A stretch of DNA of 46,332 nt from a virus. Position numbers and translations under genes: made by a program. This document shows positions 1 to 46,332 of this stretch, one piece after another; within the stretch, counting starts at the first letter, position 1, and every line of letters starts with the position of its first letter. The stretch is from positions 1 through 46,332 of the IMG/VR virus record IMGVR_UViG_3300031227_016760; one strand, written 5' to 3'. Under the pieces are notes generated by a model. That model made no database searches, was not told the DNA's origin, and worked only from the letters and a program-made list of their open reading frames with translations.

Positions 1-837
1 TCACCATGGCCGGTGCGCCCCTTCCATGATTCGCGCCGGATTACCGGCAACGGTCGCATTGTCGGGAACGTCTTTGGTGACTACCGCACCTATGCCGACA
101 AACGCATTATTGCCAATTGAGATTCCCTCCCGAATTGCGGCGCATGGCCCGATCCAGACCTGCCGCCCAATCGATGCGGACCCGGACACGACCACATTGG
201 ATGAGATGCACGTTCCAGCGCCGACACGAGCGCCATGCCCGATCACAACATGGTGGGCAAGGGACGCATCGTTGTTCAGGACCGTCATGCCGACTACAGC
301 CTTTTGCACGACACACCCGGTACCCATGCGCACCCTGGCGCCAACACGAACCAATCCGAGATGGGGAGTATTGACGAGCTGCCCTTTGTGCCAATTGGGG
401 CTGAGTCCATCGCAACCGATTACGCAGTTTTCGCCGATTACGGCATCTTCCTCGATTACCGACCCGGGATAAATTACCGCCGATCTGGCTATATCGAAGG
501 GGGAATAGACCAGCGGGGGGGCTCCTGGAAGGTCCATTTCCCGAACGATAAGAGCGAACGCCAGGCGGGGATTCTCCACCGCGATAATCGCCCGAGCATT
601 AACTTTCTTCACCAATGCAGGAGTAGTGATAATCAGCGAAGGCCGTTTGTATCCCAGTTCGGCCAGCCGGCTTGCAATTCGATTGCCGGCGCCAAGCTCA
701 TGAAGAAAGACGGCATGCTCAGGGCCGGTATTACCGAGAGTGGTAAAGCCGATGAACACAGCGGCCCGTCCTCCGAAGATCTCAGCCGAGATTCCGGCGC
801 TTCTCAAAATTGCTAGCGCTTCACTTACTTTCACCAT
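1..837 (-). CDS. LpxD-like left-handed beta-helix acyltransferase
   Basis: About 278 aa. The N-terminal ~95 residues resemble the uridine-binding domain of LpxD (alternating beta/alpha, ending in an [11 protein letters not shown]-like segment). Residues ~120-270 are hexapeptide repeats of a left-handed beta-helix, closing with [18 protein letters not shown] sits where LpxD has its catalytic His. LpxD itself N-acylates UDP-glucosamine in lipid A synthesis; here the substrate is more likely a nucleotide-activated sugar, since the gene ends a phage operon with a glycosyltransferase and a second acyltransferase. An upstream ATG at 870 is possible, but ATG 837 overlaps the previous stop (ATGGTGA) and follows GGAGG, so I prefer it. 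The stop codon is the first three bases of the window. The fold call is firm, the substrate is inference. Confidence 0.75.
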
Positions 838-1424
838 TCCTCCGGCGTTGGATATTGCGAATCGTCCCAAGCCATGAGCGGCAGACTTTCCCCTTCCAAA
901 ATTTGATCGGGGGGAAGGTCTTTGATTTTGCGAGCCGGATTCCCGGCATAGATCGCCGGATGATCGATCGGCTTCACCACATTGGAGCCCTGCCCGATGA
1001 TCGTGTTCGGCGGGATATTCAGCCCGGCAATCAGCGTTGACCGGCTGCCGATAACACAGCCGAAACCGATTCGGGTTTTGAATTGTCTGGTATTCCCACG
1101 ACCATAATTAATATGGATGATCGATGTCGTCGTGACGTTCGAGCCGATAAAAACGTGGTCTTCAATTTCCAGCCCGCGCGAAATAACATCGAAGGCGCGA
1201 AGGGAAACATGATTGCCAATGGAACAAGGCCCGGTGATGTAGCAATACGGGCCGATGAAACAATGATGCCCAATCCGTGCGCCGGATTTGATCAGCACGT
1301 TGTGGCCGATCGTTGTATCCGGGCCAACAATCACATCGTTTTCGATGGTGACGTTGTGGCCGATGCTCACGCTGTCGGCGATTTTAGCCGACAGCGTGAT
1401 TATGCAGTTTTGGCCGGGCAGCAT
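831..1424 (-). CDS. Hexapeptide-repeat (LbetaH) acetyltransferase
   Basis: 197 aa, almost entirely hexapeptide repeats ([IV]Gxxxx, for example [20 protein letters not shown]), closing with the YAGNPARKI signature seen in NeuD/WbbJ-type sugar O- or N-acetyltransferases. Such enzymes are trimers that use acetyl-CoA at the subunit interface. A short acidic tail rich in P, W and E follows. ATG 1424 lies inside the end of the glycosyltransferase gene and has GAGGAAG upstream, so translation is probably coupled. With the LpxD-like gene just downstream it forms a glycan-decoration pair. The acceptor is unknown: a sugar added by the neighbouring glycosyltransferase, or host LPS/capsule. The family is clear, specificity is not. 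Confidence 0.8.
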
Positions 1425-4252
1425 TGTTCTTCCTCATTCAGTTTTTCGATTACGTCATCCAGATTGGGCCAAGGTCTTACTTCGTTGATTAGATCGGTCT
1501 GTTTTTTCCCGCTATCGCGGTATTTTCGATACAGAGAGGTGGCGGGTTTTTTCGTTTGCTCAGTTACGATTTTCGTCCGGTCGACAACGATGATCGGCAC
1601 ACCCTGCTTTTTCGCCTCGATCGCAAACCAAACATCGGTCATGCCGCAAACCGGGCAACTCGAAAGATCGAATTGAAATGCTTCCGTGTGGAAGCCGCAA
1701 AATCCGGTTCCTGCGCCATGGACTGCGGTATCCTTGGTGACAAAATGATAGATTTTTCTGTTGCGGAAATAATCGGCAATTTTATGCGGAGGAAAAACCG
1801 AACCATGAATGCCGATTATCGCTTTTCGATTGTATTGATCAATTTTTTCAACCATCTCTTCCAAAGCGGTTGCAATTGGCAACACATCGTCGTCAAGCGA
1901 AAAATGGTATCCCTTTATTTCCTTTGTCCAGAAAAATTTCCCGTTGTCGGAAATGTCGCCGTGGTCCTGGCTGCGAGCAACTGTGATTTTGGCATGGTTC
2001 AGAAAATCGGGAACACGAGAATAATTATTCAAATAGACATTCAGCCTGTCGCACTGCGGTAAAATTCGAGAAACCGTCTCTCGCAGCAGTCCGCTCCGTG
2101 ACGGAATAGACGCGAGAGACACGGTTATTTTTTCGCAATCATGCTCGAATCCGACCATATTTGCATGCCACGTTCTTTCCTTGTGCATCTCTGATCTGCA
2201 GGGGACGGTCTTGACCAGAGCCTTGATCGGCCGATAAACCTTGAACCCTGCTTTGCGAATGCGACGGGAGAGTTGTTCGCCATCGCCGGCGCTTCGGGCC
2301 GGGTGGCCCTTCCAGCGATTTTTCGGGATGGGGGTTATGGTGTAATTCACCGCCTCCAGACCGGCGCGATTCATCATCCATTCACCGTCAAACCATCCGC
2401 AATCGTCCACTTCGGCATTTCCGTAACGCAAACGCTTGGGCGGCGGCGCTCCCCATTGCCCTATTTTGGTTCGGGGCAAGTCGTCCACAACAATATTCAG
2501 CGCGGCCTTGTTTTTATTTCGTATCGCATTCCAGACGGCGAATAGCTCAACAAAGAAATTCGAGCAAAGTTTGTTGTCGTCCTGCAAAGCGATCATGTAT
2601 TCGACTCTGCACATCTTCGCTTCCGCAAGAAACTCATTGATCGTTTGCCAGAACTCTTTTTTTCCGTAGTTCCAGGAATGGCGATGAAAAGTTATCCATT
2701 CGTGGCTTTCGATGAAGGGGCAAACTTCCGCATAGTCGGCGGATGAATAATCGTCATTAATAAAAACGCACGTTCCGACCGGCCGCATTTGCTTGATTTG
2801 CCGCAGTAACTTCAACAGCAGCTTGGGCCGATTGAACGTGGGAATGACCACGATAATTCTTGGAATGGCAAGCAGCTTTTTGCACAGGGCGGTTTGAACC
2901 GAATCGTCTGTTTTTACCCAATCGTAGATCGCAGGGTATTTTTTCGCCTGTTTCAGCCAGAACTTTTCCCGTTCAATGCAAATAAACGGAATCCCGTTTT
3001 CCCGCGCCCACAGGGCAAAATACGGGTCGACCATGTTGGGGTGCCCGATGCGGTCGAAAATCCCATGCGGCGTCAAGTCGCTGTGAAACGCCATCATGCC
3101 GGTGCCGACGATATCCACCAGGCAATCCTCGGCCACTGCGGACTGAAAATTGTGCGTCTTCGGCGATTTGGCGTAACTGATAAACGGCGTGGGCAAATCA
3201 TACCCGTGAAGAGCAACGACAGCGCGGCGCTGGTATTGTTCGACTTTGGCGACCATCCGCTGGGCATAATCGGGCGGATAGGAAAGATCGTCGTCGCCAA
3301 TGATGTGGTAGCCGCGATGCTTTTTGACGAACCACAGTTTGCCCCGTGCGCCCTGGTCATCATGATCTTGACTGCGGGCGATTTCGATCTTTTCATGGTT
3401 CAGAAATGCCGGCACTTCTTCGTAGCAATTCAGGTAGACGCAGATTTGATCCACTTGCGGCAGCATCTGCTCGATCGCCTGTTTCAGCGATTCGACGCGA
3501 TTGGGCATCGACGCCAGCGAAAAGATAATCGGATCCGCTTTGGGCGGCGCCTTCACCGGCGCTTCCTGTTTTTTTGCCTCATTTGAGGGGGCAGGAGAGG
3601 AAGCGGCGCTATTGACTGGTGAAATCCGAGAGCGGGTTGTCTCGGAGCGAATGAACGGATCGGCGACGGACAGAACTTCCATCCCTTTGGCGCATAATTG
3701 CTCGCCAAGATACTTGACCGGATCGGCACATGGCGGGATGGAGTAACCGAACGTTTTCAACATGGCCGGGATGCAACAGAACAAAGGGCTGAGCGATGAA
3801 GATTCACACAGTTGCAGTTCGCCGTAGTTTCGCCGTTTTGCGGGTGCCGGATTTTCCGGCAGTAGATCGAGCAGCATTGCCGCCGGCGCATTGATTCTGT
3901 GCCAATATTTTTCAATCAGCGAAAAGAAGTTGCTGCAAATCTCAGCATGATCGTCCAGAAAAACGAAGTAATTTGCACTGGAATTTTTAGCGATCTCAAA
4001 CCGTCGATTCCAGATCTTCCAGCGTTCGCCGTCGCCGTGCCGAGAGGAAAGCGATTCGAAATGAATCCACGATTTTCCCTTGAAAGTGCGGTGAACGTAG
4101 TCGTAATCGGCAGTCGATTTATTGTCGATGACCGAAACGTCAATCTGATAATTGTCGTCGTTTTGCTGCCGTGCAATCTCGGCCAGCAATAGGCGAAGTT
4201 GTTCTGGATTGTTGCAGGTGGTGATAAAGACCTGGAATGTAGTCCGTGCCAT
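1400..4252 (-). CDS. Four-module glycosyltransferase (GT-A type, A-B-A-B)
   Basis: 950 aa with four GT-A-like modules in tandem. A1 (residues ~1-205) opens TTFQVFITTCNNPEQL and has the acidic metal motif FLDDH near 97. B1 (~238-458) opens IIFSLASMPNRVESL and has GDDDLSYP. A2 (~460-700) opens RIIVVIPTFNRPKLL and has LQDDN. B2 (~706-940) opens ITVSLASIPSRS and has LDDDVLP. B1 and B2 are clearly homologous (PQVDQICVYLN against PQCDRLNVYLN; ARSQDH in both), so an A-B unit was probably duplicated. A Pro/Ala-rich linker joins A1 to B1. Each module keeps its acidic motif, so all four could be active and build an oligosaccharide in sequence. It begins 4 nt after the DUF6765 gene, in a late-motif operon. 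Donor and acceptor are unknown. Confidence 0.85.
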   Translation of the reverse strand: MARTTFQVFITTCNNPEQLRLLLAEIARQQNDDNYQIDVSVIDNKSTADYDYVHRTFKGKSWIHFESLSSRHGDGERWKIWNRRFEIAKNSSANYFVFLDDHAEICSNFFSLIEKYWHRINAPAAMLLDLLPENPAPAKRRNYGELQLCESSSLSPLFCCIPAMLKTFGYSIPPCADPVKYLGEQLCAKGMEVLSVADPFIRSETTRSRISPVNSAASSPAPSNEAKKQEAPVKAPPKADPIIFSLASMPNRVESLKQAIEQMLPQVDQICVYLNCYEEVPAFLNHEKIEIARSQDHDDQGARGKLWFVKKHRGYHIIGDDDLSYPPDYAQRMVAKVEQYQRRAVVALHGYDLPTPFISYAKSPKTHNFQSAVAEDCLVDIVGTGMMAFHSDLTPHGIFDRIGHPNMVDPYFALWARENGIPFICIEREKFWLKQAKKYPAIYDWVKTDDSVQTALCKKLLAIPRIIVVIPTFNRPKLLLKLLRQIKQMRPVGTCVFINDDYSSADYAEVCPFIESHEWITFHRHSWNYGKKEFWQTINEFLAEAKMCRVEYMIALQDDNKLCSNFFVELFAVWNAIRNKNKAALNIVVDDLPRTKIGQWGAPPPKRLRYGNAEVDDCGWFDGEWMMNRAGLEAVNYTITPIPKNRWKGHPARSAGDGEQLSRRIRKAGFKVYRPIKALVKTVPCRSEMHKERTWHANMVGFEHDCEKITVSLASIPSRSGLLRETVSRILPQCDRLNVYLNNYSRVPDFLNHAKITVARSQDHGDISDNGKFFWTKEIKGYHFSLDDDVLPIATALEEMVEKIDQYNRKAIIGIHGSVFPPHKIADYFRNRKIYHFVTKDTAVHGAGTGFCGFHTEAFQFDLSSCPVCGMTDVWFAIEAKKQGVPIIVVDRTKIVTEQTKKPATSLYRKYRDSGKKQTDLINEVRPWPNLDDVIEKLNEEEQCCPAKTA

Positions 4253-4256
4253 CGTC

Positions 4257-5270
4257 TCACATCAGGTTGAAGTTGATTTGCGAAAGTACCCAGTCCCGCT
4301 GCGCTTGGGCTTCGGCGTGGAACCACAGCCAGTCGCTACCGCCGAAAAATGCGCCGTTGTGCACGGCTTTGCTGCGCCAGGCGTGGCGGTTATATCGAAG
4401 GTCGATGTCGGTAAAGAATCGGCGCCACAATCGGTGCGCACGGCATCGGGGGAAAAGATTCGGGCATTTCGGGCGGTGTGAGAAAAGCATGAAAAGTTTA
4501 TTTTCCAGCAACTGCCATTCGTCCTGGCGGAACGCGCGTCCCGTCGCCCGGCACAGGTGGATAAATATCTTTTGGGCCGCTACGCAGAAATCGTCCGGGT
4601 TGTTTCGTTCTTCCGTTTCGCCGCTGGCTGCGTAGCGGTAGCGCCAAATGCGCCAGGGCTGATCGGGGACAAGGCCGGCCTGGACGTGGCCGATGAAGGA
4701 AAAGGCGTCGGAAATTTTGCCGTATCGGTGGTGTATCGGCTGCCAACCATCGGCCTTTTTCCATTCCTCTATTTCGGCCAGATCGTTTTCCGGTTGACAG
4801 TTGCGACCGCTGAATCCCGCGTGGGCGAACGAATCGGCGTAGGTATGCAGGGCGATACCCAACTTGACCAGCGCCCGCCGGCGGTCGGGTTGAATCACTG
4901 CATGACCATGCTGGTCGACGGCGATTTCGAGCAGCTTTTCCACCATCTCCGAATCGGCGACGGTCAACCAATCGGCCCCGGGATTGCCGGGAATGAAATG
5001 AAACGGGATGTAGGTCTTTCGCTGCATATCGAGCGAGGGTGCTACCAATTGGCGCGGGCTGAAATTGGCCGTGCAAACCGGCTCAAGCCACCCCTGCTCG
5101 TCCAGGCGTAGGCCGTCCAGGTTCGGTAGGCCATCAACGCGAACGGGACGGTGCTCGGTGGCGTCGTCCACATGCTGGCTGGCGTAGGCGATGCGCTGCG
5201 CATCTTCCGGCGCGAACCCGGCCTTTTCGGCCAGAACGCGAATGCAGCAATAGTGGAAGGCGAAGTTCAT
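4257..5270 (-). CDS. DUF6765 family protein, zinc phospholipase C-like fold
   Basis: 337 aa. The N-terminus (MNFAFHYCCIRVLAEKAGF, then AQRIAYASQHVDDA) and the central LGIALHTYADSFAHAGFSG match the DUF6765 pattern. That family keeps His/Asp clusters like those of the zinc-dependent phospholipase C / S1-P1 nuclease fold; here they include H6, the HVDD set and HTYADSFAH. Members are sporadic in bacteria and have no proven function that I know of. Its start overlaps the stop of the upstream one-TM protein (ATGA), and the pair follows a late-type promoter motif. That is where a lysis enzyme would sit, and no intact canonical endolysin is recognisable in the window, so a membrane- or envelope-active lysis role is a reasonable guess. 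No signal peptide is visible. Confidence 0.7.
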   Translation of the reverse strand: MNFAFHYCCIRVLAEKAGFAPEDAQRIAYASQHVDDATEHRPVRVDGLPNLDGLRLDEQGWLEPVCTANFSPRQLVAPSLDMQRKTYIPFHFIPGNPGADWLTVADSEMVEKLLEIAVDQHGHAVIQPDRRRALVKLGIALHTYADSFAHAGFSGRNCQPENDLAEIEEWKKADGWQPIHHRYGKISDAFSFIGHVQAGLVPDQPWRIWRYRYAASGETEERNNPDDFCVAAQKIFIHLCRATGRAFRQDEWQLLENKLFMLFSHRPKCPNLFPRCRAHRLWRRFFTDIDLRYNRHAWRSKAVHNGAFFGGSDWLWFHAEAQAQRDWVLSQINFNLM

Positions 5271-5644
5271 TTTTTCGCGTCTCGTTTCGCTTTCTTTGGG
5301 TCAGGAAGGCGCTGCTCGATGCCGTCCAGACGGTCGGATATGCGCTTGAGGCTGCCATTCGGCGAATTCTGAATGATTACGTTTTTCAGTAAGCCAAGCT
5401 CATGACCAAGCTCACGCCTTGTCTGCTGTCCTTCCAACTGCACTTTTTCAATCAGTTGGAGAATCGGCTTGTGTTCGCGGGGGCAATGAGTGGCCAGCAG
5501 GTTTTTAAGGCGAGCGTTGTTACGCAGGCGGCTACGATCGATGATCTGGCAAACGGCCCAGATCGTCGCAATGAGCATTGCTAAAACTGAAAAGATTCCG
5601 ATGATGATTTGACTGACATTTTCCCATGTCATTATTTCCAGCAT
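5267..5644 (-). CDS. Small one-TM protein, candidate holin or spanin-like
   Basis: 125 aa. Residues ~8-30 form one hydrophobic helix (SQIIIGIFSVLAMLIATIWA), followed by a basic stop-transfer (DRSRLRNNARLK), an amphipathic helical middle and a C-terminus very rich in Lys and Arg. The start is well supported: GGGAGG six bases before ATG 5644. It is the first gene after the late motif at 5694-5714 and overlaps the DUF6765 gene. One N-terminal TM plus a helical body fits a small holin or an inner-membrane spanin subunit, but no family signature is recognised. The lysis assignment rests on size, topology and position only. Confidence 0.55.
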   Translation of the reverse strand: MLEIMTWENVSQIIIGIFSVLAMLIATIWAVCQIIDRSRLRNNARLKNLLATHCPREHKPILQLIEKVQLEGQQTRRELGHELGLLKNVIIQNSPNGSLKRISDRLDGIEQRLPDPKKAKRDAKK

Positions 5645-5693
5645 GGCGAACCTCCCATGCGGAAAAATCTAGTACGGGAATAAAGCTAGGCGG

Positions 5694-5714
5694 GAGTGGT
5701 TCGGGTTTTCTGAA
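5694..5714 (-). promoter_or_regulatory. Late promoter/activator motif, copy A
   Basis: Read on the minus strand it contains CCCGAACCACTC preceded by TTCAGAAAA. The 11-bp core CCGAACCACTC is identical to copy B. It lies 49 nt upstream of the one-TM protein start (5644), the first gene of the lysis/glycan operon. A -10-like element downstream is not obvious (TAGCTT and TACTAG are candidates). The shared core, orientation and spacing with three other copies suggest a phage-specific late control site. The biochemical role is inference. Confidence 0.6.
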
Positions 5715-5723
5715 TCATCAATA

Positions 5724-6599
5724 CTAAATATCATCTTCATAGCGAGATGAGATCTTTTCACTTTTCTTTTCTTTTCTATAGAATCTTTTTGTTAATAAAC
5801 AATGTTCTTTCCAGTTAATTCCTTCCATTTCTTCATTGATAAGATTACGTTCCTTTTCAATTTTTCCTTTCATATGTTCCCATGTATCACCACCCAGGTT
5901 GTCGATTATTTTTTCCGAATATATTAATTCTTTACGTGCTTTTTTAAATTCTTTTCTGCGCCGATTGTTTATTGCTCTATTAAAATATATTTCTGCATTT
6001 TTCGCATAATTCTTGCTAAAATATTTCTTAGCGATTTTTAAGGCTTTTTTATATTCCTCTTCTGAACAATCATATTTGCCCATCTGGCTATAAGTTACCC
6101 CTACTGAAAGATGTATAGCAACTCTTTTTTGATTGGCCTCACGTCTGTCCTCGTTATCCTTATTTAAAATATTTATCACATCTTTACTTATCGTTAATGC
6201 TTTAATAAATTTTCCAAAATCAGAGTAAAAGTCACATGCATTAATAAGAAAATCCATACATAACTTAAAATCTTGCCGGATTCTACTTTTAACAAATGAA
6301 TACTCATTTTCTATTATTTCAGAAAACTTTTCAAGATTCCTTGTCTTTTTCAATATCATTATATAATTATTAATTGCTAAAAGGTAAGAACTTTGCTTAA
6401 CATCTGCGCTTGTAACTTCAGATAAATATTGAAATATTTTCTCAGATTCTAAATATTCTCCATTTTGAAACAGAGCACTTGCATAACCACATTGACACAC
6501 CAAAGTAACTTCATCTTTTTCGCCATATAATTTTTTACACCGCATATATAGATGATAATAAATTTTTTTATTGCCATCATACGAATCATCGAGTAACAT
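5724..6599 (-). CDS. AT-rich TPR-repeat protein, probable cargo gene
   Basis: 291 aa, made of tetratricopeptide-like helical pairs: ASALFQNGEYLESEKIFQYL (~40-60), a degenerate middle, then VGVTYSQMGKYDCSEEEYKKALKIAKKYF (~170-200) and AEIYFNRAINNRRRKEFKKARKEL (~205-230). TPRs usually bind proteins or peptides, and no catalytic domain is seen. Base composition is strikingly AT-rich, with AAA/AAT/ATA codons, unlike every neighbour, so it was probably acquired from a distant source. ATG 6599 is used because no better start lies upstream in frame; its SD (AGAAG) touches the start codon and is poor, so an N-terminal truncation is possible. It is divergent from the lipoprotein gene. Confidence 0.7.
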   Translation of the reverse strand: MLLDDSYDGNKKIYYHLYMRCKKLYGEKDEVTLVCQCGYASALFQNGEYLESEKIFQYLSEVTSADVKQSSYLLAINNYIMILKKTRNLEKFSEIIENEYSFVKSRIRQDFKLCMDFLINACDFYSDFGKFIKALTISKDVINILNKDNEDRREANQKRVAIHLSVGVTYSQMGKYDCSEEEYKKALKIAKKYFSKNYAKNAEIYFNRAINNRRRKEFKKARKELIYSEKIIDNLGGDTWEHMKGKIEKERNLINEEMEGINWKEHCLLTKRFYRKEKKSEKISSRYEDDI

Positions 6600-6641
6600 C
6601 TTCTGCGACTGATAATCAGTTCTTTTTGGAGGTAATTAATC

Positions 6642-7262
6642 ATGAAGATTGAACGCAATATTATGACCGTGATTCTGCTTGCTCTGCTCGCCCTCGCCGT
6701 TGGTTACGGCATCGCCTGTGACAGTTCCGACGATGACGATAACGACGCCGATGATGACGACACGTTCGAACCCAATGACGATGACGATGCGGATGACGAC
6801 GATGACGACGAAATCGATGACGATGACACAGACGATGACGATACTGGCGATGACGACACCATTACAAGCAGTTCGCCCTTCATTTATGACGGCTACTGGG
6901 ATCCGGAAGAAACCATACTTTTAAATATGAGTAGTGTTTATTGGGGCAGTTGGCTGGTCTTTTCCGTCTATGATCCGGATAACGACCTACTTGAAGACGA
7001 GTCTCGCTATTATCTGTACGATAACCTTTCCGGCGATCTGTACGACGAAGACAAGCTCTCTTTGAAATGCAATGGCTGGGGAGGCTTGATCGATGTGGAC
7101 GATTCCGATAACCCCGGGCAGGCAAAATGCCGGATCTATTTCGGAAAAGAAAACGAGCCGGAACCGGCGGGGTTGTATTGCTTCGATGTGAGAATCACGG
7201 ACAACGCTGGGAATCTATCGAACCCCATGACAAACGTTTGCGTCAATCATAATCCCGAATAA
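6642..7262 (+). CDS. Lipoprotein with long Asp-rich linker
   Basis: 206 aa. Residues 1-27 are a type II signal peptide: MKIER, then a hydrophobic stretch ending GIAC, with Cys27 as the lipidation site (lipobox somewhat degenerate, Gly at -3). Asp at +2 would favour inner-membrane retention under the enterobacterial rule. Residues ~28-75 are an almost pure Asp/Thr/Glu/Asn linker, likely calcium-binding or extended. Residues ~76-206 look like a beta-sandwich secreted domain (WDPEETILLNMSSVYWGSWLVFSVYDP; IDVDDSDNPGQAKC). SD GGAGGT precedes ATG. It is the only plus-strand gene in the late region, which is typical of a moron expressed from its own promoter. Function unknown; a role at the lysogen surface is possible. 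Confidence 0.8.
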   Translation: MKIERNIMTVILLALLALAVGYGIACDSSDDDDNDADDDDTFEPNDDDDADDDDDDEIDDDDTDDDDTGDDDTITSSSPFIYDGYWDPEETILLNMSSVYWGSWLVFSVYDPDNDLLEDESRYYLYDNLSGDLYDEDKLSLKCNGWGGLIDVDDSDNPGQAKCRIYFGKENEPEPAGLYCFDVRITDNAGNLSNPMTNVCVNHNPE

Positions 7263-7283
7263 ATCAACGATAAGCATTGATTT
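7261..7283. terminator. Possible bidirectional hairpin terminator
   Basis: A 7-bp inverted repeat (AAATCAA / TTGATTT, 9-nt loop) overlaps the lipoprotein stop and the last codons of the convergent tail fibre. The stem is AT-rich and weak and the following T run is short, so termination here is only a suggestion. Confidence 0.25.
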
Positions 7284-9393
7284 TCGGGCCGCACATTATG
7301 GCCATGTTGAAATACACATAGCCGCCCTTTGCGGAAGTCCAGTTGTATTTTGAATAGGTCAACAACAGGTGGCCATATTCTTTTTCAGCGAAGAGCCTCC
7401 AGCCATCGCCTGTCGCCGTTTCACTGCCAACATAGATCGTGAACGCTTGCGCTGAAGCCGGGCTCGTCGAAACGGCCTGCCAGGCCGTGGCGTCCCACTC
7501 GATGCCATCCTCCGAATACAACTGCCCGACAAAGGGCGTCATATTGCCGGAAGTAGCCAGCGAGCCGTTGAAAACGACGATACCGGAAAACGTCTGATAG
7601 TCGTCATTGCCGCCAGGAAGCAAGCTGTCACTATCGGCGTTTCTCTCGTCGCCGGAGCCGATGATCGTAAGCAACCGATCCCGATAATCGCGCAATGTGT
7701 CGAGTTTTCGATATTCGGAAATCGCGCCGGTCATCCCATTGGGCAAACCCGCGCCGGTGAGAAAGATTGTTGGGCTACTTGTCGAAGACGTTTGCACTGT
7801 ACGAAAATAGCAGGTGCCTCCGGAATCGCGAATGACAACCGTCATGCCTTCCGTGAACGGATTGTCAGTGGAAACGTGATTGATCGTCACGTTATCGGTG
7901 CCGGAATCGACCATCTGCCCGATAGCCATTTTTCCCTGCCAAACGAGGCTGAATCCGCCGCTTTCGTCTGCCGAAAGAGTTTCCGACAAATCATCGGCGG
8001 CGCGAAAATCATTGGCCCGATCCGGCAAGGCAATATTTTTCCGCGTATCCAGGTTTTGATCGATCGAGCCGGAAGTAAGATACAGCTTGCGGATACGCAC
8101 ACCAGTCGGATAATCCCCTTCGGCAGTGGAAAGGGATCCAGTCGGTGTAACGGAGATATATTTTTCCCCAGTATACGTGGAATCGATGGAAACACTGCTG
8201 ACATCGACCTGAATCACTCTTCCCTGATAGAGCACGTAACCGGCAGTGAAATAGACAACGCGAACAGTGGACGGGCCGACCACCAATGCATCCGAGTCAT
8301 AATCGCATCCGGTCAAAACTCCGTCCATATGAAGCTTTCTCAGGGCGTCGGCAACTTCATCTTCTGCATCTTCGATTGTCGACGCAAGCGTAGCGTCGAT
8401 TTCCGTCCGCGGGTAATACCGCGCATCATGATCGCTGCAACTTGCCCGTTGATCGGGGATGTACCACGGCAGACCAGGTGTGCCGATCGGCCCGGCCATG
8501 CCGGCCAAGTCGGGATGCTGGATGAAACCGTAGTTGTCCATGGAAACATCGAGCCGCGTGTCTAGGTCTTTTTGCTCACCACGGGCGGCTTCCACTTCGT
8601 CCATCACGTTGTCCAGCAGCCCCACCCTTTTCAGATTGCCGTCACCATCGAGGGCCACGGACAGGCGATCATTCAGATTAGAACAATTGCCCCGGGCGGC
8701 AATAATTTCGTCAATCCAAGCTTGAATCGAGACCTCGCCGTCAGGCGTCAACACGAACGGCGTTTTCCATTCAATGATTTCGTCACCATCGCTCAGCTCG
8801 CCGGATTCGACGAACTGCGCATGCAGACCGGCTACCAGATCTAAAACGGGGATGGCTTCGTGAACGACCATTACTTTGATAGCCGTTTGGTCGCCGTAGC
8901 GAACGTATTCCAGCCCGGCTTCGACGTAGCAGTTCCAGCGCCAGGCGCGAGGGAACGACCAATAGGAATCGTAGCTCGACGCACCCGCCGGCATCCGGGC
9001 AATGGCGATAGGAAATTGGACGTTCGACCAGTCGGGAATGTCGTCGTCGCCGGCCGTGCCGAGAACAATTTTGTAAACGGCCTGTTTGTCTGGGGCGGCA
9101 ACGTACCAGTATTCACCGACGATCAGATCGTACCGGGCGCTGGCCGTGGCGTTAGCGGTCAACGGTCGCCCGCTGGCGGCGCAGAAGTAGTCCGCACGGG
9201 CGGCATCTTCGGCAATCTGGTCGCCCTGGGCGCTGAACCATTCGCCGAAACCGATCGTCACGCTGGCGGCAACGGAGCCGGTGGCGCAGCGCATGCCGCT
9301 GATAATGCCGCTGGGCACGAAGCCCGCGAGTTGCAGATTGTATTCATGCGGATCAGGCGCGAGACCAAGGTGATTGCGAATTGTTTGGGTCAT
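7264..9393 (-). CDS. Tail fibre / tail collar-type protein
   Basis: About 709 aa, the last tail gene, after the baseplate proteins. The N-terminal half (MTQTIRNHLGLAPDPHEYNL, an FVPSGIISGMRC segment, DYFCAASGRPLTANATASARYDLIVGEY) looks like a baseplate-attachment region. Residues ~300-330 carry GPIGTPGLP, and then SDHDARYYPRTEIDATL, the (D)HD.RYY...EI motif common in P2/Mu-like fibre proteins. The C-terminal part is beta-rich, ending with GGYVYFNMAIMCGPKI. It should bind the host receptor. ATG 9393 is chosen over an in-frame upstream codon because GAAGGGGG precedes it and the upstream stop is 5 nt away. No reverse transcriptase or template repeat for tip diversification is seen. Confidence 0.8.
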   Translation of the reverse strand: MTQTIRNHLGLAPDPHEYNLQLAGFVPSGIISGMRCATGSVAASVTIGFGEWFSAQGDQIAEDAARADYFCAASGRPLTANATASARYDLIVGEYWYVAAPDKQAVYKIVLGTAGDDDIPDWSNVQFPIAIARMPAGASSYDSYWSFPRAWRWNCYVEAGLEYVRYGDQTAIKVMVVHEAIPVLDLVAGLHAQFVESGELSDGDEIIEWKTPFVLTPDGEVSIQAWIDEIIAARGNCSNLNDRLSVALDGDGNLKRVGLLDNVMDEVEAARGEQKDLDTRLDVSMDNYGFIQHPDLAGMAGPIGTPGLPWYIPDQRASCSDHDARYYPRTEIDATLASTIEDAEDEVADALRKLHMDGVLTGCDYDSDALVVGPSTVRVVYFTAGYVLYQGRVIQVDVSSVSIDSTYTGEKYISVTPTGSLSTAEGDYPTGVRIRKLYLTSGSIDQNLDTRKNIALPDRANDFRAADDLSETLSADESGGFSLVWQGKMAIGQMVDSGTDNVTINHVSTDNPFTEGMTVVIRDSGGTCYFRTVQTSSTSSPTIFLTGAGLPNGMTGAISEYRKLDTLRDYRDRLLTIIGSGDERNADSDSLLPGGNDDYQTFSGIVVFNGSLATSGNMTPFVGQLYSEDGIEWDATAWQAVSTSPASAQAFTIYVGSETATGDGWRLFAEKEYGHLLLTYSKYNWTSAKGGYVYFNMAIMCGPKINAYR

Positions 9394-9398
9394 CGGGA

Positions 9399-11078
9399 TC
9401 AGCCCCCTTCTTTGTCGGCAAAGCAAGTAATCCAATACGGGTTACCACTTCGCCAATCGAATTCATCCCAGTCGATTTCGTCGCTGGGAAAGTGATAGCA
9501 AATTCTTCTGCCAGCACGTTGGCGTCGCAGAATTTTTTGATGGAATTCCTGGAAGCTTCGGGAAACGTCGCCATCGCTGGGCGTGAGGATCACATGGATT
9601 TCGGCCCAGCGCAGTCGGTCCACGCCAAGGTCGTCCAGAATTATACCGTTGGTTTCCATTGTGGTGTAAAAATCGGTACGCCAGCCCTCGACAATCGTCA
9701 CGTCGAAGCCCAGGTAAACGCACAACGTTTTCAACCCCAAAACCGTGCCGTCCAGTTGTTTTGACTGAAACGTGTCACCGAGAAGGAATCGCAACCCACT
9801 CTCGGTCATCGTGTATATTTCCGGGATCAGCAAATCGCGGAGTGGCGCCATATCGGCAAGCGCCCCTTCATCGGCGTTGGTGATCGAAAAATTGTCGCGC
9901 GCTTCAACCAGAAAAAGCATGGCGAGGTCCAGTTCGTGGCCGAATGCCTGAATGATGTGCCACTGCGGTAGCTGCGACCAATCTTCGCTTTCCATCGGGT
10001 TGTCGCGGTCCAAAAGCAGGTCGCGGCCAAGAGCCGGATCGGTGTAGCCGTCCGGGCCTACCGGCGTGGTTGTGCGGATCGGAGCGGAAGGATTTTCGTA
10101 CAGGCCGGTCACGCTGTCGATACCGAATTGATAAACCAAATTCCATTCCAGCAGTTCGTCGCCCGATTGGACGGAGAGAGCGATGTTGCTTTGGAATTGG
10201 CCGGTGGATGTTTCGGTGATCGTCACCGTCGATTTTCCGGGCACCAGCCGTGGGGAGAGGCCGTCGCCGGCGAGGATGGATTTGATCTGCTTGGCCATCC
10301 GCGCTTCTTCGGCAGGAGTGAAAGGCTTGCCGAAAAACGCACTCAGACCGCCCTCGTCCAGCGCATCGGCGGCGTCTTGCAGCAGGGAAATCAGGCCGTT
10401 GGGCGTCATCGCCAGATCACCATCGGCGGCGATCTGCAGCGGGTACTTTTTCATCCAGAGCGGCATGATCGACCACAGGTAATCGCCCATGATTGACGAG
10501 TATTCCACTTCCAGATCGGCGTACTCGGCCCAGGTTTCCGCTTCGATTACATTTAGCATCCACGGCGAAAAATAGCATGGGCCTTCGGGGAAGTCGTCGA
10601 AGCGCTGAATCAAAGTCTTCTCGTCGCCGTCGACGAGGTAGAAAAACACCGTCTGGCCGTATTTTTCCACTCGGAAGGTGATCGGCAGTTCCGGCAACTC
10701 GTAGGGTGTGCCGATCATCGTGTCATCCTGGAAATCGTAAATCCGCAACGCGACCTCGCTGCCGTTCTGGAAAACGCCGATGAACCGGGCGTTGGTGAAA
10801 TTGATGCGCCGATCAGCCACCATGATTCCGGCGAATACTTCGCCTTCGACCAGAAATTTCGCTTCCGGGAATTGATAGTCGGTCAGCGTGATTTCAAGTT
10901 TAAAATTGGACAGCGGCTGGTTCAGCAACGCCCACTGGTAGCGGCCCTGGGTTCCGGCGGCGCACGTGATCCGCAACTTGCCGTCGATCACGTCGATTTC
11001 GTCGCCTTCGTAAAACCGCCCGAAAGTCGAGAACAGGCTTTTCCAGGAATCGGTGCTGAAATCTTCAACCAGAATCAT
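9399..11078 (-). CDS. Baseplate/tail protein with gpI-like C-terminal region
   Basis: About 559 aa. The N-terminal ~200 residues (MILVEDFSTDSWKSLFSTFGRFYEG; FFYLVDGDEKTLIQRF) resemble a concanavalin-like beta-sandwich. The C-terminal ~250 residues (FGHELDLAMLFLVEARDNF, then GALADMAPLRDLLIPEIYT) resemble tail protein I of P2, the wedge component that carries the fibre. It lies between baseplate J and the tail fibre, the usual place for gpI. ATG 11078 overlaps the J stop (ATGA). The extra N-terminal module is not part of canonical gpI, so this may be a fusion of an adhesin-like domain with a wedge protein. Confidence 0.6.
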   Translation of the reverse strand: MILVEDFSTDSWKSLFSTFGRFYEGDEIDVIDGKLRITCAAGTQGRYQWALLNQPLSNFKLEITLTDYQFPEAKFLVEGEVFAGIMVADRRINFTNARFIGVFQNGSEVALRIYDFQDDTMIGTPYELPELPITFRVEKYGQTVFFYLVDGDEKTLIQRFDDFPEGPCYFSPWMLNVIEAETWAEYADLEVEYSSIMGDYLWSIMPLWMKKYPLQIAADGDLAMTPNGLISLLQDAADALDEGGLSAFFGKPFTPAEEARMAKQIKSILAGDGLSPRLVPGKSTVTITETSTGQFQSNIALSVQSGDELLEWNLVYQFGIDSVTGLYENPSAPIRTTTPVGPDGYTDPALGRDLLLDRDNPMESEDWSQLPQWHIIQAFGHELDLAMLFLVEARDNFSITNADEGALADMAPLRDLLIPEIYTMTESGLRFLLGDTFQSKQLDGTVLGLKTLCVYLGFDVTIVEGWRTDFYTTMETNGIILDDLGVDRLRWAEIHVILTPSDGDVSRSFQEFHQKILRRQRAGRRICYHFPSDEIDWDEFDWRSGNPYWITCFADKEGG

Positions 11079-12238
11079 GCCGATACCTCGACGAAAGTGA
11101 TTGTTACCGTGCCCAAAGTCGGCAACTGGTCGGCGTTGACCGACACATTGGCCGTGGGCGTGGTGAACGTCACATCGTAGACGCTCTCCGGGCGGGTGAC
11201 GCACTCGATGAGTTGGGCATAAACCACTTGCTTGCCCACACCGAGGGGCCGCAGCCATTCGTAGAGTTCATCGCCCGAAGGATTGAAATAGGCGGCAAGG
11301 ATCGCCCGGATTTCGTCGTCCAGATCGTCCGCATTCGTGCCGGAAAGGTATTGCACGGTGAAGGTAAGATCGATTTCCTTTTCGTTCGGCCCCTGGATCC
11401 ACACGTCATCACCGGCAGGGCGCTTTCCGTCTTCGTAATCTTCGGCGGCGGTGCCGATGATGTCTTCGCGTAAGTCGGTCAGCAGTTCGGCAGAGGGCGC
11501 TCCGACCGTCGAAATCACGTAGCAGGTGATCGTCCCTTCGCCGCGGGGACCGTTGGCGTCGATCCAGGCTTGGGCCACGCGGACATCGGACAGCAGCCAA
11601 TACAAATAGGCGGCGGTGTTGCTGCCGCGAGTGACGGCATGCCAGGCCAGCAGGTAGCGGCGGCGCAGGCGGGAATCGCTTTCTTCGTCCGCACCTTCGG
11701 AAACGAAACGCTCGTCGGCATCGAGCGTTGTATCGTCGATTTCGTCGATACCCGAAAGTAGTGTTCCTTGTTGGTCGACCGTGCCTGCAGGCAAGTTGTA
11801 CGCAGCGCCGGCGTTTTCGGCTTCGATGGTGACTTCCAGTTCCGTTTCGCCATCGGCCATCGTGTAATCCTGGATAGTCAAAAAACGGTAGCGGTCGCCG
11901 TTGCGATCTTGCCGGGATTGGATGACCGACCCGGCGGCGATGAAGATGTCACCGGAAGAAGAATTGCGTTTCAGAATCACCGCGCGCCGGGCTTTAACGG
12001 CGGCCAGGCGGGAAACATTGCGCTCGGCGCAAATGGCTTCCAGCGAAGCGCCGGTTGATGTCATTCCGTTGCCGCACAGCCCGATTTCCACACCGAACGA
12101 GTAGATTCCTGCAACGGTGTCGCCTTGCTTTTCGATGATCGAATCGGCCACAGAGCCATCGTTGAAATTGGTAACGCCTCCGGCTATGAAACCGGCGGCG
12201 AGATCTGATTTGATTGCTGCGGTGGTTTTTGCGGGCAT
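11075..12238 (-). CDS. Baseplate J-like wedge protein
   Basis: About 387 aa. Shows the gpJ hallmarks: AERNVSRLAAVKARRAVILKR, then a beta-rich core (VIQSRQDRNGDRYRFLTIQDY, AYNLPAGTVDQQGTLLSGID), then EESDSRLRRRYLLAWHAVTRGSNTAAY and a GPRGEGTITCYVI segment. gpJ forms the baseplate wedge together with gpW and gpI. ATG 12238 follows the previous stop as TGACATG with GGAG upstream; the longer in-frame extension upstream is Pro-rich and overlaps the previous gene, so it is rejected. No gp25/W homologue was recognised next to it. Confidence 0.9.
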   Translation of the reverse strand: MPAKTTAAIKSDLAAGFIAGGVTNFNDGSVADSIIEKQGDTVAGIYSFGVEIGLCGNGMTSTGASLEAICAERNVSRLAAVKARRAVILKRNSSSGDIFIAAGSVIQSRQDRNGDRYRFLTIQDYTMADGETELEVTIEAENAGAAYNLPAGTVDQQGTLLSGIDEIDDTTLDADERFVSEGADEESDSRLRRRYLLAWHAVTRGSNTAAYLYWLLSDVRVAQAWIDANGPRGEGTITCYVISTVGAPSAELLTDLREDIIGTAAEDYEDGKRPAGDDVWIQGPNEKEIDLTFTVQYLSGTNADDLDDEIRAILAAYFNPSGDELYEWLRPLGVGKQVVYAQLIECVTRPESVYDVTFTTPTANVSVNADQLPTLGTVTITFVEVSA

Positions 12239-12239
12239 G

Positions 12240-13502
12240 TCACACTCCAAACAGTTCGGCCACGGGGCCAAGATCGGCGGTGGCGGCAAGTAGACAAATG
12301 CCGACAATGTAGCTGGCGTCGGGCAACGGCGGTCTTCCGGCATCGTCGAGGGCTTCGAACAGGCCGGAAATGCCCTCCGACGAATCGACCCTCACGGCGT
12401 ACACGCCCGTCAGGGCCAAAATCTGCTCGATCAGTTCGATAGCATTTTCGACTTGTTCGGCCAGATCGCGTAACTGGTCCGCTTTTTCAGACAGCGCCTC
12501 GGCCAGTTCTTGCAGCAAGCCCAGAATGCCGGGGGCCATTTCGAGCAAGCCGATCACCCGCTTGACCAACTTTTCCACTTCGCGCATGGGGGGAATGTCG
12601 CTCACTTTGCGGCTATGCCAATCGGGGGCCGTGCGGTTACCCCCACTGGTCTGCGGATCGGTACCGGCCAGAATCACCGGCGTTCCGGCCGGCCAGCTTC
12701 GTTTGACGCCATCGTACAATGTGAACTTCTTTTCCTGCCGGTCGATATTTCTGGGGGTGGCGAATTCCAATGTCGCCACCTCCAATCCCCCGATAATCAC
12801 AAACCGATCGGCGGTGAATCCATCCGCGTTATTGACTGTGATTTCCTTATCGCCGGCGGCGGCGTTTTTCGTTAGTTCGGTGAAGGCCAGGCGATCCAGC
12901 AGGTCGGAGAATTCCTTAATGCCGAACAGACGGCCCAGTGCGGCCAACATTGCCGGAAGGGCGTCGAGGCTGGGCGTACCGGCCACGAACAGCAGGGCCG
13001 ACACTTCGGCGTCGTCGGAAAAGATCGGGCGGCGTTCATCGCCCTGGTCGTCAAAGCTCATTTCCCAACGGCGCACCCATCCCGTCCAGCCGGTGGGCCG
13101 TGTGGCGACCAGCGGCAAGTCGGGCGTGTTGTAGGTTTCGCCCCGCGCTTCGGCGGCGGATTTTTTGGTCGCTTCCTCGGCATCGATGTTCATCGCCCGG
13201 GTCATTTCGGCGTGATCGTAGGAACGTAATTTATAAAACGGAAAGCCTGTCGCATCCCAAAACATGTACAGGCCGGTGTTCATCGTGTCGGACAGCAGAT
13301 CTTTCAATTGCTGGATAAACGCTTCAACCATCGCTCGTTCCGGGTCGGTCAGATCCACCAGCAAATCGGCCAGCGTATCGATGACGGAGGCGGCGGTTTC
13401 GGCGGCGGTGGCGACGGCATCGGCCACGTCACCGGTGCCTTCGAGTACCGATTTTGTCGCGTCCGGGAATAACGTTTCCGCGTTGAATGCTGCCCAGGTC
13501 AT
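12240..13502 (-). CDS. Baseplate-module protein of unknown fold
   Basis: 420 aa between the V-like spike gene and baseplate J. The N-terminal ~60 residues are an Ala/Thr/Asp helix (ADAVATAAETAASVIDTLADLL). The middle holds a beta domain (GDKEITVNNADGFTADRFVIIGGLEVATLEFA) like the N-terminal domains of adhesion or baseplate proteins. Residues ~300-370 are a long coiled coil (EVEKLVKRVIGLLEMAPGIL; ALSEKADQLRDLAEQVENAI). It may replace wedge or wedge-connecting functions, since no W is visible. The start overlaps the 59-aa gene (ATGA). I do not recognise a family. Confidence 0.7.
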   Translation of the reverse strand: MTWAAFNAETLFPDATKSVLEGTGDVADAVATAAETAASVIDTLADLLVDLTDPERAMVEAFIQQLKDLLSDTMNTGLYMFWDATGFPFYKLRSYDHAEMTRAMNIDAEEATKKSAAEARGETYNTPDLPLVATRPTGWTGWVRRWEMSFDDQGDERRPIFSDDAEVSALLFVAGTPSLDALPAMLAALGRLFGIKEFSDLLDRLAFTELTKNAAAGDKEITVNNADGFTADRFVIIGGLEVATLEFATPRNIDRQEKKFTLYDGVKRSWPAGTPVILAGTDPQTSGGNRTAPDWHSRKVSDIPPMREVEKLVKRVIGLLEMAPGILGLLQELAEALSEKADQLRDLAEQVENAIELIEQILALTGVYAVRVDSSEGISGLFEALDDAGRPPLPDASYIVGICLLAATADLGPVAELFGV

Positions 13503-13678
13503 CGTTTTTTATCCTCGCCCGGTTTCGCCTCTTCCTGTGGAATGCCGGTCAATACTTCGGCCAACTTTTTCAAGCGGTACTCGGTGTCTCCCCGCGTCGT
13601 CCGCGCCTTTTTGTGGAGCACTTCGGCCACTTTCCGGTAGGGCCGCGTCAATTTGGTTGGGTTTGGTTTCTTCCACAT
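13499..13678 (-). CDS. Small basic baseplate-operon protein (59 aa)
   Basis: Begins MWKKPNPTKLTRPYRKVAEV and ends EEAKPGEDKKR. Very basic and helical, Cys-free, no recognised family. It sits 2 nt after the spike gene and shares ATGA with the next gene, so it is translated as part of the tail operon. No clear homologue comes to mind; it may be a chaperone or a small wedge component. Confidence 0.65.
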   Translation of the reverse strand: MWKKPNPTKLTRPYRKVAEVLHKKARTTRGDTEYRLKKLAEVLTGIPQEEAKPGEDKKR

Positions 13679-13680
13679 CG

Positions 13681-14811
13681 TTACACCGGCGCCGCCAGGT
13701 ATATTCGCGGATGTACGGCCACCGCCATCGCCTGCGATAGCACTGTGAAGGCGGTAAGAAACGCCCCCGAGGGGATGACCGTTTTGCCTTCCCCGTCTTT
13801 GCCGATACCGTCCAGAAGAAAAGCCGCCATCGTGAGGTTGAAAGTCTCAAAGGCGAGGGCAACTTTTGTCGATTCGACCATCGGCACGGCCACGCCGGGA
13901 GTGTAGATTCCGCCGATGCAATTGATGCCCAGACCGCCGATTTCCAGGCTGATCGGAATGCCGCCGGAAGGGTCGGCACCCGCCGCGATCATCCGCAGGC
14001 GACCCACCACGGCGACTTGCTTGTTTTTGGCGATGGTTTCCAGATCGTTGCCCAGCACCTGCTTGTTGCGATCACCGCCCACACGCATATCTTGCCGACC
14101 GGCAACCTTGACCCGCTCCGCCCCGTCGACCACGCGCCCGTGCTGGTAGTATTTTTCCTTACCCCCGACCGTTTCTTCGTAGTCGGAATATTCCTCGTAG
14201 CCGCCTGCCGTGCGGCGCAATTGGCCGGAGATCACCTCGGTCAGGTTGACTTCGACTTGGCGCGTCACCGAACCACCGACGTTTTCGGATTTGTCGCCGT
14301 CCACGTTTTCGGATTTGTCGCCGGCTGTGCGTTCGCTTCGCGCTCCGGCGGTTTCGTCGTCGACATTCACCGCTCGGAAAATCACCTGCCCGGTATCCGG
14401 ACGAAGAGAAAAACGCTGACCGGCGTTGTCGACCATCGTGATCGAACCGGCCCGACCGCCGATAGGTGTCCGATTCTGCAGGAACTCCGCACCGTCGATT
14501 CGCGGCTGCGTCAGGTCGCCGTCCTTGAACCCCACCGTCACTTCCGCATTCACTTCCGGCACCACATAGACCCCGTAGCCGTCGCCGGCGGCAATGGCGT
14601 TGATCGGCACTTTCGGCAGGCGCCAGGGTTCGCCGGGCTGCTCGTCGTCCGTGCTTTGGTCGGCAATTTCCACCTCAGCGGTGAAGGCGTCTTCGTCCAC
14701 GGCGGTCACCACCCCGGCCACTTGCAATTTGAAATGCTTGCGCAAATCCAGAGGCGTATTTTCCAGCACCCGACGCAGAGCTTCCAGAATGGAATGGTTG
14801 TCGTTAGCCAT
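13681..14811 (-). CDS. Baseplate spike protein V (gp45/VgrG-type)
   Basis: About 376 aa. The N-terminal OB-like domain (~25-110) has GDGYGVYVVPEVNAEVTVGF and GDLTQPRI, the typical V/gp45 core; then come beta-helix-like repeats (ERTAGDKSENVDGDKSENVGG, VAGRQDMRVGGDRNKQVLGN) of a trimeric needle. The C-terminal ~100 residues (ISLEIGGLGINCIGGIYTPG) extend the spike. It pierces the outer membrane when the tail contracts. ATG 14811 overlaps the end of the hub gene by eight bases. The segment encoding MAAFLLDGIGK contains a 31-bp sequence repeated near TerS (see repeats). Confidence 0.85.
   Translation of the reverse strand: MANDNHSILEALRRVLENTPLDLRKHFKLQVAGVVTAVDEDAFTAEVEIADQSTDDEQPGEPWRLPKVPINAIAAGDGYGVYVVPEVNAEVTVGFKDGDLTQPRIDGAEFLQNRTPIGGRAGSITMVDNAGQRFSLRPDTGQVIFRAVNVDDETAGARSERTAGDKSENVDGDKSENVGGSVTRQVEVNLTEVISGQLRRTAGGYEEYSDYEETVGGKEKYYQHGRVVDGAERVKVAGRQDMRVGGDRNKQVLGNDLETIAKNKQVAVVGRLRMIAAGADPSGGIPISLEIGGLGINCIGGIYTPGVAVPMVESTKVALAFETFNLTMAAFLLDGIGKDGEGKTVIPSGAFLTAFTVLSQAMAVAVHPRIYLAAPV
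13799..13829. repeat. 31-bp direct repeat, copy 1 (inside spike gene V)
   Basis: 30/31 match to 33763-33793. In gene V it encodes a normal piece of protein (AAFLLDGIG), so this is probably the ancestral location. Confidence 0.6.
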
Positions 14812-15565
14812 CGACCACCTCAAACGTGACATCGATACTCGAGCCGTAGCCGTCATCGACAAAATGCAGGCCGGTAACAAACAGCGTGTGCAAATTGTCG
14901 TGGGAGTCGATCAAGGTCACCACCTGGGCCAGACGCAGCGGCACACCCTGGGTTGTGAACGAATTTGCCGCCAGATCGAAATTGTCGGCATCGTACCCGA
15001 CCTCGAATCCATAAGCGGGGGCCTGATCGTAATCGCGCTCGCGCCAGACAAACACGCCGTCTTCGTCGAAATAGCAATCGTGGCTCAGGTTCATCCGTTG
15101 GTGAATAAATTTGACCGCCTCGATTACGGTCATGCGGTGCATCGGCAGTTTGTCGAGCATGGACGGCCAATCCTCGATGCCGCCAATCGGCAGGCCCAAC
15201 TTCTGGCCCACCAGCGTCCGCAACATTTCGGCGGGGGTGGCGTCCATCAGCGTTAGCGTCAGGCGTTCGGTTTGCAGTTTGCGGAAACTGTCGAAACCCA
15301 CCAGTTCCACTGTTTCGAGTTTCGGGGTGCTTACCGTTTCGATTTGGCCGGTGAAAAGGCTCTGCGTGTAGGTTTGATTGATTTCCCAAGCGAATTGCAG
15401 ATCGGCATCGACCACGGCGGCTTTGGTAATCGAATCGTCGCAGTCGTGCAAAGTCAGGCGGCACACGCGCGGGCGCATGGCTACGGCGGCGGTGATTTCC
15501 AGCTTTTGCGCCGCGTCGACGGCGGTCACAGCGGCGATTGTCGTCTGGTCGGAGATGACGTGCAT
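14804..15565 (-). CDS. Baseplate hub protein (gpD-like)
   Basis: 253 aa. The central region (FTGQIETVSTPKLETVELVGFDSFRKLQTERLTLTL, PAEMLRTLVGQKLGLP) and the C-terminal VVTLIDSHDNLHTLFVTGLHFVDDGYGSSIDVTFE match late-control D / gp27-type hub proteins. In P2 and Mu the trimer joins the tube to spike V. It starts as TAATG with the preceding adaptor gene and directly precedes V, the conserved order. The length is short for gpD (usually 300-400 aa), but both ends look intact. Confidence 0.8.
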   Translation of the reverse strand: MHVISDQTTIAAVTAVDAAQKLEITAAVAMRPRVCRLTLHDCDDSITKAAVVDADLQFAWEINQTYTQSLFTGQIETVSTPKLETVELVGFDSFRKLQTERLTLTLMDATPAEMLRTLVGQKLGLPIGGIEDWPSMLDKLPMHRMTVIEAVKFIHQRMNLSHDCYFDEDGVFVWRERDYDQAPAYGFEVGYDADNFDLAANSFTTQGVPLRLAQVVTLIDSHDNLHTLFVTGLHFVDDGYGSSIDVTFEVVDG

Positions 15566-16263
15566 TACCAGTGCCTCATTGCATCTTGAACAAGAGCATC
15601 CTGTTGTTCCGTTTCTTCACTTTCCAGCGCTTCATATTCTTCACGAATCCGCCGTATGTAGTCGGCAACCTCTTCATCGACTTGCGGCCCGATTGAGTCA
15701 TCCGAGTCGTCGTCGCTTTCCGATGAAGCAGCGCTGCTACTCGATGTTTTCTTTTTCGGCGGAACGTAGGTCCACTGGTGGAAGGTCACGCGCACGGTGA
15801 TCTTGTCAGTGCCGAGGGTATCGTTGTGCTCGAGCTTGGCAAAGAAAACGAACTGCACATCGTCGCCCACCGTTGGGTACTGCGGGGCGTAGAGAATGCG
15901 CCGTCCGTATTCGTCGCGGGCAAAGTAGCTCGCTTCGAGGGCCCTGAGCTTTTCCTGGGCGGTGACAATCACCTCTCCCGGCTGGCCCGTGGGGTCGTCA
16001 GTCAGCAGTTCCAGGGCTAAATTGATATCGACCGGCTTGTCGTACTGCTTGTCTTCCACTGTGCTGGCGCCGGATGATTTGTTTTCCTTCTCGCTGAAAT
16101 TGGCCGCATGCTTCACCTGAACCGGACCGGCTGGGGGAAACGTGTAGACCACATCTCCATAATCGATTTGCGGGGCTGTTTTGTCGCGTCCATTAGAGCC
16201 TGCTTCGCCACGGTTCACCTGGCACAATTCAAAAAGGACCTCGCCATCGTAGGGGTTGGTCAT
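15565..16263 (-). CDS. Tube-baseplate adaptor (gp53/LysM-type contractile injection protein)
   Basis: 232 aa. The beta-rich N-terminal ~150 residues (VVYTFPPAGPVQVKHAANFSEKE, LALELLTDD, GDDVQFVFFAKLEHND, KITVRVTFHQWTYVPPKKK) match the adaptor between tape measure and hub genes in contractile tails. A Ser/Asp-rich linker follows, then an acidic C-terminal helix. Both flanking genes overlap it (ATGA and TAATG). A P2 gpU-like role is also possible. The position strongly supports a baseplate-proximal role. Confidence 0.6.
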   Translation of the reverse strand: MTNPYDGEVLFELCQVNRGEAGSNGRDKTAPQIDYGDVVYTFPPAGPVQVKHAANFSEKENKSSGASTVEDKQYDKPVDINLALELLTDDPTGQPGEVIVTAQEKLRALEASYFARDEYGRRILYAPQYPTVGDDVQFVFFAKLEHNDTLGTDKITVRVTFHQWTYVPPKKKTSSSSAASSESDDDSDDSIGPQVDEEVADYIRRIREEYEALESEETEQQDALVQDAMRHW

Positions 16264-18575
16264 GACGTGCCCTCAGCGACTACTTCCAAGCCGATCTCTT
16301 CCAGCGCCTGGCGCAACTTGTCCTTGAAGTCGGCCAGACCTTCATCGACGTTTTGGGCGTGGATATGCACGTCGCCCAACTGGATGCTTACCGAGCGGGA
16401 AGACGTGTTTGTGCTGGCCGCGCCACCCTCGTTGATCGTTGTTTGTGAACCGGGTGCCAAGCCGAGCATCCCGCCTTCGACGGCAGACGCGGCGATGGGA
16501 GCGCCCTGCTCCAACCCTTTAGCGAATGTTGGAAAAAACGCCCGGCCTGAGCGGGTCAAATCGGACAGCGGCCCTCGCTTGGCGTCCGAGCCGGGTAAGA
16601 AATCTCGGATCCAGCCGAACATAGCCATGAAGGATGCTTTCAGCGCCGACCACCGCGCCTGGATACCCTTTGCCAGAGCGTCGATCATACCCATTCCCGC
16701 CTGATAGAACCGGTCGGGAAGCGCTTCGAACCAAGCCACGATGGAGTTGTATTTTTCGATCACCGCAGCTTTGGCGGAATCGAATGCGGATGTGATGTTT
16801 TCCCAGTATTTGGCGATCAGACCAACGGCCAAACCGAGCGGACCGGTCAAGCCGCCGAGAATGACGTATTTCCATTCGGCCCAGAACGATGACATCCAAG
16901 CCTTGACAGACAGGAAAACGTTGTAGATCCATTTCCATGATGCGGAAAAGGCGGATTTGATCTCATCCCAGTATTTGACGATCAAGCCGACAGCCAAGCC
17001 GAAGGGGCCGAGCAAGCCCAGCATGACCACGTACCACCATTCGCCGAATGCGGCCTTGAACCAATCCAGCAGGATAGTGAAGGTGTAGGCGATGCCCTGC
17101 CCCACCGCACGGAAAAACCCCACCACTTTGTCCCAATGCTTGATCAGCAGGTAGGCGCCATAGGCCAGCGCGGCGACGGCGACGACAGCAAGAAACACCG
17201 GGTTCATCAGCAAGCCGATCATTGCTTTGCCAACGCCGGCCAGAGCGGTTTTCAAGCCGTGCATCGACAGCTTGAGAACATTGGTCATGCCGGCGGCTTC
17301 GCCCTCGGCCAAGGACAGCAAATGCAGCTTGAGCGCGGCCCCGGCGAGTGAGCCGGCCAGCCAGATCATCATGCCGCCGAGAACGAGGACGATGCTGGTC
17401 AGCGCCACCGCGCCAATGACAACGCCCATCAATATCGGATGCGCCTCAGCCAACTTGGCGAACGCACCGGCGACTTTGGCAAAGCCGGAAATGATCGGCG
17501 TGATCACCGGCAAGATGGATTCGAAAGCGCTGATCAGTGCCACTGCAGCGGAAGCTTTAGCCTTGTCGAACGCGGCTCTGTTCTGCGCATCCATTTTTTT
17601 GAACGCGGTTTCGGTCGCACCGGCTTTCATGCCCATCTCTTCCAGGATGTTCGTGAACTTACCGGATTGCGCCCCGGTCAAGGCTAAAGCGCCGACCAAG
17701 CCGCGAATGTTGCCGAATAGTTTTCCCAGGTTATCATCGGTCCCGCCCGTTTTTTCTGTCAGAATCTGCATCCATTTGGCAAATCCGCCGGCGGCTTTGA
17801 TGCCCTTCGTCGAAAACTCGATGCCCAGTTCCTTGGCTTTCTTCCTGGCGTCACCCATCGGCTTGATGATGTTGGTCATCATGCCGCGAAGGGACGTTGT
17901 TGCCTCTTCGGTGGACAAACCACCCAGGGTCAACGCTGCGACGGCGGCGTTCATCTCATCGATCGACAGCCCCGCGCTTTTTGCCAGCGGCGCCACTCGG
18001 CCTAACGAACCCGCCAATGCGCCGATGGTCGTTTTGCCCAGCCGCATGGCCGTAAACATGGAATCAGAAACGAGGGCAGAGTCTTTAGCCGTCAGGCCGT
18101 AAGCGTTGAGCACCGAGGTCAAGCCATCAACGGCGGTTTCGGTAGTGGTGATTCCGCCACGGGCAAGCTTGAGGCTTGCAGTCATGATCTGGGTAGCTTC
18201 GGCTGCATCGGCAAAACCTGCGGAAATGGTTTGATAGAAGCCTTTAGCCGTTGATACCGGCATGGAGCCAAATTCGGCGGATAATTGCTTGACCTCGGCG
18301 CCAAGGGCTTTCATGTCCACCACATTGGTATCGACAAGAGTCGACACCTCCCCCATGGCAGCCTGGAAGCCTGTGGCGCTGGCTATCCCCGGAAGCAAAG
18401 CGGCCCCCATAACCGCGCCGGCGATCATCATCTTGCGGCCAGCCGCTTTCAGCTTTTTCGTGGTGGCAACCAGCTTATTGATATCGCCGATTGCTTTGTT
18501 TACCGGCCCGGAAAGCGAACCTTCCCCCACGATGTTTATTTTGATGCCGTGGAGGAAGTTGCCGAGACCGAGCAT
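16260..18575 (-). CDS. Tail tape measure protein (TP901 type)
   Basis: About 771 aa. Residues ~60-300 form the TP901/PhageMin_Tail domain (QAAMGEVSTLVDTNVVDMKAL, TISAGFADAAEATQIMTASL, GGLSTEEATTSLRGMM). The middle has several hydrophobic segments (~400-540), then repeated WI-containing stretches (LLDWFKAAFGEWWYVVMLGLLGPFGLAVGLIVKYWDEI and a near-copy ~70 residues later). The C-terminus carries SIQLGDVHIHAQN. It sets tail length and is delivered during DNA injection. ATG 18575 lies 10 nt after the frameshift-product stop; its SD is weak. Confidence 0.9.
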   Translation of the reverse strand: MLGLGNFLHGIKINIVGEGSLSGPVNKAIGDINKLVATTKKLKAAGRKMMIAGAVMGAALLPGIASATGFQAAMGEVSTLVDTNVVDMKALGAEVKQLSAEFGSMPVSTAKGFYQTISAGFADAAEATQIMTASLKLARGGITTTETAVDGLTSVLNAYGLTAKDSALVSDSMFTAMRLGKTTIGALAGSLGRVAPLAKSAGLSIDEMNAAVAALTLGGLSTEEATTSLRGMMTNIIKPMGDARKKAKELGIEFSTKGIKAAGGFAKWMQILTEKTGGTDDNLGKLFGNIRGLVGALALTGAQSGKFTNILEEMGMKAGATETAFKKMDAQNRAAFDKAKASAAVALISAFESILPVITPIISGFAKVAGAFAKLAEAHPILMGVVIGAVALTSIVLVLGGMMIWLAGSLAGAALKLHLLSLAEGEAAGMTNVLKLSMHGLKTALAGVGKAMIGLLMNPVFLAVVAVAALAYGAYLLIKHWDKVVGFFRAVGQGIAYTFTILLDWFKAAFGEWWYVVMLGLLGPFGLAVGLIVKYWDEIKSAFSASWKWIYNVFLSVKAWMSSFWAEWKYVILGGLTGPLGLAVGLIAKYWENITSAFDSAKAAVIEKYNSIVAWFEALPDRFYQAGMGMIDALAKGIQARWSALKASFMAMFGWIRDFLPGSDAKRGPLSDLTRSGRAFFPTFAKGLEQGAPIAASAVEGGMLGLAPGSQTTINEGGAASTNTSSRSVSIQLGDVHIHAQNVDEGLADFKDKLRQALEEIGLEVVAEGTS

Positions 18576-18585
18576 GATGGTTTTC

Positions 18586-19268
18586 TCATTTCGCTTTGTT
18601 GTTCTTCGCGGCCTCGGCTTTGAGCGATTCCAGCTTCTCGATGACGGCCAGGTGTCGGCAGATTTCATCGAGCACCATCCGGTCGATATCGGCGAAGCGG
18701 AGACCGGGAAAGTAATTTGTCAAACGGCCGCGAGCGAGGTCGTACCAGGTAAGACCCCGCTTCGCGGCGCTTATACGTTTTTTACTTCAACATTTTCCGA
18801 GCCGCCGGACTTGTCCTGAATTGCCGAGAACAAGCGCACTCCATCCCCATCGTTGATCAGTTCCGAGCCGCCGGTGACGGCATCGACGGTGATGCGCGGA
18901 TACAAAACGTGCGTGGAAACATAGGCCGCGGCGCTCGCGGAGAGCATGCGCCCGGATTTCGTTTTTTCCGCCGCACTGGCGAATTTGATTGCTTCGTTGA
19001 AACTACTCGATCGACAGATAAACGGGTATGGATTTTCCGGCAACGTAACAAGGAAGATCGTTCGCTTGGGATGATCTTTTTTGCCCTTGGCAATCGCTGC
19101 CAATGCTTCGTCCCGAATTTGGCGAACTTTTTCATCGTCGGTGAAATAGGCTTTCAGGCGATCTTCGATGTCGGCGCGGGTTTCGTCATCCACATCGAAG
19201 TCTTCCGACTTTTTGATCGGTTCGGCTTCCGGTTGTTTCTTCTCAGTGGTTTTGTCATCGGGGGTCAT
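18586..19268 (-). CDS. Tail assembly chaperone, -1 frameshift product (G-T type)
   Basis: Predicted 227-aa protein: the first 164 residues of the chaperone ORF, then a -1 slip at A AAA AAC and 63 residues in the new frame (RISAAKRGLTWYDLARGRLT ... KAEAAKNNKAK, stop at 18586). The extension has no start codon of its own but is clearly protein-like (YDLARGRLTNYFPGLRFADI), and it ends just before the tape measure gene, where lambda G-T and P2 E-E' frameshifts lie. The zero-frame gene stops 4 codons before this sequence would otherwise be lost. The longer product recruits the tape measure protein during tail assembly. Seen directly: heptamer, frame and open extension. The slippage itself is inferred. 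Confidence 0.75.
18771..19268 (-). CDS. Tail assembly chaperone, zero-frame product
   Basis: 165 aa. An acidic/basic N-terminus (DKTTEKKQPEAEPIKKSEDF), then a helical and beta-rich core (TIFLVTLPENPYPFICRSSSFNEAIKFAS) typical of the short G-type chaperone between tube and tape measure genes. It ends VEVKNV* right after the slippery heptamer A AAA AAC. The ratio of this protein to the frameshifted form usually controls tail assembly. No homologue is named; position and the frameshift give the assignment. Confidence 0.75.
   Translation of the reverse strand: MTPDDKTTEKKQPEAEPIKKSEDFDVDDETRADIEDRLKAYFTDDEKVRQIRDEALAAIAKGKKDHPKRTIFLVTLPENPYPFICRSSSFNEAIKFASAAEKTKSGRMLSASAAAYVSTHVLYPRITVDAVTGGSELINDGDGVRLFSAIQDKSGGSENVEVKNV
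18777..18783 (-). promoter_or_regulatory. Programmed -1 frameshift site A AAA AAC
   Basis: On the minus strand the zero frame reads GTA AAA AAC GTA TAA, so the heptamer A_AAA_AAC is in the register needed for tandem -1 slippage. A short hairpin CCGC-GAA-GCGG begins 9 nt downstream. Both elements match the classical bacterial slippery-site design. Confidence 0.75.
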
Positions 19269-19286
19269 CGGTCTGCTCCTTGTCGG

Positions 19287-19769
19287 TTAGAAAATTCCTT
19301 TGGCGCTGGTAGCGGTCCAATCGAGATCCATCCCGACCACGCTATCCAAAGCAGAAGATCCGCCCACTTTGTCGAATTCCACGTCATACCAGCGACGGAC
19401 TCGACCATCCGGCATTGTTTGGCGCAAAACCATATTGCGCAGATCGCATAAATCGGTAATTACCTGACCGCCGACGGTGAATTCGTCGTTGTTGGGTGTG
19501 CGGCCTATTGCCAGGTCCTCTTCCCGCTCCAAGAGGAAACGGTGGACTTCTTCAATTTTTAGCGAGCCCTGCCATGTCTTTTTGAAGCGAACCCTTCGAT
19601 GCTTTCCCTTCGATCCCATCGGCGGTCTCACTTCCTTTTTCTGGGCCAACTCGTAAGAGAAATCGGTACATGTGTAGAGCGGAATTTCATCGCCGTTCTC
19701 AAACAGAAGGCAGATATCTACATCATCACCGGCCTGATTACCTTCGTAGTCGAAATCTTTTTCACTCAT
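19287..19769 (-). CDS. Tail tube protein
   Basis: 160 aa, directly after the sheath gene and before the tail chaperones. The beta-rich pattern (VDICLLFENGDEIPLYTCTDFSYELAQKKEVRPPMGSKG, then GSLKIEEVHRFLLERE, then RRWYDVEFDKVGGSSALDSVVGMDLDWTATSAKG) fits FII/XkdM-like tube monomers that stack as hexamers inside the sheath. SD GGAG is present. Gene order is the strongest support. Confidence 0.8.
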   Translation of the reverse strand: MSEKDFDYEGNQAGDDVDICLLFENGDEIPLYTCTDFSYELAQKKEVRPPMGSKGKHRRVRFKKTWQGSLKIEEVHRFLLEREEDLAIGRTPNNDEFTVGGQVITDLCDLRNMVLRQTMPDGRVRRWYDVEFDKVGGSSALDSVVGMDLDWTATSAKGIF

Positions 19770-19774
19770 GGCGC

Positions 19775-21241
19775 TTAACTCCTTTGCCGGTAAACCCGGT
19801 GGCTTATCGTCTTCATTGTCGTGTGCGTGGTGATCGCCATATCGGCGACGACTTCGCCGTCATCGTCAATCGTCGGCGTGACGACGACTTTGGTGATCGT
19901 TTTGCCGACCCGCGTTTTCAACAAGGTCGATTCCATCGCGTCTTTCAGCAAATTCAGGCCGGAGCCGGAACCGTCATCGGGACGGCCCCACACCGGCTTC
20001 CCGGCGATGCGCGATTCCTGGCCGCAGGTGTAAACGGTGCGGAGCACCTCGGCATCGGTAAAGTCGCTGGTGGATACGGCGAGAGTTTCGCTGTTTGCGA
20101 TGATGACGCCGCGTTTGTCGTCTTCGTAGCGCAGGTAATTCATCCGGGCATCGGCCAGGCGCGAACGGTAGGCGGCGGGAATGTTGGGCGCGAGTTGATC
20201 TTCGGTGACTGTTTTCACCTGCAAGTTGATCATCCCGCGATCGATCGGTTGCGCCACGAACAAGCCTGCAGCGGCGGGGCCGATCGGGGCGGTGTAGCTG
20301 TCGCCGTCCGCATCGGCGAACTGGGCGCTACCGGCGAGGGGAATCAGGTTACGGTCGTCCTCGCCAAGCGATGCCGCTTCGATACTTTCCACCCAGGTAG
20401 CGATATCGGCTTCCCAGGCGGCGAAAGGAGCGGGATTGCTGCTGCCGAAGTCTTCCATTTCAACGAAGGCGAAACGCTCGCAATCGCGTTCGGAAAGCTG
20501 GGCGGCGCAGTGAGTGCCCAATGCCTGGCGAACGTAAGCGCCGGCAATGCCAGAGCCCTTCCAGCCCAAAATATAAATGTTGGGGTAATTCTTCGATTCC
20601 AGGAACGAGAGCGCAGCCAACGCCTGTTCGTTGGTGAGTGTGCCGTCCGTGCCACCGGAGAAAGCGGTGTAGGCGATTTCGTCCAGCGTTGCACATTCCC
20701 CGACCATCTTTGCCGTCAAGGGCAGCGACGAATTGTTGATTGCATCTACCAGAGTGTCACAAGGGGTGGGATCGCCACCTGTGATGTCAGCCGAAAATTG
20801 CGTAGCCGTGCCGGTGGCGGTGCGGCGCAGCGTAATGACAGCTTCTTCGTCATCGACCTCGACTTTGGCTTGCCATTCGTTGCCGTCAACGCCGTTGTAG
20901 TCGTATTCGATAGCCATGACAATGACGGTGGATGAATTGTCGTAGAGATTTATCGCGGCTTTCGTGCCGTCGCCCAAGCGCATGGCATTTACCCGGATGG
21001 GGTTGCCTTCGGCAGCGTTGGTCACAGCCTCGATCGCTTCGCGCACGGCGCGGGGCAAACGACCGGTCGTGCCGAATGCGGCATCGCAGGATTCGACGCC
21101 GCTCATCCCCTCGCAGGAAAGGATTTGCCCGGTGGGGCCGTCCGACGCCAAGCCCACAAAGGTCAACTGGTTTTCGTCGGCGGCACTGGCGCTTGACTGG
21201 TGATTGTTGACGTAACGGGTAGTGAATTTATTCTCACCCAT
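19775..21241 (-). CDS. Contractile tail sheath protein
   Basis: 488 aa. Sheath features include an N-terminal strand region for inter-subunit handshakes (NKFTTRYVNNHQSSASAAD), the conserved ESKNYPNIYILGWKGSG-like core, and a C-terminal domain with ANSETLAVSTSDFTDAEVLRTVYTC and MESTLLKTRVGKTITKVVV. It drives contraction for DNA delivery and classifies the phage as myovirus-like. Strong SD (GGAGGA) upstream of ATG 21241. The large antisense reading frames across this gene are shadows. Confidence 0.9.
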   Translation of the reverse strand: MGENKFTTRYVNNHQSSASAADENQLTFVGLASDGPTGQILSCEGMSGVESCDAAFGTTGRLPRAVREAIEAVTNAAEGNPIRVNAMRLGDGTKAAINLYDNSSTVIVMAIEYDYNGVDGNEWQAKVEVDDEEAVITLRRTATGTATQFSADITGGDPTPCDTLVDAINNSSLPLTAKMVGECATLDEIAYTAFSGGTDGTLTNEQALAALSFLESKNYPNIYILGWKGSGIAGAYVRQALGTHCAAQLSERDCERFAFVEMEDFGSSNPAPFAAWEADIATWVESIEAASLGEDDRNLIPLAGSAQFADADGDSYTAPIGPAAAGLFVAQPIDRGMINLQVKTVTEDQLAPNIPAAYRSRLADARMNYLRYEDDKRGVIIANSETLAVSTSDFTDAEVLRTVYTCGQESRIAGKPVWGRPDDGSGSGLNLLKDAMESTLLKTRVGKTITKVVVTPTIDDDGEVVADMAITTHTTMKTISHRVYRQRS

Positions 21242-21253
21242 GATCTATTCCTC

Positions 21254-21505
21254 CTAAGCCTTCCGCCACTTTTCGCGGCCGGCGACGAACTCTTTTTCCA
21301 GGATCAGGCCGTCAGGATCGACGGGCAGCACCCGGCGTAACGCGGCGGCTTCGACGGGGTGCATTTTGTATTTTTTCACCAGCGAGGCGAACGGGCGCTT
21401 AATGCCCTTGGGCTTCTTGGTTGTGGTGAATTTCGGCGTCAGATCGGTTTTGGGTTTTTTCGCCGCCTTGGTTTTGCGCATATCGGTCTTTTTCGGTTTA
21501 GCCAT
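21254..21505 (-). CDS. Small Lys-rich protein upstream of sheath
   Basis: 83 aa. The N-terminal half is almost all Lys/Thr/Pro (MAKPKKTDMRKTKAAKKPKT), the C-terminal half a compact segment (HPVEAAALRRVLPVDPDGLIL). Its start overlaps the end of the tail-terminator gene. Disordered basic proteins of this size occur next to sheath genes in other myophages and may act in neck or tail completion. No named family. Confidence 0.65.
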   Translation of the reverse strand: MAKPKKTDMRKTKAAKKPKTDLTPKFTTTKKPKGIKRPFASLVKKYKMHPVEAAALRRVLPVDPDGLILEKEFVAGREKWRKA

Positions 21506-22052
21506 TGGCCACCTCGTGTTTGATGGTTACGTGCTCGATCACCCGCTCGACCGGTTCCAGCATTTCCGCCCGGCGCTGCAACGTGATATCGATCGTCGCT
21601 TCGTGCGAGATCGGCTGCCGGTGCGAATTCAACCGGGCGCCGGTCACATCGCCGATCTTGGTGAAACCTCGCTGAACACACATGTCTTCGTGCGTGATTG
21701 GGTCGGTAATCGGCATGGCGGCTTTACCGTGACGCAGGGTGCGGAACAGACCGCGAATGGCCTGCATCATCTCGATGCAATTGCGTTCGGAAGATCCCGT
21801 TTCATCAGCCTTGGCAATCGCCGTGATTCGCAATGCGTCGGTGACGATCAGCCGCTTGATGAAGTGCGTGGGCCTGCCCTCTTCGTCGTATTTCACGCCG
21901 TGGTGACGACCCATGCCCTGCTGACGTTCGTCGGAATCAATCAGCATGACTTCGACGACCGGCTTTTTGTAGTTGTGTGCCGATTCATCGCAGAACGCCT
22001 TATAGCCAAGATTCGCCGTGATCAGATCGCCGGTGGCGCGGGTGATGCTCAT
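21498..22052 (-). CDS. Tail terminator / neck protein
   Basis: 184 aa. Starts MSITRATGDLITANLGY; contains VVEVMLIDSDERQQGM, FIKRLIVTDALRITAIAKADE, then a MQAIRGLFRTLRHG helix. The mixed alpha/beta pattern and the place between the HK97 gp10-like gene and the sheath fit a tail terminator (gpU/SPP1 gp17 type). ATG 22052 overlaps the preceding stop (ATGA); the longer upstream extension in this frame is only a shadow of the gp10-like gene. Assigned mainly by position. Confidence 0.6.
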   Translation of the reverse strand: MSITRATGDLITANLGYKAFCDESAHNYKKPVVEVMLIDSDERQQGMGRHHGVKYDEEGRPTHFIKRLIVTDALRITAIAKADETGSSERNCIEMMQAIRGLFRTLRHGKAAMPITDPITHEDMCVQRGFTKIGDVTGARLNSHRQPISHEATIDITLQRRAEMLEPVERVIEHVTIKHEVANG

Positions 22053-22642
22053 CTTCCACCCGCTTTCCGGTAGGCGCGTTCGACGGCCTTGTCGGATTCC
22101 TTGGAGGCTACGCGATTGGCGATCATGGCGGCGGAAGTCAAAAACGGCTGCGGCTTTTTGCCCGGATGGTGCGCACGGCCAGCATAATAAAAAAGTACGT
22201 CGAGGTGCCGTTTGTTCGGCGCGTTCGGCGCGCCTTTGTATTGAACCTTGCGGGACTTGCCGGCCTTCTGGCGCCCGCTTCTCAATTTCCGTGTGCGAGT
22301 GACGCTGATGTATCGACCCTTGGCGTCTTTTTGCGGAATCGCCAGGGCTTTCGCGTTTTTCGGCTTGATCAAGTGGGGCTTCGCGCCCTGGTCGATAGCC
22401 ATTGCCGCCGCCTGGTCCGTGCCGACCACGCCGGACGTGGGGCTGAGAACATCGCCGCCGATTCGCGCCCGTGTTTCGCCGGTTTTCACCGGAGCGCGGC
22501 GCTTGGCGTACTTTTCGACCTGGCGCACGGTTTCGACGATGGCTTTCTGCAATTCGAAGGGCAGATTGCGCTCCATGGCCCGGAGCTTTTGCCCTGTCAT
22601 TCTGGCGCCGGTAATCTTTGCGTTGATGGAAAATCCGCTCAT
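22049..22642 (-). CDS. HK97 gp10-like head-tail connector
   Basis: 197 aa. The region AKRRAPVKTGETRARIGGDV matches HK97 gp10 (RAPVDTGxLR-type). It then has GTDQAAAMAIDQGAKPHL, a basic insertion (RTRKLRSGRQKAGKSRKVQYK) and PQPFLTSAAMIANRVAS. Acts in neck completion after DNA packaging. The basic insertion is longer than in most members. Overlaps both neighbours. Confidence 0.85.
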   Translation of the reverse strand: MSGFSINAKITGARMTGQKLRAMERNLPFELQKAIVETVRQVEKYAKRRAPVKTGETRARIGGDVLSPTSGVVGTDQAAAMAIDQGAKPHLIKPKNAKALAIPQKDAKGRYISVTRTRKLRSGRQKAGKSRKVQYKGAPNAPNKRHLDVLFYYAGRAHHPGKKPQPFLTSAAMIANRVASKESDKAVERAYRKAGGR

Positions 22643-23028
22643 GACGGCTCCCCATCTTCCACGTTCAACTGCAAACGAGTGAACATTTCCGCCCCGGCCA
22701 AACCAAACGGCTGCAAATGAGTAATGCGATAATTCCGGTTGTCAATAACGACACGATCCATTTTTTGCAACGTGGTCGTCAGATCACCGGCGGTATCGGC
22801 GACACAATCGCAATCGGGTTCAAGCACGTCGCTGTCGGGCTGCGCTTTGAAATCCACCGGTAGCGTGGCGGCTGGCGAGAACGAATCCTCGGTCGGACCG
22901 TCAAAGCTATCGTCCCCGGTCGTTTGCGGCCGATAGACGTAAGCCGTTTTGCGGTCGGCGCCGATGACCCCCGCGCAATCGGCGGCAACCTGGGCCTGTT
23001 CGGTTTCGGTGAGATCGAATTCGCTCAT
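22639..23028 (-). CDS. Head-closure (stopper) protein
   Basis: 129 aa. The beta-rich C-terminal half (DFKAQPDSDVLEPDCDC, then VVIDNRNYRITHLQPFGLAGAEMFTRLQL) fits SPP1 gp16 / HK97 gp7 stoppers, which also sit between the adaptor and gp10. Overlaps the gp10-like start. Assignment by order and the GAxxFTRLQLxV-type end. Confidence 0.6.
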   Translation of the reverse strand: MSEFDLTETEQAQVAADCAGVIGADRKTAYVYRPQTTGDDSFDGPTEDSFSPAATLPVDFKAQPDSDVLEPDCDCVADTAGDLTTTLQKMDRVVIDNRNYRITHLQPFGLAGAEMFTRLQLNVEDGEPS

Positions 23029-23447
23029 TACAGTTGGCTTTCCTGTTCGTACTGGACACCACCGGCTATTTCAGGATCATCATCGAGGCCGGCAAGGTCG
23101 CGGTACATAGACCAAAGATCGTCATGAATTTCTTTTTTGGTCAGCATCTGGCGGGAGCGGTCGACCTGCTTGTCGCCAGATTTCCAGCTTGTGACCATTT
23201 TCGAAGCCGACACCAAGTCCAGATGGGCGAGAAACCATGCGGCGAGAATCAGAAAGAGTTCCTGGTGTAGGGACGATGGTTCCGGCGTAATCTGCGTATC
23301 GTCGCATTCGTAGGCTGTTTCCAGGTCTTTGTTGACCTGCGTCACCGCTCGCTCGAATGCCCGATTTGCGGTGGCCTCGGCGATTTCCGTCAAGCCGGTG
23401 TCAATTTTCAGTTTCTCAATGAGTTCGGACAGCAACATCGCTGTCAC
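23028..23447 (-). CDS. Head-tail adaptor (gp6/gp15-like)
   Basis: 139 aa and mostly helical: LLSELIEKLKIDTGLTEIAEAT, then HQELFLILAAWFLAHLDL, then KSGDKQVDRSRQMLTKKEIHDD. This four-helix arrangement after the capsid gene fits the adaptor ring that docks on portal. The S.KSGD..VD motif is common in such proteins. One base overlaps the stopper gene. Confidence 0.65.
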   Translation of the reverse strand: MTAMLLSELIEKLKIDTGLTEIAEATANRAFERAVTQVNKDLETAYECDDTQITPEPSSLHQELFLILAAWFLAHLDLVSASKMVTSWKSGDKQVDRSRQMLTKKEIHDDLWSMYRDLAGLDDDPEIAGGVQYEQESQL

Positions 23448-23456
23448 CCTCCACCG

Positions 23457-23813
23457 CTACTTCGCGGCATCGAATCTTTTTGCATGCATCCGGCAATAAT
23501 CGCTGTTTTCCAACACCGAGTTGGCACACCGTTTGCCCGTGCTGGCTGCGGTCGCCTTGCACTGTTTCGGTGCATTCGGGAATACGGGTTTCAACTCTTC
23601 GGGCACCGAGATATTTTCCACCGACAGGATTTCGGCGGTGGATTTGGCGACCAGTTGCAAGCGGCCGCTTTGTAATATTTCCTGAAGATTCCGGCAGGGC
23701 GGTGTTTCGCGCACCTGCCCTGCCGGGATCACCAAAGAGGGCAAATTGAGCTCAGTACGTTTGACTATCCAGTCGGATCTGCCCGGATTTTTGACTTTCA
23801 GGATTTCACTCAT
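23457..23813 (-). CDS. Capsid-region protein with C-terminal CRMH zinc knuckle
   Basis: 118 aa. The N-terminal ~75 residues are beta-rich (DWIVKRTELNLPSLVIPAGQ). The C-terminus has C-x8-GKRC-x10-CRMH (QCKATAASTGKRCANSV ... YCRMHAKR), a four-ligand knuckle. The same GKRC-N-...-CRMH pattern lies at the N-terminus of this phage's TerS. Located between capsid and adaptor genes, so a head accessory role is likely. The zinc binding is inferred from motif spacing. Confidence 0.65.
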   Translation of the reverse strand: MSEILKVKNPGRSDWIVKRTELNLPSLVIPAGQVRETPPCRNLQEILQSGRLQLVAKSTAEILSVENISVPEELKPVFPNAPKQCKATAASTGKRCANSVLENSDYCRMHAKRFDAAK

Positions 23814-23827
23814 TGCCTTCCTCTTCT

Positions 23828-24700
23828 CTAGGTGATCTTGATGATCGCGTACCGCGACGGATGGGTAACCTTCGCCCGCGTGGTGAACCAGATTTGAATT
23901 GCAATTTCGAGGGACTGAACAAGCTCCACCTCCTTTGGTTCCATGGGAAATTCAGGGACGATTTTGCCGGCCGGTTCGTCAAGACGAAGAAGAACACGGT
24001 TGGTGGGAATGTCGATGTTGAACAGGAAGCCGGCGCCGCCGTATTCAAGATTCTTGAAACCGCGTATCTGCAGTTCATCTTTGATGCCATTGCCGAGGGT
24101 CGTATCGCCGCGAACATCGGCGAAGGTGGAGCCGCGACCGAGCCACAGCGAAGGATTGCCGTAATCCTCGACTTTTTTCAGCGCCTGATTCATCGCCGCG
24201 GCATCCAGGCTGCCGCTTACTTCGACAATGTTGGTGGCGGCTGCTTCCATCAATTGGTACACCCGCAGGTTCATCTTGCGAGCCATCTCGCCCTTGGCGA
24301 TATCCGTCTGCTCATCCATGCTTTCCACGTCGCCACGTTTCAGATCGAGAATGTTGACGCGGGGCATGGACTGCAGCAACCAGGTCGGCAGGGTTTCCAG
24401 GTCCGGGATGTCCTTAGTGGATTTAATCGTACCGTCCTTGTTGATCCACCAGGCCTCATGTTCCGGCTCTTTGCCCAGCTTGACTGCGCCCGTTTTCGGC
24501 TGCTCCTGTTGGAGCATGAATTCAGCAATCGAGGCAGCCTTCACATCCGCTTCGATGAAGCCGTAAACCTGAGAAGCGATGGCTTTCATGGCCTCCGTTG
24601 ATCCGCCGCCTTCGTCGTATTTATTCTGAACGACGCTACTCAAAGCGCGGAGCGCTTCGTGCCGCGTCACCATTTCGCTTCCGTTAGTAGACAGAGACAT
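23828..24700 (-). CDS. Major capsid protein (HK97-like)
   Basis: 290 aa. Features fit an HK97-type shell protein: N-terminal helix (HEALRALSSVVQNKYDEGGG), a middle long helix (EMARKMNLRVYQLMEAAATNI), a DAAAMNQALKKVED segment, the FNIDIPTNRVLLRLDEPAGKI strand region, and the C-terminal IQIWFTTRAKVTHPSRYAIIKI beta hairpin. Placed after the decoration and scaffold genes; SD GGAAGGGAG precedes ATG. No extra N-terminal delta domain is visible, consistent with the separate scaffold-type protein. Confidence 0.85.
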   Translation of the reverse strand: MSLSTNGSEMVTRHEALRALSSVVQNKYDEGGGSTEAMKAIASQVYGFIEADVKAASIAEFMLQQEQPKTGAVKLGKEPEHEAWWINKDGTIKSTKDIPDLETLPTWLLQSMPRVNILDLKRGDVESMDEQTDIAKGEMARKMNLRVYQLMEAAATNIVEVSGSLDAAAMNQALKKVEDYGNPSLWLGRGSTFADVRGDTTLGNGIKDELQIRGFKNLEYGGAGFLFNIDIPTNRVLLRLDEPAGKIVPEFPMEPKEVELVQSLEIAIQIWFTTRAKVTHPSRYAIIKIT

Positions 24701-24714
24701 TTTTCGCTCCCTTC

Positions 24715-25089
24715 CTAGTAGAGCTTGACTTCGAAGCCGCTGTCGGCGTCACCGTTGAGAATGAGGCCACGCTTGACACCGCTGGCGACGTACTTCGTCG
24801 GGAAGCCGTCGGCATCGGACGTGATTTCATCGCCGGGGGTGGGGCTACCATCAATTTCCGAGATCCAGATGTCGTTTCCGCCGCCAAAGGCGATGGCCGC
24901 TTTGGCTCCCTTTACCCCGCTGTAGAGCAATACACCGGCAGCTACGCCGGTCGGGTCGGTCTGCGGGGCAAATTCATCGTCGCCGGTCACCTTCATGAAC
25001 TGGCGAGGGGTCGCATTCGCGCTCAGATCGCCAGAACCGTGAACATAGGTGGTAGCCGGAGAGCGAACTTCTACTTCTTTCGTTGCCAT
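24715..25089 (-). CDS. Capsid decoration protein (DUF2190-like)
   Basis: 124 aa and beta-rich, with ATPRQFMKVTGDDEFAPQTDPTGVAAGVLLYSG and GDEITSDADGFPTKYVASG. This resembles DUF2190/gpD-type decoration proteins that sit beside the capsid gene and stabilise the full head. SD AGGAAGGAG is strong, expected for a high-copy structural protein. Confidence 0.75.
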   Translation of the reverse strand: MATKEVEVRSPATTYVHGSGDLSANATPRQFMKVTGDDEFAPQTDPTGVAAGVLLYSGVKGAKAAIAFGGGNDIWISEIDGSPTPGDEITSDADGFPTKYVASGVKRGLILNGDADSGFEVKLY

Positions 25090-25104
25090 AATTCCGTCTC
25101 CTTC

Positions 25105-25650
25105 CTAAATCGTATTGGACTGGCGCTTGTACGCATCCAGCTTCTGTTCGGCTTCACTTTTCGCGCCGCTCTTACTGTCCGGAACATCGTCCAGTCGGGT
25201 AGCGACGGCCTTTTGCTTTGTGGCTTGTACGCTGGCCTCAGCCTTCGGCGGGGTTTCTGCTTCGGCGGCGTCATCGGGAAGATCGTCATTGTCGGCGCCT
25301 GCTTCGGCATCTTCCGCTTCCGCTTTGACCGGGATCGTCAAAAGCATTTCTTCCATGTCGGTCAGCGCGTCGTCGGTCTTCTTCATCAGCTTTTCGATTT
25401 CCGCTTTTTCCGCCTTGTCGTCGGCAAACTCGCGGCCACGCGCTTTCCAATCCGCAAGGATTTTCTTGACACGGGCTTCGCGCTTTTCGGCTTTGAAGCT
25501 TTCGTTTTCTTCGGTCAACGCCTTGTTCTGCGCAGTCAATTCCTTGATCTGCGTTCCCAGGTCCGTCACCTTGGCGGTAAGCTCTTCGACTTCGGTTTTC
25601 TTTGCCGCTTCCGCCTGGAGCTTTTCATCGGTCGCTTTGTTTTTGTCCAT
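25105..25650 (-). CDS. Nested scaffold protein (internal start)
   Basis: An in-frame ATG at 25650 (MDKNKATDEKLQAEAAKK) follows AAGGAGG with six intervening bases, the best SD in this part of the operon, although it lies inside a coding region. The product would be 181 aa, mainly the coiled coil and the charged tail, which is what a prohead scaffold needs. This parallels lambda C/Nu3, where the scaffold is made from an internal start in a head gene. Seen: SD, frame and coiled coil. Inferred: use of the start. Confidence 0.6.
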   Translation of the reverse strand: MDKNKATDEKLQAEAAKKTEVEELTAKVTDLGTQIKELTAQNKALTEENESFKAEKREARVKKILADWKARGREFADDKAEKAEIEKLMKKTDDALTDMEEMLLTIPVKAEAEDAEAGADNDDLPDDAAEAETPPKAEASVQATKQKAVATRLDDVPDSKSGAKSEAEQKLDAYKRQSNTI

Positions 25651-26301
25651 CTCATCCTCCTTGGGATCTTTGGGGTCTCCTGTCAGGTGGGCGGCTACGG
25701 CCATGATCTCCGCTTCCGGGTCCGCGCCCTTTGGTTCGAAAACGCTCATGCCGGTGAAGGTCACATGGCGCATAATCACTTGCGCCTGCGAGGTACCCAT
25801 CGCCATGCCTTTCACTGATTTAAGGTGAGAGCAGATGCCGCGACTGTCGGTGAATCGTTGGCCGCATTTGCTGCATTCGCCCTCGGTGTAGTCCACTTCG
25901 TAGCTGACATGCCTGGCGCGTTTCGTTTCGATTAGTCGCCAGGCTTTCTCATCGTAGGGTCCGCCTTTATCCACTTCGGCGACCACTTCCACGCGAGCTT
26001 TCCCATCGTTTTCGACAAAGGCGTAATCGATGATCGTGCCGATGTTTTCCAAAGCCGAAGTCGGGTGCAAATCAGCGCCGGTTTTGATCTCCCCCATTGG
26101 CATCCGAACACTGCCGCCCGCGGATCGCTGGACCGCTTGGCGGGCTTCATCGGCCGTCAGCGTGATAAAGTTGGCGGTCGTGCCAACATGGGTCATCTTG
26201 GCGAGGAAACGTCGACCATCGAGCAACTTGATCAAGTCGTCCTGGCTGCAGGCGGCTTGCGCTCGGAGCGTTTGCATCCTCTTCACCGCGTCATTGCTCA
26301 T
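25105..26301 (-). CDS. Head morphogenesis protein with zinc finger and C-terminal scaffold
   Basis: 398 aa. Residues ~30-215 are a folded domain (RFLAKMTHVGTTANFITLTADEAR, then VSYEVDYTEGECSKCGQRF, then GICSHLKSVKGMAMG) with CxxC...CxH ligands. This arrangement resembles phage prohead-protease-associated proteins that display a C/H knuckle. Residues ~235-330 are a long coiled coil (EVEELTAKVTDLGTQIKELT), followed by an acidic and then basic tail. That is a scaffold-type layout. ATG 26301 overlaps the protease stop. A perfect SD inside the gene predicts a shorter scaffold (next entry). The function of the N-terminal domain is not known to me. Confidence 0.65.
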   Translation of the reverse strand: MSNDAVKRMQTLRAQAACSQDDLIKLLDGRRFLAKMTHVGTTANFITLTADEARQAVQRSAGGSVRMPMGEIKTGADLHPTSALENIGTIIDYAFVENDGKARVEVVAEVDKGGPYDEKAWRLIETKRARHVSYEVDYTEGECSKCGQRFTDSRGICSHLKSVKGMAMGTSQAQVIMRHVTFTGMSVFEPKGADPEAEIMAVAAHLTGDPKDPKEDEMDKNKATDEKLQAEAAKKTEVEELTAKVTDLGTQIKELTAQNKALTEENESFKAEKREARVKKILADWKARGREFADDKAEKAEIEKLMKKTDDALTDMEEMLLTIPVKAEAEDAEAGADNDDLPDDAAEAETPPKAEASVQATKQKAVATRLDDVPDSKSGAKSEAEQKLDAYKRQSNTI

Positions 26302-27391
26302 TGCCTGCCTCCGGGGTGTTTTCGGGTTTCTGGGATTCGACGGAAGCGCCGGGCAGGATGGCCGAGAAGTCGGTCACGACGTCATCGACGACGCCGAATG
26401 CTTTGGCTTCTTCGGGCGAAAAATAATGCTCGCGTTTGCCGTCATCGCCGCGTAGCACTCCCATCATTTCGTCGAGGGTGGTGCCGCAGTTTTCGGCAAG
26501 GATTGTGAGGTAAATCTTATTGAGTCGCTTTGTTTCTTCGACCTCATTTTCAAGGTCGGACATATTGCCCAAGGCAATGCTGCTAATCTCGTGAACCATT
26601 ACCGTGCTGTATGGCATGGCGTAGCGGTGGCCCTTGGCTCCGCAGGAAAGCAGGATCGAACCGCACGACATGGCAACGCCAATGGCGCAGGTGTGGATTT
26701 CCAGCTTGCTGGTTTTCATGGCGGCAACCATTGCCAGCAGGTCATGCACGAGGCCGCCATAGCTGTCGACAATCACCATCACCGGAGCGCTGGGGTCTTC
26801 CCGCTCGAACCGATTGATGGTTTCGACGAACTCCCGTGTAGGCGGGAACTCAAAATCGCGCACCCAAATCGTCCGTGGCATTTCTTGCGGTTCCGGTCGC
26901 CCCTGCTGCACAATGACCGTTTCCGGAAAATCGTCATCGCCTTTTTGTGGCGAAGCCTGAGCCTTGATCTGCTTGGGCGACGCCGGGGCTTGCTTGCCGA
27001 AAGCATCCCAGTATGCCGCCAGCTTGCGATGTGCCGCTTCCGCCGCATCGAGCGACAGACCGGCTTTGCTGTCGCGGATGGCCTGAGTTGCGGCTTTCAC
27101 CGCTGGCCACACGGCGACGAGTTCACCATCCTCCGGCAGCTTGAACGGCAACCGGTAGGCAGCCTTTGCCTTCGGCCAGCGCCCGTTTTCCTTTTCGGCG
27201 AGGTAGTTCTCATCGACGAAGGCGCAGGCATCGGCCAGGCCAGCCCAACCGAACTGAGCGATGATGGAATCGACGGTATCGGCCCAATCGAAATTCCAGG
27301 AAGTATCCGCCGGAGCCAGGGCGCCGGCTTCGATTTTGGCCGCAAGGGCTTCGAGCTTCCGCTGATCTTCGATTGTGGCGTTGTATCTCAC
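26291..27391 (-). CDS. ClpP-like prohead serine protease
   Basis: 366 aa. Residues ~1-125 are a helical domain (WNFDWADTVDSIIAQFGWAGL; RWPKAKAAYRLPFKLPEDGEL). Residues ~165-340 are an S14/ClpP-like protease: VIVDSYGG, then AIGVAMSCGSILLSCGAKGHR with the Ser nucleophile in AMSCGS, then STVMVHEISS with the catalytic His. The Asp is downstream. It probably cleaves scaffold and possibly portal or capsid during maturation. The start is GTG 27391 with GGGAGGT eight bases away. It heads the operon behind late motif copy B. Confidence 0.85.
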   Translation of the reverse strand: MRYNATIEDQRKLEALAAKIEAGALAPADTSWNFDWADTVDSIIAQFGWAGLADACAFVDENYLAEKENGRWPKAKAAYRLPFKLPEDGELVAVWPAVKAATQAIRDSKAGLSLDAAEAAHRKLAAYWDAFGKQAPASPKQIKAQASPQKGDDDFPETVIVQQGRPEPQEMPRTIWVRDFEFPPTREFVETINRFEREDPSAPVMVIVDSYGGLVHDLLAMVAAMKTSKLEIHTCAIGVAMSCGSILLSCGAKGHRYAMPYSTVMVHEISSIALGNMSDLENEVEETKRLNKIYLTILAENCGTTLDEMMGVLRGDDGKREHYFSPEEAKAFGVVDDVVTDFSAILPGASVESQKPENTPEAGNEQ

Positions 27392-27445
27392 GGTGGTGAC
27401 CTCCCGGTTATGTGGGAAGGGTACGCGTGAAAATTTATTCCTTTG

Positions 27446-27478
27446 GAGTGGTTCGGAAATTCAGAAAAAAATACCCTT
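27446..27478 (-). promoter_or_regulatory. Late promoter/activator motif, copy B
   Basis: On the minus strand: AAGGGTATTTTTTT followed by CTGAATTTCCGAACCACTC. It is 54 nt upstream of the protease GTG. The first 21 bases are identical to copy C, and the CCGAACCACTC core is identical to copy A. A TAAATT downstream (27430s) might serve as -10. Around it the 193-nt gap is AT-rich and contains no ORF. Confidence 0.65.
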
Positions 27479-27584
27479 GTTTATCGCGGGGTTAAGTTCG
27501 CGTTATTCAAGTGGTTTTTTAGGAAAGAAAATTTTTGTTTTTAAAAACGCTAACGCCGTCGAGCACATGGCATATCCCACATTT

Positions 27585-28610
27585 TTACGATAATCCATAA
27601 TCTTCCGGCGTCTTGGTGACTTCCGACGCCTCGCCGACAATCGTGCAAGCGCAATTGGGATGCTGAGGAATCGCCGGCAACTTTTCCAAGGTGAATATCT
27701 GCTCGTTGAGTTCCATGCAGGCGGGGCACGAATTAGGGCCTTCGGCCAGCCAACGAACCTTAAAAATGCCGACTTGCCCGTAAAACGCCACCCGGCCCTG
27801 ATTATGCGCTCGCATGTTTTCGGTGTGGACGATCAGTTGCAGCCGATTTGCCGCCGAAGGGAAAATGCGCCCTCCGGCATGGCGGAACTTCTCGGGATCG
27901 GTGATCACCTGGCCCAGCTTGCGCGTGACTTCGTAAAGCGGATCGCCATTGAGCAAAGCCATAGTGAGTTGCGACTTGATTTTGTTTTTTATGTCGTCGG
28001 CGACGACCCCGGCCAGTTCGATGCGGTAGGCCGAGAGGAACGAGAGAGCGGCGTTATCGACCAGCGCGAAGGCGGCATCGGCAACCGTTTCCGCTTGCTT
28101 CGCAGTCAGGCTGCCCCATCCGCCCGGTGCATTCTGCGCATGCAGATCCTTGACCGCATGGAGAACGCCGCTTCGCGCCCCCTCGCCTGCCTGCACGGCC
28201 GGGAGTAAGGTCTGGTTCGCCAGTGCGTTATCAATCGATAGATCGATCTGGACCTTGAGACTTTTGAGATTCGCCAACCGCTGCGCCTTCGTGATATTGC
28301 GCGGATCATGATCGAAATCCATAACCACCTGGCGAACGCTCTTTTCCGCTGTGCGCAACTCCCGGAGCATGGGTTTGAGTTGGGCGTTATCCAGTTTGTG
28401 AAGATCGCGGCGGGCGTTTTTAGTTGCGACCGCAATGCGCTCGGACAGTTCTGAGGCATGGCCGAAAAGCGGTATTACTTTAGCAAGCGGCGGGTGATAG
28501 CACCCCTGCTCGATCAATTCGAATGCTGAATCGTAGAAAGCTCCGACCGCCTTGGGCAATCTGGCAAACCGTGCTGGCTTCCACTTTTTGATTGGAATCA
28601 CGGCGGGCAT
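27585..28610 (-). CDS. Mu F-like minor head protein (SPP1 gp7 family)
   Basis: 341 aa. The C-terminal third is diagnostic: RLQLIVHTENMRAHNQGRVAFYGQ, then FKVRWLAEGPNSCPACMELNEQIF, then IPQHPNCACTIV, the Mu gpF pattern with paired CxxC/HPNCAC Cys-His ligands. The N-terminal two-thirds are helical. These proteins join portal in the procapsid and may enter the cell with DNA. It starts 6 nt after the portal stop. Confidence 0.85.
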   Translation of the reverse strand: MPAVIPIKKWKPARFARLPKAVGAFYDSAFELIEQGCYHPPLAKVIPLFGHASELSERIAVATKNARRDLHKLDNAQLKPMLRELRTAEKSVRQVVMDFDHDPRNITKAQRLANLKSLKVQIDLSIDNALANQTLLPAVQAGEGARSGVLHAVKDLHAQNAPGGWGSLTAKQAETVADAAFALVDNAALSFLSAYRIELAGVVADDIKNKIKSQLTMALLNGDPLYEVTRKLGQVITDPEKFRHAGGRIFPSAANRLQLIVHTENMRAHNQGRVAFYGQVGIFKVRWLAEGPNSCPACMELNEQIFTLEKLPAIPQHPNCACTIVGEASEVTKTPEDYGLS

Positions 28611-28616
28611 GAGAGG

Positions 28617-30098
28617 CTACTTCCCGCATCGAGTGGTTTTCTTCTTTTTCTTCGATGCTTTCGCTTGCAGCCTGGATTCGGCTTTTTTGTAGATTTTCTG
28701 CGCTTCCTGCATCGAGGCTGCCGCCTGGATCTGCTCCACTTCGGTATCAGTCATGCCGAGCAATACCTGGGCGACATCGGCGCCGACAACCTGCGCTCCG
28801 ACCAGACCGATGACATCCTGCGCCGAGAAGAACCGCTTGATGCGGATCGGCTCGTCGTCGATTGCCGCGTCTTCGTCTTCCGGATCCAGACCGCGCCGGC
28901 GCTGCAATGTTTTCCGGCTGATAAGGCCGCGATCATACAATTCCCGATCTTCACGGACGGACCACTCTTCTTCGTCCAGATCCAAGCCAGTGAAAATGTA
29001 TTTGAGTTCATGTTCGGAATCCAGGCCGATGGACTGCTTGACCTGTTCATCAAAAAGCCAATCCAGGAAAATGCGCACATCGATGCACAACTCGCGGATC
29101 TGATAGCGCGTGGCCTTGAGAACCACCCGGCTGTTGCCGTAACCGCTACCCTCGCCGGTGACAAAAAACGGAATGAACCCCATGGCAATGGCGATCTCGC
29201 CGATAAGGGACGCGGCCTTGGAAGAGGTGTCGAGCACCACTCCATCGGTGCCGTAGGTTTTGACATCCCAGTGCCACGGGACAACCAATCCTTGATTTAA
29301 TTCCTGATTTTCAAGCAGCTCTTTCGCCGCGCTCAATTCTTTCTTGCCCGGATTAATAAGTTTATTTCCGAATAACCCGCCCAGGCGAATGAGGCGAAGC
29401 GGATTAGTGAATCGCTTGGCAATGGCACGGTCGGCGCGGCGGTAGTGTTCCAGGCTGGGCACCTTGTCGAAAGTGCGGCAAATCAGGCTATTGCCACGTT
29501 CGTCCCAGTCGTCGGCGTCGAACTGCATGAATAAAATATTAGCCAGTTGTTCCGGCGAGGATATCACGTTGGTTTCAGTGGAAGTACGTTTGCCGTCTTT
29601 AATTGCGTACTGCACCAACTTGGCCAGCTCGCCATCATCCCAGGTGGGCACCACGGAAAGCGGATTAATCAACTGCAATCGCTTGATCTCGTCATTATCC
29701 CAGACTTTATGAGCAATCGCTTCACCGCGGACAAGCTCGTTCGTGATAAACCGGCCGATGCGTTTGTCGAGGTGAATCCGTCGAGTGAATCTGTCAAGCG
29801 CTTCCTGGTCTTCCTTGTTGGACGCCAGAACTTGTACCCCATCACCAACCACAAAGGAGCGTAACAGCCAGATACATTTGCCTATGACATCGATGCGGCG
29901 AAAGTAGTCATTGGCCATTGCGACACGATCTTTCCACTCCTTCGGATTCGTGGTTTGCGTGTCATCGAATTTGGAGGCGGCAAAATTGGCAATGGATCCA
30001 ATGGCAACGTTTCTTAGAAGTTCAACACCATCCTGCAGGTAAACCATACCCTTGCCGAGTAACCCGCTGTCTTGAGGTGGTGTGTTTTTCTTTGCCAT
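28617..30098 (-). CDS. Portal protein
   Basis: 493 aa, about the usual length for SPP1/Mu-type portals. It shows RIDVIGKCIWLLRSFVVGDGVQV near the N-terminus, LQLINPLSVVPTWDD, SLEHYRRADRAIAKRFTNPLRLI, the GIAIAMGFIPFFVTGEGSGYGNSRVVLKATRYQI stem region, and a helical basic C-terminus (KAESRLQAKASKKKKK). It is the packaging vertex for TerL and DNA. SD is weak (GAG). It is first after late motif copy C and divergent from TerL. Confidence 0.85.
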   Translation of the reverse strand: MAKKNTPPQDSGLLGKGMVYLQDGVELLRNVAIGSIANFAASKFDDTQTTNPKEWKDRVAMANDYFRRIDVIGKCIWLLRSFVVGDGVQVLASNKEDQEALDRFTRRIHLDKRIGRFITNELVRGEAIAHKVWDNDEIKRLQLINPLSVVPTWDDGELAKLVQYAIKDGKRTSTETNVISSPEQLANILFMQFDADDWDERGNSLICRTFDKVPSLEHYRRADRAIAKRFTNPLRLIRLGGLFGNKLINPGKKELSAAKELLENQELNQGLVVPWHWDVKTYGTDGVVLDTSSKAASLIGEIAIAMGFIPFFVTGEGSGYGNSRVVLKATRYQIRELCIDVRIFLDWLFDEQVKQSIGLDSEHELKYIFTGLDLDEEEWSVREDRELYDRGLISRKTLQRRRGLDPEDEDAAIDDEPIRIKRFFSAQDVIGLVGAQVVGADVAQVLLGMTDTEVEQIQAAASMQEAQKIYKKAESRLQAKASKKKKKTTRCGK

Positions 30099-30134
30099 TG
30101 GCGCTCAGCTTATTTCCAAGCGGCGCTCGGAGGG

Positions 30135-30167
30135 GAGTGGTCGGGGAATTCAGAAAAAAATACCCTT
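30135..30167 (-). promoter_or_regulatory. Late promoter/activator motif, copy C (portal side)
   Basis: Same layout as copy B: AAGGGTATTTTTTT then CTGAATT, then a diverged core CCCCGACCACTC. It ends 36 nt before the portal ATG. The 33-bp window matches copy B except for a short stretch in the middle of the core. Copy C' lies beside it on the other strand. Confidence 0.65.
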
Positions 30168-30171
30168 CAAC

Positions 30172-30190
30172 TCTGAATATCCGAACCACT
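30172..30190 (+). promoter_or_regulatory. Late promoter/activator motif, copy C' (TerL side)
   Basis: TCTGAATATCCGAACCACT on the plus strand, 35 nt before the TerL ATG. With copy C it forms an inverted pair 4 nt apart, a bidirectional promoter or activator site for the divergent portal operon and TerL. The core CCGAACCACT is identical to copies A and B. Confidence 0.6.
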
Positions 30191-30225
30191 GTGTAACCAA
30201 TGCACATTTGCAGCACATTCGGTGC

Positions 30226-31815
30226 ATGAACGTTACCGACCTCCAAAACCTATCGCCAGAAGAAAAACAGAAAGTAATCCAGGTTTTCGGCTCAGGCTGG
30301 CGTTTCGGCGAGACATTTTTCGTAAACAGCGATGGTTCACCCCGCAGGTACTGGGACCACCAAAAAGCAGAACTAGACGATCCCCACCCTCGCAAGATTC
30401 ACTGCGACGGCACCGAAACTGGCAAAACGATTTTGATTGCTACATCGATTCTGCATTGGGGCGCCACGACTGTCGGCCAAGTAGGGCTTTGCGTTGCGCC
30501 TCTGTCCGGGCAATTGGCTCACATCATCGGCGAGGTCGAATTCCAGATTGCAAAGTCGAATTTCGTTCGTTCTTTGATGATTCCCGGCCAGTATCACAAG
30601 AGCCAACCTTACTATCGTATTTTCTTCGCCGGCGGATCCAGCGTTATTTTCTGCCCAGCAAGTAGCGACGGTAGTTCATATGACGGCGTTCATGCCAATC
30701 GGATCTGGGTAGACCAAGCATGCTCGATTCCGAAAAAAGCCTGGTCGGTTTTGTTCCAACGGCAGGAGCCTGGGTGCGTATTCGGCATTTACAGCTACCA
30801 CGATGGTCGGCGTGATTCCGAATACCACGCGATCCTATCGGAAGCGGTGGAGATCCCCACATCTTCTAGCGAGTGGAAAAAATATCACTGGTCTATGACC
30901 ATTCTGCCTTATCCCCGCTGGTCAAAGCAGCGTGAAAAGGAAAAGATCAAGGAACACGGAAGCAAAGAAAGCTCTGAATACCAGCGGATGGTTCTCGGTC
31001 TTGTTGGCAAACCAACTTTCTCGGCCTTCGATGTTGAATCCCTCTTCTCCTGCCAACAGGAGATACCTCAATACGAAACCCTCGTAATTACCAATGAAGA
31101 ATTCGAGGGGTGCGAAACGGAAGACGACATCGACAAGGCCGTCGCCAGCCTAATCGGAGCGATCGGCAGCCCCGGCCGTCCCGGGGAGAATACGTGGGGC
31201 GGGGCCGACCTGGGCTATACCAGCGACCCGGCCGAAATCACTGTAGCCCGTGAAAAGGATGGTTTTGTTACTAGTCGCCTGCGCATCCATCTTGAGAAGG
31301 TTCCCTACACGACGCAAGCAAAGATCATCGGACACCTTGATCAAAACTTCAAATTCTCTGCCTTCGGCATCGACCGTGGCGGTAATGGCATGTCGGTCAT
31401 GCAGATGCTGCAAAACAACGACGAATTTCTACACCTTCCGAATCGAAAAGAGCGGTTCCTGGGTTTCGATTTCGGCGGGAACCTGGTGATTTCCGTAGAT
31501 GATGAAACAGGAACCGAAGAAAAGCAGAACACCAAGGAATTTGCCACCAGCTTGATAAACGGGATCATGCGCCGCCGGCGGTGGGCTATCCCCAAGGACA
31601 AACAGGACCCGGCTATCGAGGAACAATTCATTTCGCACACCTACGTAAAATCGAGTCGCCATATAATCTATGGCAAGAAAAACGATCACATCATCGATAG
31701 CTACCGCGTTCTGTTTTTAGCCCGCGAGACCGTTACCCGTCTACGTGATCTGGACGGCGGTATTGTCGAAGAACCGTGTACCATCGGCATCGCCACCGGG
31801 CCGGTATTCGACTAG
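30226..31815 (+). CDS. Terminase large subunit
   Basis: About 529 aa. ATPase domain: Walker A GTETGKT (~62-68); Walker-B-like RIWVDQA (~159-165), where the usual catalytic Glu after Asp is Gln. The C-terminal RNase H-like nuclease has GGADLGYTSDPAEI (~325), FGIDRGGNGMS (~382) and NDHIIDSYRVLF (~487), matching the three acidic sites. It pumps and cuts phage DNA at portal. Unlike the other head genes it is on the plus strand, divergent from portal. ATG 30226 is chosen because the 48 codons upstream overlap the promoter motifs. SD is poor. Confidence 0.85.
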   Translation: MNVTDLQNLSPEEKQKVIQVFGSGWRFGETFFVNSDGSPRRYWDHQKAELDDPHPRKIHCDGTETGKTILIATSILHWGATTVGQVGLCVAPLSGQLAHIIGEVEFQIAKSNFVRSLMIPGQYHKSQPYYRIFFAGGSSVIFCPASSDGSSYDGVHANRIWVDQACSIPKKAWSVLFQRQEPGCVFGIYSYHDGRRDSEYHAILSEAVEIPTSSSEWKKYHWSMTILPYPRWSKQREKEKIKEHGSKESSEYQRMVLGLVGKPTFSAFDVESLFSCQQEIPQYETLVITNEEFEGCETEDDIDKAVASLIGAIGSPGRPGENTWGGADLGYTSDPAEITVAREKDGFVTSRLRIHLEKVPYTTQAKIIGHLDQNFKFSAFGIDRGGNGMSVMQMLQNNDEFLHLPNRKERFLGFDFGGNLVISVDDETGTEEKQNTKEFATSLINGIMRRRRWAIPKDKQDPAIEEQFISHTYVKSSRHIIYGKKNDHIIDSYRVLFLARETVTRLRDLDGGIVEEPCTIGIATGPVFD

Positions 31816-31934
31816 CTCTTAGATCTTGCTTGCAAACCTGCCAGTGCTCGCCCACTAATTTCCCGAGGATTATAAGGCGCTAATTGAAGCTCCGAAATAG
31901 GCATGACGCGAATGTCGAAAGGTTTATTATCCAT
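31812..31934 (-). pseudogene. Truncated ParB-domain stub (40 aa)
   Basis: An ORF of 40 codons begins MDNKPFDIRVMPISELQLAP and continues YNPREISGRALAGL, the start of the ParB/phage-ParB nuclease domain (I.EL..APYNPR.IS..AL.GL). It then ends QARSKS* at the TerL 3' end instead of continuing into the GL..S...FG..EP core. The stop overlaps the TerL stop on the other strand. Large phage ParB proteins are often encoded next to terL, so this looks like what was left when the TerL segment was joined in its present orientation. Not expected to be functional. Confidence 0.6.
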
Positions 31935-31959
31935 GCGCAATAAAATAGACCCTACCGCT

Positions 31960-31989
31960 ATTCTGAAAACTGGTCCTATTTTTCAGAAT
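31960..31989. repeat. Perfect 10-bp inverted repeat (operator- or terminator-like)
   Basis: ATTCTGAAAA, 10-nt loop, TTTTCAGAAT. It lies upstream of the ParB stub and downstream of TerL. The arms are AT-rich; the element could be an operator, or a weak terminator for TerL. No protein partner is known. Confidence 0.4.
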
Positions 31990-32011
31990 TTTCAAATTTT
32001 TAAATGAAGCG

Positions 32012-32023
32012 ACCTATATAGGT
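32012..32023. promoter_or_regulatory. 12-bp palindrome ACCTATATAGGT
   Basis: Perfect dyad in the intergenic segment between integrase and the ParB stub. The size and symmetry suit a dimeric repressor or integration-host site; function is unknown. Confidence 0.3.
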
Positions 32024-32082
32024 GTTTCTGGCAAAGATCCGGCTGTAAAAAAACGGGAAAGGGGGAGGGGGGTTCGCTGAGG

Positions 32083-32934
32083 CTACCGCAGGGCTTCCAG
32101 GGCATCCTCACGGCGGCTACTCACCACATGGGTATAGATTACTGTCGTTTCGATTCTCCGGTGACCTAGCAGCTCCTGCACCGTGCGCAGGTCTGTTCCA
32201 CCTTCCAGCAGCGACGTGGCGAACGTGTGCCGCAATCCATGTGGCGAGATCTCCGGTATGCCTGCCTTCTTGCACCAGGCGATAAGACAGCGCCGGGCTT
32301 GCTCGGCCGTCAAAGCCTTCGTCCTTCCGGGGAACAACTCACGGCGATCCGGCGTTTGCTCCCGCCTCTCCTTCGACCACTGCTTCATTACGTCGCGGGT
32401 GGTGCTATTCAGGAACTTAATCTCGTGCCGGCCACCCTTGGTCAACACGCGGATGTGTTTGCTATCGACGACATCCGCTTCGGTCAAACGCAGTGCTTCC
32501 GAGATCCGTAACCCGGTATTGAGCAACAGGGTAAACAACGCCCGGTCTCGCAATGCATGCGGATGATTGCTCATCTCAATTTCTTTGAGTAAACGCTTCT
32601 TCTGCTGGGCCGTAAGAAACACAGGTAGCTTTTCTTGCCCACGTTTGATGACGATCAGCCGAGTAGTGTTCTTGACAATCACATCGGTATCGACCAACCA
32701 AGCAAAGAACGCCTTGATGACGGCAATAGCACGACGCACCGATGCATCCGCCAAACCGTCACCACGTAACCGGAGCACGAATTGATCAACGTGCTCTGCT
32801 TTGACCTGGGCGGCGTCCAGGTGCCCGAAGGCGGTAGTCCACTTATCCAGATCCAGGCGGTACGCTCGAATGGTCGGTAACGCCGATCCACGGGCCGTCA
32901 TGTGGCCCAAGTACTTTTCCACCAACTGCTTCAT
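32083..32934 (-). CDS. Tyrosine recombinase / integrase (XerC/D-like)
   Basis: About 283 aa. The N-terminal SAM-like domain (LVEKYLGHMTARGSALPTIRAYRLDL) is followed by the catalytic domain: Arg in NTGLRISEALRL, Lys in TKGGRHEIKF, His/Arg in HGLRHTFATSLLEGG, His in LGHRRIETT and Tyr in VIYTHV. The set is complete, so an active enzyme is expected. It is XerC/D-sized and lacks an arm-binding domain, so it may use host dif-like or a short att core. ATG 32934 is preferred over 32946 because GGGGGA lies four bases away. It has its own promoter, which fits a temperate phage. Confidence 0.9.
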   Translation of the reverse strand: MKQLVEKYLGHMTARGSALPTIRAYRLDLDKWTTAFGHLDAAQVKAEHVDQFVLRLRGDGLADASVRRAIAVIKAFFAWLVDTDVIVKNTTRLIVIKRGQEKLPVFLTAQQKKRLLKEIEMSNHPHALRDRALFTLLLNTGLRISEALRLTEADVVDSKHIRVLTKGGRHEIKFLNSTTRDVMKQWSKERREQTPDRRELFPGRTKALTAEQARRCLIAWCKKAGIPEISPHGLRHTFATSLLEGGTDLRTVQELLGHRRIETTVIYTHVVSSRREDALEALR

Positions 32935-32963
32935 GACATCCCCCATCAGTAGATCATGACGCC

Positions 32964-32992
32964 ATAATAGATTATTTCACTTGACAAGTCAA
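32964..32992 (-). promoter_or_regulatory. Sigma70 promoter of integrase with overlapping dyad
   Basis: TTGACT (32987-32992) and TATTAT (32964-32969) are 17 bp apart on the minus strand. The -35 sits inside TTGACTTGTCAA, a 5+5 bp dyad that could be an operator. Predicted start near 32957, about 20 nt before the integrase ATG. Confidence 0.65.
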
Positions 32993-33051
32993 CGACAATA
33001 ACAATGGTTATCAGACATTCTCGCCGGGGATAGTTGGCTAACCGCTTGTTT

Positions 33052-33732
33052 TCATTGACTGCGGTTTTCGGCTGGCTCCGTATTATCAGACATTATTTCC
33101 GCGTTTTGCTTGTTTTCCTCGTCGTCGTCGACGATCTGCGCCTCAATCACCTTGCGCTCGGGTGGTAGCTGCCCCGCCGGTTGCCCTGCCCCTTCGCCGA
33201 GTATCTGCACAATCATGTGCTGAATCGTCATCTGCCCGCCGGTGGTTTCCGGTCGCTTGTCCCGGCGAACGGCAAGCTGTCTGAGGAGGGTCGATATCCG
33301 TCCGCTGTGTTGAGCCAAAGCCCGATCTGCTCCACCGATAGTGGCGACGTGTTCCTTGGCGCAGCGGAACGCCAGTTCGTGAAGAAGGATCTCATCGGCC
33401 ACCAGGTCAACCTTGTAAAGTTCCCGCACCTCTTCCTTGACCGCATCGTAAATATCGAACTCTTCCTGCGACAGCAGCCGCTTGGCGTTTGCTCCATGGA
33501 TGACCGACAGCGTGTTGCCTTTCATCGTCTCCTTTAGGATCGGCGCTTGCTTGGTGTTGAGTTCGGCTAAGTGGGGCGGAGCTACCCCTTTCACGCCGCC
33601 TTTGCTCTTGCCCGGCGGGTGCGCACCATGCATGCGACAAACGTTGTATCCCTTGACCGCTGGGTTCTTGCACCGCTTGCCGGAGCGCTTTGACTTGGCT
33701 GTGCATCGGCGTTGGTTCTCATTTAGTGGCAC
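33052..33732 (-). CDS. Terminase small subunit-like protein with zinc knuckle
   Basis: About 226 aa. The N-terminus has C-x8-GKRC-x10-CRMHG (RRCTAKSKRSGKRCKN ... VCRMHGAHPPGKSKGG), the HGxxxPG signature of a phage small-terminase-like family. A helical middle (KRLLSQEEFDIYDAVKEEVREL, then HVATIGGADRALAQHSGRIS) and an acidic tail follow. It should recognise the packaging site and stimulate TerL. GTG 33732 is chosen because GGGAGAGGT precedes it by six bases; the upstream in-frame codons overlap the preceding stop. It is separated from TerL by the integrase gene. Confidence 0.75.
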   Translation of the reverse strand: MPLNENQRRCTAKSKRSGKRCKNPAVKGYNVCRMHGAHPPGKSKGGVKGVAPPHLAELNTKQAPILKETMKGNTLSVIHGANAKRLLSQEEFDIYDAVKEEVRELYKVDLVADEILLHELAFRCAKEHVATIGGADRALAQHSGRISTLLRQLAVRRDKRPETTGGQMTIQHMIVQILGEGAGQPAGQLPPERKVIEAQIVDDDEENKQNAEIMSDNTEPAENRSQ

Positions 33733-33736
33733 ATCG

Positions 33737-34012
33737 TCACCTCTCCCTACTTTCACAAGGTGTTGCCGACACCGTCCAGAAGAAAAGCCGCCAGCCGAGG
33801 CGCAGCCAGGTACTTGAGCGTCTTTGTGGTCGATGTGGTGTTTTTTGGAGTTCTCGACAGATAGCGGCCATTTTTGGTGCGAGGGCTTTGATTGTGTTTT
33901 CGATCTGGTCGCGTTCTTTTTTTGAGGGGTTTAGGCGTTGGCGGAGGATGTCGAGTTGGTCGGCGCTGATGGCTATGTTTGGGTTGGCGTTTTTGGTTTC
34001 GATCGGCTTCAT
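33737..34012 (-). CDS. Small protein upstream of TerS (91 aa)
   Basis: Starts MKPIETKNANPNIAISADQL with AGGGG upstream. The first ~60 residues are coherent and helical (LNPSKKERDQIENTIKALAP, AAICRELQKTP). The C-terminal ~30 residues (RRSSTWLRLGWRLFFWTVSA) are Arg/Trp-rich and are encoded by the 31-bp repeat shared with gene V, read in another frame, so the tail may be a recombination product. It ends 4 nt before TerS. No family recognised. Confidence 0.5.
   Translation of the reverse strand: MKPIETKNANPNIAISADQLDILRQRLNPSKKERDQIENTIKALAPKMAAICRELQKTPHRPQRRSSTWLRLGWRLFFWTVSATPCESRER
33763..33793. repeat. 31-bp direct repeat, copy 2 (near integrase)
   Basis: Matches 13799-13829 at 30 of 31 positions, same orientation (one C/T difference). 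The core is ACCGTCCAGAAGAAAAGCC. The two copies are translated in different frames and their flanks are unrelated, so the match is at DNA level and not protein conservation. This copy is ~830 bp from integrase. Confidence 0.6.
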
Positions 34013-34214
34013 GATGGCCCCTATTCTGCACCAAAAGAGGGGTACTAGCGGAACTGGTATTTTCGTTCAGAGGCAATCGACCATCTTGACTAGGGTACAT
34101 CTGATGGGGTTTATACTTCTTCCTGTATCCCATTCCCCTTAATCTGTATAGAGTTGTGAGATTGGTAGACTAGAACATAAGACTAGGTAGTCTGCACAGA
34201 TAAGGTAGATAGGG
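34013..34214. other. Non-coding AT-rich stretch next to the PBP fragment
   Basis: Between the 91-aa gene and the PBP fragment. No convincing ORF, tRNA cloverleaf or strong promoter is seen. The right half is rich in TAG and TAGAC-like words (34160-34212). The left edge of the PBP homology falls at about 34215. Confidence 0.4.
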
Positions 34215-35085
34215 CTTTACCGGGCAGCTCGTTCAAACCGATCGTTTACGCCGCCGCGCTGCAAGCCGGGCTGACCCCCGCCTCCATCTTCCCCGACACC
34301 GCGCTGGTCTTCGCCGACAACTGGCGACCGGCCAACTACGACCGCAAGTTCCGCGGTTATATGTCCATGCGCGACGCGCTGACCAAGTCGATCAATACGA
34401 TCACCATTCGCATCGCCGAGGCGGTGGGCGTCGATTTCATTCTGCGTTTCGCCCGCCGGCTGGGCATGGCAAGCCTGACCAAAGGCGATCTTTCGATGGC
34501 GATCGGCACCTACGAGGTCTTGACGTTGGAGATGGTCAACGCCTACGCCGTGTTCGCTTCGGGCGGGTTGTTGTCCGATCCGGTGTTCGTTACCGAAGTG
34601 GTCACCGACAACGGCGAAGTGCTGGAAAAATACGCCATCAGCGAATTTGTCTCCGAAGCACCGCCCATGCTCGACACGCCCAACCTGCGCAACTTCAAAA
34701 CGCAGAACCTGCCGGACGACCAGTTGCAGGAAGGGGTCGATCCGATGCTCGATCATCTCCGCGACGAATTCATGGAAGATTTCGCCATCGGCGTCACCCC
34801 CACGCCCGAACCGACACCCGAACCGACGCCCGAACCGCAAGGGTACGTGCCGCCGGAAATCCGCGCGCAGCAAGAGGCAATCCGCGAGAAAGTGCTCGAT
34901 CCGCAAGTGGCTTACGTAATCACCAGCATGATGCACAGTGTGGCCTCCGTCGGCACCGGCGCGCGCTCGAATACGCTGCAACGCACGCTCGCCGGTAAAA
35001 CCGGCACCACCAACAATTACGCCGACGCCTGGTTCATCGGCTACTCGCCGCAACTACTCGCCGGCGTCTGGGTCGGTTACGAACA
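34215..35085 (+). pseudogene. Fragment of a cellular class A PBP transpeptidase (PBP1A-like)
   Basis: About 290 codons of a transpeptidase domain. It enters in mid-domain at PGSSFKPIVYAAALQAGL (SxxK box), continues through DALTKSINTITIRIAEAVG (SxN box) and NTLQRTLAGKTGTTNNYAD (KTG box), and breaks off at PQLLAGVWVGYE. All three penicillin-binding motifs are present, but the glycosyltransferase half and the C-terminus are missing. There is no start codon upstream in frame (TAG at 34184). A 30-residue insertion with PTPEPTPEPTPEP repeats is typical of some PBP1A proteins. Beyond 35085 the frame runs antisense into the HTH gene, so the join is not a natural gene end. A captured host fragment or a chimeric assembly are both possible. 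Confidence 0.8.
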
Positions 35086-35539
35086 CTGTAAAAGCCATCG
35101 GCGACTGCGTGGTGGTCTTGACGTGGCCAAGGCCCGCAGCGACGAGGGCCGCGCGAACGTCCCGCGCGAGGGCTTTGCGCGCAGTCTCCATTTCTCGCTT
35201 CGCCATCGTCGCGTCCAGCCGCCCCCGCTCGCTGTAAAGATGGTCGCCGGGCGACCAATTGAATGCAATCATAAACCAGCCGCTGGCAAATTCAACGCCG
35301 GAGATCGGCACGGCGGCGAGTGCGGACTTGACCTTGGGCAGCGTGGCCGCGCCATCTTTGGCGGACAACAGTTGCTGGGTCAGCTCCCGGTACAGGTTGA
35401 GCGCGCCCTCTTCAATCACGTAATCCCGCCCGACCTTGCGAGCGGCGATCCGCCCCGCGCGGCACTGCTGCGTGATTGTGGACTGGGTGACGTTCAAATA
35501 TTCGGCGGCTTTTTTGGTCCCGTATAGCAGTGATCTCAT
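35054..35539 (-). CDS. Helix-turn-helix protein (excisionase/regulator-like), 3' end probably altered
   Basis: 161 aa. Residues ~5-50 (YGTKKAAEYLNVTQSTITQQ, then GRIAARKVGRDYVIEEGAL) are a MerR/excisionase-type winged HTH. The middle (DGAATLPKVKSALAAVPISG) and a basic helix (DATMAKREMETARKALARDV) follow. The last ~15 residues are encoded over the PBP fragment border, so the native C-terminus may be lost. SD GGGAGGA precedes ATG 35539. Behind a near-consensus promoter and close to integrase, it may be an excisionase or lysogeny regulator. No CI-like repressor was found elsewhere. Confidence 0.65.
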   Translation of the reverse strand: MRSLLYGTKKAAEYLNVTQSTITQQCRAGRIAARKVGRDYVIEEGALNLYRELTQQLLSAKDGAATLPKVKSALAAVPISGVEFASGWFMIAFNWSPGDHLYSERGRLDATMAKREMETARKALARDVRAALVAAGLGHVKTTTQSPMAFTVFVTDPDAGE

Positions 35540-35591
35540 CGTTCGATCCTCCCGTTTTTTTTTGGTTTGTGGTTAGTGCTTCCATGCCTTC

Positions 35592-35620
35592 AATATAGCG
35601 TCTAGCAGCTATGCTGTCAA
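35592..35620 (-). promoter_or_regulatory. Near-consensus sigma70 promoter of the HTH gene
   Basis: TTGACA (35615-35620), 17-bp spacer, TATATT (35592-35597). Inside the spacer an inverted repeat ATAGC/GCTAT (35595-35599 and 35608-35612) overlaps the -10 edge and could bind a repressor. The predicted leader is ~45 nt. Confidence 0.7.
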
Positions 35621-35727
35621 GCTCTATTTTCATTCGCCGAAAAAACCTTGGGCCGGTCGAAAACAACCTCGTCATTTAGTTGTGAAAGAACCGCTCGCGA
35701 GTCCCCTACGGTGTATGATTTTTCCAT
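35617..35727 (-). CDS. Possible 36-aa protein
   Basis: MEKSYTVGDSRAVLSQLNDE ... FSANENRA*. Composition is protein-like and it begins just after the M15-like stop, but the SD (GGG at 9 nt) is weak and its stop lies within the HTH promoter -35. It could equally be a chance ORF. Confidence 0.3.
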   Translation of the reverse strand: MEKSYTVGDSRAVLSQLNDEVVFDRPKVFSANENRA

Positions 35728-35731
35728 TTTT

Positions 35732-36042
35732 TCATGCCCAGGCCGCCTGAACATGCACGCCGTCGTAGTTGCTGAACCGGCCGCCCCAGACCAAGCCGTG
35801 CTTTTCGGCGATCTCGCCCCAGCGATCGAATAGATCGCGTAGGTCAGGCGAATGGATGTCTTGCCGGATCGTGAAGGCCAGCCGAAATTCGGAGAAACTC
35901 TTTTTTGCGCCAAAAGCCGCAGTTGCCTTTTCTGCTGTTTGTTCGGCTCTCCGCTGGCGATCAGCCGGAATATCCGGCACAGTTTCTTGTGCGTTTTCCG
36001 GGCCGCGAAATACCGGCGAATGCGGGAGATGAAATTCATGTG
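35732..36042 (-). pseudogene. M15-like peptidase remnant split by a frameshift
   Basis: Two frames are needed. MNFISRIRRYFAARKTHKKL through QKRQLRLLAQK reads in the frame of the Cys-rich gene. After the A6 run near 35912 the neighbouring frame continues SFSEFRLAFTIRQDIHSPDLRDLFDRW and EKHGLVWGGRFSNYDGVHVQ to a stop at 35732. The end resembles the last third of M15 peptidases (LGL.WGGRW..D..HFQ), but the zinc motif SxHxxGxAxD is present only as SFSEFRLAFT. It is either a decayed endolysin or a real small protein with a sequencing indel. The heptamer here is not in register for -1 slippage. Confidence 0.35.
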
Positions 36043-36432
36043 CCACCCCGCTTCCCAGTGTTCATCGCCAAAATAATCGGCTAAACATTTTGGGGAACAA
36101 AAGCGTTCGCCAGAGCAATACTCGGAAGGCCGATAACCGATTAGGTGTAGTTTCCCGCATTTCCAGCATCTAAAATATTTCAGGGTTACAATTCGTATTA
36201 CCCCCCAGCCCAGCCACCGAAAAAGACCGCCATCCAGCGCGATAAATTGAGCAACGCACGCTCGCCGGAGCCAGAAATCACCACAACGTGAGCATTCCCG
36301 GTCCGGTTGATAGACGGAGTAGACTTCGACCATGTTGCAGCCAAGAAAAAAACAACGCAGGTACCACAAGCATTCATGCGTAACCATGAAGTTGTAGCGT
36401 ATTTCGCTCAGATCATTAATCAGCTTTCTCAT
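35900..36432 (-). CDS. Cys-rich zinc-ribbon-like protein, 3' end uncertain
   Basis: MRKLINDLSEIRYNFMVTHE..., then ECSRCGDFW, then YFRCWKCGKLHLIG, then EYCSGERFCSPKCLADYFG: three CxxC-type pairs, suggesting one or two zinc ribbons. A hydrophobic stretch (FRWLGWGVIRIVTLK) lies between them. The frame stays open to 35617, but after ~35910 it turns into low-complexity S/A/T/G sequence typical of an off-frame reading. It starts 14 nt after the ParB-like stop with AGGA upstream. Function unknown. Confidence 0.45.
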
Positions 36433-36445
36433 CACACCATCCTAG

Positions 36446-37846
36446 TTATTTCCGCACCTTGGCGCCGAGCGCTTGCAGGACCTCCCCGGCGCCATCCTTT
36501 CCCAACACTCCGGCCTCTCGCAGAACACCCCGGACATTCGCCCGCCCGACGCCTAGTTCTTTGGCGGTGGCGTTGATCGAACCGGTTTCTTTGTACTTGG
36601 CAACAATTCGCTCCACCCGCTCCTGGCGAGAGTCGGCTTTGCTGCTGGATGGGACGAAAACCATCGCCGGGCCGGGAACGAATTTGTGGACTTTGCCCAT
36701 TAATTCCGGCGGCAACACTTCAGCCAGGTTGATATAATTTTTATTCCCCCGCTTGCGCCTGGGGTTTGCTCGCGTGTGCCCACGAGCTTCCACGATATCG
36801 CCGATAAAGTCGGGGCAGATATTCCGGTGGGCGTCCCATTTTACGGGCACCATGTTTTCTTCGGCGTCATCGAAGTGCCCTTCCTCACAGAATACCAGCG
36901 GCGAGTAACCGGCCGCTTTTCCTTCCTCGTCCAGCGGATGCCGTTTGAAATTCATGCAGGCTTTGCAGACTGCATTTGTGCTAGGACCATTCATCGGCTT
37001 TTCGTCGCCGTGATACAGGGCCAGCAATGATTCGACCATTTCAAGCTGAGCCTGCTTGCCATTGAGCCGGGAAATTTGCAGCAGATCGCCCTTGCGTTCC
37101 TCGATTTCCGTGCCACGAATGATCGCCTTCACGGCGGGATTAATTCTCTCAGCAATCTGCACGTCCTCGTTAATCGTGCGAGGTGCTTGGCCGGTAATCG
37201 GCGCAACGCTTTTTGAAAACGATTGCGGGTGTTCGGGGGGAGTGGTTTTCGGGCCACCCTGCGGGTTTGTTGGCGGCGTGGTTTTTTCTTGACATTTCGC
37301 CGGCTTGGCCTCGGCTTTGCCGCTGTCTTTCAATACGTGGGCGGATTCCGCTCTCGCATGGGTGGTTTGTGGCGTATGTGCAGTTTGGTCTTTTTTTGAC
37401 CACCGATCTTTTGCCGCGCCATGACCTTCTTTGGCCCAACGCTTTCCGGCCAAATCTTGCCCCGTTTTCTTTTTGGCCTCCGGGTACATCGTCTGATAAA
37501 GCCTCTTGCGCCGCTGTAGTAATTCGCCGCGTTCCAGTGCCGTCAAATGCCTACGGGCAATGTTTTCATCTACCTCGGCCAACTCCGCCTGCAGGGTGGA
37601 AAGGGACTTGACCACAGCCGGGATCGCCGCCAAACCCAACATGGAAAATGCCTCTAACCGGTGGAGACCGGCTACCAGGTTGTTTTCGGTATCCACCGTG
37701 ATCGGGTTGAGTAATCCGTTGGTCCGGATGGACCGGGCCAATTCACCCACGACTTCGTTATTCAGCCCATGCCGTCTCTCTTCCGTCACCCGGACATTGC
37801 CGACTTTGATCCGCATAACCGTTCCGAGAATGTCGTTTTCCGCCAT
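36446..37846 (-). CDS. ParB-like DNA-binding protein with Cys cluster
   Basis: About 466 aa. The N-terminal ~100 residues are a ParB/Srx-type domain: VGELARSIRTNGLLNPITVDTENNLVAGLHRLEAF, where GLHR replaces the GxxR box. The middle (~150-270) is basic and Pro-rich, probably disordered. Residues ~330-400 hold C/H residues (NAVCKACMNFKRHP, LVFCEEGH, HRNICPDF), a likely zinc site. The C-terminal HTH is INATAKELGVGRANVRGVLR. It could be a regulator or DNA-organising factor; no ParA partner is present, so plasmid-style partition is unlikely. ATG 37846 follows GAAGGA; the upstream extension is rejected. Confidence 0.7.
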   Translation of the reverse strand: MAENDILGTVMRIKVGNVRVTEERRHGLNNEVVGELARSIRTNGLLNPITVDTENNLVAGLHRLEAFSMLGLAAIPAVVKSLSTLQAELAEVDENIARRHLTALERGELLQRRKRLYQTMYPEAKKKTGQDLAGKRWAKEGHGAAKDRWSKKDQTAHTPQTTHARAESAHVLKDSGKAEAKPAKCQEKTTPPTNPQGGPKTTPPEHPQSFSKSVAPITGQAPRTINEDVQIAERINPAVKAIIRGTEIEERKGDLLQISRLNGKQAQLEMVESLLALYHGDEKPMNGPSTNAVCKACMNFKRHPLDEEGKAAGYSPLVFCEEGHFDDAEENMVPVKWDAHRNICPDFIGDIVEARGHTRANPRRKRGNKNYINLAEVLPPELMGKVHKFVPGPAMVFVPSSSKADSRQERVERIVAKYKETGSINATAKELGVGRANVRGVLREAGVLGKDGAGEVLQALGAKVRK

Positions 37847-37887
37847 GATGTTTTCCTTCTCCCCCTCAGCCCCTTGGTTTTTTGTTG

Positions 37888-38070
37888 TCAAAATTTGTTG
37901 CTCCGTTTCGTGACGGGGTATGGCAGGCACCCAAGAAATACATGGCCCGAAGGCCGAAAATAAAAAGCTAGCTCTTGTTCGCCCGGCGGTTCCAGGCATC
38001 GATTGCTACCTTGAATCGAATATTCCAGGCCGTGATTTTCGTCGATTGTCGCTGTGATTTTATTAGGCAT
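37888..38070 (-). CDS. Small protein (60 aa) in early operon
   Basis: MPNKITATIDENHGLEYSIQ ... PVTKRSNKF. The SD GGAGG is seven bases upstream and the start abuts the preceding stop. No family recognised; the second half looks less protein-like. Between ParB-like and TSCPD genes. Confidence 0.5.
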   Translation of the reverse strand: MPNKITATIDENHGLEYSIQGSNRCLEPPGEQELAFYFRPSGHVFLGCLPYPVTKRSNKF

Positions 38071-38127
38071 CTACTCATCCTCCATTCGTTTTTTATCTGT
38101 CCACTCCGGCCAATCGCGTTCTTTCAT
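38071..38127 (-). CDS. Possible 18-aa peptide
   Basis: MKERDWPEWTDKKRMEDE*. Its ATG overlaps the TSCPD stop (ATGA), and its last codons carry the SD of the next gene. It could be a coupling peptide rather than a functional protein. Confidence 0.3.
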   Translation of the reverse strand: MKERDWPEWTDKKRMEDE

Positions 38128-38684
38128 TCGATCACCTCGACATGCGAAAGCGGGAATGATCCGGCGCCGAAAATGTAGACAATCGCCTGTGCGCCGTTCA
38201 TTTCCGCCGGAAGTTTTGCCGTGCCGAGTGCTCCTGCGCCGCCCCGCTCCCGGAACCAATAGCGCACCTTGACGCCCTCTTGCGGAAACCCGGCGTTGAA
38301 ATCGGCGACCATTTTCCGTTGGTTTTCCAGGTAGATCTTCTGTCTCATTTTTTCCTCATCTTCTTGTTGAAGATTTTCCGCTTCTTCGCGCAGGGCATCG
38401 GCGAAAACGTGGGTACAGTTGCGGTTGCCGTCGACCGCCGGGCATTTCGGCATGCGAATGGCCTTGGCTACCAACTCGACGGGAACACCGCATTTCAGGT
38501 ACAGCGAAATCAGCCTGCCCAGCGAATCGACCAGCAGCTTGCAATCCGGACGTCCCACCGTCAGGAACACCTCGCACAGCCCGGCGTTATCGCGGTTGAC
38601 GCTGACGTAGCAGGCGCCGCACGGCAGTTTTTCTTTGACCGTCACGCCCGGCACTCGCGGTGGTCGCTTGCGCGGATTACTCAT
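38124..38684 (-). CDS. Standalone TSCPD-domain protein
   Basis: 186 aa. Residues ~5-85 match the TSCPD domain otherwise found at the C-terminus of class II ribonucleotide reductases: RPPRVPGVTVKEKLPCGACY, VSVNRDNAGLCEVFLTVGR, DSLGRLISLYLKCGVPVELV, then MPKCP. Residues ~100-186 are helical then beta (FPQEGVKVRYWFRERGGAGA). No RNR is encoded in the window, so the domain may act in trans on host RNR or bind nucleotides itself. It overlaps the HldE2-like gene (ATGA). Confidence 0.75.
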   Translation of the reverse strand: MSNPRKRPPRVPGVTVKEKLPCGACYVSVNRDNAGLCEVFLTVGRPDCKLLVDSLGRLISLYLKCGVPVELVAKAIRMPKCPAVDGNRNCTHVFADALREEAENLQQEDEEKMRQKIYLENQRKMVADFNAGFPQEGVKVRYWFRERGGAGALGTAKLPAEMNGAQAIVYIFGAGSFPLSHVEVIE

Positions 38685-39166
38685 ATCTTTTTCGCCTTCT
38701 CAATAATTCCAGTTGTCGAACTATTTATGCCAACGTCGATGGTTTTTACCTGCCCGCCCCACCCCTTCACCATTTTTGCGCCGACTATTTTTTCCACGGG
38801 CCAATCGGGACCTTTGACCAAAACATCGGGCCGAAGAAGGCTGATGATTTTGGCCGGCGTCGTTTCGGAAAACCCCGCGACAAAATCAACGAACGGCCAG
38901 GCGGCAAGCATGTTCATCCGCATTTCCAGCACATTGAACGGTCGGCCCTCGCCCTTGTTGGCATAGACGCTGGCGTCGTTATTCACCGCCACGACCAGCA
39001 TGTCGCCGGCTGTGGCGGCTTCCTGCAAAAAACGCAGGTGCCCTTCGTGCAAAATATCGAAGCAGCCGTTCGTGAAAACAATGACCGGCGGTCGCTTCCA
39101 CCGCTTCGTCCATTGGAGGTAAATCCGCAAATCGTAACGTGAAAATATCTTCTGCCGCCCGGTCAT
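38681..39166 (-). CDS. hldE2-like: HldE2/RfaE2-type nucleotidyltransferase
   Basis: 161 aa. A typical adenylyltransferase of the RfaE2/TagD superfamily: VFTNGCFDILHEGHLRFLQEA with the HxGH-type box (HEGH), VVAVNNDASV, a GRPFN-VLEMRMNMLAAWPFVDFV segment, LRPDVLVKGPDWPVEKIVGA, and VKTIDVGINSSTTGIIEKA near the end. HldE2 makes ADP-heptose from heptose-1-phosphate for LPS. The kinase half (HldE1) is absent. In the early operon it could supply an activated sugar for the late glycosyltransferase, or boost host LPS heptose. Confidence 0.85.
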   Translation of the reverse strand: MTGRQKIFSRYDLRIYLQWTKRWKRPPVIVFTNGCFDILHEGHLRFLQEAATAGDMLVVAVNNDASVYANKGEGRPFNVLEMRMNMLAAWPFVDFVAGFSETTPAKIISLLRPDVLVKGPDWPVEKIVGAKMVKGWGGQVKTIDVGINSSTTGIIEKAKKI

Positions 39167-39714
39167 AACGCTTTCCCTTCTTCTTCCAACCGCAGCAGTT
39201 TCTCCACCATGACGATCGCTCGCTCGCCTTCGCCATCGTCGTAGCGTTTGCGAGCGCGGATCTCACAGATTGCCGCGTCATCGCCGCAAATCACGCCGCT
39301 AATGGCGTCAATCAACGATTTGATCTGGTTGTCCAGGTCGGGCTTGGTTGTCGGCAGCAGCCACCCGGCACGAGCGTTTGGCAGATCGCGTTTGCGCATA
39401 CTTTTGGGAATCTTTTTGTAGACCATGATCCGCACCCGAAGTTGGCCGGTCATCGGCTTGATGTGCTGCGTTTCCATTGCCTCCACGCAACGCTGGTAGA
39501 CATTGGATTCGTAGGTCACGGTCTTTTCCGGGGTGCGCATGTTGATCTTGGCAAACGTCCCCATGCGAATCGCGCTGGCTTTCGGGCGCCCTTTCGGTAC
39601 GCACGGGCCGGGAACAATAAAAATCAGGCTGTCGTCGACGAAGTTTTTCAGCTTCCCGTCGAAGAAGTGCTCAGAAGGGCTAATCGCTTTTCCTTGTTCT
39701 TTTGCTTCGCTCAT
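39163..39714 (-). CDS. rusA-like: RusA-like Holliday junction resolvase
   Basis: 183 aa. FIVPGPCVPKGRPKASAIR near the start, then LLPTTKPDLDNQIKSLIDAISGVICGDDAAICEIRARKRYD; the paired Asp residues of KPDLDN and the GDDA box are the RusA metal-binding set. It resolves branched DNA before packaging. An N-terminal ~35-residue extension precedes the fold. Overlaps HldE2 and DnaB (ATGA both times). Confidence 0.85.
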   Translation of the reverse strand: MSEAKEQGKAISPSEHFFDGKLKNFVDDSLIFIVPGPCVPKGRPKASAIRMGTFAKINMRTPEKTVTYESNVYQRCVEAMETQHIKPMTGQLRVRIMVYKKIPKSMRKRDLPNARAGWLLPTTKPDLDNQIKSLIDAISGVICGDDAAICEIRARKRYDDGEGERAIVMVEKLLRLEEEGKAL

Positions 39715-41144
39715 TTAATCCAGTCCTCCTTTGGTTCGTGATCTTTTTCGAGGGAAGTAACTTTCGTGTACCAGGGCAGGAACGCCAGTCGCACCGTTCC
39801 CAATTCGCCCTGGCGGTTTTTGCCAATAATGACTTTCATTTCGTTCGGATTTTCCGTATCGGGATTGTTGACCACTTCGCGGTACACGAACAGAATCATG
39901 TCCGCGTCTTGCTCAAGGCTTCCCGAATCGCGCAGATCGGACGGACGTGGCCGCTTGTCGTCCCGGCTTTCCACCGCACGGCTGAGTTGCGACAGCACCA
40001 GAATCGGCACGTCCAGGTGTTTAGCCGCTAGTTTCAGATCACGTGAGATCCGGGCGATGTGATCGTTTTTCGACATCCTGGCCGGCAGGGTCGATTGCAT
40101 AAGTTGCAGGTAGTCGATGCACACCAGCGCCAAGCCGCCATGCTGCATTTTGAGTTGACGGCACTTGGCGACGATGCTCGGCACAGTGGCGTTGTAATCA
40201 TCGTCGATGAACAGCGGCAAATCGTTCAATTCCGCAGCCGCTTGCACCACTTTTCCCATCCGCGTTCCAGTCAGATCGCCACGGCGCAGGCTGGTCATCT
40301 CCACCATGCTACGGCTGGATAGCGCCCGGAAACCAAGCTTGGAATTTCTCATTTCGAGAGAAAAGAAAATAACCGGATTGCCGGTTTTTTTCAGCATCAT
40401 TTCTGTCGCCACGTTCAGGCAAATGTGCAGCGCCAGCGCCGTTTTCCCCATCGACGGTCGGGCGCCCAACAGCACCAGTTCACCCGGCTCGAAGCACACG
40501 GTTTTTTCATCCAGGTCTGGGAAACCGGTGGACAGCCCCGGCATCACGCCGCCCTTGTTCATTCGCCGATCCACCTCATCCACCGTTTCCTGCAGCACAT
40601 CGCCGATGAGGGACATCGTTTTTTCCGTCCGCTGGTTATCGGCGGTGGCCGTCATCGCCTCCTGCTGGAAGTAATCAAGGATCTGTGAGATATCCGTTCC
40701 CTCGCCCTGTTCGCCGCGCCGGTCGAAAATCATGGCCTGAATTTCATGCGTGGAATTCAAAACATTGCGTAGCAGGGCGCTATCCCGAACGATCCGGGCG
40801 TATTCCTCGACATTAGCCGTGGTGTGCACTTCGTCGAGCAGGCGGTTGATGTATGCCGGCCCTCCGATCCGATCAAGGTGCTCGGTGGTTTTCAACTCGC
40901 CACGCAGGGTGATCGGGTCGATGGGTTCGTGGCGATCGGACAACGTGACAATGGCGCGGTACACATGCTGGTTCGCGGCGAAATAGAAGTGCTCCGGATC
41001 CAGCACACCGCGCACCTGGTCCAGCGCCGCGTTGCGCAGCAAGATCCCGCCCAGAACGGCCATCTCCGCTTCCGGGTTGTTCGGCGGAACCTTGCGATCC
41101 AGGTTCGCGGATCGGCGCACTTGCTGGCGGTGGTGTTCAGTCAC
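39711..41144 (-). CDS. dnaB-like: Replicative DNA helicase DnaB
   Basis: 477 aa. The N-terminal domain (PPNNPEAEMAVLGGILLRNAAL) and the C-terminal RecA-like ATPase are present: Walker A GARPSMGKTALAL (~235), LYFSLEM-like IFFSLEMRNSKLG, SIVAKCRQLKMQHGGLALVCIDYLQLM (Walker B), and SQLSRAVESRDDKRPRPSDLRDSGSLEQDADMILFVYR. It unwinds DNA at the phage fork. The start is GTG 41144 with GAGGT upstream. Loaded presumably by the initiator encoded upstream, since no DnaC-type loader is seen. Confidence 0.95.
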   Translation of the reverse strand: MTEHHRQQVRRSANLDRKVPPNNPEAEMAVLGGILLRNAALDQVRGVLDPEHFYFAANQHVYRAIVTLSDRHEPIDPITLRGELKTTEHLDRIGGPAYINRLLDEVHTTANVEEYARIVRDSALLRNVLNSTHEIQAMIFDRRGEQGEGTDISQILDYFQQEAMTATADNQRTEKTMSLIGDVLQETVDEVDRRMNKGGVMPGLSTGFPDLDEKTVCFEPGELVLLGARPSMGKTALALHICLNVATEMMLKKTGNPVIFFSLEMRNSKLGFRALSSRSMVEMTSLRRGDLTGTRMGKVVQAAAELNDLPLFIDDDYNATVPSIVAKCRQLKMQHGGLALVCIDYLQLMQSTLPARMSKNDHIARISRDLKLAAKHLDVPILVLSQLSRAVESRDDKRPRPSDLRDSGSLEQDADMILFVYREVVNNPDTENPNEMKVIIGKNRQGELGTVRLAFLPWYTKVTSLEKDHEPKEDWIK

Positions 41145-41164
41145 GGGTTGATGACCTCACTTCC

Positions 41165-41314
41165 TCAGTCATCTCTTTCCCATTCCCAGGGCCAGCAGCC
41201 GAAAGTCGTAAAATACAAGCTTGCGAAAGCAACTCCCGCCACGAGCGGTACGACGCCATTGCCGAGCAATCGCAATCGGTCCACCCTTCCGGCAGGCCCA
41301 TCACCACTCCCCAT
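41165..41314 (-). CDS. 49-aa protein with DNA-methyltransferase C-terminal motif
   Basis: Starts MGSGDGPAGRVDRLRLLGNG and continues VVPLVAGVAFASLYF to a stop at 41165. RVDRLRxLGNxVVP is the C-terminal signature of phage cytosine-5 methyltransferases (target-recognition/AdoMet side). Here it is a standalone ORF starting inside the end of the upstream gene. A 54-aa ORF in another frame (41137-41301, TGATG start) overlaps it. Either a conserved mini-gene or a remnant of a lost methyltransferase. Confidence 0.55.
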   Translation of the reverse strand: MGSGDGPAGRVDRLRLLGNGVVPLVAGVAFASLYFTTFGCWPWEWERDD

Positions 41315-41621
41315 CGCGGATTCTCGCAATAGTCGTTTCCAGGTCCTGCCGTTTGGCGCGTGTGCCCAGGCGCAGGGTGTCGGCTGCCAGGGCGCGGATA
41401 TCGCTCAAGTCGGTTTGCAGGGTGGAAGCCATGTCGGCCAGTTGTTCTTTTTCACGGACAACCTCGCCGAAACGCTGCCGGGCCACGGCGTGGGGATCGC
41501 GCATTTCCTGCCGAATCCGATTTGTATCCGCTCTCCCGGCCAAGTAAAACCGCCAGCTATCCAGCCAGTGCCACCAGCGCGACTGTTTATTGATTTGTGT
41601 CCGTCTCACGATTTCAGCCAT
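41301..41621 (-). CDS. Helical protein between initiator and DnaB (106 aa)
   Basis: MAEIVRRTQINKQSRWWHWL, WRFYLAGRADTNRIRQEMRD, then VAREKEQLADMASTLQTDL, a long amphipathic helix. No family recognised. The start overlaps the initiator stop (ATGGCTGA). Its place directly before DnaB could fit a helicase loader or adaptor, but it has no AAA+ motif. Confidence 0.6.
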   Translation of the reverse strand: MAEIVRRTQINKQSRWWHWLDSWRFYLAGRADTNRIRQEMRDPHAVARQRFGEVVREKEQLADMASTLQTDLSDIRALAADTLRLGTRAKRQDLETTIARIRDGEW

Positions 41622-42759
41622 TTTCTTTTTTCTCCATTTCCGCTTTTGCATCCCGCACGGCGTCGTGAAGAACCGACGCCAGCCGCTTCTTTCGATCCTC
41701 AGTGGAAAGATCACTGAATTGTTTCAGGAAGCCACGCCCGGCCAAGTAAAGCAGCACCTCGGCGGCCGGGTGTCCCATGGCGACTACAACCTGATCGAAG
41801 TTATTGCGGATGCCGCCGGCGGCTCGCCATTCGTAGATTTTGGTGAAGTTGTCCGCGATAACCTGGGCTTCCGGATCGCCAAACGACGATCCCGCCGCCT
41901 GCCCCGCGCCTTGCAATTCTTCGGGGATACCATCGGCGTAGGTTCCCCATGTGCCGTCACGCCCGAAAAAATTAGGGCATGTTTTCCGGTATTGGGCTTC
42001 CGTACTCTTGCGATCGCAGACATCGGAGTAGCTCTCGATTGCCGCCAGTAGCCGATGAAACGCCTCACTACTTTTCAGTAGCTTCTCGATGTTTTTTATC
42101 GCTCTCGCCTTGTCGTGCGGATTTTTGTTTCGCCGGATGAAATGCTCGCGGAGAGCGTGGGCCTTTTGCTTGCGGGTGAACTTCTTTTCCGGACCGGCGA
42201 GAATGTTTTCGAGGGTTGGCTCTTTGGCTGGTGGTTGCCTGGGAGAATCGGGAAGATGAAACGTTTCATTTCCTGATGTATTGTTTTGTATTGTCTTGTC
42301 TTGTCCTGTCAACTGTTTCTGTAACGTATCACGCGACGTTTCAGGTAACGTTTCAGGTAACGTTTCAGGTAACGTTTCACCTTCGGTTTGTTTTTTCTTT
42401 CCTCGATGCTTTTTCAGGCGGTTTTTTGCTTTCTCCTTGGCTCGCATCATTCGCCCGCAACCGTCCTGGTTCCAATCATGTAGGGCTAGTTTTTCTCCAT
42501 CCCTGTCGATCCATTCGGTGTCGATCATCGCATCGAAAAAATGCACGGCTTTCGGTAATCTCAGTTGCAAAATGCGTGACAATTCTTCGTCGTCGTCGTG
42601 CAATTCCGTGACATCTCCGTCGGGATAAAATTCGTAGGCTTCCGCCCACAAAAGAACAATTCGCGGCCAAACGTCGAACGTTTTCATGTTTAACAGCTTC
42701 GCAAGTCGTCTTGTTTTCGGGTGTCTGTGCATCTTTGGATCGACCGGGATGAAATCCAT
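41614..42759 (-). CDS. Replication initiator with internal iterons
   Basis: 381 aa. The N-terminal ~120 residues (MDFIPVDPKMHRHPKTRRLAKLL, then VWPRIVLLWAEAYEFYP, then WIDRDGEKLALHDWNQDGCGR) look like the wHTH of phage replisome organisers (DnaD-related). A linker follows with GETLPETLPETLPETSRDTL, encoded by 12-bp iterons. The C-terminal ~170 residues (KARAIKNIEKLLKSSEAFHRL, LAAIESYSDVC) are helical, as in DnaD-like ends. The layout, with iterons inside the initiator, recalls lambda O. SD GGAGGAG supports ATG 42759. Confidence 0.75.
   Translation of the reverse strand: MDFIPVDPKMHRHPKTRRLAKLLNMKTFDVWPRIVLLWAEAYEFYPDGDVTELHDDDEELSRILQLRLPKAVHFFDAMIDTEWIDRDGEKLALHDWNQDGCGRMMRAKEKAKNRLKKHRGKKKQTEGETLPETLPETLPETSRDTLQKQLTGQDKTIQNNTSGNETFHLPDSPRQPPAKEPTLENILAGPEKKFTRKQKAHALREHFIRRNKNPHDKARAIKNIEKLLKSSEAFHRLLAAIESYSDVCDRKSTEAQYRKTCPNFFGRDGTWGTYADGIPEELQGAGQAAGSSFGDPEAQVIADNFTKIYEWRAAGGIRNNFDQVVVAMGHPAAEVLLYLAGRGFLKQFSDLSTEDRKKRLASVLHDAVRDAKAEMEKKENG
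42257..42380. other. Predicted phage replication origin (iterons)
   Basis: Five contiguous 12-bp iterons at 42321-42380 (GTAACGTTTCAG consensus; the first two are variants), plus a perfect dyad TGAAACGTTTCA at 42257-42268. Between them is a T/G-rich repetitive segment (TTGTCTTGTCTTGTCCTGTC) that could melt. The iteron half-site AACGTT matches the dyad. Located in the linker of the initiator gene, so the protein may bind its own coding DNA. Confidence 0.65.
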
Positions 42760-42783
42760 TGTTCTCGCTCCTCCGAGATTTGG

Positions 42784-43470
42784 CTACCGCGTGAACACTT
42801 CGTTGAGCAGTTCCGCGCTGACGGCGAACGGTTCGCCATTGCCGATAAAGTCGTCTTCCGAATCTTTTTCGTCGACGAGTTCAACCAAGAAAACTTTCTG
42901 ATCGGCGGTCGATTTGAGGCTGACTCGAAAGTGCTTTTCGGCGGGATAGGTGACATCATCGACAGGAAGGTCGTCGGTCAATTCGACCTCATCGCCCTCT
43001 TCCACGCTGTTGAATAAATTGCCGGAAGGTGCACTGGAAGTCGTCTCTTCCGTTTCGGGGGCTTGGGCGGCGCCCTCGTCGTCATCGAGGGCTTTTTCGC
43101 TGTCATCATCGAGGGGCATTTCTTCCTGCCCCGGCAGCGCTTCGCCGTCCTTTTCGTCGCGCCGTTGACGGGCCTGCTCGTTGAGTATCATCGAATTGTT
43201 GCCGAGCAACGTCACCGAAGGGTCCATGGACTCCAAAAGGGCCAGGTTTTTCGGAGTGCGGCTGACAAGCACTTTCAATTCAATGTGACCGCCCTTTGCC
43301 TTAAAGTCACGGTCAATCTCAGCGGGAAGTGCGCCGAAGGTGGCGGCGATTTCAGCCATCTTCTGCCGATAGGCTTTTAATACGGCCTGAATGTCCACAA
43401 AGCCTTCCTCGTTGAGCCCGGCCTCGATCACCTCTTCGAATTGGCCGTTGTCAAGAATGGGGATACTCAC
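42784..43470 (-). CDS. Acidic early protein of unknown function
   Basis: 228 aa. N-terminal ~100 residues fold-like (SIPILDNGQFEEVIEAGLNE, IQAVLKAYRQKMAEIAATFG, GGHIELKVLVSRTPKNLALL). Then a long Asp/Glu-rich linker (MPLDDDSEKALDDDEGAAQA), then a beta C-terminal part (KVFLVELVDEKDSEDDFIGN). The start is GTG 43470, overlapping the ASCH stop, with SD GGAGAAG. Possibly a DNA mimic or ssDNA-binding helper, but that is a guess from charge alone. Confidence 0.6.
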   Translation of the reverse strand: MSIPILDNGQFEEVIEAGLNEEGFVDIQAVLKAYRQKMAEIAATFGALPAEIDRDFKAKGGHIELKVLVSRTPKNLALLESMDPSVTLLGNNSMILNEQARQRRDEKDGEALPGQEEMPLDDDSEKALDDDEGAAQAPETEETTSSAPSGNLFNSVEEGDEVELTDDLPVDDVTYPAEKHFRVSLKSTADQKVFLVELVDEKDSEDDFIGNGEPFAVSAELLNEVFTR

Positions 43471-44204
43471 TGTTCTTCTCCTTTTCGTTCTGAATGGGGT
43501 TGATTGGGATCGATCGACCGTAGCCGACCGGCTTGTTTCAATTGTTGGAATGCGTTGGACTTCTCGGCCCCGATTGGTTCCCGGTCCGTGCGCTCGTTGC
43601 GCATGCCAAGGAGGCCGGGGCGCCAAATGACTTCCGGCTTGAAATATGGGTAGTAAATCGACTCCACCAGGTGCGGCGGTACTTTCCAGTGCCACACGCG
43701 CAATCTGCCGTTCGCCTTGATCGGTTCGGGCAACGGCATCGGCTCGCGGAATACCCAGCCGAACACTTCGGCGTAATGCTTGAACCACATAATATCCACG
43801 GTAGTGACATGCCGGTCGGTGAAGCCCTCTTCGGTCGCGACGGTTTTCACGTCACCGTTTTTCAGGGCAATCACCGCCGCCAGCCGGACCGTACCGAGGA
43901 TGACGCCACGGTGCTGCATTTCCGGGGCGTTGCGGTCGAAAGTGACCATCGTTTTGACGTAGGGGTCATCCAATTTCCGCTCTTCCACCTGCCACGGGTT
44001 CTCGGTATCCCACCGCTTGCCGGCGTGAATGCCGATGCGTTGGCCGAGGTATTGTTCGGACGGGGACCACGAGCGGTTCTCCGCGGACTTGTGAAACAAC
44101 TCTTCGGGGTAGCCGCGTTTTTGCGCCCCGAAAATAATCAACGAAGCCCACGGCTGCATGATGCTCAGGATCGGCGCAGTGATTGGGTTGGGATCGGGTT
44201 TCAT
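43467..44204 (-). CDS. ASCH-domain protein
   Basis: 245 aa. ILSIMQPWASLIIFGAQKRG, then SAENRSWSPSEQYLGQRIGIHAGKRWD matches the ASCH pattern (SI.QPWA.LI..G.K..ENR.W...). ASCH/PUA-like proteins bind RNA or modified nucleotides. The middle keeps the beta barrel (GVILGTVRLAAVIAL, TVDIMWFKHYAEVFGW). Phages often carry them in early operons. ATG 44204; the in-frame upstream extension covers the 36-aa membrane gene and is rejected. Confidence 0.75.
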   Translation of the reverse strand: MKPDPNPITAPILSIMQPWASLIIFGAQKRGYPEELFHKSAENRSWSPSEQYLGQRIGIHAGKRWDTENPWQVEERKLDDPYVKTMVTFDRNAPEMQHRGVILGTVRLAAVIALKNGDVKTVATEEGFTDRHVTTVDIMWFKHYAEVFGWVFREPMPLPEPIKANGRLRVWHWKVPPHLVESIYYPYFKPEVIWRPGLLGMRNERTDREPIGAEKSNAFQQLKQAGRLRSIDPNQPHSERKGEEQ

Positions 44205-44206
44205 CG

Positions 44207-44317
44207 TCAACGCCCCTTCCACGCCTTGAAGGCCACAAACGCCGCGCTGCAAGCCAGACCGGCAAAGCCGAGGAACAACAGGCCGACTCCGATTTTCATC
44301 ATCGTTTCCGCCGCCAT
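44207..44317 (-). CDS. 36-aa single-TM protein
   Basis: MAAETMMKIGVGLLFLGFAG, then LACSAAFVAFKAWKGR. One TM helix with a basic C-terminus. ATG 44317 couples as TAATG to a 14-codon ORF (44316-44360, MQTLKNGHAS...). Tiny early membrane proteins of phages sometimes modulate host membrane functions; no specific role is visible. Confidence 0.5.
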   Translation of the reverse strand: MAAETMMKIGVGLLFLGFAGLACSAAFVAFKAWKGR

Positions 44318-44374
44318 TACCACGTCCCCGCACTGGCGTGTCCATTTTTCAGTGTTTGCATTTTGAAGTCCCTC

Positions 44375-44548
44375 CTACAGATTTCGAAGTTTCACCGCAG
44401 CCAAAAGCCACAGCAGGCCGGCGGTCGATACAATCCAGGCCAGCAACGGCAATTCGGCTCCGGCGAAGACAAAAGAAATCATCCCCAGCGAAAACGCCGC
44501 CCGGAAACTGACCTTTGTCGGCGGATTGAATTTTGGTGTTTTACTCAT
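44375..44548 (-). CDS. 57-aa two-TM protein
   Basis: MSKTPKFNPPTKVSFRAAFS, then two hydrophobic segments (LGMISFVFAGAELPLLAWI; STAGLLWLLAAV). The ATG overlaps the upstream zinc protein stop (ATGA). No family recognised. With the 36-aa protein it makes a small membrane-protein pair in the early operon. Confidence 0.55.
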   Translation of the reverse strand: MSKTPKFNPPTKVSFRAAFSLGMISFVFAGAELPLLAWIVSTAGLLWLLAAVKLRNL

Positions 44549-44793
44549 TGAACCATCTCCAATTTTTTCGATTCGGGTTTTGCCAAGACGATGATCCGCT
44601 TGCGACCGCCCGGGTCCGGATTGCCCCGCGTTACCAGGTGCTCACAACGGATATCGATCACCTGAAACCTCGATCCTTCTTTGCGGGGGATCTCCGTTTT
44701 TTTCGAAAGCATGCATTCCAGGCACGGCGGGTGATCGGTATCGAGATCCCAGTCCGGATGCGCCGCGCAGTGCTGGTAGCGGATCTGGGTCAT
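44545..44793 (-). CDS. Small Cys/His protein
   Basis: 82 aa: RYQHCAAHPDWDLD, HPPCLECML, then a beta segment (RFQVIDIRCEHLVTRGNPDP, RKRIIVLAKPE). The C/H set (HC, H, CxxC, CEH) could bind zinc. No family name. Overlaps both neighbours. Confidence 0.55.
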   Translation of the reverse strand: MTQIRYQHCAAHPDWDLDTDHPPCLECMLSKKTEIPRKEGSRFQVIDIRCEHLVTRGNPDPGGRKRIIVLAKPESKKLEMVQ

Positions 44794-45257
44794 GCAGGAT
44801 TCCCTGCCGGCAGTAATTTGCGAAAATTATCTTCTTTGAGCTTCTGATAAAAAGTCGTATCGATATCCACCTGGGCATAGGCCAGGAAGACTTCGGCGGG
44901 GTCCACCATGCCGGTGTCGATCAACGCAAACTGGGCCTCCAACCAACGTAAAATCTGCCGCCAGGCCACGCGACGTGCTTGCTCGAAATCCGCCTCCTGT
45001 TGTTTCTCTCGGGTACGGTCGGAACGCTTTTTCTGTAAATTTTGAAAAACCGGCTCGATGCGGGCCGGCAAGCGAAACGGCATTTCCACGCCGTCGACTT
45101 CGAACATGAATGAGAGGGACTTAGGCTGTCGGGTTTCCCGATTGTTGGAAATCTGAATTGCCGCAGCACCGACCTCAGTCAAAAACTCCTGAATCTCCCC
45201 AATGGTTTTTGCGGCAGGAATCTGAGTGGTTTCCATGTACAAAGTCTTTCTCGCCAT
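44790..45257 (-). CDS. Conserved phage early protein
   Basis: 155 aa. MARKTLYMETTQIPAAKTIG, EIQEFLTEVGAAAIQISNNR, SLSFMFEVDGVEMPFRLPARIEP, then ARRVAWRQILRWLEAQFALI, GMVDPAEVFLAYAQV. I know this pattern as a conserved hypothetical in many phages (M.RK.LYMETT.I.A..T..EIQ...), without a known role. The two-part fold looks complete. Confidence 0.7.
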   Translation of the reverse strand: MARKTLYMETTQIPAAKTIGEIQEFLTEVGAAAIQISNNRETRQPKSLSFMFEVDGVEMPFRLPARIEPVFQNLQKKRSDRTREKQQEADFEQARRVAWRQILRWLEAQFALIDTGMVDPAEVFLAYAQVDIDTTFYQKLKEDNFRKLLPAGNPA

Positions 45258-45259
45258 GT

Positions 45260-45805
45260 CTATTTTCCTCGTATCTTGAATAGGTCGAAGTTGGTTTTCT
45301 CATTTTTCTGGGATTCGGCAGGCCATTCCTGCGGCCATTCGCCATCGGGAAAATGTTTTTTGATGCTGGATTTGCAGAAAACGGGAACGCCGGCAGATCG
45401 GCATTGGTCAACAGCGCGTTGAATCCATTCACGCTCGGGGGGCTTGGCTCCGGAGCCGGTCTGTGCGCCGATGATCAGCCAATCAATGCCTTTTTTGCAC
45501 TTATCGTCATGATGGTGATGGCGAATGTCTCCGCGTGATCCGTCTTCATGGCGATAGCTATGGCTGTGTTTTTCGTCGCATCTCCATTGGTACGTCAGCC
45601 AACAAGCAACGTCATGACCACCATCAAAGTCCACCGGCCCCAGCGCGGGTTCGTAGCTGGCGAACAGCGTTTTGGCGCCTAGTCTCCGCAGCTTTAAAAG
45701 GTCGGGAATGCGCTTATCGGCATCGCATAGGTCGGCACTCCGCAGGTCTGCGTCCTGCAGGTTTTTAACACTTAAAATAGTTGCGATACTTTGCAAGCTA
45801 TTCAT
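45260..45805 (-). CDS. Pentapeptide-repeat / DUF5131 chimera
   Basis: 181 aa. Residues ~15-30 (NLQDADLRSADLCDADKRIP) contain pentapeptide repeats A(D)LxS. From DKRIPDLLKLRRLGAKTLFA onward it matches the second half of DUF5131 (Gp37/Gp68): ASYEPALGPVDF, DWLIIGAQTGSGAKPPEREW, DQCRSAGVPVFCKSSIKKHF. The N-terminal half of DUF5131 (with its Cys-rich, radical SAM-like motif) is missing. The join falls in CDADKRIP, where repeat-type DNA (CTATGCGATGCCGATAAG) meets the gene. Probably non-functional as DUF5131, but the ORF is open. Confidence 0.65.
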   Translation of the reverse strand: MNSLQSIATILSVKNLQDADLRSADLCDADKRIPDLLKLRRLGAKTLFASYEPALGPVDFDGGHDVACWLTYQWRCDEKHSHSYRHEDGSRGDIRHHHHDDKCKKGIDWLIIGAQTGSGAKPPEREWIQRAVDQCRSAGVPVFCKSSIKKHFPDGEWPQEWPAESQKNEKTNFDLFKIRGK

Positions 45806-45834
45806 TTTTTACGCCTTTCAAACTATCTATTTAA

Positions 45835-46332
45835 TTATCTTACTTTTTTCAAACAAATTAAATAATCTGTGCGAATTTTACCATCCGTATTATATGGAAT
45901 AACCATTCCGCAACTCCGCTCGAACGGAATTAGGGCTTCCCATATTTCCACGCCGCTATAAGCCTCTCGCATCACCCACTCAAGCGTGGCTACATTGACG
46001 CCACAAGCACATGTGCTCGTCGGTAGTTGGTTTACCACCTCTTCAATCACTAGCCCCTTTTCCGGAGTCCAAGGCTGCTTGTACAACGTTGTCCCAAATG
46101 CTTTGTACACAATCCAACCAATATCGTTTTTTTTGAGGTTTTTTAGAGCCCATTCATACGATGAAGTTAAACCGGTTGCTTCACTCAGATTGGCATTCTG
46201 CAGATTGGCACCCTGCAGAAATGTACCTGGCAGGTGGGCACCCCGCAGGTCGGCATCGCACAGGTGGGCTCTCTGCAAGTTAGCACCCTGCAGGTCGGCA
46301 TCGCACAGGTGGGCACCCCGCAGGTCTACACC
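45835..46332 (-). CDS. Pentapeptide-repeat protein with C-terminal domain (5' end outside window)
   Basis: The visible part begins at the window edge within repeats ([52 protein letters not shown]), each A(D/N/H)L. It continues with a ~110-aa domain: [57 protein letters not shown], and [20 protein letters not shown], similar to DUF5758-type ends found with pentapeptide repeats in phages. Function unknown. The DNA repeats are 15-bp units with CTGCAGG/CGATGCCGACCTG words shared with the neighbour gene. Confidence 0.7.

Follow-up and report, generated by a model that had tools for sequence, protein, structure and literature searches.

We found that a 46,332-bp IMG/VR virus record (hereafter the window, meaning the whole stretch of DNA analysed) carries four copies of a directional element, each standing shortly before late genes, and that this element is probably the binding site of a phage-encoded activator of late promoters with a sigma70-like -10 and no -35. 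Our best reading is that these late promoters form an activator-dependent family in an uncultured clade of contractile-tailed temperate phages. An earlier note on this DNA had proposed a phage-specific late control system from four motif copies. All four were confirmed on the strands it gave, each oriented towards its gene and 33-53 nt from the start codon. The copies, together with a weak fifth one, are as follows.

5693..5714, minus strand: copy A, TTCAGAAAACCCGAACCACTCC, upstream of a one-TM/DUF6765/glycosyltransferase/hexapeptide-transferase operon
27445..27466, minus strand: copy B, TTCTGAATTTCCGAACCACTCC, upstream of the head maturation protease
30134..30155, minus strand: copy C, TTCTGAATTCCCCGACCACTCC, upstream of the portal gene
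30171..30192, plus strand: copy D, CTCTGAATATCCGAACCACTGT, upstream of the terminase large subunit (TerL) and back to back with copy C
31967..31988, minus strand: weak fifth copy, TTCTGAAAAATAGGACCAGTTT, 14.4 bits, behind the 3' end of the integrase gene

The core 10-mer, CCGAACCACT, is present as the earlier note described, but the recognisable element is longer, at 20 bp, and includes TTCWGAA, the sole part of the asymmetric consensus that is palindromic by itself. This consensus, TTCWGAAWWNSCRNACCAMT, was derived from 16 sites and holds 29 bits over 22 columns. The exact 10-mer occurred three times (copies A, B and D), copy C carrying CCCGACCACT in its place with 2 mismatches, and when 2 mismatches were allowed the 10-mer showed no enrichment in the window (39 found, 42 expected). 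The longer pattern GAAWWYCCGAACCACTC, with 3 mismatches allowed, matched copies A-D only (0.93 expected). A matrix trained on three related phages alone (G001, G003 and G004, described below), with the window left out, ranked copies B, A, C and D first to fourth over ~92,600 window positions (29.2, 28.8, 27.7 and 19.9 bits); the next site, at 17.4 bits, falls within a gene. In 100 dinucleotide shuffles scored with this matrix, the mean maximum was 12.9 bits and the highest 22.2 bits. Copy D alone lies inside the shuffled range, and it has ortholog sites at TerL in G001 and G004. A chance origin of the four copies was ruled out by the GAAWWYCCGAACCACTC match count and the hold-out ranking. The fifth copy, with a -10-like TATTTT at offset 19, not 21, is probably decayed.

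The genes behind the four copies include packaging and head genes.

1400..4252, minus strand: glycosyltransferase family 2 protein in the copy A gene string (Pfam PF00535, 1.2e-14), with a G001 ortholog
5267..5644, minus strand: one-TM protein (putative TM) of 125 aa, first gene behind copy A; its G001 ortholog, 42.6% identical, lies behind the same motif
26291..27391, minus strand: head maturation protease (ClpP-type) with a GTG start (Pfam CLP_protease, 1.8e-31; PHROG 94)
27585..28610, minus strand: Mu F-like minor head protein (Pfam PF04233, PHROG 115), between portal and copy B
28617..30098, minus strand: portal protein (PHROG 2739), with orthologs in G001, G003 and G004
30226..31815, plus strand: TerL (PHROG 2), start ATG at 30226, its N-terminus aligning with that of G001

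Sites precede packaging, head and baseplate genes and the conserved one-TM/DUF6765/glycosyltransferase/hexapeptide-transferase string, and we found no strong site in the early arms. Copy B sits in a 193-nt gap amid co-directional head genes, in the order portal, MuF-like gene, copy B, protease; the claim that no copy lies in the middle of an operon is therefore only partly right, and the head cluster is predicted to have an internal late promoter. Behind copy A, window positions 1-5270 (minus strand) encode a glycosyltransferase 2, two hexapeptide transferases and DUF6765, and in G001 a heptosyltransferase also stands behind an element copy; these genes are possibly surface-modification cargo under late control.

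We then compared the placement of the element among relatives. G001 (67.6 kb) was found via TerL, which is 74% identical to that of the window, and G003 (42 kb) via the portal (36% identity). When 2.9 million contigs were scanned for the motif followed by 23 N and TANNNT, G004 (22.8 kb) was recovered, as was a 10.5-kb record bearing the same sites, beside single AT-rich matches (L025-L029, L031-L039, L042 and L043) that were treated as chance, as were L067-L069. G004 was retrieved by the motif pattern alone; its head genes were afterwards shown to be homologous to those of the window, and its sites precede the genes for portal, protease and TerL, proteins that share 32-37% identity with their window counterparts. 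When a stricter 22-bp pattern lacking the -10 was used, 7 contigs matched, 4 of them of this clade, the other 3 having a single match each, no -10 at 21 and no homology. The portal encoded by a 4.4-kb record (3300025736_003400) is identical to that of the window. The sites outside the window, located by matrix or pattern scan, were these.

G001 12614 and G004 21707: TerL sites, orthologous to copy D
G001 14884, G003 16687 and G004 19621: portal sites, orthologous to copy C
G001 19386, G003 13954 and G004 16950: protease sites, orthologous to copy B
G001 41927: one-TM gene site, orthologous to copy A, with the same predicted leader as copy A
G001 18361, 35013 (baseplate) and 49918 (upstream of the heptosyltransferase gene): further sites

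The element thus precedes both portal and protease in all four phages (the window, G001, G003 and G004), TerL in three (the window, G001 and G004) and the one-TM/glycosyltransferase operon in two (the window and G001). Absence of the motif before the same genes in relatives, which the earlier note had named as counting against its proposal, was not what we observed: the motif is present in G001, G003 and G004. It is absent before the G003 TerL gene and in the more distant TerL relatives G006 and G008, where a single co-directional string holds both TerL and portal. Portal and sheath scans of genome contigs revealed no prophage; among isolated phages the portal had no match and TerL had two only, at 28% and 25% identity.

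The spacing between the element and a -10 was the second conserved feature. Among 15 sites that had been chosen without regard to it, TANNNT, a sigma70-like -10, occurred exactly 21 nt after the 22-mer in 9, whereas 20,000 shuffles never gave more than 5 at any offset. Orthologous promoter spacers share just 2-11 of 21 positions, such that the spacing was kept as the sequence diverged. Over the four genomes, 13 motif matches had a -10 at 20-22 and none had one at a control spacing. The predicted -10s of the window, each 21 nt after its copy, are listed here.

5666..5671, minus strand: TAGATT, after copy A
27418..27423, minus strand: TACCCT, after copy B
30107..30112, minus strand: TAAGCT, after copy C
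30214..30219, plus strand: CACATT, after copy D; weak, with 2/3 key bases

TerL sites have imperfect -10s (CACATT in the window, ATTTCT in G001), and the spacing departs from 21 nt at G001 49918 and at the G003 portal site. No ordinary or consensus sigma70 promoter was found at the element sites, which rules out an ordinary sigma70 promoter reading. If the -10 is taken as -12 to -7, the element extends from about -55 to about -36; by this placement it stands in for the -35, unlike in an ordinary promoter. Just upstream of the element the sequence is AT-rich (0.88 and 0.94 at the last two positions). Phage-specific late control is supported by the motif before the same genes in relatives, the fixed 21-nt spacing, the lack of a sigma70 promoter and the finding that sites are confined to late genes.

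Transcript starts were predicted 7 nt after the -10. Gene starts came from homology and gene calls, and the leader pattern that follows is for this reason supporting, not independent, evidence. The predicted leader is 0 nt for TerL of the window, G001 and G004, where in the window the A of the TerL ATG is the predicted +1 behind copy D, and 2 nt for the portals of the window (copy C, without a usable Shine-Dalgarno) and G001. A usable Shine-Dalgarno is missing at all five of these 0-2 nt leaders and present at all ten leaders of 15-23 nt, among them those of the copy A gene (15 nt, GGAGGT) and the copy B protease gene (20 nt, GGAGGT). The predicted start sites would explain these translation signals, with TerL and two portals, which lack a ribosome-binding site, predicted to be leaderless.

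We propose that during the lytic cycle TTCWGAA...ACCAMT would be bound by an activator, on the face next to where the -35 is missing, and that the bound activator would bring in host RNA polymerase holoenzyme, perhaps with assistance from the AT-rich sequence immediately upstream. Joint activation would follow for TerL, portal/MuF, protease/head-tail and the glycosyltransferase operon. TerL and portal transcripts are predicted to start at, or no more than 2 nt from, the start codon, and the remaining late genes would have leaders of 15-23 nt with a Shine-Dalgarno. A late-promoter code for an uncultured phage clade can in this way be defined from sequence alone, giving the genes expected to fire together and their expected transcript starts; the code predicts leaderless TerL and portal, and the glycosyltransferase operon in the regulon would tie presumed surface-modification genes to the late programme.

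One site shared upstream of several late operons and kept between relatives is what we found here, as in the general class of activator-dependent phage late promoters. Mu Pm has a -10, no -35 and a 16-bp activator element centred at -43.5 (PMC4390567). Like Pm and its activator Mor, the promoters described here have a -10 without a -35, an element abutting the -35 region in its place and an AT-rich stretch just upstream, but the element is 20 bp long and centred at about -45.5, its sequence differs, and it is asymmetric, whereas the Mor site consists of two 5-bp inverted repeats. The P2 activator Ogr has a CX2CX22CX4C zinc finger and a consensus site TGT-N12-ACA (PMC3931495). As among P2 late promoters, several dispersed promoters share one activator site, although the consensus differs and the TGT-N12-ACA site is lacking; in geometry the promoters resemble Mu Mor more than P2 Ogr. 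RinA, Ltr and ArpU of Gram-positive phages likewise give late regulation of a promoter upstream of terminase and head genes, and Ltr requires upstream repeats (PMC13123087). That arrangement is one promoter with tandem repeats, in contrast to the many dispersed single-site promoters seen here. Searches of the four records found no Mor/C family protein (PF08765; E<=1, the window being probably a fragment), no Ogr_Delta (PF04606) and no ArpU-type regulator (TIGR01637), and the absence of these families from all four records ruled them out as the activator. With all three of the tested known late-activator families missing, a new family is likely, with a short list of candidates.

36446..38005, minus strand: ParB-like protein (ParB_N, 1.8e-9; stop-to-stop frame) with a C-terminal four-cysteine/HTH module, candidate activator
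33052..33756, minus strand: HGG/zinc-ribbon protein (phrog_3678, near NCBIfam HGGxSTG)

Both proteins, the ParB-like/Zn-HTH and the HGG, are common to the window, G001 and G003. Of the HTH, ParB-like and zinc-ribbon proteins suggested in the earlier note, the ParB-like protein carries the best candidate module. Its CX2CX22C, fourth Cys and HTH are kept in all three phages, the module being fused to the ParB-like protein in the window and G003 and free-standing in G001. The G001 Zn-HTH protein (L018 1452-2699) has no recognisable ParB_N domain in any frame. Compared with Ogr the likeness is partial: there is CX2CX22C and a fourth Cys, but none at X4, and the candidate is larger and HTH-bearing. 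Predicted structures for the Zn-HTH module and for the HGG protein were of too low quality to be used in searches (mean pLDDT about 53), the HTH helices excepted; the HTH region of the Zn-HTH module reached a pLDDT of about 80-87 within an otherwise poor model. The four-cysteine HTH protein is the leading candidate for the activator. The HGG/zinc-ribbon protein, whose G001 homolog stands behind a weak motif copy at 7731, is possibly a second candidate or a small terminase. Tentatively, and with more doubt than confidence, the four-cysteine (CX2CX22C...C) HTH module could itself define the new activator family, ParB-fused in two phages and free in a third, with the 20-bp element at -55 to -36 as its binding site and leaderless TerL and portal mRNAs as a further outcome.

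A different possibility is direct reading of the 20-bp element, with no separate activator, by either a phage RNA polymerase or an alternative sigma factor. The element is strong, non-degenerate and fixed in its spacing; sigma70 region 4 is present in a 213-aa protein of G003 (9.6e-17), and G001 and G003 have a small region-4 protein in common. Yet about 23 nt separate the end of the element from the -10, more than a region-4/-35 contact would allow (normally 16-18), the -10 is itself sigma70-like, and neither a region-4 protein nor a single-subunit polymerase was found in the window, which is without counterpart of about 11 kb of G001. We consider this explanation unlikely. Marginally less likely again is a host-encoded activator whose site the phage has borrowed, making the regulon not phage-specific: the lack of the tested late-activator families in the four records would fit, but multi-copy matches among the 2.9 million viral contigs came from this clade only.

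Lysogeny-repressor operators (stoperator-like), silencing late genes in the prophage, would also be asymmetric, oriented and upstream of genes, and these phages are temperate (integrase; Peptidase_S24/HTH_3 families in the G001 early set). We regard this as very improbable, as the immunity, integrase and early replication arms are free of sites in both the window and G001, and the lack of a -35 beside a site spanning -55 to -36 suits activation better than occlusion. That the element acts at the RNA level or serves another late-gene feature, such as packaging or recombination, unconnected to promoter activation, is hardly credible: TerL and portal are indeed flanked by sites, but spacing to the -10 is constant, orientation follows the downstream gene, and sites also occur at a distance from the packaging genes, ahead of protease and glycosyltransferase genes. 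A phage-encoded activator remains the preferred reading.

The window itself is probably a fragment: with ends at 1 and 46332, it is without counterpart of G001 47.8-59 kb, which holds another integrase and other regulators. At 31812-31934 (minus strand), behind the weak fifth copy and between the TerL and integrase 3' ends, lies a 40-codon truncated ORF that by eye resembles the start of a ParB/Srx domain. Since the portal promoter lies directly behind the integrase in G001, G003 and G004, this region may be a rearrangement scar. A penicillin-binding-protein transpeptidase fragment (34361-35527, plus strand; PF00905, 3.3e-15) overlaps an excisionase-like HTH_17 ORF (35054-35539, minus strand), and appears to be host-derived DNA or an assembly chimera. 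Lastly, a head-cluster gene at 25105-26301 (minus strand) matches a PHROG named DNA methyltransferase (1.5e-33) and has no Pfam match; this label may be wrong, and the gene is conserved in G003, G004 and G008.

Follow-up and report, generated by a model that had tools for sequence, protein, structure and literature searches.

A DUF5131 gene without its N-terminal half begins with pentapeptide-repeat DNA in a phage contig

The viral record IMGVR_UViG_3300031227_016760 (IMG/VR) was analysed over its whole 46,332 nucleotides, referred to here as the window. Near one end of the window, next to a gene for a pentapeptide-repeat protein (P0002), lies an open reading frame (P0001) whose product was initially annotated as a few pentapeptide units continued by the DUF5131 family from its middle. 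The locus raises the question of how the start of a repeat protein came to stand before half of an enzyme, and whether pentapeptide arrays serve more generally as adaptors for recombination and pick up gene ends in this way; the initial annotation had proposed that they may act as adaptors here. The features discussed are collected in Table 1.

Table 1. Features of the fused gene and its surroundings in the window.
Feature	Position	Strand	Remark
Replication-type protein (putative label)	41614..42759	-	41% identity over its length to that of the sister phage
334-aa protein	42784..43788	-	syntenic with the sister phage, 28–35% identity
phrog_3193 protein, ASCH-like (putative label)	43467..44204	-	syntenic with the sister phage
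Fused ORF P0001, 181 aa	45260..45805	-	open throughout
DUF5131 C-terminal half, from KRIPDLL on	45263..45715	-	PF07505 match ends at residue 145, phrog_2045 match at 163
Join GCC GAT (Ala-Asp)	45716..45721	-	common to the pentapeptide unit and the DUF5131 A-D-x-R-I-P motif
Pentapeptide stub, P0001 residues 16–30, LQD ADLRS ADLCD AD	45716..45760	-	two full and two partial units
Non-repeat start of P0001, MNSLQSIATILSVKN, 15 residues	45761..45805	-	
Candidate Shine-Dalgarno-like AAAGG	45814..45818	-	8 nt before the P0001 ATG; read from the sequence
Pentapeptide-repeat gene P0002	45835..46332	-	cut by the contig end; array 46170–46332, C-terminal domain 45838–46169

Parts of two unrelated families, pentapeptide and DUF5131, are joined in one frame in P0001, and the fused reading frame described initially is confirmed in the sequence. 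Residues 31–145 match positions 141–214 of 243 in the DUF5131 profile PF07505 with 51 bits (cut-off 28.9), and phrog_2045 matches residues 28–163, so the family is indeed entered from its middle. No second DUF5131 match is found in the window at E ≤ 10, and thus no head elsewhere in it, and the TIGR04471 rSAM_mob_pairA equivalog gives 27.6 of 355 bits, below its cut-off. The two to three pentapeptide units that had been described are present as two full units with one partial unit on each side; they do not form the very start of the protein, since 15 non-repeat residues precede them. The region of this start and the spacer (45764–45835) has a GC content of 26%. A promoter scan of 44700–46332 gave no promoter-like site, with 1.6 expected from shuffles, and three terminator-like sites were found in the same region against 2.2 expected.

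The stub does not reach the PF00805 pentapeptide cut-off (12.6 of 20.2 bits). It is matched at residues 13–37 by phrog_7713 (E 5e-4), which also matches P0002, and its DNA is 79% identical to the P0002 array in register over 47 nt, which bears out the likeness to the units of the next gene. The best identity outside the array and the stub is 55% among 45,679 minus-strand positions, and none of 2000 codon shuffles reached 79%; a resemblance to pentapeptides by pure chance was therefore rejected. The C-terminal domain of P0002 has a GC content of 43% against 55% for the window, and 25 of 920 windows of the same size are as low; Pfam gives no match to this domain at E ≤ 1. Relatives of P0002 occur in ten records, and DUF5131 was not matched in any of these at E ≤ 0.001.

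The same place in a related genome is occupied by a whole gene. A sister phage, IMGVR_UViG_3300048839_001709 (G312; 67,603 bp), carries a full-length DUF5131 gene at 59423–60406 (positions 3485–4468 of locus L232). It is followed, in the order of the window, by homologues of the phrog_3193 protein (44%) and, at the identities given in Table 1, of the 334-aa and replication-type proteins. A PD-(D/E)XK nuclease and a RecT-like protein (a putative label; no Pfam match over the cut-off) are encoded upstream of the sister gene. The two genomes are largely collinear, with 72% identity for the terminase, 59% for a sheath-region ORF and 47% for DnaB; the sister record is permuted relative to the window, with unmatched stretches (e.g., ~34–36 kb) and a local swap near 30–33 kb. 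The two genes that separate P0001 from the phrog_3193 gene in the window have no match in the sister, and no PF00805 match is found in the sister record at E ≤ 0.001. Because the sister has an intact DUF5131 gene at the same place, a similar downstream order and no pentapeptide match at this threshold, the window appears to carry a derived, headless DUF5131 allele, and the pentapeptide DNA appears to be an addition here. The head is common to the whole DUF5131 family, which also argues for loss, with one sister compared.

A scan with the replication protein for further sisters returned only this record. Single-protein scans of viral_contigs with P0001, P0002 and the phrog_3193 protein gave no close relatives, no DNA similarity to 42784–45254 was found in phages, and the terminase has two distant matches only in 50,697 named phage records. 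The terminase-like gene of the window (30082–31812) is encoded on the plus strand, and the genes studied here are on the minus strand. Among 214 distinct loci, 17 have a phrog_3193-type gene beside DUF5131, each with a match in the orientation of DUF5131, against none of 10 pentapeptide controls; the count was made with a small home-made profile for which four of the 17 loci (L232, L236, L237, L295) were seeds. In one phage record such a neighbour is named “ASCH domain containing protein”.

The half missing from P0001 is the one that would carry the chemistry. In an alignment with 31 full-length relatives, nearly all DUF5131 sequence before the A-D-x-R-I-P motif is absent from P0001, including the columns of the cysteines C19, C23 and C26 (L232 numbering), which are at least 90% conserved. 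P0001 has no N-terminal cysteine cluster. The AlphaFold model of the full-length L232 protein (pLDDT 78.9, pTM 0.76) has spore photoproduct lyase as its best structural match (Z 13.2, rmsd 3.2, 208 aligned residues), followed by lipoyl synthases, SuiB and others, which we take to be radical-SAM enzymes, with mixed TIM barrels from rank 28. A partial TIM barrel together with a three-cysteine cluster, the combination taken to define the radical-SAM fold, was found for L232 and does not apply to P0001. Foldseek gave nothing for this model at E ≤ 0.001, and the DUF5131 profile had one match, at E 0.48, among the sequences of solved structures. Full-length DUF5131 is thus predicted from the model to be a radical-SAM enzyme whose cysteine cluster lies in the lost half, in agreement with the annotated loss of a radical-SAM-like N-terminus. 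In the L232 model, the join position falls at about the start of helix 169–185, after strand 160–166, so P0001 would keep only the last strands. The P0001 model is poor beside that of L232 (pLDDT 56.8, pTM 0.43), with no strands modelled in the stub at this low confidence; both models were built on shallow alignments of 33 and 32 rows. P0001 is a fragment of DUF5131 and not a working member of the family.

We consider it probable that P0001 is the remnant of a phage DUF5131 gene whose first half was lost as pentapeptide-repeat DNA became placed immediately in front of the rest. An ancestor would have had an intact DUF5131 gene at this site, as the sister phage has today, and a pentapeptide cassette would have arrived in the lineage of the window. 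A second repeat stretch would then have been fused in frame with DUF5131 midway along that gene, at the common Ala-Asp, over ~5–6 nt. Most simply, the DUF5131 head and the end of a pentapeptide gene would have been deleted together, and the translation start of P0001 would then probably be the former start of that pentapeptide gene. Since the [4Fe-4S]/SAM half is missing, P0001 is predicted to do no radical-SAM chemistry, and the product is most likely a tolerated, inert by-product. As the sister phage has the whole enzyme at the same place, an accidental joining of genes seems a better description of the locus than a new mechanism. The intact DUF5131 gene is seen in one sister, and the pentapeptide donor was not seen intact.

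The state of the retained half weighs against this account. Its 150 codons are open, and it keeps 30 of the 38 columns with at least 80% conservation among the 145 relatives kept for this count (L106, L133, L147 and short ORFs excluded), three of which score lower. Either the event is thus recent, or something preserves this half and it is still useful. Between P0001 and L232, dN is 0.16 and dS 1.06 over 53 codons, mostly reflecting divergence before the fusion. Between two conserved blocks, residues 68–103 of P0001 form a His/Cys-rich insertion ending in HHHHD..C, which is also found in L021, L022, L023 and L025; in these several DUF5131 proteins it perhaps binds metal.

A survey of DUF5131 ORFs gives the background for the join and for the loss of the head. 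It comprised 240 loci with 214 distinct ORFs, picked by similarity to the retained half and therefore not a random sample. The three-cysteine motif precedes the retained half in 200 of these, and eight are cut at the start of the locus (L047, L063, L133, L167, L241, L273, L307, L310). In the rest, inspection shows the motif in L306, the sequence of L104 is masked, and no motif is present in L106, L147, L158 and L295.

The initial annotation had read a shared word at the join as a sign of repeat-mediated recombination. The 9-nt word in question is common to the repeat stretches of the two genes and is not one that repeat and DUF5131 share. An exact TGCGATGCCGA is present at three sites of the window, of which one is in the stub and two are in the array; no exact match of stub to array longer than 11 nt was seen. 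A join at a shorter word fares better. With 64 of the 214 ORFs lacking a readable motif, 150 relatives could be used, and in 81 of them the join position begins with GCCGA (Ala-Asp codons). An exact in-register run of at least 5 nt with a repeat unit is present within an 18-nt stretch in 83 of the 150, against 12–14% of codon boundaries sharing at least 5 nt with the array in five full-length DUF5131 genes, a similar though not identical measure, and a short microhomology at the join is therefore plausible. To judge from the relatives, the overlap between repeat DNA and DUF5131 was probably 5–6 nt. For phage T4, the accessible text of PMC9391042 describes segmental amplifications bounded by microhomologies of 6–10 bp, as well as deletions that have microhomology on their flanks.

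Since the contig ends 0.5 kb upstream of P0001, two other accounts of the join have to be weighed. A pentapeptide cassette could have been inserted into the middle of DUF5131, leaving the head beyond the contig end upstream of P0002 and a tail that borrowed the start of the insert. The contig does stop inside P0002, the pentapeptide DNA of the window was not found in the sister phage, and the C-terminal domain of P0002 and the spacer are AT-rich relative to a window of 55% GC. A plain insertion alone, however, leaves the second in-frame repeat stub unexplained, and no head is found elsewhere in the window, although the missing part would lie off the contig; we regard this account as unlikely.

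The join could also be a library or assembly chimera that exists in no genome. It is known from a single contig, near the contig end and beside repeats, and the synteny with the sister vouches for the DUF5131 side only. Against this, the exact word shared by stub and array is at most 11 nt and the likely overlap with DUF5131 5–6 nt, and the usual k-mers of assembly are longer than 11 nt. The join is moreover in frame, with a start codon and a motif resembling a ribosome site, and a chimera is improbable.

Selection for the fusion itself is given a slightly lower probability still. The headless half would then have a role of its own, for example in binding the substrate or partner of DUF5131 without catalysis, and the stub would be a tolerated N-terminus. 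The open and largely conserved C-terminal half of P0001 is consistent with such a role, and two further ORFs have lost the head with the C-terminal half open. In L106 (681–1391, a Planctomycetota MAG), an N-terminus of the replication-initiation type (phrog_3926, E 2.9e-8) is followed in frame by a headless DUF5131. The DUF5131 of L295 (1160–1801, a phage contig) starts near WPLPN (profile positions 125–243), with no DUF5131 head upstream, where a phrog_3193 gene lies instead. Unlike P0001, both have other N-termini without pentapeptides and retain ~15–20 more DUF5131 residues. The cysteine cluster is lost in part in L158, and among eight partial matches that were read, L106 included, L224 (189 aa) is without it and L227 has none in its frame; the remaining ones are fragments or divergent. 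In Planctomycetota, the phylum of L106, 72 of 294 genomes have a match. Each headless case is single, however, the P0001 model is poor, and L147, which is broken and carries a stop, shows ordinary decay.

An adaptor role of pentapeptide arrays, which the repeat stub at the join and the place of the join motif among the better microhomology sites might suggest, is rejected as a general rule on the census and is highly improbable, since pentapeptide units begin the retained half in none of the 214 distinct ORFs (eight cut at the locus start), an array lies near just one, and heads are also lost without pentapeptides (L106, L295). As the array test demands four units in a row and, according to a control, would miss a stub like that of the window, a two-unit search was added; it gave 13 matches, spread over 12 of the 214 ORFs, and no match adjoined the point at which the retained half begins. 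The pattern ADLxxADxRIP has three matches in viral_contigs, none in a DUF5131 ORF on reading, and a plasmid search gave 154 records, all below 60% identity, and the 10 matches listed are all named Gp37/Gp68 or DUF5131. The one array within the 3–4 kb flanks belongs to L271, where a pentapeptide gene lies upstream on the same strand, ~0.4 kb from a full-length DUF5131, a layout from which a single deletion could yield such a fusion.

P0001, probably the remnant left by such a loss, can be set beside known systems. With the DUF5131 or phage Gp37/Gp68 family (PF07505, phrog_2045) it shares the C-terminal half, above the Pfam cut-off, and differs in that positions 1–140 of 243 and the cysteine cluster are missing. 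With the pentapeptide-repeat proteins (PF00805, phrog_7713) it shares the units of residues 16–30 and DNA like that of the neighbouring array, and differs in its sub-threshold profile score and in the stub without modelled strands. Searches of the available literature found no paper on the DUF5131 or “Gp37 Gp68” family and listed no report of a pentapeptide–DUF5131 fusion. Among the deletion-born fusions in the accessible text of PMC12803068, yjcO-lysU keeps Sel1-like repeats and has no catalytic domain, and P0001 likewise puts the start of a repeat protein before the last part of an enzyme whose catalytic domains are gone. Those fusions come from bacterial isolates in which the deletion was seen, whereas P0001 is known from one phage contig and its deletion is one that we infer. 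P0001 also resembles the composite viral genes described in the accessible part of a survey (PMC4202312), which are made of segments from unrelated families.

The fusion in P0001 is a fresh instance of an already known kind of composite gene. It offers a clear example of phage genes turning composite, with the start of a repeat gene on a decapitated enzyme and the intact gene in a sister phage, and a warning that matches to DUF5131 can be catalytically dead fragments. A further reading, which we consider unlikely, is that the radical-SAM half has been lost from DUF5131 several times, in phages as well as in bacteria, and that the intact C-terminal half is retained as a binding module without catalysis, its start supplied by any N-terminus that happened to be near. 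Should headless forms of DUF5131 turn out to be maintained, this would suggest that the C-terminal half of this phage radical-SAM family has a role other than catalysis.
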